From: Streptomyces tricolor
GTDB taxonomy: Bacteria; Actinomycetota; Actinomycetes; Streptomycetales; Streptomycetaceae
Length of the DNA stretch: 36,251 bases
NCBI RefSeq assembly: GCF_002155905.1
Contig: NZ_MUMF01000162.1
Coordinates: 1 to 36,251 of the forward strand
Direction: 5' to 3'
A program made the position numbers and the translations under genes. Below the pieces are notes generated by a model. The model saw nothing but the letters and a program-made list of their open reading frames with translations. It had not been told where the DNA came from and searched no databases. Numbering within the stretch: the first letter of the stretch is position 1; every line of letters begins with the position of its first letter. Positions 1 through 36,251 of this stretch are shown here, piece after piece.

Positions 1-5
1 GGACG

Positions 6-971
6 ATGCCCCCGCCGGACACCGGCCCCCCACCCGCAGGCGGCGGGGGCATCGTCCTGCCGGAACTCGGCCGGGCTGTGGTCACCTACTACGACCCGGC
101 CGGCGGGGTGTGGCCGCTGACCTCGCGTGCGCTCGGCTGGTTCACGCTCGCCGAGGGCGTCTCCGGTCTCGGGGTGACGCCGTACGAGCTGACCTCGGAC
201 GCGCGGGCGCGCGGCGGCGCGCGGCTGCGGCACGTCCAGGCCCAGCCCCGGTCCATCGTGTGGCCGGTGCAGGTGCAGGGCGACACCCACCTCGAATTCG
301 TCAGCCGGTGGCGGAAGTTGGCGACCGCGTTCACTCGCACCCTGCGCGAGGGCCCCGGCGTGCTGGAGATCGCCCGCCCGGACGGGTCCCGCCGACGCAT
401 CAACGTGTACTACCAGGACGGGTTCGAGGGACGGGGCACCAGGGGCTCCGGCTGGATCACGGACGTCGCTGTCATGACCCTGTGGTGCGAGGACCCGTAC
501 TGGGTCGACCCGGTCCCGGTGGTGGTGCACCGCGAGCAGGCGTCCTCGGGCAGCTTCTTCACGCCGTACCCCACGGTCTCCTCTTCCCAGGTACTCGGGG
601 CGACCACGGTCACCAATCCCGGCGACGTGACCGTGTGGCCGACGTGGACGATCACCGGGCCCGCCACCCTGGTCACCTTCACGGTGACGCGGAGGACGAG
701 AACCGGGGAGATCGTCACCGAGTCGTTCACCCTCAACCCCAGCAGCGTCGGCCACGGCAACCTGCTGGCCGGGGAGAAGGTCACCGTGCGCACCGACCCG
801 CCGCAGGTCCGCTACCAGGACGGCTCGAACTGGGTCGGCGCGCTCAACTGGCCGTCGGCAGTTCTGTGGGGCCTGGAGCCGGGGGCCAACCAGGTCACCT
901 TCGCCTTGTCGGGCTCCGGGCCGACCAGCGCGGTCGACCTCTCGTTCAACCCGCGGTACGAGACCGCCTGA
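6..971 (+). CDS. Phage distal tail (Dit-like) protein, possibly 5' partial
   Basis: This protein resembles siphovirus distal tail (Sipho_tail/Dit) proteins, which form the ring joining the tail tube to the tip. The N-terminal half has the beta-rich pattern seen in them (GVTPYELTSDARARGGARLR, then a WPVQVQG strand and a WITDVAVMTLWCEDPYW segment). The C-terminal half is beta-rich and galectin-like (WPTWTITGPA, and FALSGSG near the end). At 321 residues it has the usual length. The ATG at position 6 lies at the window edge, so no ribosome-binding site can be judged, and the frame is open to the left edge; the true start could lie further left. The next gene follows within 16 nt, as in a tail operon. 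Confidence 0.72.
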   Translation: MPPPDTGPPPAGGGGIVLPELGRAVVTYYDPAGGVWPLTSRALGWFTLAEGVSGLGVTPYELTSDARARGGARLRHVQAQPRSIVWPVQVQGDTHLEFVSRWRKLATAFTRTLREGPGVLEIARPDGSRRRINVYYQDGFEGRGTRGSGWITDVAVMTLWCEDPYWVDPVPVVVHREQASSGSFFTPYPTVSSSQVLGATTVTNPGDVTVWPTWTITGPATLVTFTVTRRTRTGEIVTESFTLNPSSVGHGNLLAGEKVTVRTDPPQVRYQDGSNWVGALNWPSAVLWGLEPGANQVTFALSGSGPTSAVDLSFNPRYETA

Positions 972-986
972 GAGGAGGTGGAGCCC

Positions 987-2141
987 GTGGCCGTCCAGCT
1001 CCTCGTCACCAACCGGAACCTGGCCGTGCAGGGGGACCCGCTCATCGACTGGTCCAACCTGGACGTCACCCTCTCCTTCAATGAGCCGGGCAGCGGCAGC
1101 GTGGACCTGGTCGCGCACGCCGAGGTGATGGCCCAGCTCCAGCCCGGCAACCGGATCATGGTGATCCGGGACGGCCAGGTCTGGATGGCCGGGCCGATGG
1201 AGGTCCCGCAGGACTACTCCTGGGGGATCGCCGGGGACGGCGAACCGCCACCCGGCAAGGTGACCGTCACCTTCACCGACGACCTCGCGCTCCCGGCCGG
1301 GTACCTGACCTGGCCGTCGCCCGGCTCGGCGTGGTCGGCGCAGCCGGGCACGTCCCGGAAGATCACCGCGACGAACGCCGAACTGATCATCCGGACGCTG
1401 GTGAACGAGAACTGCGGGCCCGGCGCGCGGCCGGACCGGCGCATCCCGAACTTCGCCCTCGGCCCGGTGGCCGGGGTGGGCACCACGGTGAGCGTCGACA
1501 CCCGCCTGGAGCGGCTGCTGGACCCGTGCCGCCGGGTGGCCACCGACGGCGGCGGCCTGGGCATCCGCACCCGGCAGGTGGGCAGCCAGATCCTGTTCGA
1601 GGTCTACCAGCCCGCCGACCGCACCGCGACGGCCCGCTTCTCCACCGGTCTGGGCAACCTGCGCGCCTTCACCTTCAAACGGTCCGCGCCGACGGTCACC
1701 CACGCCCTCGTCACCGGCGCGGACAACGCGGTCCCGCGTCCCTACGTCGAAGTCGCCGACACCACGGCGGCGGCCTCCTGGTGGCGTGTGGAGCAGCTGG
1801 TCGACTCCAGTGCCGACAGCAACGACAACGGCGCGCTGACCCAGGAGGGCAAGCAGGCCCTTGCCGAGGGCGCGGCGCCGGTGGAGCTGGCCACGGTCAC
1901 CGTCGACACCGAAGACCTGTGCGCCGGCCGGGACTTCGGGCTCGGCGACCGGGTGACCGTCGCGCTGCCGACCGGCCTGGAAGTGAAGGACCTGGTGCGG
2001 TCCATCCGTCTCCAGGCCTCCCCACAGGACGGCGAGACCGTGACGTCGCTGATCGGCTCGCCGGACGCCACCACAGATCCGCAGATGGTGCGGTTGGTAC
2101 GTGAGCTGGGCCGCAGGCTCGGCAGGATCGAAGCGAGGTAA
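987..2141 (+). CDS. Phage tail protein, ReqiPepy6 Gp37-like
   Basis: The N-terminus (LLVTNRNLAVQGD, then LSFNEPGSGSVDL and IMVIRDGQVWMAGPM) matches the Gp37-like family of siphovirus minor tail proteins, which sit at the tail tip and are thought to act as baseplate hub or tail-associated protein. The middle carries the ATNAELIIRTLVNENCGP segment typical of the family, and the C-terminal third has the DLCAGRDFGLGDRVTV strand pattern of hub proteins. A GTG at 978 is in frame, but the Shine-Dalgarno AGGAGG at 973-978 would overlap it. The GTG at 987 is 8 nt downstream and is the better start. Length is then 384 residues. It follows the Dit-like gene directly. Confidence 0.75.
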   Translation: MAVQLLVTNRNLAVQGDPLIDWSNLDVTLSFNEPGSGSVDLVAHAEVMAQLQPGNRIMVIRDGQVWMAGPMEVPQDYSWGIAGDGEPPPGKVTVTFTDDLALPAGYLTWPSPGSAWSAQPGTSRKITATNAELIIRTLVNENCGPGARPDRRIPNFALGPVAGVGTTVSVDTRLERLLDPCRRVATDGGGLGIRTRQVGSQILFEVYQPADRTATARFSTGLGNLRAFTFKRSAPTVTHALVTGADNAVPRPYVEVADTTAAASWWRVEQLVDSSADSNDNGALTQEGKQALAEGAAPVELATVTVDTEDLCAGRDFGLGDRVTVALPTGLEVKDLVRSIRLQASPQDGETVTSLIGSPDATTDPQMVRLVRELGRRLGRIEAR

Positions 2142-2143
2142 GC

Positions 2144-3079
2144 GTGGCCGACGACTCCTGGCCGTCCCCGGCCCACAACAGCCGGGCCGTCACCGACATC
2201 GAGTACGAGAAGCTGGCCGCGCGCTTCTCCGACAACGGCGTGTACGGCAATCCGGCCGACACCGCGGTGGTCTCTGCGGGGACCGGTCTGTCGGTGAACA
2301 TCCGCTCCGACGTCTACGCGAGTGTGCGCGGCCACGCCTGGTACTCCGGCACGTCCACCGTCACCCTCCCGATCGCGGCCAACAACAGCGGGCAGACTCG
2401 CCGGGACCGAATCGTTCTCCGCCTGGACCGCTCCACCTGGACGGTCCGGGCGGCCGTCCGGCAGGGCGCCGGCAGCACCGCACCCGACCTCGTCCAGCAG
2501 CTCACGGACACCGGCATTTACGAGATCCCGCTCGCGGTGGTGACCGTCCTGAACGGGGCGTCCAGCGTCACCGTCACCCGGTCCGAGCTGTACGCGGGTG
2601 CCCGCGTGCGCCCGTGCACGTCCACCACGCTCAACCCTGCCCCGGTCCCCGGCGAGGTGGCCGTGGAAACCGACACGGGCCGCGTCCGCGTGTGGAACGG
2701 CACCGCCTGGGTCCTCATCTACGACAACAACGGCGAGGTCGTGGTTGACCAGACCGTGGCCAACTGGAAGATCAGCACCTCCTCCGTGCTGGAAGTCCGA
2801 TCCGGGACCGTCCACCTTCGCCTCGGCACCTTCCAGCGCACCAGCAGCGACCTGTCGGCCACGACGCAGAGCCGCCTGCCGCTGTTCATCCCGCCGGAGT
2901 ACTGGCACCCCAAGCGCGACCAGTACGGCCTCGCCTACGTCACCGGCGTCCAGGTCGCCCGCCTCACCGTCTTCTCCGCCGTCTCCGACACACCGGGGCA
3001 GGTCCTGCTGACACAGCACCCCACCGTCCACGAAGGCGACTTCGTCCTGCCCGAGAGCATGAGCTGGGGGGTGAGCTGA
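2144..3079 (+). CDS. Phage minor tail / receptor-binding-type protein
   Basis: Its 311 residues begin with MADDSWPSPAHNSRAVTDIEYEKL, a start typical of actinophage minor tail proteins that follow a Gp37-like gene. A beta-rich middle (SGTSTVTLPIAANNSGQTRRD, VLRLDRSTWTVRAAV) resembles baseplate-upper-protein shoulders. Position in the tail operon suggests a host-recognition or baseplate role, which is inference. The GTG start lies 2 nt after the upstream stop, with a GAGG motif 6 nt before it. The last codon overlaps the next start in a TGATG junction, indicating translational coupling. Confidence 0.6.
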   Translation: MADDSWPSPAHNSRAVTDIEYEKLAARFSDNGVYGNPADTAVVSAGTGLSVNIRSDVYASVRGHAWYSGTSTVTLPIAANNSGQTRRDRIVLRLDRSTWTVRAAVRQGAGSTAPDLVQQLTDTGIYEIPLAVVTVLNGASSVTVTRSELYAGARVRPCTSTTLNPAPVPGEVAVETDTGRVRVWNGTAWVLIYDNNGEVVVDQTVANWKISTSSVLEVRSGTVHLRLGTFQRTSSDLSATTQSRLPLFIPPEYWHPKRDQYGLAYVTGVQVARLTVFSAVSDTPGQVLLTQHPTVHEGDFVLPESMSWGVS

Positions 3080-3777
3080 TGCCCCGCTTCCACTTCGGAT
3101 CGGGCATGGCCGACTACGTTGTCCGGCCCACCGACGGCCTGTGGGGCGTGGCCCCCGGCACGGTCGTCACGTTCTGGGACTCGATCACCGACGGCACCCA
3201 ATACACCGACCTCCTCGATGCGCTCGGCGCGCCGATCACCCAGGTCACCACCGACACCAACGGGTTCATCCCCTCCTTCAGCGGCCCCGTCGATGTCCCC
3301 GGCATGTGGGCTGACGCCGGCGGCACCTCCCGCGCCTGGATCGCGGCCCGGGACGGCTCGGCCGGACCGAGCAGCAACATCGGCCGGATCCAACAGGTGA
3401 TCAAGGCGCTGGACACGCCCCGCTCGAACACCGCCTCCCCGGCTGCCGACCCTCACCTGACGCTGCCGGTGGAGGCGAACGCCACCTACGACGTCGAGCT
3501 GATCGGCGTGTGGAGCAACGGCGGCGGCGGCCTGCGGGCCACCTGGGCCGTTCCGGTGGGGACGTCGATGGTGTGGACCGACAACGACGGCGTCGGCGTC
3601 ACCACCCCGGCCGGCGTCGTCACCTTCACCGCGACGACCGGCACCTGCTTCAAGGGAACGCTGGTCGTCGCTGACACCGCCGGCGCCCTGACGCTGCTGT
3701 GGGCGCAGAACACCTCGAACGCGGCGGCCACGATCCTGCGCGCCGGATGCTCGCTGAAGCTCGTCCGCACCGCCTGA
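3079..3777 (+). CDS. Phage tail fibre-like protein of unknown function
   Basis: I do not recognise a named family over the full length. The first 110 residues (TVVTFWDSITDGTQYTDLLD, then TTDTNGFIPSFSGPVDVPGMW) match the short adaptor module of actinophage tail fibres that mention a duration, a dataset and a Gly-Phe stop motif. The rest (about residues 125-232) is a predicted beta-sandwich rich in Thr and Val, ending ILRAGCSLKLVRTA, as in small jelly-roll tip domains. It starts in a 1-nt overlap with the upstream tail gene and ends the tail module; a hairpin follows at 3793-3816. Fibre or tip function is inferred from order and composition. Confidence 0.55.
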   Translation: MPRFHFGSGMADYVVRPTDGLWGVAPGTVVTFWDSITDGTQYTDLLDALGAPITQVTTDTNGFIPSFSGPVDVPGMWADAGGTSRAWIAARDGSAGPSSNIGRIQQVIKALDTPRSNTASPAADPHLTLPVEANATYDVELIGVWSNGGGGLRATWAVPVGTSMVWTDNDGVGVTTPAGVVTFTATTGTCFKGTLVVADTAGALTLLWAQNTSNAAATILRAGCSLKLVRTA

Positions 3778-3792
3778 CCCCCATCCCGTCCT

Positions 3793-3822
3793 GCCCCTGC
3801 GCCGTCGGCCAGGGGCTTTCCT
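3793..3822 (+). terminator. Hairpin with T-rich tail between tail and lysis genes
   Basis: GCCCCTG at 3793-3799 pairs with CAGGGGC at 3810-3816 around a 10-nt loop and is followed by TTTCCTT. This is a plausible intrinsic terminator or attenuator between tail and lysis modules. The stem is only 7 bp, so it may be partial. Confidence 0.45.
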
Positions 3823-3840
3823 TATGCCCCTGGAGGGCCC

Positions 3841-4947
3841 ATGCAGCTGGTCACGCGCGCGCAGTGGGGCGCGCAGCCGTCTCGCTACGAGCTGGTCTAC
3901 ATCGCCAGCACCCAAGGCGTGAAGATCCACTACGAGGGGTCTTACGTGCCGAAGTCCCTGGCCGACCCCGACGCGCACGACGCCTGCGCCGGCCACATGC
4001 GCGACATCCAGGCCGCCCACCTGGCCAACACCGCCGAGGACTACAGCGACATCGCGTACAACGCGGTCGTCTGCCCGCACGGCGCAGTGTTCGAGGGCCG
4101 CGGCGTGCACCGGAGGACCGCTGCAAACGGCAACCAGACGCTGAACACGGCGCACTACGCGGTCTGCGCCATGGTCGGCTCCTCCGGTCTCGTCCAGCCC
4201 ACCGACGCCCAGCTCAACGGCCTGGTCGACGCGATCGAGTGGATGCGGTCCGGCGGAGACGCCGGCAGCGAGGTACGTGGTCACCGCGACGGCTACGCGA
4301 CCGCGTGCCCGGGCGATGCGCTGTACGCCTGGGTGCAGGCCGGCGCCCGCCGCCCGGACGGCACCGGGCCGATCGGCGGATCCGGTGACGGCACCTCCGG
4401 CGGGACGGAGATCGCCCGCTACCAGGTCACGATCAACGGCTTGACCTACGGCTACGGGGCGAGCGGCGACCACGTCACCAAGGTCGGCCAGGCGCTCGTC
4501 GCGAAGGGCTTCGGCCGGCACTACGAGGTCGGGCCCGGCCCGACGTGGAGCGACGCCGACACCCGCAACTACTCCGACTACCAGGTCAGCCTCGGCTACT
4601 CCGGGACCGCTGCGCACCAGGACGCCGACGGCGTCCCGGGCGCGGTGACCCTTGAGCAGCTGCTCGGCTACCTCCCGGGCAGCACGAGCACGACCGCGGT
4701 ACCGCCGTTCCCGGGCCGCTCCGCGTTCGTGCTCGGCAAGAGCAACCCGGCCGTCGTGAGGCTGGACCGGGCACTGATCAGGAAGGGCTTCACCCGGCAC
4801 CACGACGGCAACGGCTACCAGGCCGGGCCGAAGTTCACCCAGTACACGCGGAAGAACGTCGCGGACTTCCAGCGGTCCGTCAAAGCCCTCGCCGGCGACC
4901 CGGACGGCTACCCGGGCCCGGAGACCTGGCGGCGACTGCTGTCGTAG
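3841..4947 (+). CDS. Endolysin: zinc N-acetylmuramoyl-L-alanine amidase (PGRP/amidase_2)
   Basis: The enzyme would cut the amide bond between MurNAc and the stem peptide at lysis. Residues 1-170 are a PGRP/T7-lysozyme-type amidase domain: zinc ligands H30 (VKIHYEG), H148 (RGHRDGY) and C156 (ATACPGD), with Y73 in DIAYN at the catalytic tyrosine position. A Gly-rich linker (about 173-190) leads to two related C-terminal cell-wall binding repeats, about 194-280 and 292-368, each with a KGF-R-H-Y/H motif and a D-x-D-G-x-PG end. A GGAGGG ribosome-binding site lies just before the ATG. There is no signal peptide, so export needs the holins encoded next. At 368 residues it is typical of actinophage lysins. 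Confidence 0.9.
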   Translation: MQLVTRAQWGAQPSRYELVYIASTQGVKIHYEGSYVPKSLADPDAHDACAGHMRDIQAAHLANTAEDYSDIAYNAVVCPHGAVFEGRGVHRRTAANGNQTLNTAHYAVCAMVGSSGLVQPTDAQLNGLVDAIEWMRSGGDAGSEVRGHRDGYATACPGDALYAWVQAGARRPDGTGPIGGSGDGTSGGTEIARYQVTINGLTYGYGASGDHVTKVGQALVAKGFGRHYEVGPGPTWSDADTRNYSDYQVSLGYSGTAAHQDADGVPGAVTLEQLLGYLPGSTSTTAVPPFPGRSAFVLGKSNPAVVRLDRALIRKGFTRHHDGNGYQAGPKFTQYTRKNVADFQRSVKALAGDPDGYPGPETWRRLLS

Positions 4948-5006
4948 CGGCCTGCCCTCGCCATCCCCCTCTGCCCCACTCATTCCCGCATCCGAGAGGA
5001 CCGTCC

Positions 5007-5276
5007 ATGCCCGACTTCCCCCTGCCCACCGACGCCGACACCGTCGTGAAGACCGGTGCCGCCTACGCGAAGGACCTCGCCGAGCGTACGATCGCCAGCT
5101 TCGTCGGAGCCGCGTGCGCGGTCGGCGTCGCCGCTGGCCCGGCCGACATGTTCACCGCCTCGTTCTGGCAGACCATGGGCGCCTCGGGGATCGCCGCGGC
5201 CGTCTCGCTGCTGAAGGGGATGGCCGCCCGGGCGTTCGGCACGAAGAACAGCGCGTCCCTCGCCAAGGGCGTCTGA
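5007..5276 (+). CDS. Phage holin-like protein
   Basis: This 89-residue protein follows the endolysin. It has two hydrophobic segments, about residues 28-45 (TIASFVGAACAVGVAAG) and 55-72 (MGASGIAAAVSLLKGMAARA), and a short basic tail, as in r1t-type holins of actinophages. Holins form membrane lesions that release the lysin. The ATG is preceded by AGAGGA with good spacing. Gene order amidase-holin-second small membrane protein is standard for a lysis cassette. Family assignment rests on size, topology and position. Confidence 0.7.
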   Translation: MPDFPLPTDADTVVKTGAAYAKDLAERTIASFVGAACAVGVAAGPADMFTASFWQTMGASGIAAAVSLLKGMAARAFGTKNSASLAKGV

Positions 5277-5294
5277 CCCGACGAGGAGCGGCAC

Positions 5295-5645
5295 GTGCCC
5301 GAAGACCCCAGCGTCGGCGAACTCGGGCGCGCCGTCGCAGCCCTGCGCCAGGAGATCCAGGCCATGGGCCAGGGCATCAACGCCCGCCTCGACAAGGTCG
5401 TCTCCACCGAGGTCTACACGCTCCAGTCCGCCTACACCGACCAGCGCATCACAGCACTGGGTCAGGAGGTGCAGAAAGTCGCGGACGCCAGGGACGCCCT
5501 GGAGACCGCCTTCGAGCAGTACCAGCTGGCGGAGCGGGACCGGCGCGAGCGTGAGCGGCAGGCGCGCCTCTACCAGATGGTCCTGCCCGTCCTGATGGGG
5601 CTTCTGTCCGCGGCGATCGCAGTGTGGGCGGTGGTGGCACGGTGA
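5295..5645 (+). CDS. Coiled-coil membrane protein, possible second holin or spanin-like
   Basis: The first 90 residues are charged and helical ([20 protein letters not shown], later [23 protein letters not shown]), with heptad spacing suggesting a coiled coil. One transmembrane segment closes the protein ([21 protein letters not shown]). Such tail-anchored coiled-coil proteins are common beside actinophage holins and are often annotated as second holins or DUF-type lysis proteins. The GTG start has GAGGAG 7 nt upstream. The stop overlaps the next start in a GTGA junction. Confidence 0.6.
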
Positions 5646-6310
5646 GCGTCGCGCGCAGGACCCACAGGCGGCATCGTTGGCGGCTGCCGCGGGCGGAGTG
5701 GCTGATCGTGGCGACCGGCCTGATGATCGTCTTGCTCTTGGGCTGGCTCGCCATCCAGGTAGTGACCCTGTCGAACGACCTGCACGCCGCGACCGGCGCC
5801 CGAGATGCGCTCGCCCGCCAGGTCGAAGGCCTGGGCGGGACGCCGATCGCGGGGCCGCCCGGGAGCCGCGGCGAGCCGGGGGCGTCGGTGACCGGACCGC
5901 CCGGACCGCCAGGTGATGCGGGTCTACCGGGGGAGCCGGGCCCCTCCGGTCCTCCGGGGCCGTCTGGTTCACCCGGGAGGAAGGGCGCCGATGGTGCTGA
6001 CGGCCCTGTTGGCGCGGCCGGCACGGCCGGTGCGCCTGGGCCCGCTGGTGCTACTGGCCCCGCCGGACCTGCGGGGCCGCCTGGGCCCCAGGGCGAGCCC
6101 GGCCCGCCTGGACCGCAGGGCCCGGCAGGCGAGCGCGGCCCGGCAGGACCGCAGTGCCCCGACGGGTACAGCCTCCAGCACCCGAGCTGGGACGAAGATG
6201 CCCTAGTCTGCCGCCGGGACGGCGCCGAGCAGCCGGGCCATCCCACCCCATCACCAGCGTCGTCGCTCACGGTGCTGGGACTGCCGGCAGACCGGCGCCG
6301 CATCGCATGA
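5642..6310 (+). CDS. Membrane-anchored collagen-like (Gly-X-Y) protein
   Basis: A basic N-terminus ([15 protein letters not shown]) precedes one transmembrane helix (about 21-42, [18 protein letters not shown]) and a short linker. About 100 residues of Gly-X-Y repeats follow (about 70-175; [24 protein letters not shown]), with a non-repeat tail containing C-P-D-G and a second Cys. Collagen triple helices occur in many phage tail fibres; here the signal-anchor topology suggests an exported trimeric stalk. I chose the GTG at 5642, which overlaps the upstream stop in GTGA; an earlier in-frame GTG at 5624 is deep inside the previous gene. It is the last gene before a strong terminator. Role unknown: lysis, superinfection or host surface modification are possible. 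Confidence 0.75.
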
Positions 6311-6320
6311 GGACCATACG

Positions 6321-6366
6321 AAGTGCCCCCTCTCGCCTACGGGCGAGAGGGGGCACTTTCTTCGTG
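6321..6366. terminator. Strong bidirectional terminator, 17-bp stem with UACG loop
   Basis: Positions 6321-6337 and 6342-6358 form a perfect 17-bp stem closed by the stable tetraloop TACG, followed by TTTCTTCG on the + strand. It lies between the collagen-like gene and the convergent HD-domain gene. The stem begins with AA and ends with TT, so it can serve both strands. Confidence 0.9.
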
Positions 6367-6372
6367 TTCGGG

Positions 6373-6954
6373 TCAGCTGCGCTCGCTCATTGCCGCGCGC
6401 AGCCAGTCGAGCGGGGCCTGGGTCAGCAGCTGATCGGCCAGTCGCTGCCCCGACTCTGTGACGATCCGGGCCCGACTGTTGTCGACCCAGCGCTGGGCCG
6501 CCTCGTAGCCCTGGGCTCGGTATTCCAGGCCCTGCAACATGCACTCCAGCTTGTCCGCGTCGCGCGCGCAGATGGCCTCCGGCGTCTCGCGCGCCTCGTA
6601 CTCGGCGACGACCGCGCGGACGGCCGCGCGCAGTACCTCAGGCATGCCGGCTGTCTGGTCCGCTGTCACGGCCTCCGGGTCGCCCGGAGCGGCGTACTTC
6701 TTCCCCAGATGGTTCACGTCGCCCGTGCGCGTCTCCTGAGAGTCGTGCCAGACCGCCAGGTGCGCGGCGCGTGCGGCATCTGCGCCCTCCAGAGTGGCGA
6801 TGACCGAGGCGATGATGGACGTGCGCCAAGCATGCTCGGCGACGCTCTCAGGATCACGAACGCCCGCCATCCACCAGCCCGTGCGACGGGCATTCTTCAG
6901 CGTGCCTGACTCCCACAAGAAGTGGGCTACGTCCGCGAGATCCTGGTCACCCAC
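6373..6954 (-). CDS. HD-domain phosphohydrolase (YfbR/HDDC2-like nucleotidase)
   Basis: The protein keeps the metal-binding HD signature: H41 in SVAEHAWR, H70-D71 in AVWHDSQET, and a distal D in the CARDADKLE segment (about 132-134). This arrangement is that of YfbR/HDDC2-type 5'-deoxynucleotidases, which hydrolyse dNMPs. At 193 residues it has family length. The GTG start has AAAGGGGA about 8 nt upstream. It lies 12 nt downstream of the XRE regulator gene on the same strand, so the two probably form one transcription unit ending at the hairpin at 6321-6366. A nucleotide-pool or defence role is possible, but the substrate is not shown. Confidence 0.75.
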   Translation of the reverse strand: MGDQDLADVAHFLWESGTLKNARRTGWWMAGVRDPESVAEHAWRTSIIASVIATLEGADAARAAHLAVWHDSQETRTGDVNHLGKKYAAPGDPEAVTADQTAGMPEVLRAAVRAVVAEYEARETPEAICARDADKLECMLQGLEYRAQGYEAAQRWVDNSRARIVTESGQRLADQLLTQAPLDWLRAAMSERS

Positions 6955-6966
6955 AGGTGTCCCCTT

Positions 6967-8085
6967 TCACGCCTCGGCGAGGCGGATTGCGTATCGGATG
7001 CCCTCCAGCTCCCGCCGAGCCTGTGGCGAAAGCTGGGAATCATCCAACATCATGGGAAGGCGCTCGCGCAGGGCCCTTCCGGCAGCCGAGCGTGCACGCA
7101 ACAGGTTCGGGCGGGCGGCAAGCAGCGCCCACAGCGTGTGGACGTTGAGGTCAAAGAAGCCGTGCCGTGGGGTGAGGCCGCGGACCAGGTGGGCCATGAG
7201 CCGATCGCCGTGCCAGGACCCCGGCGTCGCCTCCCCGATGAAGTCGTCCGACAGCTGGATGTGCGCGGACTCCCCGACCCAGTAGGCCCAGTAGTTCAGA
7301 TTCGCCGCCTCGGCGCGGTCGTCGCCACCCAGGGTGTGGCCGATGAAGTGGGCCATCCGGTCCCGGTCGCCCTGGCGCGCGGCTACGGCGGCCACGGAGC
7401 GGGAGTTGAGCCACTGCGTCAGCCAGTCGTCCGGCCGCTCGGTCCGCTGCTGGTGCGCCAGCCACTCGGAGGTATCGGCGTCCTGGTCGAACCCGGCGAG
7501 GTAGAGGGCCTGCCGGCGCAGCAGGAAGTCGCGGCCTCCACGGGCCTGCTCGGCCGTCTCCCGCATGCGGCTGAAGAAGCGCCGCCGGTCAACCGTGGGC
7601 AATTCTGGCGCCGTCGGTACCGGCCCGCGGCGCGGCCGAGGGGGCGCCGGCAGGTCGCGCAACGGAGTGGGGGTCACGCCGTTCAGCGGCCAGGTGAGCA
7701 CCTCAACGAGATCACGCTGCAAGACCCAGGCGCCAAGCGGGCTGGGGCCATCAGGCGCATCGTCCTCCAGCACGCTGGCCAGCAGCATGTCCGCTTCCAA
7801 CGCACGTTCGAGAGCAGCAAGCAGGTCAGGCGCCGTGCCCATCTGCATGAGCCGATGGCGATGCACCAGCATCTGCCCCACCGGCAGGGAAGTCAGCGGA
7901 CGGCGCCCCGTCTCCCAGCCCGCGACCGTGTCGGGCGCCACCCCGAACACCTCGGCAAGGCTGTCCTGCGTGTGCCCTAACTGTTCACGAATGACCCGGA
8001 ACACGTACCCCGAGATGATGCCCGAACGGCCCCGTCCCGGCGAACCCTGGCTGCCGGTCAGGGTTGCCTTCGCCTGCTGTCCCAT
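6967..8085 (-). CDS. XRE-family transcriptional regulator with long C-terminal domain
   Basis: Residues about 26-70 form a helix-turn-helix of the lambda-repressor/XRE class ([20 protein letters not shown], then [20 protein letters not shown]). The remaining 300 residues are helical and TPR-like ([36 protein letters not shown]), the layout of many Streptomyces XRE regulators whose C-terminus senses a ligand or partner. The ATG has AAGGGGA 5 nt upstream. The HD-domain gene follows directly, a pairing I have seen in other actinomycetes. It is divergent from the + strand genes starting at 8211/8270; the 185-bp gap contains an inverted repeat that may be its operator. Confidence 0.75.
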
Positions 8086-8142
8086 GGCGTCCCCTTGCCC
8101 GCCCTTGACGGGCCCTTACCCGTACTCACAGTCACTACAAGC

Positions 8143-8178
8143 GGTGATCACCCCTACCTACTGTCAAGGGTGATGACC
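8143..8178. promoter_or_regulatory. Inverted repeat in divergent promoter, candidate XRE operator
   Basis: GGTGATCACCC at 8143-8153 is mirrored by GGGTGATGACC at 8168-8178 with one mismatch and a 14-nt spacer. The first arm contains the perfect palindrome GGTGATCACC. It lies midway between the XRE gene and the divergent + strand genes, where an autoregulatory operator would be expected. It could also act as an RNA hairpin. Confidence 0.45.
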
Positions 8179-8210
8179 GGGCAACTCAGCGTAGTGGGAG
8201 TGATGCCACC

Positions 8211-8273
8211 ATGACCGCGCCTGCGGAGAAAACTCTGGCGCTCCGAGACAGCAGGACGGAGGCCACACGGTGA
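8211..8273 (+). CDS. Possible 20-codon leader peptide
   Basis: An ATG at 8211, with GGGAG 10 nt upstream, opens a 20-codon frame (begins MTAPAEKTLAL, ends EATR). Its stop TGA at 8271-8273 overlaps the GTG start of the next gene in a GTGA junction. Overlap of that kind is typical of coupled genes in this DNA. It may be a leader peptide that couples ribosomes into the 8270 gene, or chance. The downstream gene has its own good ribosome-binding site, which weakens the need for a leader. Confidence 0.3.
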   Translation: MTAPAEKTLALRDSRTEATR

Positions 8274-8866
8274 CGGGATCGCATGTGCAGCCACTTGGCC
8301 CTCCTGCCGCCTACGACCAGCGGCCCTACTCGCTCGCTTCATCGGACCCCACCGCGGGGACGACCGTCGACCACATCGACCGGCAGGCGATCGCCCGCTG
8401 GCTCCTCGGCGCGGTCCAGAGCGAGCAGCAGGAGCAGGCCCGCATCCAGTGGACGGAGGCCGGAGGGATCGCGCTCCTGCCGTGCGGTGGCCTCTTCTCC
8501 GCCGTCCGCGCCCCTGCCCACCTGGTGTGGGCGGCGGCCGGCACCGAGGAACTGCCGGTGGTCGACGCCTTCCTCCGTCAGTGGTTCGACGGTGGTGCGG
8601 CATTCGCCGACCTTCACGCCCTCCTGTACTACTTCCTGGTGCCCTCCTCCACCGCCTGGAAGTGGACAGACCGGCATCTGCCCGGCGTGGAGTACCTGGG
8701 CCGTGATCACTACCTCGGCGTTCCCGCCGTCCACCTCACCGAGCCCCAGGGACGCGGGTACTGGTGCCTGCCGATGGACTCCGCCGGTGACCTCTGCTAC
8801 CCGGACGAGGTGGAGAAGCTCCTCCACCACGGCCGTGCGACCCGCAGCGGGGTAAACGCCCAGTGA
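8270..8866 (+). CDS. Hypothetical protein of mobile-element cluster
   Basis: I recognise no family. The 198-residue protein is soluble, with helices around IARWLLGAVQSEQQEQ, a Trp/Tyr-rich core (LVWAAAGTEELPVVDAFLRQ; LHALLYYFLVP; WKWTDRHLPGVEYLG) and no membrane segment. The GTG start has GGACGGAGG 7 nt upstream. It is the first sizeable gene of a + strand run to 11441 joined by short overlaps (GTGA with the next gene), consistent with one operon. Function cannot be inferred beyond membership of this accessory block. Confidence 0.65.
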   Translation: MTGSHVQPLGPPAAYDQRPYSLASSDPTAGTTVDHIDRQAIARWLLGAVQSEQQEQARIQWTEAGGIALLPCGGLFSAVRAPAHLVWAAAGTEELPVVDAFLRQWFDGGAAFADLHALLYYFLVPSSTAWKWTDRHLPGVEYLGRDHYLGVPAVHLTEPQGRGYWCLPMDSAGDLCYPDEVEKLLHHGRATRSGVNAQ

Positions 8867-9336
8867 CCGTGCAGATCGCCGATGAGCTGGCACGCCTACA
8901 CCGGCTCGTCAGCTGGTTCGAGGTGCCGCTGAACCTGCCCTCTTCGGCCCTGGCCGGCGAGGCGTGCGTCTGGTGCGTCAGCCCCGTCGACGGCACCTCC
9001 GTGGAACTGGAGCCGTCGACCCCCCTGCCTCGGTGGGGCTGCATGCCCTGCTACTCCGCGCGCCTGGCCTGGTACGTCAGCTGGTACGACTGGCACCGGC
9101 ACTTCGACACCTGCCTCCACTGCCAGCAGCGGCGCACCTGCTACATCGGCCATGGCCGGCGCGTCCTGCACGAGCAGACCATGGGGCCCATCGACAAGCA
9201 CCCCGAATGCTTCATCTGTCCCAGCCCCTTGCTGGCGGGAGACCTTGTGGGGCCCGTGCGGTGGGAGGGCGACTCCCGGTTGTACCTCGGATACGCCCAC
9301 CTTCGATGCATGACCGGGAGACCGAGCAGCCGCTGA
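8863..9336 (+). CDS. Small Cys-rich protein with four CxxC motifs
   Basis: The 157-residue protein carries four evenly spread CxxC knuckles: CVWC, CMPC, CLHC and CFIC, plus further Cys and His (TCYIGHGRR, HLRCM). This suggests two zinc ribbons or treble-clef folds, so nucleic acid or protein binding is likely. It starts in a 4-nt GTGA overlap with the upstream gene, indicating translational coupling. The final residues run into a Gly/Arg-rich end. I cannot name the family; phage and plasmid-borne proteins of this build are often called HNH-like or zinc-finger proteins, but no HNH motif is present. Confidence 0.65.
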   Translation: MTVQIADELARLHRLVSWFEVPLNLPSSALAGEACVWCVSPVDGTSVELEPSTPLPRWGCMPCYSARLAWYVSWYDWHRHFDTCLHCQQRRTCYIGHGRRVLHEQTMGPIDKHPECFICPSPLLAGDLVGPVRWEGDSRLYLGYAHLRCMTGRPSSR

Positions 9337-9386
9337 TGCCGGCCCCGGCGCGGCGAGCGCCCCCGTCCTCGCCCCCGGGGCCACCC

Positions 9387-9426
9387 TGGCCCGGCACACC
9401 ACGCCGACCTTGGGTGTGCCGGGCCA
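9387..9426. terminator. 14-bp perfect hairpin between accessory genes
   Basis: TGGCCCGGCACACC at 9387-9400 pairs perfectly with 9413-9426 across a 12-nt loop. No T tract follows, so it is either a Streptomyces-style U-less terminator after the Cys-rich gene or an RNA-stabilising stem. It ends 33 nt before the next GTG start. Confidence 0.5.
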
Positions 9427-9458
9427 CCCACCCCTGTACGTCACGAGAAAGGGACACC

Positions 9459-10142
9459 GTGCTCCCCCCAGCACCGCCCGGCGTCGTCCCGTACATCGCG
9501 GCCTGGAGTGAAGAGCGGCTCCTGGAACCGCCGCTCGTGCCCAGCCGACGGTACGGCCTCGGGTACGAGGACGAATTGCCGGCTGACCGGGACACCTTCG
9601 GTCAGCTGTGGGTCCGCCCGGCACTCCTTCGACGGTCCCTGCGAGGGCGACCGCAGCCGCACGTGATCCACCCCTACCGGCAGCGTCGGGCCATGCTCAA
9701 CGCGATGTGCCAGGTCTGTTCCCGGCCGGCGGGCCCGGACGGCGGTCCGTACTTCTGGCTCCTGCGCAGCACGGGCGGCCCCATCCAGGACGGCGAACGA
9801 ACCGCCAGCCCGCCGGTGCACGTTCCGTGCGCAGCGATCTCCGTCCAGCTGTGCGGCGCCCTGCGGGGCGGCCGGTACGTCACGGCGTGGGTCGACGCGG
9901 CCCCGGTGTGGGGCGTCGCCGGCGTCTTCTACAGCCCCCGCACCCTGAAGCCGACCGTCAGCAAGCTGGAGTACATCGAGTACGGCGCCCCTGACGCCCG
10001 CTGGAGCGTCGCGCACCGACAGGTTGTCCAGCTGCACGGGGTCCGGCCCGCGGACCTGAACGCGGAGATCGCTCGGCTCGGCACTGACCGGCTCGAGCAG
10101 GAGTTCGCCCGCGTCGCGGGCCTGGTGGGGGCAGGCCGATGA
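9459..10142 (+). CDS. Hypothetical protein of mobile-element cluster
   Basis: The open frame extends far upstream, but the upstream part overlaps the Cys-rich gene and has shadow-frame composition. The GTG at 9459, preceded by GAAAGGGA with 7-nt spacing, gives a 227-residue protein. It has one CQVC motif (MLNAMCQVCSRPAGPDGGPY), a PPVHVPCAAISV segment and a C-terminal helical region ending IARLGTDRLEQEFARVAGL. Repeated Trp/Tyr and the VHVPCA block suggest a compact fold, but I do not recognise it. Its stop overlaps an ATG (ATGA), so coupling to the next gene is possible. Confidence 0.6.
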   Translation: MLPPAPPGVVPYIAAWSEERLLEPPLVPSRRYGLGYEDELPADRDTFGQLWVRPALLRRSLRGRPQPHVIHPYRQRRAMLNAMCQVCSRPAGPDGGPYFWLLRSTGGPIQDGERTASPPVHVPCAAISVQLCGALRGGRYVTAWVDAAPVWGVAGVFYSPRTLKPTVSKLEYIEYGAPDARWSVAHRQVVQLHGVRPADLNAEIARLGTDRLEQEFARVAGLVGAGR

Positions 10143-10213
10143 GGTTCCGGAGGCGGCGCAGAGTCCCGGCCGTGACTCATCACTTCGTTGACCCTTTGGT
10201 CCAGGAGGACGGC

Positions 10214-10606
10214 ATGCACGCGTACAGCACGATCATCCAGCCCCTCACCGTGGACACCGTCCAGGCAATCCGCCAGGACTGCCACACGGCCCTGTACGCA
10301 CCGCCACAGCAGCCCGCACGACTGGTGCAGCTGCTCCGTCGGCTGGTGGAGCACGTGAGGCTGCTGCGTCCTCATGTCGCCGACCTGGTCCAGGAGGAGC
10401 TGCGCGGCGAGCAGCAGCGGACCGGGCTGCTGGTCCTGGTGCGCGCGGACGAGGTCCTCGGCGTCACCCGCCCGCTGGTCCCGCTGTGGGAGCGCGTCAG
10501 CGACCTCGCCGTGAGCGTGCGCGCACTGCTCAACATGCTCCAGCTCGCCGGCAAGCTCCCCGCCCCACAAGACCCCCCGGCCGCGGCCGACGACCCGGCC
10601 CCCTGA
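10214..10606 (+). CDS. Small helical hypothetical protein
   Basis: The protein (130 residues from this start) is strongly helical: VDTVQAIRQDCHTALYAP, ARLVQLLRRLVEHVRLLRPH and VSDLAVSVRALLNMLQLAGK, with a disordered Pro/Ala tail. A perfect AGGAGG at 10203-10208, 5 nt before the ATG at 10214, decides this start. An in-frame ATG at 10139 overlaps the previous stop but has no ribosome-binding site and would add an Arg-rich stretch. No family recognised. The helix pattern resembles small tail-less regulators or antitoxin-like proteins, but that is only a resemblance. Confidence 0.6.
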   Translation: MHAYSTIIQPLTVDTVQAIRQDCHTALYAPPQQPARLVQLLRRLVEHVRLLRPHVADLVQEELRGEQQRTGLLVLVRADEVLGVTRPLVPLWERVSDLAVSVRALLNMLQLAGKLPAPQDPPAAADDPAP

Positions 10607-10635
10607 CAGCGCACGCCGAAGTGGAGACAGAAGCC

Positions 10636-11046
10636 ATGCCATCCCCCGTGACCGTCGCAGTGCGGCCTCACGACCATCGGGAAGAGTGGGAAGCCAGCTG
10701 GTACCGCGAGCGCCTCGCCGACCCCAGTCTCCTCGCCGCCAGCATCGCCGTCGTCATCGGCCGCACCAGCTACCTCGCGGTGCCGGTCGGCCCCGGCCGG
10801 CACGGCGGCTACATCTCCATCGGCGGCCCCGAGGCCGCGTGCTACTTGCACCGCGCCCTCGCCGGCCGCGCCGGGTTTCCCGCCGTGCGCATCCGCTGGT
10901 CCGCTCACCCGAGCGTGTACCACGTCGTGGAGTGGGGGGAGCCCGTTCCCGAGACCGAGGACGACACCGTACGCGGCGCGTTCTACGGCTACAGCGCGCG
11001 GGCAATCCGTTCGTTCACCGAGGAGCTGACCTCCCGTGAGCAGTGA
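10636..11046 (+). CDS. Hypothetical protein, 136 residues
   Basis: The frame is open further left, but the ATG at 10636 with GGAG 10 nt before it (GTGGAGACAGAAGCC) is the sensible start. The sequence contains ASIAVVIGRTSYLAVPVGP, a Gly-rich strand-turn (GRHGGYISIGG) and an aromatic cluster (HPSVYHVVEWGE), then FYGYSARAIRSFTEEL. It reads as a small alpha/beta soluble protein. No family recognised. It lies 29 nt after the previous gene, and its last codons overlap the next GTG start by 11 nt, so it is part of the same operon. Confidence 0.6.
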   Translation: MPSPVTVAVRPHDHREEWEASWYRERLADPSLLAASIAVVIGRTSYLAVPVGPGRHGGYISIGGPEAACYLHRALAGRAGFPAVRIRWSAHPSVYHVVEWGEPVPETEDDTVRGAFYGYSARAIRSFTEELTSREQ

Positions 11047-11236
11047 CCGATCCGGCGAGACGGACGGCGAGGACGTCGGCGCCGCCCAGTCCGAAGCACA
11101 GCCCGCGGCGTGTGCCTTCCACCTCCTGTTCGGACTGACCATCCCTGTAGGCGAAGACGGCCGCGGCTGCCAGCGGTGCGACAACGCCCCGACGGACGCC
11201 GATAACTACGGAGAGGACGACGACGATGAGCTGTGA
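11036..11236 (+). CDS. Small acidic CxxC protein
   Basis: This is a 66-residue, acidic protein (ends YGEDDDDEL) with one Cys in PAACAFHLLFGL and a CQRC knuckle (GRGCQRCDNAP). It may bind zinc as a half-site or dimer. The GTG start overlaps the preceding gene by 11 nt with GAGGAG 10 nt upstream, and its end overlaps the next ATG by 11 nt. Equal overlaps at both ends support real translation. Function unknown. Confidence 0.5.
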   Translation: MSSDRSGETDGEDVGAAQSEAQPAACAFHLLFGLTIPVGEDGRGCQRCDNAPTDADNYGEDDDDEL

Positions 11237-11441
11237 CCGACCGGAAACCGAGGACGCTCCCGTACAGCGCATCTCCATCACCTTCAGTGCGCTCGGCGTG
11301 CGCGTGCAGGCGGACGGCCGCACCGGGAAAGAGGCTTGGCAGAGCCTGCGCCGGCAGCAGCCCCTGCTCGCCTGGGCGGCGCTCGGGTACGTCGTGCTGC
11401 TCGTCGTCGGCGTGCTGAGTCTGCTGGTGGTCGTCCAGTGA
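11226..11441 (+). CDS. Small tail-anchored membrane protein
   Basis: The 71-residue protein has a soluble first half (VQRISITFSALGVRVQADGR) and one C-terminal transmembrane helix (AWAALGYVVLLVVGVLSLLV). The ATG is preceded by GGAGAGG. It starts inside the end of the acidic CxxC gene, so the two are likely made together. The Ile-Thr-Phe-Ser-Ala pattern at residues 16-28 resembles short beta strands. It is the last gene of the + strand run that starts at 8270. Role unknown. Confidence 0.55.
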   Translation: MSCDRPETEDAPVQRISITFSALGVRVQADGRTGKEAWQSLRRQQPLLAWAALGYVVLLVVGVLSLLVVVQ

Positions 11442-11596
11442 CGAGGCCGACGATCACCACCGTGCTGGCGCGCGCAGTCCCGCCGCCCTGACCACCCCCG
11501 TCGACCTCATAGACCCCTGCCCGGCGGCCGGGCTGAGACATGCTCGGCTGTCGGGCAGGCACCAAGGCACCACCCCCATCGAGGAGAGGAAGCCGC

Positions 11597-12175
11597 ATGT
11601 CCCAGGTCGAGATGCCCACCGTGGACGCCGTCGCCGGCGTCGCGGCGCGGATCCTGAACAACATCAAGAAGGACCCCGAGTTCGCCGCGTTCCGGGCGGC
11701 GTCGCTGGAGTACTCCGAGGACTGGCAGTGCTTCACCGGATTCCCGGTGATCGACCGCTGGACCCTCGAAGCCGACGCCCAGCCGCTGTTCGAGGAAGGC
11801 CTGCGCGCCCTCGCGCTGAAGGCCGCCGTGTACGAGGCCACCGGCGACGACCAGGCGGCCGAGATCGCGATCGCTGTCCCGGTCGATGAGATGACGCACG
11901 CGATGCTGGCGCAGGCACAGCTGCTGACGGCGATCGCGGCCCGCGTCGGGGCCGTCGTCATCCACCAGACCGACCAGGAGCACACGGACTACCGGGCCGG
12001 CGGGTACACCCACGACTGCTACCGCGCGGCGTGGGGCGAGCCGCCGGCCCGGTACTGGCTCGACCACGAGGAGGTCGTCCGGCGCCGCGAAGTCCTCGCG
12101 GGCCTGTACCAGAGCATCGGGATGGGCCGATCCGGTCGGGAGCACAGCATCACCTTCGCCGCGGTCGCGGCCTAG
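11597..12175 (+). CDS. Hypothetical protein, 192 residues
   Basis: An open frame starts at 11540, but GAGGAGAGG 5-10 nt before the ATG at 11597 fixes the start. The protein is helical with an N-terminal segment VDAVAGVAARILNNIKKDPE, a Trp/Phe patch (SEDWQCFTGFPVIDRWTLEA) and a long helical middle (LRALALKAAVYEATGDDQAA; MTHAMLAQAQLLTAIAARVG). No membrane segment or known motif. Its stop codon overlaps the stop of the convergent gene (12172-12639 strand -) by 2 nt, a tight tail-to-tail arrangement. Function not recognised. Confidence 0.6.
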   Translation: MSQVEMPTVDAVAGVAARILNNIKKDPEFAAFRAASLEYSEDWQCFTGFPVIDRWTLEADAQPLFEEGLRALALKAAVYEATGDDQAAEIAIAVPVDEMTHAMLAQAQLLTAIAARVGAVVIHQTDQEHTDYRAGGYTHDCYRAAWGEPPARYWLDHEEVVRRREVLAGLYQSIGMGRSGREHSITFAAVAA

Positions 12176-12576
12176 CCGAGCGCGGCGCGCAGCACTGCCG
12201 TGATGTCCGTGGCCGGGTCTGAGGCGAGCAGGAGTTCCGTCGCCTGGCGGATCACGTCGTCGCAGACCTCGGGCGGTGCTGCGTCCAGTGCTGCGCGCAC
12301 CCACGCGGGGACCTCGTCGGCCTCTACGGGCGGCGGGGTCTCCCAGGGCAGCGGGAGGCTATCGGTGGCGTACGGGGCTGCCGGCAGCCCGACCCGCTCG
12401 GGGTGCACGCACACCGGGATGCCGGCGGCGGTGACCCGGTGGCCGGTGGCCGGGTCGAAGGGGCAGTCCCGTGAGGGGCGGTCAGCGACATCGAACCGGC
12501 CGCCGGGCAGTCGCAGGGAGGGGCACACGCCGCACACTGGTCGGCCGTCCCGCGCGAACGGCTCGCTGTCCGTCAT
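12172..12576 (-). CDS. Small Cys-rich hypothetical protein
   Basis: The protein of 134 residues (from the ATG at 12576) has CGVC near the N-terminus and further Cys (SRDCPFD, IPVCVHPE) that could form one zinc site, then a helical C-terminal half (EVCDDVIRQATELLLASD). A -10-like TAGCGT at 12584-12589 (- strand) is 7 nt before the ATG and there is no Shine-Dalgarno motif, so a leaderless mRNA is likely. The open frame extends to 12639, but that part would sit upstream of this promoter. The gene converges on the 192-residue gene with overlapping stops. Confidence 0.55.
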   Translation of the reverse strand: MTDSEPFARDGRPVCGVCPSLRLPGGRFDVADRPSRDCPFDPATGHRVTAAGIPVCVHPERVGLPAAPYATDSLPLPWETPPPVEADEVPAWVRAALDAAPPEVCDDVIRQATELLLASDPATDITAVLRAALG

Positions 12577-12693
12577 GGGCAGCACGCTAGCGGAGAGGGA
12601 GGGCCCATCGCCCGTCTGCCCCGGGGCCCGCCGGCGCACTCCGCGCTCGGCGGCGGCCCACCCCGCCGGTCCGCTCTTTGGCCGGCGGCGGTC

Positions 12694-12927
12694 CTATCTG
12701 ACGAGTTCGGCGAGGGGCACGTCGAGGGCGTCAGCGATGAGCAGCAGGTGATCCAGAAGGGTGCTGTGCGTGCCTTGCTCGATCCGGTTGATCGTCTTGC
12801 GGTCGAGCCGCGCCAGCTCGCCTAGTTTCTCCTGCGAGAGTCCGCGCGCGCCGCGAGCGGCGCGGATGGCGTCCCCGATGGCCCGGCGGCGGGTGAGTAC
12901 CCAGTCGGGCAGGGGATCAGATGGCAC
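12694..12927 (-). CDS. Small XRE-family repressor
   Basis: The protein is a single helix-turn-helix domain: VLTRRRAIGDAIRAARGARG, LSQEKLGELARLDRKTINRI, then HLLLIADALDVPLAELVR. The LSQEKLGEL...DRKTINRIEQG core is classic XRE. The frame is open to 13008, but proteins of this build begin a few residues before the P-D-W-V-L segment; the GTG at 12927 gives that, with 77 residues. The operator-like palindrome at 12961-12978 then lies upstream of the gene rather than inside it. It is divergent from the 72-residue gene at 13131, so it may control both directions. Confidence 0.75.
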   Translation of the reverse strand: MPSDPLPDWVLTRRRAIGDAIRAARGARGLSQEKLGELARLDRKTINRIEQGTHSTLLDHLLLIADALDVPLAELVR

Positions 12928-12960
12928 GCATACACGCTGGTCAAGATCGTGATCATTGTC

Positions 12961-12978
12961 TGTACCATCCTTGGTACA
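12961..12978. promoter_or_regulatory. Palindromic operator TGTACCA-N4-TGGTACA
   Basis: TGTACCA at 12961-12967 and TGGTACA at 12972-12978 are perfect 7-bp arms around TCCT. The site lies 34 nt upstream of the XRE gene start in the 203-bp divergent region, as an autoregulatory operator would. Function is inferred from position and symmetry. Confidence 0.65.
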
Positions 12979-13130
12979 TCGCCAGGGTGATTTTCGGCCG
13001 CCACGCAAGCCTCTCGGGATGCAAACGTGCGTTCGACGGACGTGATCCTTGACCTATTGCCAAATATGTATTCAGAAGACAACTATTGAGCTTGCAACAA
13101 CCCAAACACGCACGTCAGCAGGTGGCACAC

Positions 13131-13349
13131 ATGACCGATGAGCCGTCCCAGCCCCCACCGGGACCCCTCACCGACTTCCAGCGCGCCCGGATCGACTACG
13201 CCCGCCGGGACCTGGAATACGCCCGCGCCGAGGATCTGGCGCAGCTGCCACACGACGGCCTGATCCTGCTGCTTGAGCGCCTGCGGACTCGACTCGACGA
13301 CACGCTGTCCCTGATCGAAGAGATCACCGGCGGCTCGCGCGACATGTAG
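13131..13349 (+). CDS. Small helical protein divergent from XRE repressor
   Basis: This gene encodes 72 residues: a Pro-rich start (SQPPPGPLTDFQRARIDYAR) and two amphipathic helices, LEYARAEDLAQLPHDGLILL and LERLRTRLDDTLSLIEEITG, of coiled-coil type. It was started at the ATG at 13131, since an upstream TTG at 13086 has no support. It is divergent from the XRE repressor and probably shares its control region. The size and helical nature suit a partner of the regulator, such as an antirepressor or excision-type factor, but no family is recognised. Confidence 0.5.
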   Translation: MTDEPSQPPPGPLTDFQRARIDYARRDLEYARAEDLAQLPHDGLILLLERLRTRLDDTLSLIEEITGGSRDM

Positions 13350-13366
13350 GGGTAAACGACTTTGTG

Positions 13367-13444
13367 GCCCCAGAAGACAACCATGCCGAGGGACATGCCG
13401 AACCAGCCCCAGCCGCTGATGTCGTGGTCGTTGTACCAGAACAT
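13367..13444 (-). pseudogene. Truncated small membrane protein gene (SHOCT-type N-terminus)
   Basis: The - strand frame from the ATG at 13444 reads MFWYNDHDISGWGWFGMSLG then MVVFWG. This is the conserved start of a Streptomyces membrane protein that normally continues with a transmembrane helix and a C-terminal SHOCT motif. GAAGGGAT precedes the ATG. After 26 codons the sequence (HKVVYPYM...) no longer looks like the family, although the frame stays open leftward into the prophage-type DNA. The gene was therefore probably cut by integration or deletion near 13350-13367. Recognition is from memory of the family, so moderate confidence. Confidence 0.5.
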
Positions 13445-13577
13445 CACAGTGATCCCTTCTCTCGGTGAGGGGCGGAAGGACTCCGTCTGCCCGCGCTGGT
13501 GGCGCGGTACTAGCAAGTTCCCTCGTAGTAGCGGGCGGGCACATGGGGCCACTCGGCCCTTGTGACCGGGACAGACG

Positions 13578-13598
13578 ACCCCTACGCAGTGGGGGTAT
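13578..13598. promoter_or_regulatory. Possible CsoR-type operator between divergent remnants
   Basis: ACCCC at 13578-13582 and GGGGGTAT at 13591-13598 form a loosely spaced dyad resembling the C-tract/G-tract operators of CsoR regulators. It lies between the truncated membrane protein gene and the MFS remnant, whose downstream neighbour is a csoR-like gene. The spacer is longer than at the other sites, so this is tentative. Confidence 0.3.
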
Positions 13599-13655
13599 GC
13601 CGGGCGAGGGTGGAGGTGGATTACGTATCGCTTCCCAGGCCCGAAGGAGTCCGTC

Positions 13656-14104
13656 ATGGGTGTGGCCTGTCTCGTCGGCGGGCTCGCCTCGGCCATCGGC
13701 CTGTCCGCCCTGATCTACCCCCTGACCCAGGCGAACGCCAACGGCTGGACCTCGGTGGGCTTGTGGGTCCCGCTCGTGGCCGCGGCAGCGGGGTTCACGC
13801 TCTTCTGGCTGATCGAACGCCGCGCGACGGCGCCGCTGCGGATGGCTGCCGGGGACATCGCCTGCGGGCCGGCCTGCCCCTCCTGGGCGCCATCGTGGCC
13901 GCCCAGTGGCCCGGCGACCTGGCCCGCACCCGCCCCGCCGGCACCGCCTTCACCGACGAGATTGCCGACAGCCTGCTGATCAACGCGGCCATCGCCCTGG
14001 TCGCGGCGGTGCTGGCCATCGCGACCGTACACACCACGCGCACACCCTGTGAGGATCACGCCGCGGCTCCGGCCGCCCAGCGACAGAAGGGAGTTGAACG
14101 GTGA
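13656..14104 (+). pseudogene. Internally deleted MFS (DHA2-type) exporter gene
   Basis: Frame 1 (from 13656) reads LASAIGLSALIYPLTQANAN then GWTSVGLWVPLV and IERRATAPL, the TM7-TM8 part of a 14-TM DHA2/EmrB-type drug exporter. From about 13860 the matching sequence moves to another frame: GLPLLGAIVAAQW, then LLINAAIALVAAVLAIATVH, which is the last transmembrane segment. The first half of the gene and the part between TM8 and TM13 are missing. The C-terminal frame ends at 14104 with its stop overlapping the csoR-like start, so transporter and regulator once formed a coupled operon. Confidence 0.7.
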
Positions 14105-14427
14105 TGCCCACCGCCACCGACAGCGACCACGCCCGGCACCCGGCACCGCCCGGATACCACGACCACAAGGCCGACCACCTCGCCCGGCTGCACCGGGTGG
14201 AGGGACAGGTACGCGGGATCACCCGCATGGTCGACGACGACCGGTACTGCATCGACGTGCTCACCCAGATCGGCGCCGTCACCCACGCGTTGCAGGAAGT
14301 CGCCCTGGGCCTGCTCGACGGCCATGTACGGCACCGCGTGCTGGACGCGGCGCGGGCGGAACCCGCCGACGCCGAAGCCAAGTTCGACGAGATCACCATC
14401 GCCTTGCGCCGCTCCCTGCGGCTGTGA
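14104..14427 (+). CDS. CsoR/RcnR-family (DUF156) regulator lacking third metal ligand
   Basis: The 107-residue all-helical protein has the family core (LHRVEGQVRGITRMVDDDRY, CIDVLTQIGAVTHALQEVAL). Canonical CsoR binds Cu(I) through Cys-His-Cys spaced 25 and 4 residues apart. Here C49 and H74 are present, but the third position is R78 (GHVRHRVL), so the copper site is incomplete. It may sense another ligand such as persulfide or formaldehyde-type electrophiles, or bind metal differently. AAGGGAG lies 7-10 nt before GTG 14101/ATG 14104. The gene is coupled to the dead MFS gene upstream, and a methyltransferase gene follows after 70 nt. Confidence 0.85.
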   Translation: MPTATDSDHARHPAPPGYHDHKADHLARLHRVEGQVRGITRMVDDDRYCIDVLTQIGAVTHALQEVALGLLDGHVRHRVLDAARAEPADAEAKFDEITIALRRSLRL

Positions 14428-14497
14428 ACCGCAGGCAGACCGCCCGGGCCGCCGACTGCGGCACGATCCGCCGCGCGCCCACGAAGGAGGAAGAGCC

Positions 14498-15124
14498 GTG
14501 CTGATGAACCGGATGGAGACGGTACTGGTCAACTCCCCGCCCCGGCGCTGGCTGCAGCGCTGGTACGAGGTGCCCGCGCTGCGGCGCATGGGCGGGGAGT
14601 TGCCGCCCGGCGCCCACGTCCTGGAGATCGGCTGCGGCCCCGGCTACGGCACCCAGCTGCTCCTGCGCGACATGGGCGCGGCACGGGTCGACGCCGTCGA
14701 CCTCGACCCGGCGATGATCGCCCGGGCACGCCGCCGCCTGGCGCCGCTCGCCGACCGCGTCCGGCTGGCCACCGGCAGCGCCACCGACCTGCGCACGGCG
14801 CTGGGCGCCGGGGATGACACCTACGACGCGGTCTTCGACTTCGCGATCATCCACCACATCCCCGACTGGCGTGCAGCACTCGACGAGATCGCCCGCGTCC
14901 TGCGCCCCGGAGGGACCTTCTACTTCGACGAGGTCACCGCGCTCGCCCTGGCCACCCGCACCTACCGCCTGCTGTTCGACCATCCCCGCGAAGACCGGTT
15001 CACCCCGGCCGACTTCCTCACCGAACTCGACCGGCGCGGCTTCGTGACCGGCGGCCACCACCGGACCTGGCGGGCCGACCACTACCTGATCGGCGCCGCA
15101 GCGTACCGGCGTCCGCAGGCCTGA
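14498..15124 (+). CDS. Class I SAM-dependent methyltransferase
   Basis: The 208-residue protein has a class I Rossmann methyltransferase fold: motif I VLEIGCGPGYG (41-51), the acidic post-I motif VDAVDLDP, motif IV FDFAIIHHIPDW, and LRPGGTFYFDEVTALALA. HHI-PDW after motif IV is common in UbiE/Methyltransf_11 enzymes. Substrate cannot be told from sequence. The GTG start is fixed by AAGGAGG with 7-nt spacing. It follows the csoR-like gene by 70 nt on the same strand, so co-expression is likely. Context suggests a stress or detoxification role, which is inference. Confidence 0.85.
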   Translation: MLMNRMETVLVNSPPRRWLQRWYEVPALRRMGGELPPGAHVLEIGCGPGYGTQLLLRDMGAARVDAVDLDPAMIARARRRLAPLADRVRLATGSATDLRTALGAGDDTYDAVFDFAIIHHIPDWRAALDEIARVLRPGGTFYFDEVTALALATRTYRLLFDHPREDRFTPADFLTELDRRGFVTGGHHRTWRADHYLIGAAAYRRPQA

Positions 15125-15274
15125 GCGACAGGAGTGCGAGCGGAGGCGGGTGTGCCCGCGACGCCGGTGAGTGTTGGGCGGCAGAGCCCTCCGGAGTGCG
15201 GCGGTGGGCCATACGGCCCCACTGCCGCCGCCCCGCCGCGACGGCCGCGCCTTCAGATGTAGCCTCTCGCCATG

Positions 15275-15292
15275 AATACCCACCCGGGTATT
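15275..15292 (+). promoter_or_regulatory. CsoR-type operator before DUF302 gene
   Basis: AATACCC at 15275-15281 and GGGTATT at 15286-15292 form perfect arms around ACCC. This is the AT-flanked C-tract/G-tract dyad typical of CsoR-family operators. It lies 53 nt upstream of the DUF302 start, so metal- or persulfide-dependent control is likely. Confidence 0.6.
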
Positions 15293-15345
15293 TCGGGTTC
15301 GAGCACGTCTGCCCGGGCAATTCGGCGCAGGAAAGGAGAGCGGAC

Positions 15346-15735
15346 ATGGCGTACGACCGGATGAAGGTCGAGGTGGCGGCGCCCTTCGGTGAGACCGTGG
15401 AGCGGGTGCGCACCGCACTGGCGGAGCAGGGCTTCGGTGTGCTGACCGAGATCGACGTGACGGCGACGCTGCGTGCGAAACTCGGCGCCGAGATGGAGGA
15501 CTACCTGATCCTGGGCGCCTGCAACCCGCCGCTCGCTCACCGGGCACTGGAGACAGACCGGTCGATCGGGCTGTTGCTGCCCTGCAACGTCGTCGTCCGC
15601 AGCGCAGGCGACCGGACCGTCGTCCAGGTGCTGGACCCGCAGTCCATGGTCGATCTCACCCGGCTGGAGGCCCTGAAACCGGTGGCCGATGAAGCGGCCG
15701 CCCGGCTGCAGGCGGCCCTGGCGTCGCTCGCGTGA
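15346..15735 (+). CDS. DUF302 family protein
   Basis: The 129-residue protein matches the DUF302 fold: YDRMKVEVAAPFGETVERVR, LAEQGFGVLTEIDVTATLRA, LGACNPPLAHRALETDRSIG, LLLPCNVVVRS and a C-terminal helix. The family is small, soluble and often linked to sulfur or copper genes; a conserved Cys in the GACNPP loop is present here and a second lies in LPCNVVV. The biochemical function is not established. AAAGGAGA precedes the ATG. A CsoR-type operator lies 53 nt upstream, and the csoR-like and methyltransferase genes are just before it on the same strand. Confidence 0.85.
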   Translation: MAYDRMKVEVAAPFGETVERVRTALAEQGFGVLTEIDVTATLRAKLGAEMEDYLILGACNPPLAHRALETDRSIGLLLPCNVVVRSAGDRTVVQVLDPQSMVDLTRLEALKPVADEAAARLQAALASLA

Positions 15736-15892
15736 CGCTGCGGGCGCGGCAGTAGGCGGGCTGCGGAGCGGGCCCTGCGCACACCCGGGGTGGTCTCGGG
15801 GATTGCGGTCAGTCCGTGCGGCAGCCGATGAGCGTCGAGGCGGCCGGCCGGAAGGCGGTGCCGGTGAGCGCCCTGGCCAGGACCGTGATGAG

Positions 15893-17494
15893 TCAGCCGT
15901 GAGCGGCGATGAGCTGGTCCAGGCGGACGCCGGGGAAGTCGCGCTGGAGGAGGTCGGCCTGCCAGTGGTTGCGGAAGAGGGCGAGCTGGGCCTTGTCGCG
16001 GACGCGGGTGAGCGCCTCGCCCCTGATCCGGGAACGGCCCAGCGCCTCGGCGCCGGCCGCATCGGTGGCCAGTGCGAGGCGGTACGGCAGTGGCTCCAGC
16101 CTGACCGGGGCGGAGAACTCGCCCGCCATCCGGGCGGTGACCACCTCGAACTGCATCGGGCCGACCGCGGCCAGGACGGGGGCCTGTTCGCCGCGCAGAT
16201 CGGAGACGAGCACCTGCACCACGCCCTCCTCGTCCAGTTGGGCGATACTCCGTCGGAACTGCTTGGAGCGGCTGACGTCGACGGGCCGGGCGACGGCGAA
16301 GTGCTCGGGTGCGAAGGAGGGGATGGGCGGGAAGACGGCGGCCTGGCCCGCGTAGAGAGTGTCGCCCACCCGAAGGCTGTGGGCGTTGACCAGGCCGACC
16401 ACGTCGCCGGGGTAGGCGATGTCGACGGTGGAGCGGTCCTGTCCGAACAGGCTGTGCGCGTACTTGGTGGCGAACGGTCTTCCGGTGGCGGCGCGCGTGA
16501 GGGTCATGCCGCGTTCGAAGACGCCGGAGCACACCCGTATGAAGGCGATCCGGTCTCGGTGCCCGGGGTTCATGTTCGCCTGCACCTTGAACACCAGCCC
16601 CGCGAATGGCGCGTCGACGGGGCGGGTGCCGCCGCCCGCCAGCTCCCGCGGCCCCGGGGGCGGGGCGAGGTCGATGACGGCCTCCAGCAGCAGGCGTACG
16701 CCGATGTTGGATATGGCCGCGCCGAAGAACACCGGCGTGGTCCGGCCCGCCAGGAACGCCTCCTGGTCGTGCACGGCGCCGGCGGCCCGCAGCAGCTCCA
16801 GCTCCTCCACCGCCTGGTCCCAGTCCGTGCCCTCCTCGGCCGCTGCCTGCTCGGCCGGGATCGCTTCCTCGACGGCCTCCTGGGCTCCGCCCAGGGTGCG
16901 GGTATAGCGCAGCATCTGACCGGGCGTTCGTACGGCGATCAGGCCGCGCAGATTCCCGGCGTCCCCGACCGGCCAGGTGACCGGGGTGGGCCTGAGGCGG
17001 AACTCGCGCTCGATCTCGTCCAGCAGCTGCAGCGCCTCACGACCGGGCCGGTCCCACTTGTTGACAAACGTGATCACGGGAATGCCGCGGTGGCGGCAGA
17101 CGTCGAAGAGCTTGCGGGTCTGCTCCTCCAGGCCCTTGGCCGCGTCGATGAGCATCACCGCGCAGTCCACCGCGGCCAGGACGCGATAGGTGTCCTCGGA
17201 GAAGTCCGCGTGGCCGGGGGTGTCCAGCAGGTTGAGCACGCACCCGCGGTGCGCGAACTGCAGCACGGCGGCGGTGATCGAGATGCCGCGGGCCTTCTCC
17301 ATCTCCATCCAGTCCGAGGCCACCCGACGCCTACCCGCCTTGCCGTGTACCGCCCCTGCCCTGGTGATGGCGTGGGCGTGCAGCGCGAGAGCCTCGGTGA
17401 GGGTGGACTTGCCCGCGTCGGGATGGCTGATCACCGCGAAGGTGCGCCGCCGCGCCGCCTCATGGGCCGCAGCCGCTCTGACGTCCGGGATCAC
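15893..17494 (-). CDS. prfC: Peptide chain release factor 3
   Basis: RF3 is a translational GTPase that removes RF1/RF2 from the ribosome after termination. The 533-residue protein has the RF3-type G domain: G1 SHPDAGKST (23-31), G2 RGISIT (69-74), G3 DTPGH (91-95) and G4 NKWD (145-148). Domain II follows (FAGLVFKVQANMNPGHRDRI) and a C-terminal RF3 domain (VGPMQFEVVTARMAGEFSAP). The GTG start has GGAGG about 8 nt upstream. It stands alone: the DUF302 gene converges on it and about 620 bp without genes lie upstream. Length and motifs are complete, with no sign of decay. Confidence 0.93.
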   Translation of the reverse strand: MIPDVRAAAAHEAARRRTFAVISHPDAGKSTLTEALALHAHAITRAGAVHGKAGRRRVASDWMEMEKARGISITAAVLQFAHRGCVLNLLDTPGHADFSEDTYRVLAAVDCAVMLIDAAKGLEEQTRKLFDVCRHRGIPVITFVNKWDRPGREALQLLDEIEREFRLRPTPVTWPVGDAGNLRGLIAVRTPGQMLRYTRTLGGAQEAVEEAIPAEQAAAEEGTDWDQAVEELELLRAAGAVHDQEAFLAGRTTPVFFGAAISNIGVRLLLEAVIDLAPPPGPRELAGGGTRPVDAPFAGLVFKVQANMNPGHRDRIAFIRVCSGVFERGMTLTRAATGRPFATKYAHSLFGQDRSTVDIAYPGDVVGLVNAHSLRVGDTLYAGQAAVFPPIPSFAPEHFAVARPVDVSRSKQFRRSIAQLDEEGVVQVLVSDLRGEQAPVLAAVGPMQFEVVTARMAGEFSAPVRLEPLPYRLALATDAAGAEALGRSRIRGEALTRVRDKAQLALFRNHWQADLLQRDFPGVRLDQLIAAHG

Positions 17495-18115
17495 CGCACC
17501 GCCTCCGCACCGGTGATGGCAGCCGCCACGGCGCCATGAGCCGGGTGAGGCATCCGAACCGAGAGTGGACGACGCCGTACGCCGACGTCCGCTCCCGGCA
17601 CGGGTATGTGCACCGTGCGGCGACCTCGACCCGGTACGTGCCCCATGCAGCCAGTTCCTTGTGCCTGTTCGTCAGTCTCCGGATCGGGGTGTCCTCTGCT
17701 CAACGGAGTCGAGAGCTCGGGGCAGATGTTCCTTCGCCGGGCGGTTCCTCCATATTCCATGGTGTCCGCCTGCTGGTCCACGGCCTGACCACATCTGATC
17801 GTGGATCGGCGACGTGCGAGCGGTCACGCCTTCAGGGCGCCATGCGCTCGCCGGGCTGGAGTAATGCGGCGGAGCTCCTCTTGATCGCCCTCAGAGATTC
17901 GGCGCCCGCGCGATCGGGTCAGGGCGCTGTCGACCGTTCCTGATACGAAGGCGCAGCCGCGACCTCGACCGCGCTGAACCGGCGGCCTGACCTTCCGCCC
18001 CAGCTGGCCCGTACCTTGGCGGCGTGCCGACCGGCCCACCCAGTTGGCCACATGCTCGGGCAGCGGAGCACCGACGCGTCGGGATGGCCGCGAGCGGGCA
18101 TGCGGCGAGAAGCGC
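17495..18115. other. Gene-free stretch upstream of prfC
   Basis: These 621 bases hold no frame with convincing codon bias or a recognisable protein. A - strand frame at 17824-18051 contains EGDQEELRRITPARRAHG, which faintly recalls an IS630-type transposase start, but it is too short and isolated to call. The prfC promoter should lie near 17500-17600. I see nothing else there. Confidence 0.5.
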
Positions 18116-18367
18116 CTACGACTTCGCGTCCATCACGCCGGCCCGCCAGAGCCCGATGACGGCTGCCACCACACCGCCCGCCAGGTAGAAAACGGAGTGA
18201 CCGCCGGGGAGGACCTCCAGGTCGCTGAACTCCTCGATCCAGTTCACCACGATGACCACCAGGCTCAGGCAGAACAGGGACCATCCGAAGATCCTGTTCG
18301 GCACGGACCGGGTGTGCACCCTCCCGATCTTGACCTTGTTGTGCTTGATGCTGCTGCTGTCGCTCAT
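18116..18367 (-). CDS. Small two-TM membrane protein coupled to lgt
   Basis: The 83-residue protein has a basic start (KHNKVKIGRVHTRSVPNRIF) and two hydrophobic helices, about 27-43 (GWSLFCLSLVVIVVNWI) and 57-76 (VFYLAGGVVAAVIGLWRAG), with a short acidic link (EEFSDLEVLPGGHS). The topology is probably N-in, C-in. The ATG at 18367 overlaps the lgt stop in ATGA, so translation is coupled to Lgt. No known family. Context suggests a partner of lipoprotein modification or the metal island. Confidence 0.7.
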   Translation of the reverse strand: MSDSSSIKHNKVKIGRVHTRSVPNRIFGWSLFCLSLVVIVVNWIEEFSDLEVLPGGHSVFYLAGGVVAAVIGLWRAGVMDAKS

Positions 18368-19227
18368 GCGCTCGCCTTCTCCGCTGCGGGGGCATCCGCC
18401 CCGGTGTCCCTCTGCGTGATGTCCTCCACGCCCGGGCGCCGCCGGGCCGAGATGACCAGGTAGGCGACGGCGCCGGCGAACACCGCGACCGAGGTCCAGT
18501 TGTTCAGCCGCAGGCCCAGGAACTGGTGCGCCTCGTCGATCCGCAGGTACTCGATCCAGAACCGGCCCGCGGTGTACGCGGCCACGTAGAGCGCGAAGGC
18601 CCGTCCGTGGCCCATGGCGAAGCGCGCGCCGGCCCAGATGACCAGTACCGCGACGCCCACGTCCCACAGCGACTCGTACAGGAAGGTGGGGTGGAACGTC
18701 GCCACGTCCGCGTAGCCCTCAGGTCGCTTGTCCGGGGAGATCTCCAGGCCCCAGGGGAGGGTCGTCGGGCGGCCGAAGAGTTCCTGGTTGAACCAGTTGC
18801 CCCACCGCCCGATGGCCTGCGCGATGGCGATGCCGGGCGCGACCGCGTCCGCGTACGCCGGGAACGAGACCCCGTGGCGGCGGCACGCGATCCAGGCGCC
18901 GAGGCCGCCCAGCGCGATGGCGCCCCAGATGCCGAGGCCGCCCTCCCAGACGTACAGGGCCTTGATGGGCTCGCCGCCCTCGCCGAAGTACGCGTCCGGG
19001 CTGGTGATCACGTGGTAAATGCGGCCGCCGACGAGCCCGAAGGGCACGGCCCAGATGGCGATGTCGGCGACCGTCTCCTTCTTGCCGCCGCGGGCCACCC
19101 AGCGGCGCGTGCCGAGCCAGACGGCGACGAAGACGCCGATGATGATGCAGAAGGCGTACGCCCTGAGCGGTACCGGACCCAGGTACAGGACTCCGGTCGA
19201 GGGGCTGGGCAGTGCGGCGAGTTGCAT
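18364..19227 (-). CDS. lgt: Prolipoprotein diacylglyceryl transferase
   Basis: Lgt attaches diacylglycerol to the lipobox cysteine of prolipoproteins, the first step of lipoprotein maturation at the membrane. The 287-residue protein has about seven hydrophobic segments and the signature GRWGNWFNQELFG (R141, N144, E149), Y24 in LRAYAFC, H72 in GRIYHVIT, and the C-terminal GRFWIEYLR segment. Seven nucleotides separate the ATG from a good -10 (TATAGT, 19234-19239), so the mRNA is probably leaderless. The palindrome at 19250-19262 covers the -35/spacer region. Streptomyces usually carry a housekeeping lgt elsewhere, so this may be a second, regulated copy. Confidence 0.93.
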   Translation of the reverse strand: MQLAALPSPSTGVLYLGPVPLRAYAFCIIIGVFVAVWLGTRRWVARGGKKETVADIAIWAVPFGLVGGRIYHVITSPDAYFGEGGEPIKALYVWEGGLGIWGAIALGGLGAWIACRRHGVSFPAYADAVAPGIAIAQAIGRWGNWFNQELFGRPTTLPWGLEISPDKRPEGYADVATFHPTFLYESLWDVGVAVLVIWAGARFAMGHGRAFALYVAAYTAGRFWIEYLRIDEAHQFLGLRLNNWTSVAVFAGAVAYLVISARRRPGVEDITQRDTGADAPAAEKASA

Positions 19228-19233
19228 ATCCGC

Positions 19234-19262
19234 ACTATAGGCGATTCAGCTAAGTAGATTAG
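19234..19262 (-). promoter_or_regulatory. lgt promoter with CTAA-N5-TTAG palindrome (site A)
   Basis: On the - strand TATAGT (19239 to 19234) is a strong -10 and lies 6 nt before the lgt ATG. The palindrome CTAAGTAGATTAG at 19250-19262 sits where the -35 and spacer would be, and also inside the last codons of lnt. A protein bound there would block RNA polymerase, so repression is the likely mode. Confidence 0.7.
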
Positions 19263-20841
19263 TAAATTGCCGGTCATGCTCGGACCCACCGTCGGTCGTC
19301 GTGGGCGGGACGGCAACGCGCCGGGCGCGCCGTACGAACAGCAGGAGCCCGACGAGCACGGGCGCCCCCAGCAGCACCTCGGGCCATACGCCGAGCCACT
19401 CGGAGAGGGTGAGCTGCGAAGCGAGCGGCACGCGCTCCACCAGGTGACCGCCACGCCAGGTCCCCAGCCGGTCCATGACCTGTCCGTCCGGCCCGACGAT
19501 GGCGCTGACCCCGCTCGTCGAGGCGAGGGCGACCGCGCGTCCGTACTCGATCGCGCGGATGCGGGCCATCGCGAGCTGCTGCTCGGACTGCCCGGCCTGG
19601 ATGCCGCGCTCGTACGTCGCGTTGTTCGTCTGGACGACGAGGAGGTTGGCGCCCGCCCGTACGGTGTCGCGGACCCGGTCGTCGTACGCGATCTCGTAGC
19701 AGATCACGTCACCGAGCCGCGCCCGCCCCGCCTCCAGTGGGGCCGTCGAGGTGCCCGGCAGCAGGTCGCGGGGGATGAGTTGGAGCGCGCCGAGACCGCC
19801 GAGGAGCGAGCGTGCCGGGATGTACTCGCCGAAGGGGACGAGCTGGCGCTTGGCATACCAGGAGGCCGGGCCCTGGCCGGGCAGCCACAGCTGGCCGGCG
19901 TTGTAGGCCCGGTCGCCGGGGGCTTCCAGCATGGCGCCGATCAGGAGGGGGCTGTCCAGTTCCCGGACCGAGTCGGCGACCAGCGAGCCGAGCTCCGGAT
20001 TGCGTCCCGGATCGCCGTCGAGGGAGTTCTCCGGCCACAGGACGACGTCCGGACGTGGGACCTCGCCGCGACGTACGGCGTCGGCCAGGGCCTTGGTCTC
20101 ACGGGCATGGTTTTGTGCGACGCCGCGCACTCGGGCCTGCTCCTCCAGCGTGCGCTCGCGTTCGACGTTGCCCTGGACGACGGCGACCACGGCGCTCGGC
20201 CCGGATGGTCCCGGGGTGGGGAGGACGACCGGTGTCGTGATCAGGGCGACCGAGCCGAGGCCCACGGCCGCGCTGATGTGCCGACGGCCGCCGCGCCACT
20301 CCGTCACGCCGTACACCAGCAGTGATCCCAGGAGCGCGACGACGAAGGAGAGGGCTGGGCCGCCGCCGACTGCGGCCCAGCCCGCATAGGGGGCATCCGC
20401 CTGCGCGAAGGCCAGTCGTCCCCAGGGGAAGCCGCCGAGCGGGGCCCGACCACGTACCGCCTCCAGGGCCACCCACCACGCGGCGGTGTACAGCGGCCAG
20501 GCCGGCAGCGCGAGCAAGCGGGGCAGCGGCATCGCGGCGAGCGCGAAGAACAGGGCCTGGACCGCCGTGAGGGCGAGCCACGGGACCAGGCCGAGGTTCG
20601 CCAGCCAGATGATCAGCGGGGCGAGGAAGGCGAGGCCGAAGATCCCGCCCGCGGCGAAGGCGGACCGGGCGCGCCGCCCGTGCACCGCCATGATCAGCAG
20701 AGCCGGACCGAGCGGGGCCAGGAACCACCATCCGACCGGCGGGAACGAGGCGTAAAGCAGCAGTCCACCGGTGGAGGCCGCTGCCCAGGAACGGAGCGTG
20801 GCCGCACTGGGGCGGGGCACGCGCGGAGGACCGGCCCTCAC
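19246..20841 (-). CDS. lnt: Apolipoprotein N-acyltransferase
   Basis: Lnt adds the third acyl chain to the N-terminal cysteine of lipoproteins. The N-terminal part has several transmembrane helices (GLLLYASFPPVGWWFLAPLG, LTAVQALFFALAAMPLP). The C-terminal nitrilase domain has the catalytic Glu-Lys-Cys triad: E271 (LWPENSLDGD), K331 (WYAKRQLVPFGEYIP) and C381 (DVICYEIAYDD), matching the E. coli positions closely. Length 531 residues. The GTG at 20841 overlaps the stop of the upstream membrane gene in GTGA; an open frame further left is in that gene and is ignored. The final codons contain palindrome site A of the lgt promoter. Confidence 0.9.
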   Translation of the reverse strand: MRAGPPRVPRPSAATLRSWAAASTGGLLLYASFPPVGWWFLAPLGPALLIMAVHGRRARSAFAAGGIFGLAFLAPLIIWLANLGLVPWLALTAVQALFFALAAMPLPRLLALPAWPLYTAAWWVALEAVRGRAPLGGFPWGRLAFAQADAPYAGWAAVGGGPALSFVVALLGSLLVYGVTEWRGGRRHISAAVGLGSVALITTPVVLPTPGPSGPSAVVAVVQGNVERERTLEEQARVRGVAQNHARETKALADAVRRGEVPRPDVVLWPENSLDGDPGRNPELGSLVADSVRELDSPLLIGAMLEAPGDRAYNAGQLWLPGQGPASWYAKRQLVPFGEYIPARSLLGGLGALQLIPRDLLPGTSTAPLEAGRARLGDVICYEIAYDDRVRDTVRAGANLLVVQTNNATYERGIQAGQSEQQLAMARIRAIEYGRAVALASTSGVSAIVGPDGQVMDRLGTWRGGHLVERVPLASQLTLSEWLGVWPEVLLGAPVLVGLLLFVRRARRVAVPPTTTDGGSEHDRQFTNLLS

Positions 20842-21293
20842 GAAGGCACTGCGCAGACGTTCGCGGTGCGCAGTCGCCGGACCAGCGCATGGACGAGCAG
20901 GGCTACCGACGCCACGGCGAGCACCGGCTGCACCGGCGCGAAGTACGACAGGGCGCCGCTGACACCAATGGCCAGCACCACGAGCTTGTTGCAGATCGGA
21001 CAGCCGACCGCGAAGGCCGACAGCAGTCCCGCGCCGAGGGCGCGAACGGTACGGGGACGCTCGGGCGGCCCGGCCGCGGGGACGTCGGCCGGGCCGATGC
21101 GGACGTACGTGGCCACCAGGAGCCCCTCGAGCGCGGAGCTGACCAGCCACACCGGGTAGTTCCACCACAACACCGGAGTCATCCGCGTGTAGAAGGGGGT
21201 CGGTACGACGCCTGTTGGGACGCCGATGACGAGTGCGGCGATCAGTGTCACCGCTACTGCCACGACCCATCTGCGGGCGGGCCAGGTGCGCAT
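20838..21293 (-). CDS. Membrane protein with GCPICNK motif, upstream of lnt
   Basis: The 151-residue protein has about four hydrophobic segments: VVAVAVTLIAALVIGVPTGV, YPVWLVSSALEGLLVATYV, LGAGLLSAFAVGCPICNKLV and YFAPVQPVLAVASVALLVHA. The membrane-embedded CPIC pair (GCPICNK) is conserved in related actinobacterial proteins and looks like a redox or metal-binding dithiol. A GAGGAG motif 7 nt before the ATG at 21293 fixes the start; an earlier ATG at 21383 is in frame but lacks a ribosome-binding site. It is coupled to lnt by a GTGA overlap. I do not know a named family. The thiol pair and the CcdA/TlpA genes nearby suggest a redox or copper role. Confidence 0.75.
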   Translation of the reverse strand: MRTWPARRWVVAVAVTLIAALVIGVPTGVVPTPFYTRMTPVLWWNYPVWLVSSALEGLLVATYVRIGPADVPAAGPPERPRTVRALGAGLLSAFAVGCPICNKLVVLAIGVSGALSYFAPVQPVLAVASVALLVHALVRRLRTANVCAVPS

Positions 21294-21384
21294 GGGGCTG
21301 CTCCTCGGGATCGGACCGCCGACCGGAGGGCCCGGCGAACGGGGGGCGCCTAGGGACGTCTCCGGTCGGCGTCTGGCGGCCATG

Positions 21385-21405
21385 CTAAGTCACTAATCGC
21401 CTTAG
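21385..21405. promoter_or_regulatory. CTAA-N5-TTAG palindrome (site B) before the GCPICNK-lnt unit
   Basis: CTAATCGCCTTAG at 21393-21405 matches the 13-bp pattern, with an additional CTAAGT half-site at 21385-21390. It lies about 100 nt upstream of the GCPICNK gene start. Two overlapping half-site sets suggest cooperative binding. Confidence 0.6.
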
Positions 21406-21430
21406 TAGCAATGAGGGCTTGATCGATGGA

Positions 21431-21697
21431 TCAATGGCGAGAATGGCGGGGCCGAGGCTCGATGACGCGCTGGCCATGGGCAAGGCCGGTCATGCGTCGC
21501 TGGTAGGAGGCTGTGTCGATCCGTCCGTGCAGCAGTAGGCCGGCGCACCACCGCTCCTCATCCTCAAGCGCCGCGCGCCTGCCCCTGATACGGGACAGGG
21601 GAGGGCGCCGGCTCTGGTATGTGCTGACCAGCCGAGCTATGTCGTAGAAGATCGCGGCGAGAAGCAGGCCGCCGATCAGTATCGCTATCGCGGCCAT
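21431..21697 (-). CDS. Small membrane protein, intact copy 1 of duplicated pair
   Basis: The 88-residue protein has one N-terminal transmembrane segment (MAAIAILIGGLLLAAIFYDI), then a basic soluble tail (SRIRGRRAALEDEERWCAGLL, LHGRIDTASYQRRMTGLAHG). The end resembles a SHOCT-like helix (L-x-G-R-I-D-T-x-x-Y-Q-R-R). It lies 16 nt downstream of the CPIGM gene of copy 1, so the two form a unit. A related but decayed copy lies at 21984-22325. Function unknown. Confidence 0.65.
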   Translation of the reverse strand: MAAIAILIGGLLLAAIFYDIARLVSTYQSRRPPLSRIRGRRAALEDEERWCAGLLLHGRIDTASYQRRMTGLAHGQRVIEPRPRHSRH

Positions 21698-21713
21698 GGG
21701 ACCAAGGCCCAGT

Positions 21714-21920
21714 TCACAAGGTTTCGCGTGTGTCCTTCTGTGCGGCGCGCAGCTCGGCGACTTCCTTGCGCAGCTCGTCCAGCTCGGAGTGCGTCGCGGG
21801 TGAGTCGATCGAGCCGCTTCGCCGTGATGTGTGCAGCCCCCCGCGCGTCATGAACCACATCATCAGGCCCATGCCGATCGGGCAGGCCAGGAGGAGCAGT
21901 GGATAGAGGGACTGAGGCAT
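21714..21920 (-). CDS. Small CPIGM membrane protein, copy 1 (DUF2933-like)
   Basis: This 68-residue protein has one transmembrane helix with a conserved thiol and Met cluster (LLLLACPIGMGLMMWFMTRG), then a coiled-coil tail (ELDELRKEVAELRAAQKDT). It resembles DUF2933-type proteins, which occur in heavy-metal clusters; the C-P-x-x-M and Met-rich face suggest metal or thiol chemistry. GGAGG lies 6 nt before the ATG at 21920. Copy 2 (22348-22551) is about 70 percent identical over the first 30 residues and shares long stretches of identical DNA. Palindrome site C is 55 nt upstream of the start. Confidence 0.7.
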   Translation of the reverse strand: MPQSLYPLLLLACPIGMGLMMWFMTRGGLHTSRRSGSIDSPATHSELDELRKEVAELRAAQKDTRETL

Positions 21921-21974
21921 AGGGGCCTCCGGGTGCACTGTGGAGCGCTCATCGAAACCGCTGCACGGCTTCTA

Positions 21975-21987
21975 CTAAGTAGGCTAG
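21975..21987 (-). promoter_or_regulatory. Palindrome site C (CTAAGTAGGCTAG)
   Basis: The 13-bp palindrome with CTAGCC on the other half sits 55 nt upstream of the CPIGM copy 1 start. The 11-bp CTACTAAGTAG at its left is itself nearly symmetrical. Spacing to the start nearly equals that of site D (51 nt) at copy 2, as expected after duplication with the promoter. Confidence 0.7.
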
Positions 21988-22325
21988 ATGGGGGGAGGGG
22001 TACGTGCCAGCCTGCCGTGCCCATTGCGCCGTGTGGCGGCTTGGTCGCTAAGTGCATCTCTCGATGTCGCTCGCGTGCTGGTTGCGGTGTGACTGGTGAA
22101 GTTGACGGTGAGTTTCGTGGGCGTGGGCGGCGGAGGTGCGACGTCCGGGCCGCATTGCTGGGCATTTGGTCCGGGGGCGGTGCGGTCTGCGCGAGTGAGG
22201 CGCGCGCCTTCCCTTGCGGGGGTGAGAGGTGGGCGCCAGCTCTGGTGCGAGGTGACCGTGCGGGCCGTGGCGTAGAGGGTCGCGGCGAAGGGCAGTGCAG
22301 CGGTCACTGCCGCTGCCGTGGCCAT
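21984..22325 (-). pseudogene. Decayed copy 2 of the small membrane protein
   Basis: The frame from the ATG at 22325 begins MATAAAVTAALPFAATLYAT then ARTVTSHQSWRPPLTPAREG, which aligns with copy 1 (membrane segment, then D-I-A-R-L-V-S-T-Y-Q-S-R-R-P-P-L). After about residue 45 the similarity stops: the SHOCT-like end of copy 1 is missing and the rest is Pro/Thr-rich and unrelated. A start with a membrane segment and a foreign tail points to frameshift or deletion decay after duplication. Confidence 0.6.
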
Positions 22326-22347
22326 GGGGTTGTTGTCGCTCCCGGGC

Positions 22348-22551
22348 TCAGTTCCGCAAAGGCTGCGGCGTGTCCTTCTGCGCGGCGCGCAACTCCGCGA
22401 TCTCCCTGCGCAGCTCGTCAAGCTCGGCCCGGCTCGATGCCGAGTCGTTTCGCTGCAGCGCGTGCGAGCCTCCTCGCATCATGAACCACATCATCAGGCC
22501 CATGCCGATCGGGCAGGCCAGGAGGAGTAGCGGATACAGAACCTGAGGCAT
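22348..22551 (-). CDS. Small CPIGM membrane protein, copy 2 (DUF2933-like)
   Basis: This 67-residue paralogue of the copy 1 gene has the same build: LLLLACPIGMGLMMWFMMRG followed by the coiled coil ELDELRREIAELRAAQKDT. A stretch of roughly 47 bases is identical between the copies (about 21849-21895 and 22481-22527). GGGAGG precedes the ATG at 22551 by 6 nt. Palindrome site D is 51 nt upstream. Its partner gene has decayed, while this gene appears intact, so selection may act on this protein alone. Confidence 0.7.
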   Translation of the reverse strand: MPQVLYPLLLLACPIGMGLMMWFMMRGGSHALQRNDSASSRAELDELRREIAELRAAQKDTPQPLRN

Positions 22552-22601
22552 GGGGCCCCTCCCGGTGGGGTGTGGATCGCTCGCCGAACCCACGGAAGCT
22601 A

Positions 22602-22614
22602 CTAAGAAGTTTAG
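22602..22614 (-). promoter_or_regulatory. Palindrome site D (CTAAGAAGTTTAG)
   Basis: The 13-bp palindrome with full CTAA and TTAG arms lies 51 nt upstream of CPIGM copy 2, on the same side and at nearly the same distance as site C at copy 1. Confidence 0.7.
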
Positions 22615-22714
22615 ATAGTTGGGGGAGTTGGCGCCAGTCTCCCGATATCCATGCGCGGAAGGTGGCTGCGGGACTGTTACGTCCGGGGTGGGCTGGCTTG
22701 CTTGCGTCAGTCTA

Positions 22715-22727
22715 CTAACTTACTTAG
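22715..22727 (+). promoter_or_regulatory. Palindrome site E (CTAACTTACTTAG)
   Basis: The 13-bp palindrome lies in the divergent gap between CPIGM copy 2 and the DegT-type gene, 121 nt upstream of the latter's GTG. With site D 101 bp away it may be a two-site control region for both directions. Confidence 0.65.
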
Positions 22728-22847
22728 TGTGGCATCGCGTCCTCCGCCGGACCCCGCACGGGCGATCACCGGTTGGGATCTGGCCATCGCGCGTCACTCC
22801 GCGCCTCGGGGAAGTCTCGGGGGCCACCGACGGAAAGGGGGGAAGCC

Positions 22848-24107
22848 GTGGGGTCAGGACAGTCATCGGGTCCGTCGCTCTCGGCCGGCGGTGCCCTCGA
22901 GGATCTGATGCGCGAGCGGCTCGGCCGGGAGTGCGTGTATGTCCCGTCGTGTCGACTGGGTGTGTACCTGGCACTACGTCGCTGGTGCCCTCCCGGGGGA
23001 AGCGTGCTGATGTCGCCGGTCAACGACGACGTGATGCTGTTCGTCGTGCTGGCGGCGGGGCTGCGTCCCGTTATGGCGCCGGTGTCCCCTCGGGACGGCA
23101 ACATCGACATCCGCGCGGTACCGGCATCGACCTGGCGCAGCGTGGATGCCGTTCTGACGACCAACCTGTACGGGATGCCGGACGACGCGGCCGAGTTGCG
23201 CAGGCGGTGCGACCGCATGGGCATTCCTCTCCTGGAGGACGCGGCACACGCGATCGGTACGGCGCTGGGCGACCGCCCGATCGGCACCTTCGGAACCGCT
23301 GCGGCCTTCAGCCTGGGCAAGCACGCGGGGGCGACCGGCGGCGGATTCCTGGCTCCGGAGGATCCGGGCGACCGCAAGGCGCTTGAACACCTGCGTGATG
23401 AGCTGCTGACGCCGCGACAACTGCACCAGGACCTGGCAAACGCCCTGCGCCCCATCGCGCGCGCCGCGGTACAGCGGCTTCATCTGGTCCGGCCCGTGTG
23501 GGAGACCATGCGCGCCCTGGGGCTGCTGGAGCGCGAACACTTCCGTATGGAGCTGCACGAACGCCTTCTGCGGGTGACGACGGGCCACAGTCCGGACCTT
23601 GGGGCCTTCGACCGCTGGGTGCGAGTCGATCTGCACGGATACCGCAGGGACCATGGACGCGTACTGCAGCGCGCGCTGCGGCGGCGGATGAGCGGCCTGG
23701 ACGCGGACCTGTCCCGGCGCCGTGAGGGGACGAGGCTGCTGGGCGGCACGGTATGGGCCGCCGCGGGTGTGCGTGGCGCGGTCGCGGAGGGGGTTGAGGA
23801 CCGCCATGTGCCGCCGCTGTTCCGCGTACCCCTGATGGTGCGCGATCGGGACACGCTGGTAGCCCGTCTGGAGCGGCGCGGTGTGGTGACCGGGTATGTG
23901 TACGACCCGCCCCTGGACGACTTCGCCGGACCGGAGTTCGTGGAGCCGTCGCCGGCGCCTGAAGCGGCCCGCTGGTTCGCGGCGCACGCGCTGCCGGTGG
24001 ACCCCCTCCAGGCGCGGAGGATGATGCGGTTGCTGCAACGGGAGGATCCGCAACCGGCGGAACCGGTGTCCGGCTCAACCCTCCGGGATCAGGCGCCGGG
24101 GCTGTGA
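22848..24107 (+). CDS. DegT/DnrJ/EryC1/StrS-type PLP-dependent enzyme
   Basis: The 419-residue protein has the fold of sugar aminotransferases: LYGMPDDAAELRRRCDRMGI, LLEDAAHAIG with the PLP-contacting D131, and a likely Schiff-base lysine K158 in AAAFSLGKHAGATGGGFLAP. The active-site loop is shorter than in typical StrS enzymes, where the lysine comes two residues later after S-F-H/Y. The C-terminal domain (DRDTLVARLERRGVVTGYVY) fits the small domain. No nucleotide-sugar genes are nearby, so the substrate is unclear. The GTG has a G-rich ribosome-binding site (GGGGGG) 5-10 nt upstream. Palindrome site E lies upstream, tying it to the lipoprotein/thiol set. Confidence 0.8.
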   Translation: MGSGQSSGPSLSAGGALEDLMRERLGRECVYVPSCRLGVYLALRRWCPPGGSVLMSPVNDDVMLFVVLAAGLRPVMAPVSPRDGNIDIRAVPASTWRSVDAVLTTNLYGMPDDAAELRRRCDRMGIPLLEDAAHAIGTALGDRPIGTFGTAAAFSLGKHAGATGGGFLAPEDPGDRKALEHLRDELLTPRQLHQDLANALRPIARAAVQRLHLVRPVWETMRALGLLEREHFRMELHERLLRVTTGHSPDLGAFDRWVRVDLHGYRRDHGRVLQRALRRRMSGLDADLSRRREGTRLLGGTVWAAAGVRGAVAEGVEDRHVPPLFRVPLMVRDRDTLVARLERRGVVTGYVYDPPLDDFAGPEFVEPSPAPEAARWFAAHALPVDPLQARRMMRLLQREDPQPAEPVSGSTLRDQAPGL

Positions 24108-24182
24108 CCCCGGGTTCGGGCCTCGCCAGCGTCGTCCTTCCCGCGCTGCTTCTCGGCGACGGCCGTTTCGTTTGGATCACTC

Positions 24183-24410
24183 ATGCTGAGCGGGTTCGTC
24201 GTTGATGATGTCCATGTGGCTCACCGCATCAGCATTCTGATCTCGGTCTTCGGGGTCCTCGTCAGCATGGCGCTTCTCATGCTTGCCATTCGTGAGTACA
24301 GAACCGGGGCATCGGCTGTCTGGATCGGAGCCGGAGCTGCGATCTTCCTGAGCGCGCTCTACGCGCTTGTGCAGGATGTGCGGCGCTCTCGCACGGGTCC
24401 TTCGGCCTGA
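24183..24410 (+). CDS. Small two-TM membrane protein
   Basis: The 75-residue protein has two hydrophobic helices, about 15-36 (RISILISVFGVLVSMALLML) and 46-63 (VWIGAGAAIFLSALYALV), with a short basic loop (REYRTGASA) and basic tail (DVRRSRTGPSA). It starts at the ATG at 24183; the ribosome-binding site is weak (GGATC). It is 75 nt after the DegT-type gene on the same strand and converges on ccdA. No family recognised. Confidence 0.55.
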   Translation: MLSGFVVDDVHVAHRISILISVFGVLVSMALLMLAIREYRTGASAVWIGAGAAIFLSALYALVQDVRRSRTGPSA

Positions 24411-24524
24411 AGGGCCTCAAGCGAAACTGCCTGGTGCGAGCCAATGGACGAGAGTCGCCCGTGCCGGTCGGCTCGGCGGTTTCTCCGGGTGGGGGACCGG
24501 CCTGCCCCTCGCGCGACGGGCCCA

Positions 24525-25298
24525 TTACAGCGGGAGCTGGAAGCCGGTGATGAGGGTCTGAAGCTCGGCGATCAGCTGCCCCCACCAGCCGGTCACCTGC
24601 ATGATCCCCACTGCCACCAGCAGGACTCCGCCGCCTCGCATCACCGTCCGTGCGTGCCGCCGTGCCCAGGCGAAGCGCCGCATCGCGCCATCGAACGATG
24701 CCGCCGCGAGCAGAAAGGGGATGCCGAGGCCGAGGCTGTACGTGAACGACAGGACGGCCCCGCGCCCGGCGCTCGCACTGTCCGCCGCCAGGGACAGGAC
24801 GGCCGCGAGCGTAGGGCCGATGCACGGTGTCCAGCCGATCGCGAAGAGGGCTCCGAGCAGCGGCGCCCCCGCGAGGCCCGCGCCGGGCCGGAAGGAGGGC
24901 CGCCAGCTGAACCCGGCCAGCGGCAGCTTGTCGAGCAGCCCCGCGAAGACCAGGCCGAGCACGATGGTCAGCGAGCCCAGCACGATGCCGAGTGTGCGCT
25001 GCTGCGCCAGCAGCACGGCGCCGGCACCACCGAACAGCGCGCCGTAGCTGGTGAAGACGGCGGCGAAACCGACCACGAACAGCAGGCACCCGACCAGGAC
25101 CCGCCAGCGCGCCGCTCGCCTCGCCGCATCGGCGGCACCCGCGCCGGACATGCCGGCGACGTACGAGAGGTAGCCCGGGACCAGTGGAAGGCAGCAGGGC
25201 GAGAAGAAGGACAGGGCTCCGGCGGCGAGGGCCAGGAGGAGGGCGAGGACGAGCGGGCCCGCCAGGACCGTCTCGCCGACACCGGCGGCGAGCGTCAC
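24525..25298 (-). CDS. CcdA-type thiol-disulfide electron carrier
   Basis: CcdA carries reducing equivalents from cytoplasmic thioredoxin across the membrane to TlpA-type proteins. The 257-residue protein has six hydrophobic segments and the paired cysteines expected: C35/C36 in FFSPCCLPLVPGYL and C159 in AIGWTPCIGPTLAAV. In the usual form the first motif is P-C-V-L-P; here a second Cys (PCCLP) is present. The GTG at 25298 overlaps the TlpA-type stop in GTGA, with GGAGG 8 nt upstream. The two genes form an operon under palindrome site F. Confidence 0.9.
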   Translation of the reverse strand: MTLAAGVGETVLAGPLVLALLLALAAGALSFFSPCCLPLVPGYLSYVAGMSGAGAADAARRAARWRVLVGCLLFVVGFAAVFTSYGALFGGAGAVLLAQQRTLGIVLGSLTIVLGLVFAGLLDKLPLAGFSWRPSFRPGAGLAGAPLLGALFAIGWTPCIGPTLAAVLSLAADSASAGRGAVLSFTYSLGLGIPFLLAAASFDGAMRRFAWARRHARTVMRGGGVLLVAVGIMQVTGWWGQLIAELQTLITGFQLPL

Positions 25299-25993
25299 TT
25301 GGCAGTACCTCCGCCGTTCTTCTCCGCCTTCTGCGCTTCCTCCGCGGCGAGATCCTTCACCAGCTCGCGCAGCGTCGCATAGGTGATCGCGCCGATCACG
25401 CGGGCGGCGATACGCCCGTCGCGGTCGATCAACACAGTGCTGGGGACCGCCGCGAGCGGGATGCGGCCGTTGAAGCGCAGGAGCAGCTTTCCGTCGGGGT
25501 CGCGGAAGCTGGGGTACGTGATGCCGTAGTTCCGCTCGAAGGCCCGCGCCGCCGCGTCGTTGTCGCGCGTGTCGATGCCGACGAACCGCACGCCGAGGTC
25601 GTATGCCTCCTCGGACACCTTCTTCAGATCGGGCGCCTCGGCGCGGCACGGCGCGCACCAGGACCCCCACACGTTGAGCACGATCACCTTGCCGCGCAGG
25701 TCGGCCAGGTCCAGCCGGTCGCCGGTGATCGTCTTGCCGCTGAGGTCGGGGGCCATGGGGCGCTTGCCTGCCGGGTACTGGGTGAGCCCCTGCTGGCTGC
25801 CGGAGCCGGCTGCCTGCTTGGCGTCCGAGGAACCAGATGTCGTACTCGTCCCGCACGCGGCGAGCAGCAGAGCGGCCGCGATCACACCCGCAGCCTGCCG
25901 CCGCGTTCGGGGACGTGCCTCTGCCCGGCCGGCGCCCCACTCCACCCGTGACGTCATGGGAGCGGACTGCGTGTGGGGTGCCGTTGGGGCCAC
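25295..25993 (-). CDS. TlpA/ResA-type thioredoxin-like lipoprotein
   Basis: The 232-residue protein has a basic N-region (ARPRTRRQAAGVIAA) and a lipobox LLAAC with C47 as the lipidation site, so it would be processed by Lgt and Lnt. A thioredoxin domain of the TlpA/ResA type follows, with active-site W-C-A-P-C (C113, C116) in LNVWGSWCAPCRAEAPDL and the cis-proline loop LAAVPSTVLIDRDGRI. It would reduce or isomerise extracytoplasmic disulfides, for example in cytochrome c or copper-protein assembly. The GTG start has AAGGAGAG 8 nt upstream. Palindrome site F is 34 nt upstream of the start. Confidence 0.92.
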   Translation of the reverse strand: MAPTAPHTQSAPMTSRVEWGAGRAEARPRTRRQAAGVIAAALLLAACGTSTTSGSSDAKQAAGSGSQQGLTQYPAGKRPMAPDLSGKTITGDRLDLADLRGKVIVLNVWGSWCAPCRAEAPDLKKVSEEAYDLGVRFVGIDTRDNDAAARAFERNYGITYPSFRDPDGKLLLRFNGRIPLAAVPSTVLIDRDGRIAARVIGAITYATLRELVKDLAAEEAQKAEKNGGGTAK

Positions 25994-26378
25994 GGCTGTC
26001 TCTCCTTCACCAATAGCGAGAAGCTGCTAAGTAGCTTAGGTGTACTTCTCGGGCTTCCTTCAGCCGGGGGCACCGAAGGGTGGCCGGGGCTGTGATCCCA
26101 CCGCGTGTGGCGGGCGTGTTCAGGCCGACGCCTGCTCGGAGGGCGGGTGGCTTGTACGCGATGGTGGGGGCGAGGATGCCGCCGCCGTCGACGTACGGCC
26201 ATACGGAGAGCCCGCGGCGAGGACGGGTCCGCACGTCCAGTGCGGCGGAAGTAACTCAGCGGGGGTCTCCGCCATCCCCGGGAGCCCTGCCGCACTCGGT
26301 GCTGCCGCCGCTCGTATATTCGCCACAGCGGATCGCCGAGTGGCTCGATCCTGCCTGTGGAGCGAGGGGTGGGTCACG
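25994..26378. other. Divergent regulatory gap between TlpA-type and large membrane protein genes
   Basis: These 385 bases contain palindrome site F at its left end and an AT-rich patch (GTATATT, about 26314-26320) that may be part of a + strand promoter. An open + strand frame runs through, but its composition is unlike coding DNA and I ignore it. No other feature seen. Confidence 0.5.
26027..26039 (-). promoter_or_regulatory. Palindrome site F (CTAAGTAGCTTAG) before TlpA-CcdA operon
   Basis: This is the most symmetrical copy of the 13-bp motif and lies 34 nt upstream of the TlpA-type start. The arms overlap the expected -35, and CTATTG/TATTGG at 26010-26016 (- strand) is a weak -10. Geometry is like that at lgt. 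Confidence 0.7.
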
Positions 26379-28748
26379 GTGGTCGGTTATCTGGTGTTCA
26401 TGGTCTGCGCAGGTCTGGCCGTCGTACTGGCGAACGCCTTGGCGGACTGGCGGGACCGACCGCTGTGGCCCGGCCCGGGCCGCGCGGGGTCGCTGGGTAT
26501 ACGGGCCAGGCTGGCGGGCGACGGGGAGTCCTGGCCGGCCCGGCCGATCAAGGGTGACCTGTGGGTGCCGGACGGGGACGGTCCGCCGTACTTCGTCGAC
26601 GACTTGCGCGGTCCGTTCCCGGTGGCCCGTGGCGGGCGGGTGCTGGACACGGTCCCCCTCCGGGGATTCCCTCACGAAGGGTCGCTTGCCGCGCGGCAGG
26701 TGACCATCGTCTACGGGCCGCCGGACGGGGCCGCCGTGCTGCGCCTGCGCGTTCCGGAATTGGCGGTGCCGTTCCTGGCGGGCGTGCTCACCGAGCCGGC
26801 GGGTCCGGCCGCCGGATCGGCGACCAGGCCGCCGCACGAGGCGTTCCGCCTCTCCGCGCGGCGGGCGCTGAGAGTGCCCCGTCCGGCCGCGCTGGCGCTG
26901 ATGGCGGCACTGCTGCTCGGTCTCTTCGGCCTGCACACCTTCGTCCTCGGCAAGTCCGTCACCGCGGAGGTCACCGCCAAGCGCGACGGCGTCTGCTCGG
27001 TGCGCTGGCAGGACCCGTGGAGCGGCGACACGCGTACGGCGGGCGTCGACTGCTACGGCGATGAACGGGCCGGCGATCCGCTGCGGATATCCGCCCGGCC
27101 GTGGCCCGTGCGCGGCGAGGCCGCCGACCTCGAAGACTCGCCGTTCATCCTGACGCTGGGCCTGGTGGTGACCGGCACGGGCGGACTCGTCGGCACCGCG
27201 ACCGCCTCGCTCGGCGATGTCGCCCGGCTGCGGGCGCTGCGCCGGTATCTGCGCGACGGCCCGGCGAGCCGGGAGCCGTCCGCCCTTCGGAGGGCCGCCG
27301 CCATGGTCCCGTGGTGGAGCGTCGTGGCCGGGGTGCTCGGGCTGGCCGGCGCGGGGGTGCTGCTCTCCGCGTACGGCTTCGGCGCGACGGTGCGGGCCAC
27401 GGTCACGGGCACCGAGGAGTACGTCTGCGAGGTCAGCTGGCGGGATCCCTGGGACGGGACCCGGCAGAGCGCAGGGGTCGACTGCGACGACCGTGCTGTC
27501 GAGGCCGGCCAGTCCCTGGAGGTCACCGCACCAGCCGGGCCGCTGCGCGGCGAGGCATTCGACCGTGGGATCACTCCGTGGGTGCTCGGTGGCGGCACGG
27601 CGGTCTTCCTGGGCCTCGCGGCGGCGGGCATCGTGTTCCGGGTTCGTGCGGCGGGCGGGCGGTCCGATGTCCCGTCCCGATCGGGGCCGGGGACCCGGGA
27701 CGCCGACCGGGACGCTCCGGTGCCCCTGGGGAAGCCGGTCCTGGCGCTCGCTGGTGGCGACGCCCGCTCGGAGGACGTACTGGATCGTGCCCATCTAGCC
27801 GCCGTCTCCCGCTGGCTCACCTCACGCTTGAACGGCGGGGCGGCAGCCACCCGCCCGGGACCGGCCGAGCCCGACATCCGTACCACGGGGTGGTGGCGCT
27901 CGCCGCGGCTGCGGCGGCTGGCGCTGGCGTCCGGGGTCTCCTGGGGCGGTCTCTTCGTCCTCGCTGCCACGGCGGGTCTCTCGGGCTGGTGGTGGGCGAC
28001 GGCGTTGCAGCTGTGGGGTTCCGAGACGGCGACCGCGCGGGCCACCGTGACCATTCGCTACGACGACGGCTTCCCGCTCTCCCCGTGGCTCGTGCCCAGT
28101 GACGCCGAGGTCACCTTCCGTACGGCCGACGGCCGTAAGGTCACCACGGACCTCTTCTACGGGGACGAACCCGCCGCAGGCGAAGGTGATTGGCTCACCG
28201 TCGAGTACGCCGTGGAGTCTCCGTCCGCCGCCCGCCTCCCCGGCGATTCGGGCCTCGATCGCGGGCTGTGGATCAGTGGTGGGGTCGCGGCGGCCGCGCT
28301 GATCCGCATGGGGTGGTGCGGTGTGTCCGGCTCGCGGGTCATGCGCCGCGTGCTGGCGGCCGCCCGCGGCGCCGAGACCAGGACGGCCGACTATCTGCTG
28401 CTGCCCGACACCGAGGACCCGGCCAAGGCGCCGCCGCAGCTGGTGTTCTTCGCCGAGGGCGAGAACCGCCCCTTCGCCCTGCTGGAAGCCGTGCCGGGCA
28501 CGCTCCGCTCTCGCCTGGTCGACTGGCTGCCCCGGGAGGGCACGGCCGAACTTCGTTCCGTGCCGGGGGATTTCGAAACGGTCGCGCCGTGGGTCGACGG
28601 GCGCCCGGTCTGGCCGCTCAGTCCGCTCTTCGATCTCTCGGATCCGGAGGAGGAGCGGGACTTCCGGGAGTACGTGGAGGATCTGGCGCCGCCGTGGATC
28701 GCGCTGCCCGGGCCGCAGGAGCTACGTGAGGGCGAGGGCGCCGCATGA
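26379..28748 (+). CDS. Large membrane protein with three DUF3592-like repeats
   Basis: The 789-residue protein begins with a transmembrane helix (YLVFMVCAGLAVVLANALAD), followed by a soluble region and several helix pairs. Between pairs lie extracytoplasmic beta domains at about 190-245, 335-390 and 550-610. The first two share V-C-x-V-x-W-x-D-P-W ... A-G-V-D-C and so have one conserved Cys pair each; the third lacks it. They look like DUF3592 modules. A C-terminal cytoplasmic domain of about 140 residues follows. The GTG at 26379 has GAGGGG 9 nt upstream; earlier in-frame sequence has poor codon bias. Function unknown, but paired Cys in exported domains suit a thiol-redox island. Confidence 0.7.
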   Translation: MVGYLVFMVCAGLAVVLANALADWRDRPLWPGPGRAGSLGIRARLAGDGESWPARPIKGDLWVPDGDGPPYFVDDLRGPFPVARGGRVLDTVPLRGFPHEGSLAARQVTIVYGPPDGAAVLRLRVPELAVPFLAGVLTEPAGPAAGSATRPPHEAFRLSARRALRVPRPAALALMAALLLGLFGLHTFVLGKSVTAEVTAKRDGVCSVRWQDPWSGDTRTAGVDCYGDERAGDPLRISARPWPVRGEAADLEDSPFILTLGLVVTGTGGLVGTATASLGDVARLRALRRYLRDGPASREPSALRRAAAMVPWWSVVAGVLGLAGAGVLLSAYGFGATVRATVTGTEEYVCEVSWRDPWDGTRQSAGVDCDDRAVEAGQSLEVTAPAGPLRGEAFDRGITPWVLGGGTAVFLGLAAAGIVFRVRAAGGRSDVPSRSGPGTRDADRDAPVPLGKPVLALAGGDARSEDVLDRAHLAAVSRWLTSRLNGGAAATRPGPAEPDIRTTGWWRSPRLRRLALASGVSWGGLFVLAATAGLSGWWWATALQLWGSETATARATVTIRYDDGFPLSPWLVPSDAEVTFRTADGRKVTTDLFYGDEPAAGEGDWLTVEYAVESPSAARLPGDSGLDRGLWISGGVAAAALIRMGWCGVSGSRVMRRVLAAARGAETRTADYLLLPDTEDPAKAPPQLVFFAEGENRPFALLEAVPGTLRSRLVDWLPREGTAELRSVPGDFETVAPWVDGRPVWPLSPLFDLSDPEEERDFREYVEDLAPPWIALPGPQELREGEGAA

Positions 28749-28824
28749 CGGTGAGCGGCCCTCTGACGGCAAGGGGGCCCTGCGCTCCGAGCCCGCTCCC
28801 CAATCGGCCAGGACGCCGTCATGT

Positions 28825-28843
28825 TACCCCCTAGGGGTATGCT
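28825..28843 (+). promoter_or_regulatory. CsoR operator with embedded -10
   Basis: TACCCCCTAGGGGTA at 28825-28839 is identical to the core of the copZ operator at 34907-34921. TATGCT at 28838-28843 can serve as a -10, and an ATG follows 7 nt later at 28851. This looks like a functional copper-responsive promoter firing to the right, but no convincing gene follows it. Confidence 0.7.
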
Positions 28844-28850
28844 CTCCTTT

Positions 28851-29009
28851 ATGCGTATCGGAGAGCTTTCGCTGACTCCCTCGAGTCGCCCCTGCCGATC
28901 GGTGTGCGGTGTGGGGTCGGTCGAAATCGTCCTGCTCAAGAGGATGTTGGGCCTGTGCCTGAGGCTGCGCCTCGTCGTGTCCGGTGACTGTTCCAGGGCT
29001 ACTGGCTGA
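28851..29009 (+). CDS. Possible short ORF behind CsoR operator (MerR-like start)
   Basis: The ATG at 28851 lies 7 nt after a -10-like TATGCT, so a leaderless 52-codon message is conceivable. The first residues MRIGELS are the usual start of MerR-family regulators, but the rest (RPCRSVCGVGSVEIVLLKRM, then LGLCLRLRLVVSGDC) does not continue as MerR. It could be a truncated MerR remnant or a small Cys-rich peptide (four Cys). Only seven residues support the MerR reading, so this is speculative. Confidence 0.25.
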   Translation: MRIGELSLTPSSRPCRSVCGVGSVEIVLLKRMLGLCLRLRLVVSGDCSRATG

Positions 29010-29150
29010 CGTGCGGGGCCGAAAGCTCTCCCGTTGTCGACCTGGCGAGGGGACCGGACCGACCCCGTGGACCTTGCATGAGGTGCGCGCCGGGCGGGGC
29101 CCCGCCTCTGGCTCTGATGCCGTGTGGGACCCCGCCGCGCTCAGATCACC

Positions 29151-31010
29151 TCAGTGTCCCGTGTACTGGAAGATGTAGAGCCCGAAGTCTCGGTCGGATG
29201 CCGCGACGTACTCCTTCCCGAAGGAGTTGAAGGTCTCGACGCCCCAGAAGTTGTTGCCGCCTTCGTCTATGAAGCGGCCGACTTCCACGAGCTTGTCGTT
29301 CTTGATCTTCGTGACCCGGAATCCGCCGGCGTAGTAGGAGAAGTAAGCCAGGTCGGGCCGGACGCCCGAGGTCGCCACCTCGTGGACGCTCAGGTCACCG
29401 AAGCCGGAGGCGTACGCGGGGTCCTGGCCCTCCGGGATGGCATAGGTGTCCAGCTCGGTCATCTTCCCGCCCTTGTTGCGGTAGAGGTGGACATAGCCCC
29501 AGCCGTCGAAGTACGACGAGAAGGTGAGCCTGTCGCCCTTCGTGCCGATGTCCACCGGCAGGGTGGCGGGACCGGTGCCGGCGAGGCAGTCGTCGTTGCT
29601 GTACGGCTGGTCGAAGACGGCGAAGCCCTGCCCGCGCGGTGCGACGCCGAAGGTCGGGAGGGTGCCCTCGACGGTCATGCCGCTCTGCGTGTCGCAGGCG
29701 TCCGAGCCCGGGCGGTTGAAGACGAGGATGGCGTCGTAGCCGCCCGCCGCCTCGACGTTGGCGACCTTTTCAGTGAAGGTGCACACGCCTCGCTCCACAA
29801 CGGCGATGTCCACCGCGGCCGGGTCGCCCGCGGGGACGGCAGGGCTGTCGTTGCAACCGAGGCCGACGTACACCGTGTCGCCGGTGATGCTCTTGCCCGT
29901 CTCCAGCGGGATGCCCTGGCCGGCCGTGATGGCTGTGCCGTCGTCCAGGTTGCGTGCCGACAGCGCGTACGGGCCGAAGTCCTCGTCGGCGCCGATCACA
30001 TACCGGTTGCCGAGAGTGAACTCCGCCTGGTGGCCATTGCCTTCCGGTGCCACGTCACGCCCAGCCGCGGTGCCCTCGGGATCGGGGTTGGTGAAGTCCG
30101 TGTCGCCGATGTACTTGAGGTTCTTGGGGTCGGTCGCGTCGAGCGCCACGTAACCCGCGTCCCAGTAGGAGGCCAGCAGGACCTGTCGGCCGCGGATGTT
30201 CTTGACGACCATGTCGTGCAGGAAGACCTCGGTGAGGTTGTCCGGGGCGGCCTGGAGGATCTGCGGGAAGGTTTCGTCGAGGTCGTACTCGGCTATGAGC
30301 TGCGGCTTGGTCGGGTCGGTGATGTCCATGATGTCGACGTCGGTGCCCTCTTCGTTGTCGACGATCACGGCGTACGCCTTGCGGCCCGCGTCCCAAGCGA
30401 ACACGCTGTGGATCTGGCGGGCGGTCTCCGTCGTCTCGCCCTCGAGGGTGAAGTCGCCGACGCCCTCGGCGAGCGTCTTCGGCTTGGTGGGGTCTGTGAC
30501 GTCGTAGATGTTCATGCCGCCGGAGCCGGTCTCGCCGCAGATCTCGTTGTTGCTGACGAGTACGTCGCCGTTGAAGGACGGCGTGGACAGGTGCACCGTC
30601 TGGATGCCCTCGCCGGGAGCGCTGCCGGCCGGGGCGGGGATGAAGCCGACCTCCTTGGGCTTGCTGGGCTTGCGGATGTCGACCACGTACACGCCGGTGT
30701 TGTCGCAGCCGACGCCGCCCCAGGAGGCGAGGTAGGCGTAGCCCTTGTAGACGCCGACGTCGGCGATCTTTCCCTCGACGACGTTGCTCAGCTTGAGTTT
30801 GCTGACCAGGCGGACGTTCTTCTGGGTGGCCGGCAGGTGTCCTTCGCTGCCGCCGTGCTGGTCGTGGCCGTGTGTGGCCGCAGCGTTGTCGATGGCGCCG
30901 TCGGTCGCTGAAACGCCGTCATGTGCCTGTGAGGAACCGGCGAGAGCTGTCGTGGCGAAGAGTGCCGCCGCGAGCACGCCCACGCCGGTCCGTCTGTGGG
31001 CCTTGCGCAT
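29151..31010 (-). CDS. Secreted LVIVD-repeat protein with PA domain
   Basis: The 619-residue protein has a signal peptide (MRKAHRRTGVGVLAAALFAT, cleavage after about 29) and no lipobox. A short His-rich stretch (GHDQHGGSEGH) follows. The body is a beta-propeller of LVIVD repeats (VYVVDIRKPSKPKEVGFI, MNIYDVTDPTKPKTL, VDIMDITDPTKPQLI, YVALDATDPKNLKYI), with a protease-associated domain inserted (GVCTFTEKVANVEAAGGYDA). It is a likely extracellular surface protein, with no catalytic motif seen. GGGAGG lies 6 nt before the ATG. It diverges from csoR (31266), and a degenerate CTAAGTA half-site lies near 31093, so metal control is possible. Confidence 0.8.
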   Translation of the reverse strand: MRKAHRRTGVGVLAAALFATTALAGSSQAHDGVSATDGAIDNAAATHGHDQHGGSEGHLPATQKNVRLVSKLKLSNVVEGKIADVGVYKGYAYLASWGGVGCDNTGVYVVDIRKPSKPKEVGFIPAPAGSAPGEGIQTVHLSTPSFNGDVLVSNNEICGETGSGGMNIYDVTDPTKPKTLAEGVGDFTLEGETTETARQIHSVFAWDAGRKAYAVIVDNEEGTDVDIMDITDPTKPQLIAEYDLDETFPQILQAAPDNLTEVFLHDMVVKNIRGRQVLLASYWDAGYVALDATDPKNLKYIGDTDFTNPDPEGTAAGRDVAPEGNGHQAEFTLGNRYVIGADEDFGPYALSARNLDDGTAITAGQGIPLETGKSITGDTVYVGLGCNDSPAVPAGDPAAVDIAVVERGVCTFTEKVANVEAAGGYDAILVFNRPGSDACDTQSGMTVEGTLPTFGVAPRGQGFAVFDQPYSNDDCLAGTGPATLPVDIGTKGDRLTFSSYFDGWGYVHLYRNKGGKMTELDTYAIPEGQDPAYASGFGDLSVHEVATSGVRPDLAYFSYYAGGFRVTKIKNDKLVEVGRFIDEGGNNFWGVETFNSFGKEYVAASDRDFGLYIFQYTGH

Positions 31011-31248
31011 GCTTGACCTCCCACTCGTGCGGCCGGGGTTACCGGCCCATAACGAGGTGATGCCGGTCACCAACTGACCGGCATCCGGAAGGTACTTAGT
31101 GCAAAGCTCTACCGAAAGGTCTTTTACGAGATCGTATTTTGCCGGGACTTGGCGGAGGCACCCGCGGTCACGGCGTAGCTGCCGATGGGTGACCGGGCCC
31201 TGGGCCTGCGGCGCGGAGGTGCGTCCACTTCCCTTCGGTACCGCGACG

Positions 31249-31268
31249 TAATACCCTTGGGGGGTATG
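31249..31268 (+). promoter_or_regulatory. CsoR autoregulatory operator overlapping the csoR start
   Basis: ATACCCTTGGGGGGTAT at 31251-31267 is a CsoR-type dyad whose last bases include the ATG of csoR at 31266. TAATAC at 31249-31254 can serve as the -10, so the message would be leaderless or nearly so. Bound CsoR would block both transcription start and translation start. Confidence 0.7.
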
Positions 31269-31583
31269 GAGCAAGTGGAACAAGTCGAGGTCGACCAGGC
31301 GCCGCCGGGCTACCACGACGACAAGGACGCCGTCCTCAAGCGACTCCGTCGTATCGAGGGGCAGGTTCGTGGCCTGCAGCGCTTGGTGCAGGAGGATAAG
31401 TACTGCATCGACGTGCTCACGCAGGTCGCGGCGACCACGAAGAGTCTCCAGGCCGTGGCCATGCAGCTGCTGGAGAAGCACCTGGACCACTGCGTGCGCG
31501 AAGCCATGGTGGCCGGGGGAGAGGTGGCCCGGGACAAGGTCACCGAGGCGTCGCAGGCCATCGAACGACTGCTGCGTACGTGA
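31266..31583 (+). CDS. csoR: Copper-sensing repressor CsoR (canonical ligands)
   Basis: The 105-residue protein of the DUF156/CsoR family has the core RLRRIEGQVRGLQRLVQEDK, the ligand set C47, H72 and C76 (YCIDV, KHLDHC) with the 25- and 4-residue spacing of known Cu(I)-binding CsoR proteins. Cu(I) binding releases it from C-tract/G-tract operators. Start is the ATG at 31266, inside its own operator; an open frame further left would include the promoter. Likely targets in this window are its own operator, the copZ operator at 34907 and the site at 28825. It differs from the 14104 paralogue, which lacks the third ligand. Confidence 0.92.
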   Translation: MEQVEQVEVDQAPPGYHDDKDAVLKRLRRIEGQVRGLQRLVQEDKYCIDVLTQVAATTKSLQAVAMQLLEKHLDHCVREAMVAGGEVARDKVTEASQAIERLLRT

Positions 31584-31751
31584 TCCCGGCCGGGGAGCTT
31601 GTGGCGGCCGGCGCCTCAGTGGCGGCGCATGGTTCGTGCCGGACCTGTGCGGCTGGTGGCAGGCTAGTCCGTAGACTCACCTTCGCCGGTTGTGGGCGCC
31701 AGGAGTAGCGGTGGCACCGACCGGTGTTCCCGCAGTCTCACCCCACATGCC

Positions 31752-31806
31752 GCGCGCACGGGCAGGGGAGGTGGACACGTCCTCCGAGGCGCCTGCCCGT
31801 GCGCGC
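31752..31806. repeat. 15-bp perfect inverted repeat
   Basis: GCGCGCACGGGCAGG at 31752-31766 is the exact reverse complement of 31792-31806, with a 25-nt loop that itself contains GGAGG/CCTCC. No T tract follows, so it is not a clear terminator. It could be a transposon-end scar, a terminator of csoR, or a structured RNA. Confidence 0.55.
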
Positions 31807-31931
31807 ATCCTTCGGCGCGTCGGCAGGGGAGATGCCCAGTGTCCATCCACCCGCCCCCGCGCACTGTTGCTTACGCGAGTGACTACTCACCCGTCTCTCG
31901 GCTGGGAGGCTGCGCGCGTGCCACCGCCCCG

Positions 31932-32036
31932 CTGGAGACCGTCATTCTCGAACGCACCGGCCACATGCCCATGCTGGAACGCCCGGACGCCTTCAAAACC
32001 GAGGTGGGGCACCTCCTGGACACACTCGGCGACTGA
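31932..32036 (+). pseudogene. C-terminal remnant of alpha/beta-hydrolase
   Basis: The + strand frame ends LETVILERTGHMPMLERPDA then FKTEVGHLLDTLGD and stop. G-H-M-P-M-L-E-R-P is the catalytic-histidine region of alpha/beta-hydrolases, but the nucleophile, oxyanion and lid parts are absent; the upstream in-frame sequence has no such motifs. It is most likely the tail of a deleted hydrolase gene. Confidence 0.65.
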
Positions 32037-32067
32037 GTGGACAGGGCCCCCGAGACGACCCAACGGC

Positions 32068-32098
32068 GCGGCGCCCGGCTGGAAGAGCCGGGCGCCGC
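32068..32098. terminator. 13-bp GC hairpin behind copA
   Basis: GCGGCGCCCGGCT at 32068-32080 pairs perfectly with 32086-32098 across GGAAG. It sits 24 nt past the copA stop and just after the hydrolase remnant, so it can end transcription from both sides. No T tract follows, as is common in Streptomyces. Confidence 0.75.
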
Positions 32099-32121
32099 AG
32101 TCAACCGTCTTGCCGACGCGC

Positions 32122-34404
32122 TTACTTGAAGGACCGAAGCCGCAGGCTGTTGGTCACCACGAAGACCGAGGAGAACGCCATCGCGGCGCCCGCGATCATC
32201 GGGTTGAGCATGCCGAGGGCGGCGAGCGGGATGGCTGCGACGTTGTAGCCGAAGGCCCAGAAGAGGTTGCCCTTGATGGTGGACAGGGTCCTGCGGGAGA
32301 GGCGGATCGCGTCGGCCGCCACCCGCAGGTCGCCGCGCACGAGGGTGAGGTCGCCGGCCTCGATCGCCGCGTCCGTGCCGGTGCCCATGGCCAGGCCCAG
32401 GTCGGCGGTGGCGAGGGCGGCCGCGTCGTTGACGCCGTCGCCGACCATCGCGACCGTACGGCCCTCGCTCTGCAGTCGCTTGACGACGTCCACCTTGTCC
32501 TCGGGCAGGACTTCGGCGATGACCTCGTCGATGCCGACGGTCCTGGCCACGGACTCGGCGACGAGCTGGTTGTCGCCGGTCAGCAGCACGGGCTTCAGGC
32601 CCAGCCGGCGCAGTTCGGCCACCGCTTCCGCACTGGTCTCCTTGATGGCGTCGGCGACCGTGAGGACACCGCGCGCCTCGCCGTCCCAGGCCACGGCGAC
32701 CGCAGTGCGGCCCTCGGCCTCTGCGGCGGCCTTGGCCTCGGCCAGTTCCGTGGGCAGTTCGATGACCCACTCCTTCAGGAGCTTCTCGCGGCCCACAACC
32801 ACCGCGTGCCCGTCGACGACGCCCTGCACCCCGAGGCCGGCGACGTTCTCGAAGTTCTCCGGCACCGGAAGGTTTCCGGCCCGATCGGCCGCACCGGAGG
32901 CGATGGCCTGGGCGATCGGGTGCTCCGAGGCGTGCTCCAACGCGCCCGCCAGCCGCAGCAGTTCGCCTTCCTCCACGCCTGGTGCGGTGAACACGTCCTG
33001 CAGCTGCATCCGTCCCGTGGTCACCGTGCCGGTCTTGTCCAGGACGATCGTGTCGACGCGGCGGGTGGACTCCAGGACCTCGGGGCCCTTGATGAGGATG
33101 CCGAGCTGGGCGCCCCGGCCGGTGCCGACCATGAGGGCGGTCGGAGTGGCCAGGCCCAGCGCGCACGGGCAGGCGATGATCAGGACCGCGACAGCGGCGG
33201 TGAAGGCGGCGGTCGCGTCCCCGGTCACGAACAGCCAGGTCAGCAGGGTGCCGAGGGCGAGGAGAATGACCACGGGGACGAAGACGGAGGAGATCCGGTC
33301 GGCGAGGCGCTGCACCTCGGCCTTGCCGTTCTGCGCGTCCTCGACGAGCCTGGCCATGCGGGCGAGCTGCGTGTCGGAGCCCACCCGGGTTGCCTCGACG
33401 ACGATTCGGCCCCCGGCGTTCACGGTCGCGCCGGTCACGGCGTCGCCGACGGTCACGTCGACCGGCACGGACTCGCCGGTCAGCATGGAGGCGTCCACCG
33501 CCGACGCGCCCTCGACGACGGTCCCGTCGGTGGCGACCTTCTCCCCGGGCCGTACGACGAAGCGGTCACCGACGGCCAACTGCGCGACAGGGATGCGTAC
33601 TTCCTTGCCCCCGCGTAGAACCGAGACGTCCTTCGCGCCCAGTTCCATGAGCGCCCGCAGTGCCGCCCCCGCCTTGCGCTTGGACTTCGCCTCCAGGTAG
33701 CGCCCGGCGAGGATGAAGGTGGTCACACCGGCCGCAGCCTCCAAGTAGATGGAGGAGGAGCCGTCCCCGCGGGAGATGGTGAACTCGAAGCCGTGCCGCA
33801 TGCCCGGCATCCCGGCGTGTCCGAAGAACAGTGCCCACAGCGACCAGCCGAGTGCGGCGAGCGTGCCGATGGACACCAGGGTGTCCATGGTCGCGGCGCC
33901 GTGGCGGGCGTTCGTCCAGGCGGCCTTGTGGAAGGGGAAGGCGCCCCAGACCACGACCGGTGCGGCCAGGGTCAGCGACAGCCACTGCCAGTTGTCGAAC
34001 TGCAGGGCCGGGACCATCGCCATCGCCACGACGGGCACGGTGAGCACCAGCGACACGTACAGACGCTGCCGCAGCGACAGCAGTTCACCGTCCGCCGCCG
34101 GAGCCGCCTCGCCCGCACGCTCATCGGCGGTGGCGGGCACGGGCGGAGGCGGCTCCTCGGCGGTGTACCCAGTCTTCTCTACGGTGGCGATGAGATCGGC
34201 GATCTCGATGCCATCCGGGTAGGAGACCTTCGCCTTCTCGGTGGCGTAGTTGACAGTCGCCGTAACACCGTCCATGCGGTTGAGCTTCTTCTCGATGCGG
34301 GCCGCGCACGAGGCGCAGGTCATGCCGCCGATGGAGAGCTCGATCTCGGAGGTGGGTACGGGCGCTGTGTCGCGGACTGCCTTCTCGGGAGCCGTGCTGG
34401 TCAT
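32122..34404 (-). CDS. copA: Copper-exporting P1B-type ATPase
   Basis: The 760-residue pump drives Cu(I) out of the cytoplasm. One N-terminal heavy-metal domain carries GMTCASC (27-33; C30, C33). Then come the P1B landmarks: TGES (309-312), the membrane C-P-C (412-414), phosphorylation motif DKTGT (D456), SEHP (493-496), and GDGVND (655-660). Two C-terminal membrane helices follow, with N and Y in the FGYNVAAIP segment and an M-x-x-S motif near the end, marking CopA-type specificity. GGAGAT precedes the ATG by 8 nt. It lies 115 nt downstream of copZ on the same strand and is probably transcribed from the CsoR-controlled copZ promoter. Confidence 0.95.
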
Positions 34405-34519
34405 GTGCGTATCTCCAGGGGGAGGCCGGGACGCACAGCGTCCGTATGAGCGGAGCGATACGTCCCGGCGCGGGGAGGAATTCGCGTATCCGGAGCCGTC
34501 GTGGACCCCGGCTGAGCTG

Positions 34520-34822
34520 TCAGGCGCGGCCGACGAGCTCGTAGCCCGCCTCGTCGACGGCGGCGCGTACGGCCTCCTCGTCGAGCGGGGCGGTGGAGGT
34601 GACGGTCACCTCACCGGTCTTGGCGACGGCTTGGACCGCGGTGACGCCGTCCAGCTCGGAGATCTCCTTCGAGACCGCGCCCTCACAGTGGCCGCAGGTC
34701 ATGCCGGACACCTTGTAGACGGTGGTGACGCCGACGCCCTGGACGTCGACCGTGGTGCCGGAGCCGCAGGAACCGCAGCAGGAGCCGGCGGCCGTCTCGG
34801 TGGTGTTCGTCTCGGTGGTCAT
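34520..34822 (-). CDS. copZ: Copper chaperone CopZ with Cys-rich N-terminal extension
   Basis: The 100-residue protein has a heavy-metal domain from about residue 34 ([21 protein letters not shown]43 and C46) and would hand Cu(I) to CopA. It carries an N-terminal extension of about 30 residues with C-C-G-S-C-G (C15, C16, C19), a second possible metal site not found in minimal chaperones. GAGGAAG lies before the ATG. A CsoR operator 85 nt upstream (34907-34921) with an adjacent TATAGT on the - strand gives copper-inducible expression. It is followed by copA. Confidence 0.93.
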
Positions 34823-34902
34823 GGCTTCTTCCTCGGGGTCTGGATGCGTGGGTCGTTTCCGGGAGGGACGCCGCTTCCCTGCCTCTCCCGGCCAATGCCA
34901 AC

Positions 34903-34921
34903 ACTATACCCCCTAGGGGTA
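34903..34921 (-). promoter_or_regulatory. CsoR operator and -10 for copZ-copA
   Basis: TACCCCCTAGGGGTA at 34907-34921 is the CsoR-type dyad, and TATAGT (34908 to 34903 on the - strand) directly beside it is a good -10. CsoR binding would cover the -10 until Cu(I) is present. The 5' leader to copZ is about 75 nt. Confidence 0.8.
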
Positions 34922-34975
34922 TTCCGTCACCCTGTGATGCTGCCCACGCGATCTACTTGAAGCGGGCCCCGCTCG

Positions 34976-34988
34976 CTAATTTGCTTAG
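34976..34988 (+). promoter_or_regulatory. Palindrome site G (CTAATTTGCTTAG) before the riboswitch
   Basis: The 13-bp motif lies just upstream of the cobalamin riboswitch, in its likely promoter; TAGGCT at 34989-34994 could be the -10. The CsoR operator is 55 bp to the left but faces the other way. This places the riboswitch under the same palindrome as the lipoprotein/thiol genes. Confidence 0.65.
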
Positions 34989-34994
34989 TAGGCT

Positions 34995-35110
34995 GTCGTG
35001 ACCTGCGACGACAACGCCACATCGCGTCGACGGTGAGCAGTAACCGGGTGAGAATCCGGGACGGTCCCGCCACTGTGGACGGGGTTGCCCCGGGAGTCAG
35101 ACGCTGCCCC
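34995..35110 (+). ncRNA. Cobalamin (AdoCbl) riboswitch, orphan
   Basis: The conserved core is clear: GGTGAGCAGTAACCGGGTGA, GAATCCGGGACGGTCCC, then the B12 box GCCACTGT and GAGTCAGACG near the 3' end. A short hairpin GGGGTG/CACCCC at about 35128-35141 may be part of the expression platform. Riboswitches of this class shut down cobalamin or cobalt uptake and B12-independent enzymes. No gene follows on the + strand: the next gene, pspAB, converges from the right and ends at 35202. The regulated gene has apparently been lost. Confidence 0.9.
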
Positions 35111-35201
35111 GTCGTCCTCCTGAACGGGGGGTGTGCACCCCGAGGCGCTGACGGTCATCAGGTTGGCATCCCTGACCCACGGACCGAGTCTCATCGGGCA
35201 G

Positions 35202-35780
35202 TCACAGGCCAGGGGCGCCCCAGAGGGGGAACCAGCGAGTCAGGTCCTGCTCGAGGCGCAGGTCGTCCTTGACGATGGCCTTGACCTGTAGTTCGAGCGG
35301 GCTGTCGCGCTTCTCACCGGGCAGGGGCGCGAAGGGGTAGAAGGTGCCCCGTTTGTAGAGGTAGACCAGTGCGAGGGGGCGGAGCTCGGCGTCACGGAAG
35401 GTGACGAGGGAGCAGAGCAGCTGGGGACCGAAGCCGCTGTCCTGCAGGGCGGTGTTCACCGCGTGCAGGTCGTTGACGAGGGCCGGCAGGTCGTCGGGGT
35501 CGCGGCGGGAGAGCAGCCACGAGTAGCCGTAGTCGTCGCGGCTGAACTCCACGGGCATCCCGCTGCGTTCGGGGTCCGCGTCCAGCAGGGCCCGAACGTC
35601 CCGTTGGACTTGCGCGAACGCGCCGCCTTCGATGCTGGCGAAGCAGACCGAGCCCGTTCCCGTCGAGGTGAAGCCGACGGCCGCCTGAAGGGTGATCGCC
35701 GCCGAGGGCAGGCCGAAGAGCTGGTCGAGGTCAGGTTTGACCGGCTTGCTCCGCCCGAACAGGACATCCAGAAAACCCAC
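35202..35780 (-). CDS. pspAB: PspA-associated protein PspAB
   Basis: The 192-residue protein matches PspAB: start GFLDVLFGRSKPVKPDLDQL, FGLPSAAITLQA, GSVCFASIEGGAFAQVQRDV, DDYGYSWLLSRRDPDDLP, and an end with LEQDLTRWFPLWGAPGL. PspAB works with PspA and HtpX in the actinobacterial membrane-stress response. The GTG start has AAAGGAG 9 nt upstream. The HtpX-like gene follows upstream after 39 nt on the same strand, the usual order. Its 3' end converges on the orphan riboswitch. Confidence 0.88.
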   Translation of the reverse strand: MGFLDVLFGRSKPVKPDLDQLFGLPSAAITLQAAVGFTSTGTGSVCFASIEGGAFAQVQRDVRALLDADPERSGMPVEFSRDDYGYSWLLSRRDPDDLPALVNDLHAVNTALQDSGFGPQLLCSLVTFRDAELRPLALVYLYKRGTFYPFAPLPGEKRDSPLELQVKAIVKDDLRLEQDLTRWFPLWGAPGL

Positions 35781-35819
35781 GCCGATCAGCTCCTTTCTGT
35801 CGGTTCCGGTTCACCGTGC

Positions 35820-36251
35820 TCATGCCGTCTCGCCCAGCTCTGTGGAGATCTCCGCGAGCGCCTCCAGGCGGCGTTCCAGGGTGGGGTGCGTGGAGAACAG
35901 GTTGGCCACCGTGGTGCCGGGCCCGAGGGCGGGGGTGAAGAAGAAGGCGTTGAACGCCTGGGCGGTGCGCAGGTCCTGGGTGGGGATGCGGGCGACGTCG
36001 CCGGTGACTTTGGTCAGGGCCGAGGCCAGGGCGGAGGGCTTCGCGGTGAGCATGGCGCCGGCGCGGTCGGCGGCCAGTTCGCGGTAGCGGGACAGTGCCC
36101 GGATCAGCAGGAAGCTGATCGCGTAGACCAGGGCGGAGACCGCCATGACCAGGGCGAGCGCCACTGCGGTGTTCTGGTCGCGGCTGCGGCCGCCGAACAG
36201 CTGGGAGTAGAAGGCGAAGCGGACGATGAGCCCGGCGATCACGCCCAGGAA
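35820..36251 (-). CDS. htpX: M48 family (HtpX-like) metalloprotease, C-terminal part
   Basis: The visible 143 codons are the C-terminal part of an HtpX-type membrane protease: two hydrophobic segments (VIAGLIVRFAFYSQLF region and ALALVMAVSALVYAISFLLI) and the third zinc ligand motif RELAADRAGAML (E in R-E-L-A-A-D), then FFFTPALGP and FSTHPTLERRLEAL. The HExxH active site lies beyond the right edge. The frame is open to the edge, so the gene is cut by the window. HtpX degrades misfolded membrane proteins and pairs with PspAB. Confidence 0.85.
   Translation of the reverse strand, partial: FLGVIAGLIVRFAFYSQLFGGRSRDQNTAVALALVMAVSALVYAISFLLIRALSRYRELAADRAGAMLTAKPSALASALTKVTGDVARIPTQDLRTAQAFNAFFFTPALGPGTTVANLFSTHPTLERRLEALAEISTELGETA

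Follow-up and report, generated by a model that had tools for sequence, protein, structure and literature searches.

Introduction

Pairs of a BlaI repressor and a membrane protease are best known from beta-lactam resistance. In the BlaI-BlaR1 and MecI-MecR1 systems of staphylococci and bacilli, as in the system described here, the gene for a repressor of Pfam family PF03965 stands in tandem with one for a membrane zinc protease. However, the C-terminal sensor of BlaR1 binds beta-lactams, whereas the protease studied here has no penicillin-binding domain, and the predicted targets of the present system are copper and envelope genes. The operators differ as well, with TACA/TGTA given for BlaI and MecI in PMC7253601 and TACTAA-N5-TTAGTA found here. 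The CopY/CopR repressors of Firmicutes share the Pfam family and copper-linked targets with our case; according to the same source (PMC7253601), they have C-terminal Cys-X-Cys metal motifs and the operator TACANNTGTA or KACANNTGTM. The Cys-X-Cys motif is missing from the 127-aa BlaI encoded on contig C739 of our genome, which contains no cysteine at all, and in 17 scanned loci TACANNTGTA did not occur and KACANNTGTM occurred once, in L116. CopY was rejected because the Cys-X-Cys motif and TACANNTGTA are both missing. The best PDB sequence match to the C739 BlaI is BlaI of M. tuberculosis (PDB 2g9w; E 1e-22, residues 2-116). We take this entry to be Rv1846c; its title reads merely conserved hypothetical protein. 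Targets of M. tuberculosis BlaI named in PMC12565901 include blaC and an ATP-synthase-linked gene.

Seven palindromes upstream of genes

The window, i.e. the whole stretch of 36,251 nucleotides analysed here, contains seven matches to CTAA-N5-TTAG with at most one mismatch, compared to a mean of 0.53 and a maximum of 3 in 100 shuffles. A sequence-only reading had reported these seven copies, one with a deviating arm, and the observation is confirmed: all of them lie at the coordinates that it gave, sites A, B, D, E, F and G are exact, site C has one mismatch, and each site is located 5' of a gene call. Also, a scan of the window to the left of 19 kb found no palindrome, in agreement with that reading. 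An extended form had been described for several sites, and this was borne out insofar as TACTAA is present on either strand at six of the seven (the exception is site F), but the exact TACTAAGTAG is found at site C only. The predicted operators and the genes next to them are as follows.

19250..19262, strand.: predicted operator A, exact CTAAN5TTAG, 22 bp before lgt
18364..19227, strand -: lgt, prolipoprotein diacylglyceryl transferase, island copy (PF01790, 222.8 bits)
21393..21405, strand.: predicted operator B, exact, about 100 bp before the GCPICNK gene, which precedes lnt
20838..21293, strand -: GCPICNK membrane protein, no Pfam match
19246..20691, strand -: lnt, apolipoprotein N-acyltransferase (PF20154, PF00795), start uncertain
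21975..21987, strand.: predicted operator C, one mismatch, 50-55 bp before the first CPIGM gene
21714..21920, strand -: CPIGM small protein 1, gene call, no Pfam match
22602..22614, strand.: predicted operator D, exact, 50-55 bp before the second CPIGM gene
22348..22551, strand -: CPIGM small protein 2, gene call, no Pfam match
22715..22727, strand.: predicted operator E, exact, 45-120 bp before the DegT gene (start uncertain)
22773..24107, strand +: DegT/DnrJ/EryC1-type gene (PF01041, 81.2 bits), start codon uncertain
26027..26039, strand.: predicted operator F, exact, 33 bp before the tlpA GTG at 25993 (tlpA-ccdA)
25295..25993, strand -: TlpA-type thiol-disulfide protein (PF00578/PF08534)
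24525..25298, strand -: CcdA-type membrane protein (PF02683)
34976..34988, strand.: predicted operator G, exact, 154 bp before copZ
34906..34922, strand.: ATACCCCCTAGGGGTAT, which we take to be a CsoR-type box, between operator G and copZ
34520..34822, strand -: CopZ-like heavy-metal-associated protein (PF00403, 60.8 bits)
32122..34404, strand -: copA-like P-type ATPase, gene call, downstream of copZ
35044..35100, strand +: sub-threshold AdoCbl match (32.8 bits, cut-off 50), 56 bp right of operator G, apparent cobalamin riboswitch remnant outside the regulon

Operator E might in addition control the divergent CPIGM gene. The presumed CsoR-type box at copZ beside site G is C-rich and unlike TACTAA-N5-TTAGTA, and in a comparison by eye the window sites indeed differ from CsoR operators, as had been proposed. 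The counterpart of the copA-like gene in plasmid pFRL4 is annotated as heavy metal translocating P-type ATPase. The sequence-only reading had seen no gene for such a regulator in the window, and a search for PF03965 (Penicillinase_R) on its own contig likewise gave zero matches.

The sites cluster on a copper island

The sites are unevenly spread over the genome and not scattered at one density: 16 of the 19 exact sites are located on five contigs that belong to one copper island and account for 119,920 of 8,832,356 bases (binomial P 1.2e-27). The 19 sites compare with 0-11 in 149 other genomes of the genus, 143 of which have 0-5. A matrix was built from 17 sites of our own genome, excluding three exact matches on C153, C165 and C750, which were taken as chance, and with a score threshold of 13 that was chosen after inspecting the data it gave 26 sites on the five island contigs, 17 of them the training set. 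The 26 predicted sites precede lgt, the GCPICNK gene with lnt, tlpA-ccdA, ResB, L,D-transpeptidases, an NlpC/P60 hydrolase, copZ, a P-type ATPase, a NicO-type transporter and small membrane proteins.

The island resembles the linear plasmids pFRL3/pFRL4 and pI of S. mirabilis. In these plasmids the sites recur upstream of lgt, the GCPICNK gene, tlpA and copZ. Other strains, too, have sites in front of their orthologues of lgt, the lnt-linked gene and tlpA. Neither of the two outcomes that the sequence-only reading had named as refuting, an even spread over the genome and a lack of conservation, was found. Counterparts of operator A precede lgt in pFRL4 and pI and a gene of L095 that reads like lgt; those of operator F precede tlpA in pFRL4 and pI; those of operator G occupy the same place in pFRL4 (L035:40146) and precede the copZ-like gene of pI (L198:36678). 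The position of operator B is conserved with a score of 27.5 in pFRL4 and a weak 12.1 in pI. A 'helix-turn-helix' gene adjoining an operator in pI (L037:24180) was discarded, as by our own reading it resembles a transposase fragment. The copYZ genes of pI were tested in earlier work (PMC9195940), and these phenotypes were left unused because a certain match to the BlaI genes considered here was not possible.

A BlaI-type repressor gene accompanies the sites

On the same island, a BlaI-family repressor gene at C739:40099-40479 (PF03965 85.7 bits, cut-off 22.6) stands in tandem with a gene for a BlaR1-like membrane metalloprotease. The sequence-only reading had put forward the BlaI/MecI/CopY class as a candidate, and with such a pair found among the regulon genes, its interpretation of the sites as a regulon with a candidate regulator of this class is supported at the level of sequence.

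Sites scoring at least 13 occur within 3 kb of blaI in 18 of 20 type I loci, a sample of 20 of the 30 listed matches from outside our genome at 64% identity or more (L072 and L077 have no site within 3 kb), and in 8 of 8 type II loci, which formed a second batch of 20 together with 12 loci of the core paralogue. Around the latter, no such site lies within 5 kb in any of the 12 loci, with weak matches (13.1-14.4) at 5-6 kb in three, and on this account the core Streptomyces BlaI paralogue was rejected as the regulator. Over whole 20-kb stretches, matches in the loci versus the reversed sequence amount to 32 versus 7 for type I, 19 versus 1 for type II and 3 versus 1 for the core. Exact sites within 3 kb of a type I or II blaI number 17, in 17 of 28 loci, where 0.057 would be expected. 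Genome counts and blaI positions were entered by hand for these locus counts. In 80 named Streptomyces loci, some from genomes that are also in the other locus set, one (L118) with a BlaI identical to our own and two (L189 and L190) that look identical and were counted twice, a site is found in 71 and none in 9, compared to 2 for the reversed sequence. In four Streptomyces/Kitasatospora plasmids with small modules, sites are not in excess of the control (2/1, 3/4, 2/2 and 1/1).

That another regulator of the island binds the sites, such as a TetR, an OmpR-type response regulator, a SigE-like sigma factor or the second, different BlaI encoded on C739, is very unlikely in our view: genes of this kind do occur in the island or in pFRL4, but the 14 families that recur most often across the 28 type I/II loci, headed by BlaI (27), M56 (25) and NlpC/P60 (15), include a TetR-like one, in 3 loci, as the sole other regulator-like family. 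Furthermore, the second C739 BlaI gene (L028) has no site scoring at least 8 within about 1.5 kb, and pFRL4, by its plasmid sequence alone, has one BlaI place (E 1e-5) yet 20 operator matches.

The predicted operator in other replicons and genera

The consensus TACTAA-N5-TTAGTA takes the general form TACTA-N7-TAGTA, which is present in loci of Rhodococcus, Nocardia, Gordonia and Mycolicibacterium. It had been suggested to look for a regulator preceded by the same site, and such an operator does stand upstream of the blaI operon in several replicons, namely in pI copy 2, L093, L095, L189, L091 and L179 as well as in two Rhodococcus, one Nocardia and one Gordonia plasmid, but not in our own genome, where no site scoring at least 8 lies upstream of the type I blaI. 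A GCPICNK homologue sits between the operator and blaI-M56 in pI, L093, L095 and L189.

In 5 of 7 further plasmid loci, the inverted repeat that ranks first is TACTA-N7-TAGTA or ACTAT-N5-ATAGT, which overlaps it, and three of these loci have just 2 copies; the repeat is absent from the Kocuria locus and is not ranked first in that of M. gallinarum. In an unbiased 5-mer dyad count, the motif did not surface in M. gallinarum, nor in long Streptomyces/Kitasatospora loci, where GC-rich words led. Promoter regions, into which the sites fall, are AT-richer than genes, and the sites might be chance AT-rich words; we consider this hardly credible, as shuffle and reversed-pattern controls, the genus comparison and the recurrence in another order all oppose it.

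With regard to promoter elements, the -35-like enrichment of TTG is due to a single orthologous promoter, the one of the NlpC/P60 (C40) gene, which supplies all 15 triplets at -21. An overlap of operator and promoter is therefore upheld for the NlpC/P60 promoter only.

The membrane protease and a proposed mechanism

The partner protease has 303 amino acid residues and an invariant HExxH motif (H179, E180, H183). It matches Peptidase_M48 with 35 bits, above the cut-off of 20.3, and Peptidase_M56 with 27.9 bits, below the cut-off of 31, and a Pfam search for a beta-lactam-binding sensor domain gave no match. A fold search with the protease model gave no match at E 0.001 or better, the best being S. 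aureus BlaR1 (8exq; E 8.9e-3, probability 1.00, TM 0.37), and a profile search against the PDB returned only HtpX (3cqb; E 0.0021). The model terminates just past a helix at 276-297, and Cys298 follows this last helix. Streptomyces proteases share a conserved H63-x-H65…C75 loop between the second and third membrane helices; conservation of the loop outside Streptomyces was not found.

The sites, their clustering and conservation, their co-localisation with this BlaI type and the operators before blaI operons elsewhere were computed directly; BlaI binding, repression, proteolysis and the signal we infer. In the reading that we favour, with a probability of roughly 0.9, the sites would be operators of the island-encoded BlaI repressor, relieved by a protease that lacks a beta-lactam domain. 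A BlaI dimer would cover the promoters and repress the copper-resistance and envelope-maintenance island. The stimulus for the protease would come from the outer side of the membrane, copper or envelope damage that copper causes being the likeliest, and the protease would then inactivate BlaI, analogous to the action of BlaR1 on BlaI, so that the gene set is switched on.

The suggested copper signal is based on gene content and on the loop, which is not conserved outside Streptomyces. Tentatively, and at less than even odds, the Streptomyces-type M56 protease may be an extracytoplasmic copper sensor in which His63, His65, Cys75 and Cys298 bind copper and trigger BlaI cleavage. If so, it would constitute a BlaR1-like relay with a metal-binding loop in place of the beta-lactam domain, belonging to a broader actinobacterial family with TACTA-N7-TAGTA as the common operator. 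With the same repressor and operator, it is also conceivable, again at somewhat better than one chance in three, that the protease senses envelope damage, i.e. failure of peptidoglycan, lipoproteins or disulfides, instead of copper, and that copper genes joined later. The NlpC/P60 hydrolase is the commonest neighbour of blaI-M56 (15 of 28 loci), envelope enzymes make up many of the island's targets, and L075 and L083 have no copper genes within about 4 kb by our own reading of the gene calls. However, families that read as DUF305-, copZ- and copper-ATPase-like recur in 13, 6 and 5 of the 28 loci, and the protease loop bears H63, H65 and C75.

Relation to published work and minor observations

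No description of the operator CTAAGTAG was found in the BlaI, copper, CutR and pFRL literature; a prior description is possible, since most subscription papers lay outside the search. Similarly, the accessible parts of articles on M. tuberculosis BlaI (PMC12565901, PMC7924339, PMC4301838, PMC8265638) and on BlaI, M56 and Streptomyces (PMC7593790) yielded no operator description, and no literature joining BlaI, M56 and copper was found. The analysis gives a large set of copper-resistance and envelope-maintenance genes on Streptomyces linear plasmids a likely regulator and an operator. Plasmids of Rhodococcus, Nocardia, Gordonia and Mycolicibacterium carry related BlaI-protease loci and operators, and the prediction is that BlaI-protease pairs of actinobacteria respond to metal or envelope stress. 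New regulon members are predicted from the operator as well, namely the CPIGM and GCPICNK small proteins, which belong to no Pfam family, and direct handles for testing are offered by the operator of 17 bp and by a small number of conserved residues within one loop.

CutR was rejected as the regulator because its motif, TAWATAAA in PMC12802291, differs from the operator; by eye, none of the seven sites contains an exact match to it. As a separate observation, a CutR site published there, TAAGTAAA, resembles TAAGTAAG on the minus strand of site E.

A riboswitch had been placed beside site G, but no Rfam model reaches its gathering score there and the riboswitch was dropped from the regulon. The sub-threshold AdoCbl-like stretch to the right of G looks like a remnant of the cobalamin riboswitch that occupies the same place in pFRL4, where it scores 46 bits, above its cut-off, and is located upstream of cbtB-cbtA.

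Sites clustered on an accessory element

The sequence-only reading had described seven copies of the palindrome CTAA-N5-TTAG between positions 19250 and 34988 of the window; all seven were recovered, six as exact matches and one, site C, with one mismatch, compared to a mean of 0.53 in shuffled sequence. Genome-wide (8.83 Mb in 1107 contigs), 19 exact sites were counted versus 5 for the backwards-read pattern, and 16 of these 19 were located on five contigs (C189, which is the window, C499, C739, C419 and C822) amounting together to 119,920 bases (binomial P 1.2e-27). An even scatter across the genome, which would have spoken against a regulon, was not observed, and we take the remaining three sites (on C153, C165 and C750) to be chance occurrences. 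Across 149 other genomes of the genus, exact-site counts ranged from 0 to 11 (0 to 5 in 143 of them) and the backwards-pattern control was mostly above the motif count. Because sites cluster on five contigs and are few elsewhere in the genus, motif abundance in S. tricolor belongs to an accessory element. The highest count, 11, was found in genome G033, which has an orthologue (84%) of the blaI gene at C739:40099-40479 (such orthologues are referred to as type I) and where two exact sites are found at a distance of 27 bp from each other.

Between 17.9 and 35.1 kb, the window aligns with 90.1% identity, over 80% of the length of this segment, to the pFRL3 and pFRL4 linear plasmids from Streptomyces sp. 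FR1 and F2, and partial matches to both were obtained for C739:35000-45119 (41% covered at 89.0%) and C499:1-20000 (47% covered at 86.0%). Gene contents of the plasmid regions are as follows.

pFRL4, 110-208 kb: lgt, lnt, tlpA-ccdA, ResB-CcsB, an Ig-like protein, C40 (NlpC/P60), M23 and M15 peptidases, FemAB, MurJ, VanW
pFRL4, 110-208 kb, further genes: multicopper oxidase, DUF305 proteins, copZ-copA, one BlaI-M56 pair
S. mirabilis plasmid pI, about 16 kb: lgt, lnt, ccdA-tlpA, C40, ResB-CcsB, multicopper oxidase, BlaI-M56; a second BlaI-M56 pair is also present on pI

In pFRL4, an IS110 transposase gene (L035:23755-24957) lies between a CPIGM gene and an operator resembling window site D. At window positions 35044-35100 there is a sub-threshold AdoCbl riboswitch match (32.8 bits); the corresponding place in pFRL4 has a cobalamin riboswitch above cut-off, 5' of cbtB-cbtA, and no cbtB-cbtA was found among the gene calls at that place in the window, where the match is probably a remnant after deletion. 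A second box (ACCCCCTAGGGGTAT), which we take to be of the CsoR type, occurs at window positions 28820-28845, with no TACTAA-type site close by.

Predicted operators upstream of orthologous genes

A matrix was built from 17 own-genome sites, and matches scoring at least 10 were counted, overlapping ones separately. Two stretches of pFRL4 gave 10 and 14 matches (reversed control 1 and 0), pI gave 11 and S. liliifuscus 1, with none in the control of either. Conservation upstream of orthologous genes, on which the regulon proposal depended, was observed in both plasmids; C40 also has matches upstream, and others lie at ResB and at the gene for the Ig-like protein.

Matrix scores of operators before orthologous genes
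lgt: pFRL4 29.2; pI 20.1
GCPICNK gene: pFRL4 27.5; pI 12.1
tlpA: pFRL4 23.3; pI 22.0

Whole-record scans for TACTAW-N5-WTAGTA with at most two mismatches gave 20 versus 1 in the control for pFRL4, 16/0 for pI, 17/6 for R. erythropolis CERE8 and 9/3 for M. gallinarum, while an excess was absent in four other records (2/1, 3/4, 2/2 and 1/1). In loci L086 (2183) and L087 (2225-2233), tandem overlapping sites (TACTAAGCAACTAAGTA) are located 90-110 bp 5' of an mshA-like gene, presumably for mycothiol synthesis.

A BlaI-family candidate repressor

The genome contains seven PF03965 matches. Two fall on C739, where the relevant features are:

C739:40099-40479, blaI, 127-aa PF03965 protein (85.7 bits)
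overlapping blaI, gene for a 303-aa membrane zinc protease, followed by a site and then an NlpC/P60 gene
C739:17330-17665, second BlaI-family gene, of another type
L018:5564-5773 (C739), directly upstream of blaI, 69-aa protein, CopZ-like by eye, cysteine-free and therefore without copper-binding CxxC

Sites scoring at least 8 were found neither upstream of the type I blaI of S. tricolor itself nor within about 1.5 kb of the second gene. Type I blaI was sampled as 20-kb stretches around 20 of 30 other listed orthologues (at least 64% identity): a site of at least 13 lay within 3 kb in 18/20 loci, and of at least 20 in 15/20, with 32 matches in these stretches versus 7 in reversed sequence. For a second type (type II, 8 loci, marked by 'VRQLGELEAEIM') all eight had a site of at least 13 within 3 kb (19 matches versus 1 reversed). 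The core Streptomyces paralogue (12 loci, marked by 'PRPLGELEDAVM') had no site within 5 kb, weak matches of 13.1-14.4 at 5-6 kb in three loci (3 versus 1 reversed), and no neighbouring M56 gene at E 1e-8. Within 3 kb of type I or II blaI, 17 exact CTAAN5TTAG sites were present in 17/28 loci, where 0.057 were expected from each genome's own count. Among 80 Streptomyces loci, 71 had a site of at least 13 (reversed 2) and 38 of at least 20 (reversed 1). The commonest families across the 28 type I/II loci were BlaI (27), protease (25), NlpC/P60 (15) and DUF305-like proteins (13, by reading), the next reaching 8; the only other regulator-like family among 14 listed was TetR-like, in 3 loci. The BlaI/MecI/CopY class, earlier named as one candidate, is supported, and the case for the C739 BlaI as the specific regulator is strong but computational.

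Predicted operators upstream of the probable regulator in other replicons

In pI copy 2 (GCPICNK homologue, blaI, M56) a site lies about 40 bp upstream of the first gene, and loci L093, L095 and L189 have the same order with a site upstream. Sites were also located inside a divergent C40-blaI gap (L088), upstream of the blaI operon (L091) and 31 bp 5' of blaI in S. fildesensis (L179). Among Mycobacteriales, they precede M23-blaI-M56 in R. erythropolis and R. opacus, and blaI in Nocardia pNF1 and Gordonia pG135. In a motif-independent count of every inverted 5-mer repeat around BlaI-M56 in seven loci, the top rank went to TACTA-N7-TAGTA or the overlapping ACTAT-N5-ATAGT in five (M. vanbaalenii, 8 copies with 0.002 expected; 4 copies in R. 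erythropolis; 2 each in R. opacus, Nocardia and Gordonia). In the other two, M. gallinarum and Kocuria, it did not come first. When up to two mismatches were allowed, L111-L117 gave 5/0, 6/4, 3/0, 3/0, 5/0, 12/1 and 0/0 matches versus reversed sequence. Kitasatospora pKP058 (L110, 13732 and 14913) carries a variant, ATCTTCTA-N7-TAGAAGAT, once upstream of ccsB and once in the C40-blaI interval; spacing is kept and the outer base altered, which provides a natural experiment on how recognition by BlaI may change.

Promoter geometry

Relative to the site centre, a TTG starts at -21 in 15 and at -20 in 6 of 87 non-redundant sites, and all 15 at -21 are NlpC/P60 promoters. At this C40 promoter a -10-like word (TAAGNT at +3, TAGNNT at +4) overlaps the right arm. 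A repressor covering the spacer and -10 region would suit both features at the C40 promoter; at other promoters no shared -35 position was seen.

Relation to known systems and the possible signal

The system belongs to the BlaI/MecI/CopY repressor family and probably resembles BlaI-BlaR1 in its way of working, with a repressor and a membrane zinc protease; BlaR1 cleaves BlaI upon signal (PMC7593790). It lacks defining characters of both the CopY subgroup and the beta-lactam-sensing BlaR1 system. Unlike CopY, the island BlaI is cysteine-free and so does not sense copper directly in the CopY manner, and the CopY operator TACANNTGTA was absent from the 17 loci scanned, so that CopY-type regulation was rejected. 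Unlike beta-lactam-sensing BlaR1, the 303-aa protease showed no sensor domain in Pfam searches or its structure model, whose best fold match was S. aureus BlaR1 (8exq; E 8.9e-3, TM 0.37); HExxH is at 179-183. No description of a TACTAA-N5-TTAGTA operator was found in the literature searched, and prior work in subscription journals is possible.

Copper as the signal is the weak step of the proposal. The Streptomyces-type M56 protease might be an extracytoplasmic copper sensor acting via an H63/H65/C75 loop, a reading to which we give a probability of roughly 0.35, lowered from 0.4 because its support consists of gene content and a loop conserved in Streptomyces only. With low confidence (pLDDT about 50), the structure model shows residues 63-75 as a loop that connects helices 32-58 and 88-129; by analogy with BlaR1, this loop would lie outside the membrane. 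An alignment of 25 Streptomyces proteases shows no variation at H63, H65, C75 or C298; when the set is widened to 36, C75 still does not vary and the remaining three stay at 90% or more. Across 100 rows of type I these four residues were conserved at 93, 94, 98 and 98%, respectively, and across 8 rows of type II at 100% each. In 11 rows of neither type, most of them from Mycobacteriales, conservation was absent at H63 and H65, with C75 at 81% and C298 at 27%.
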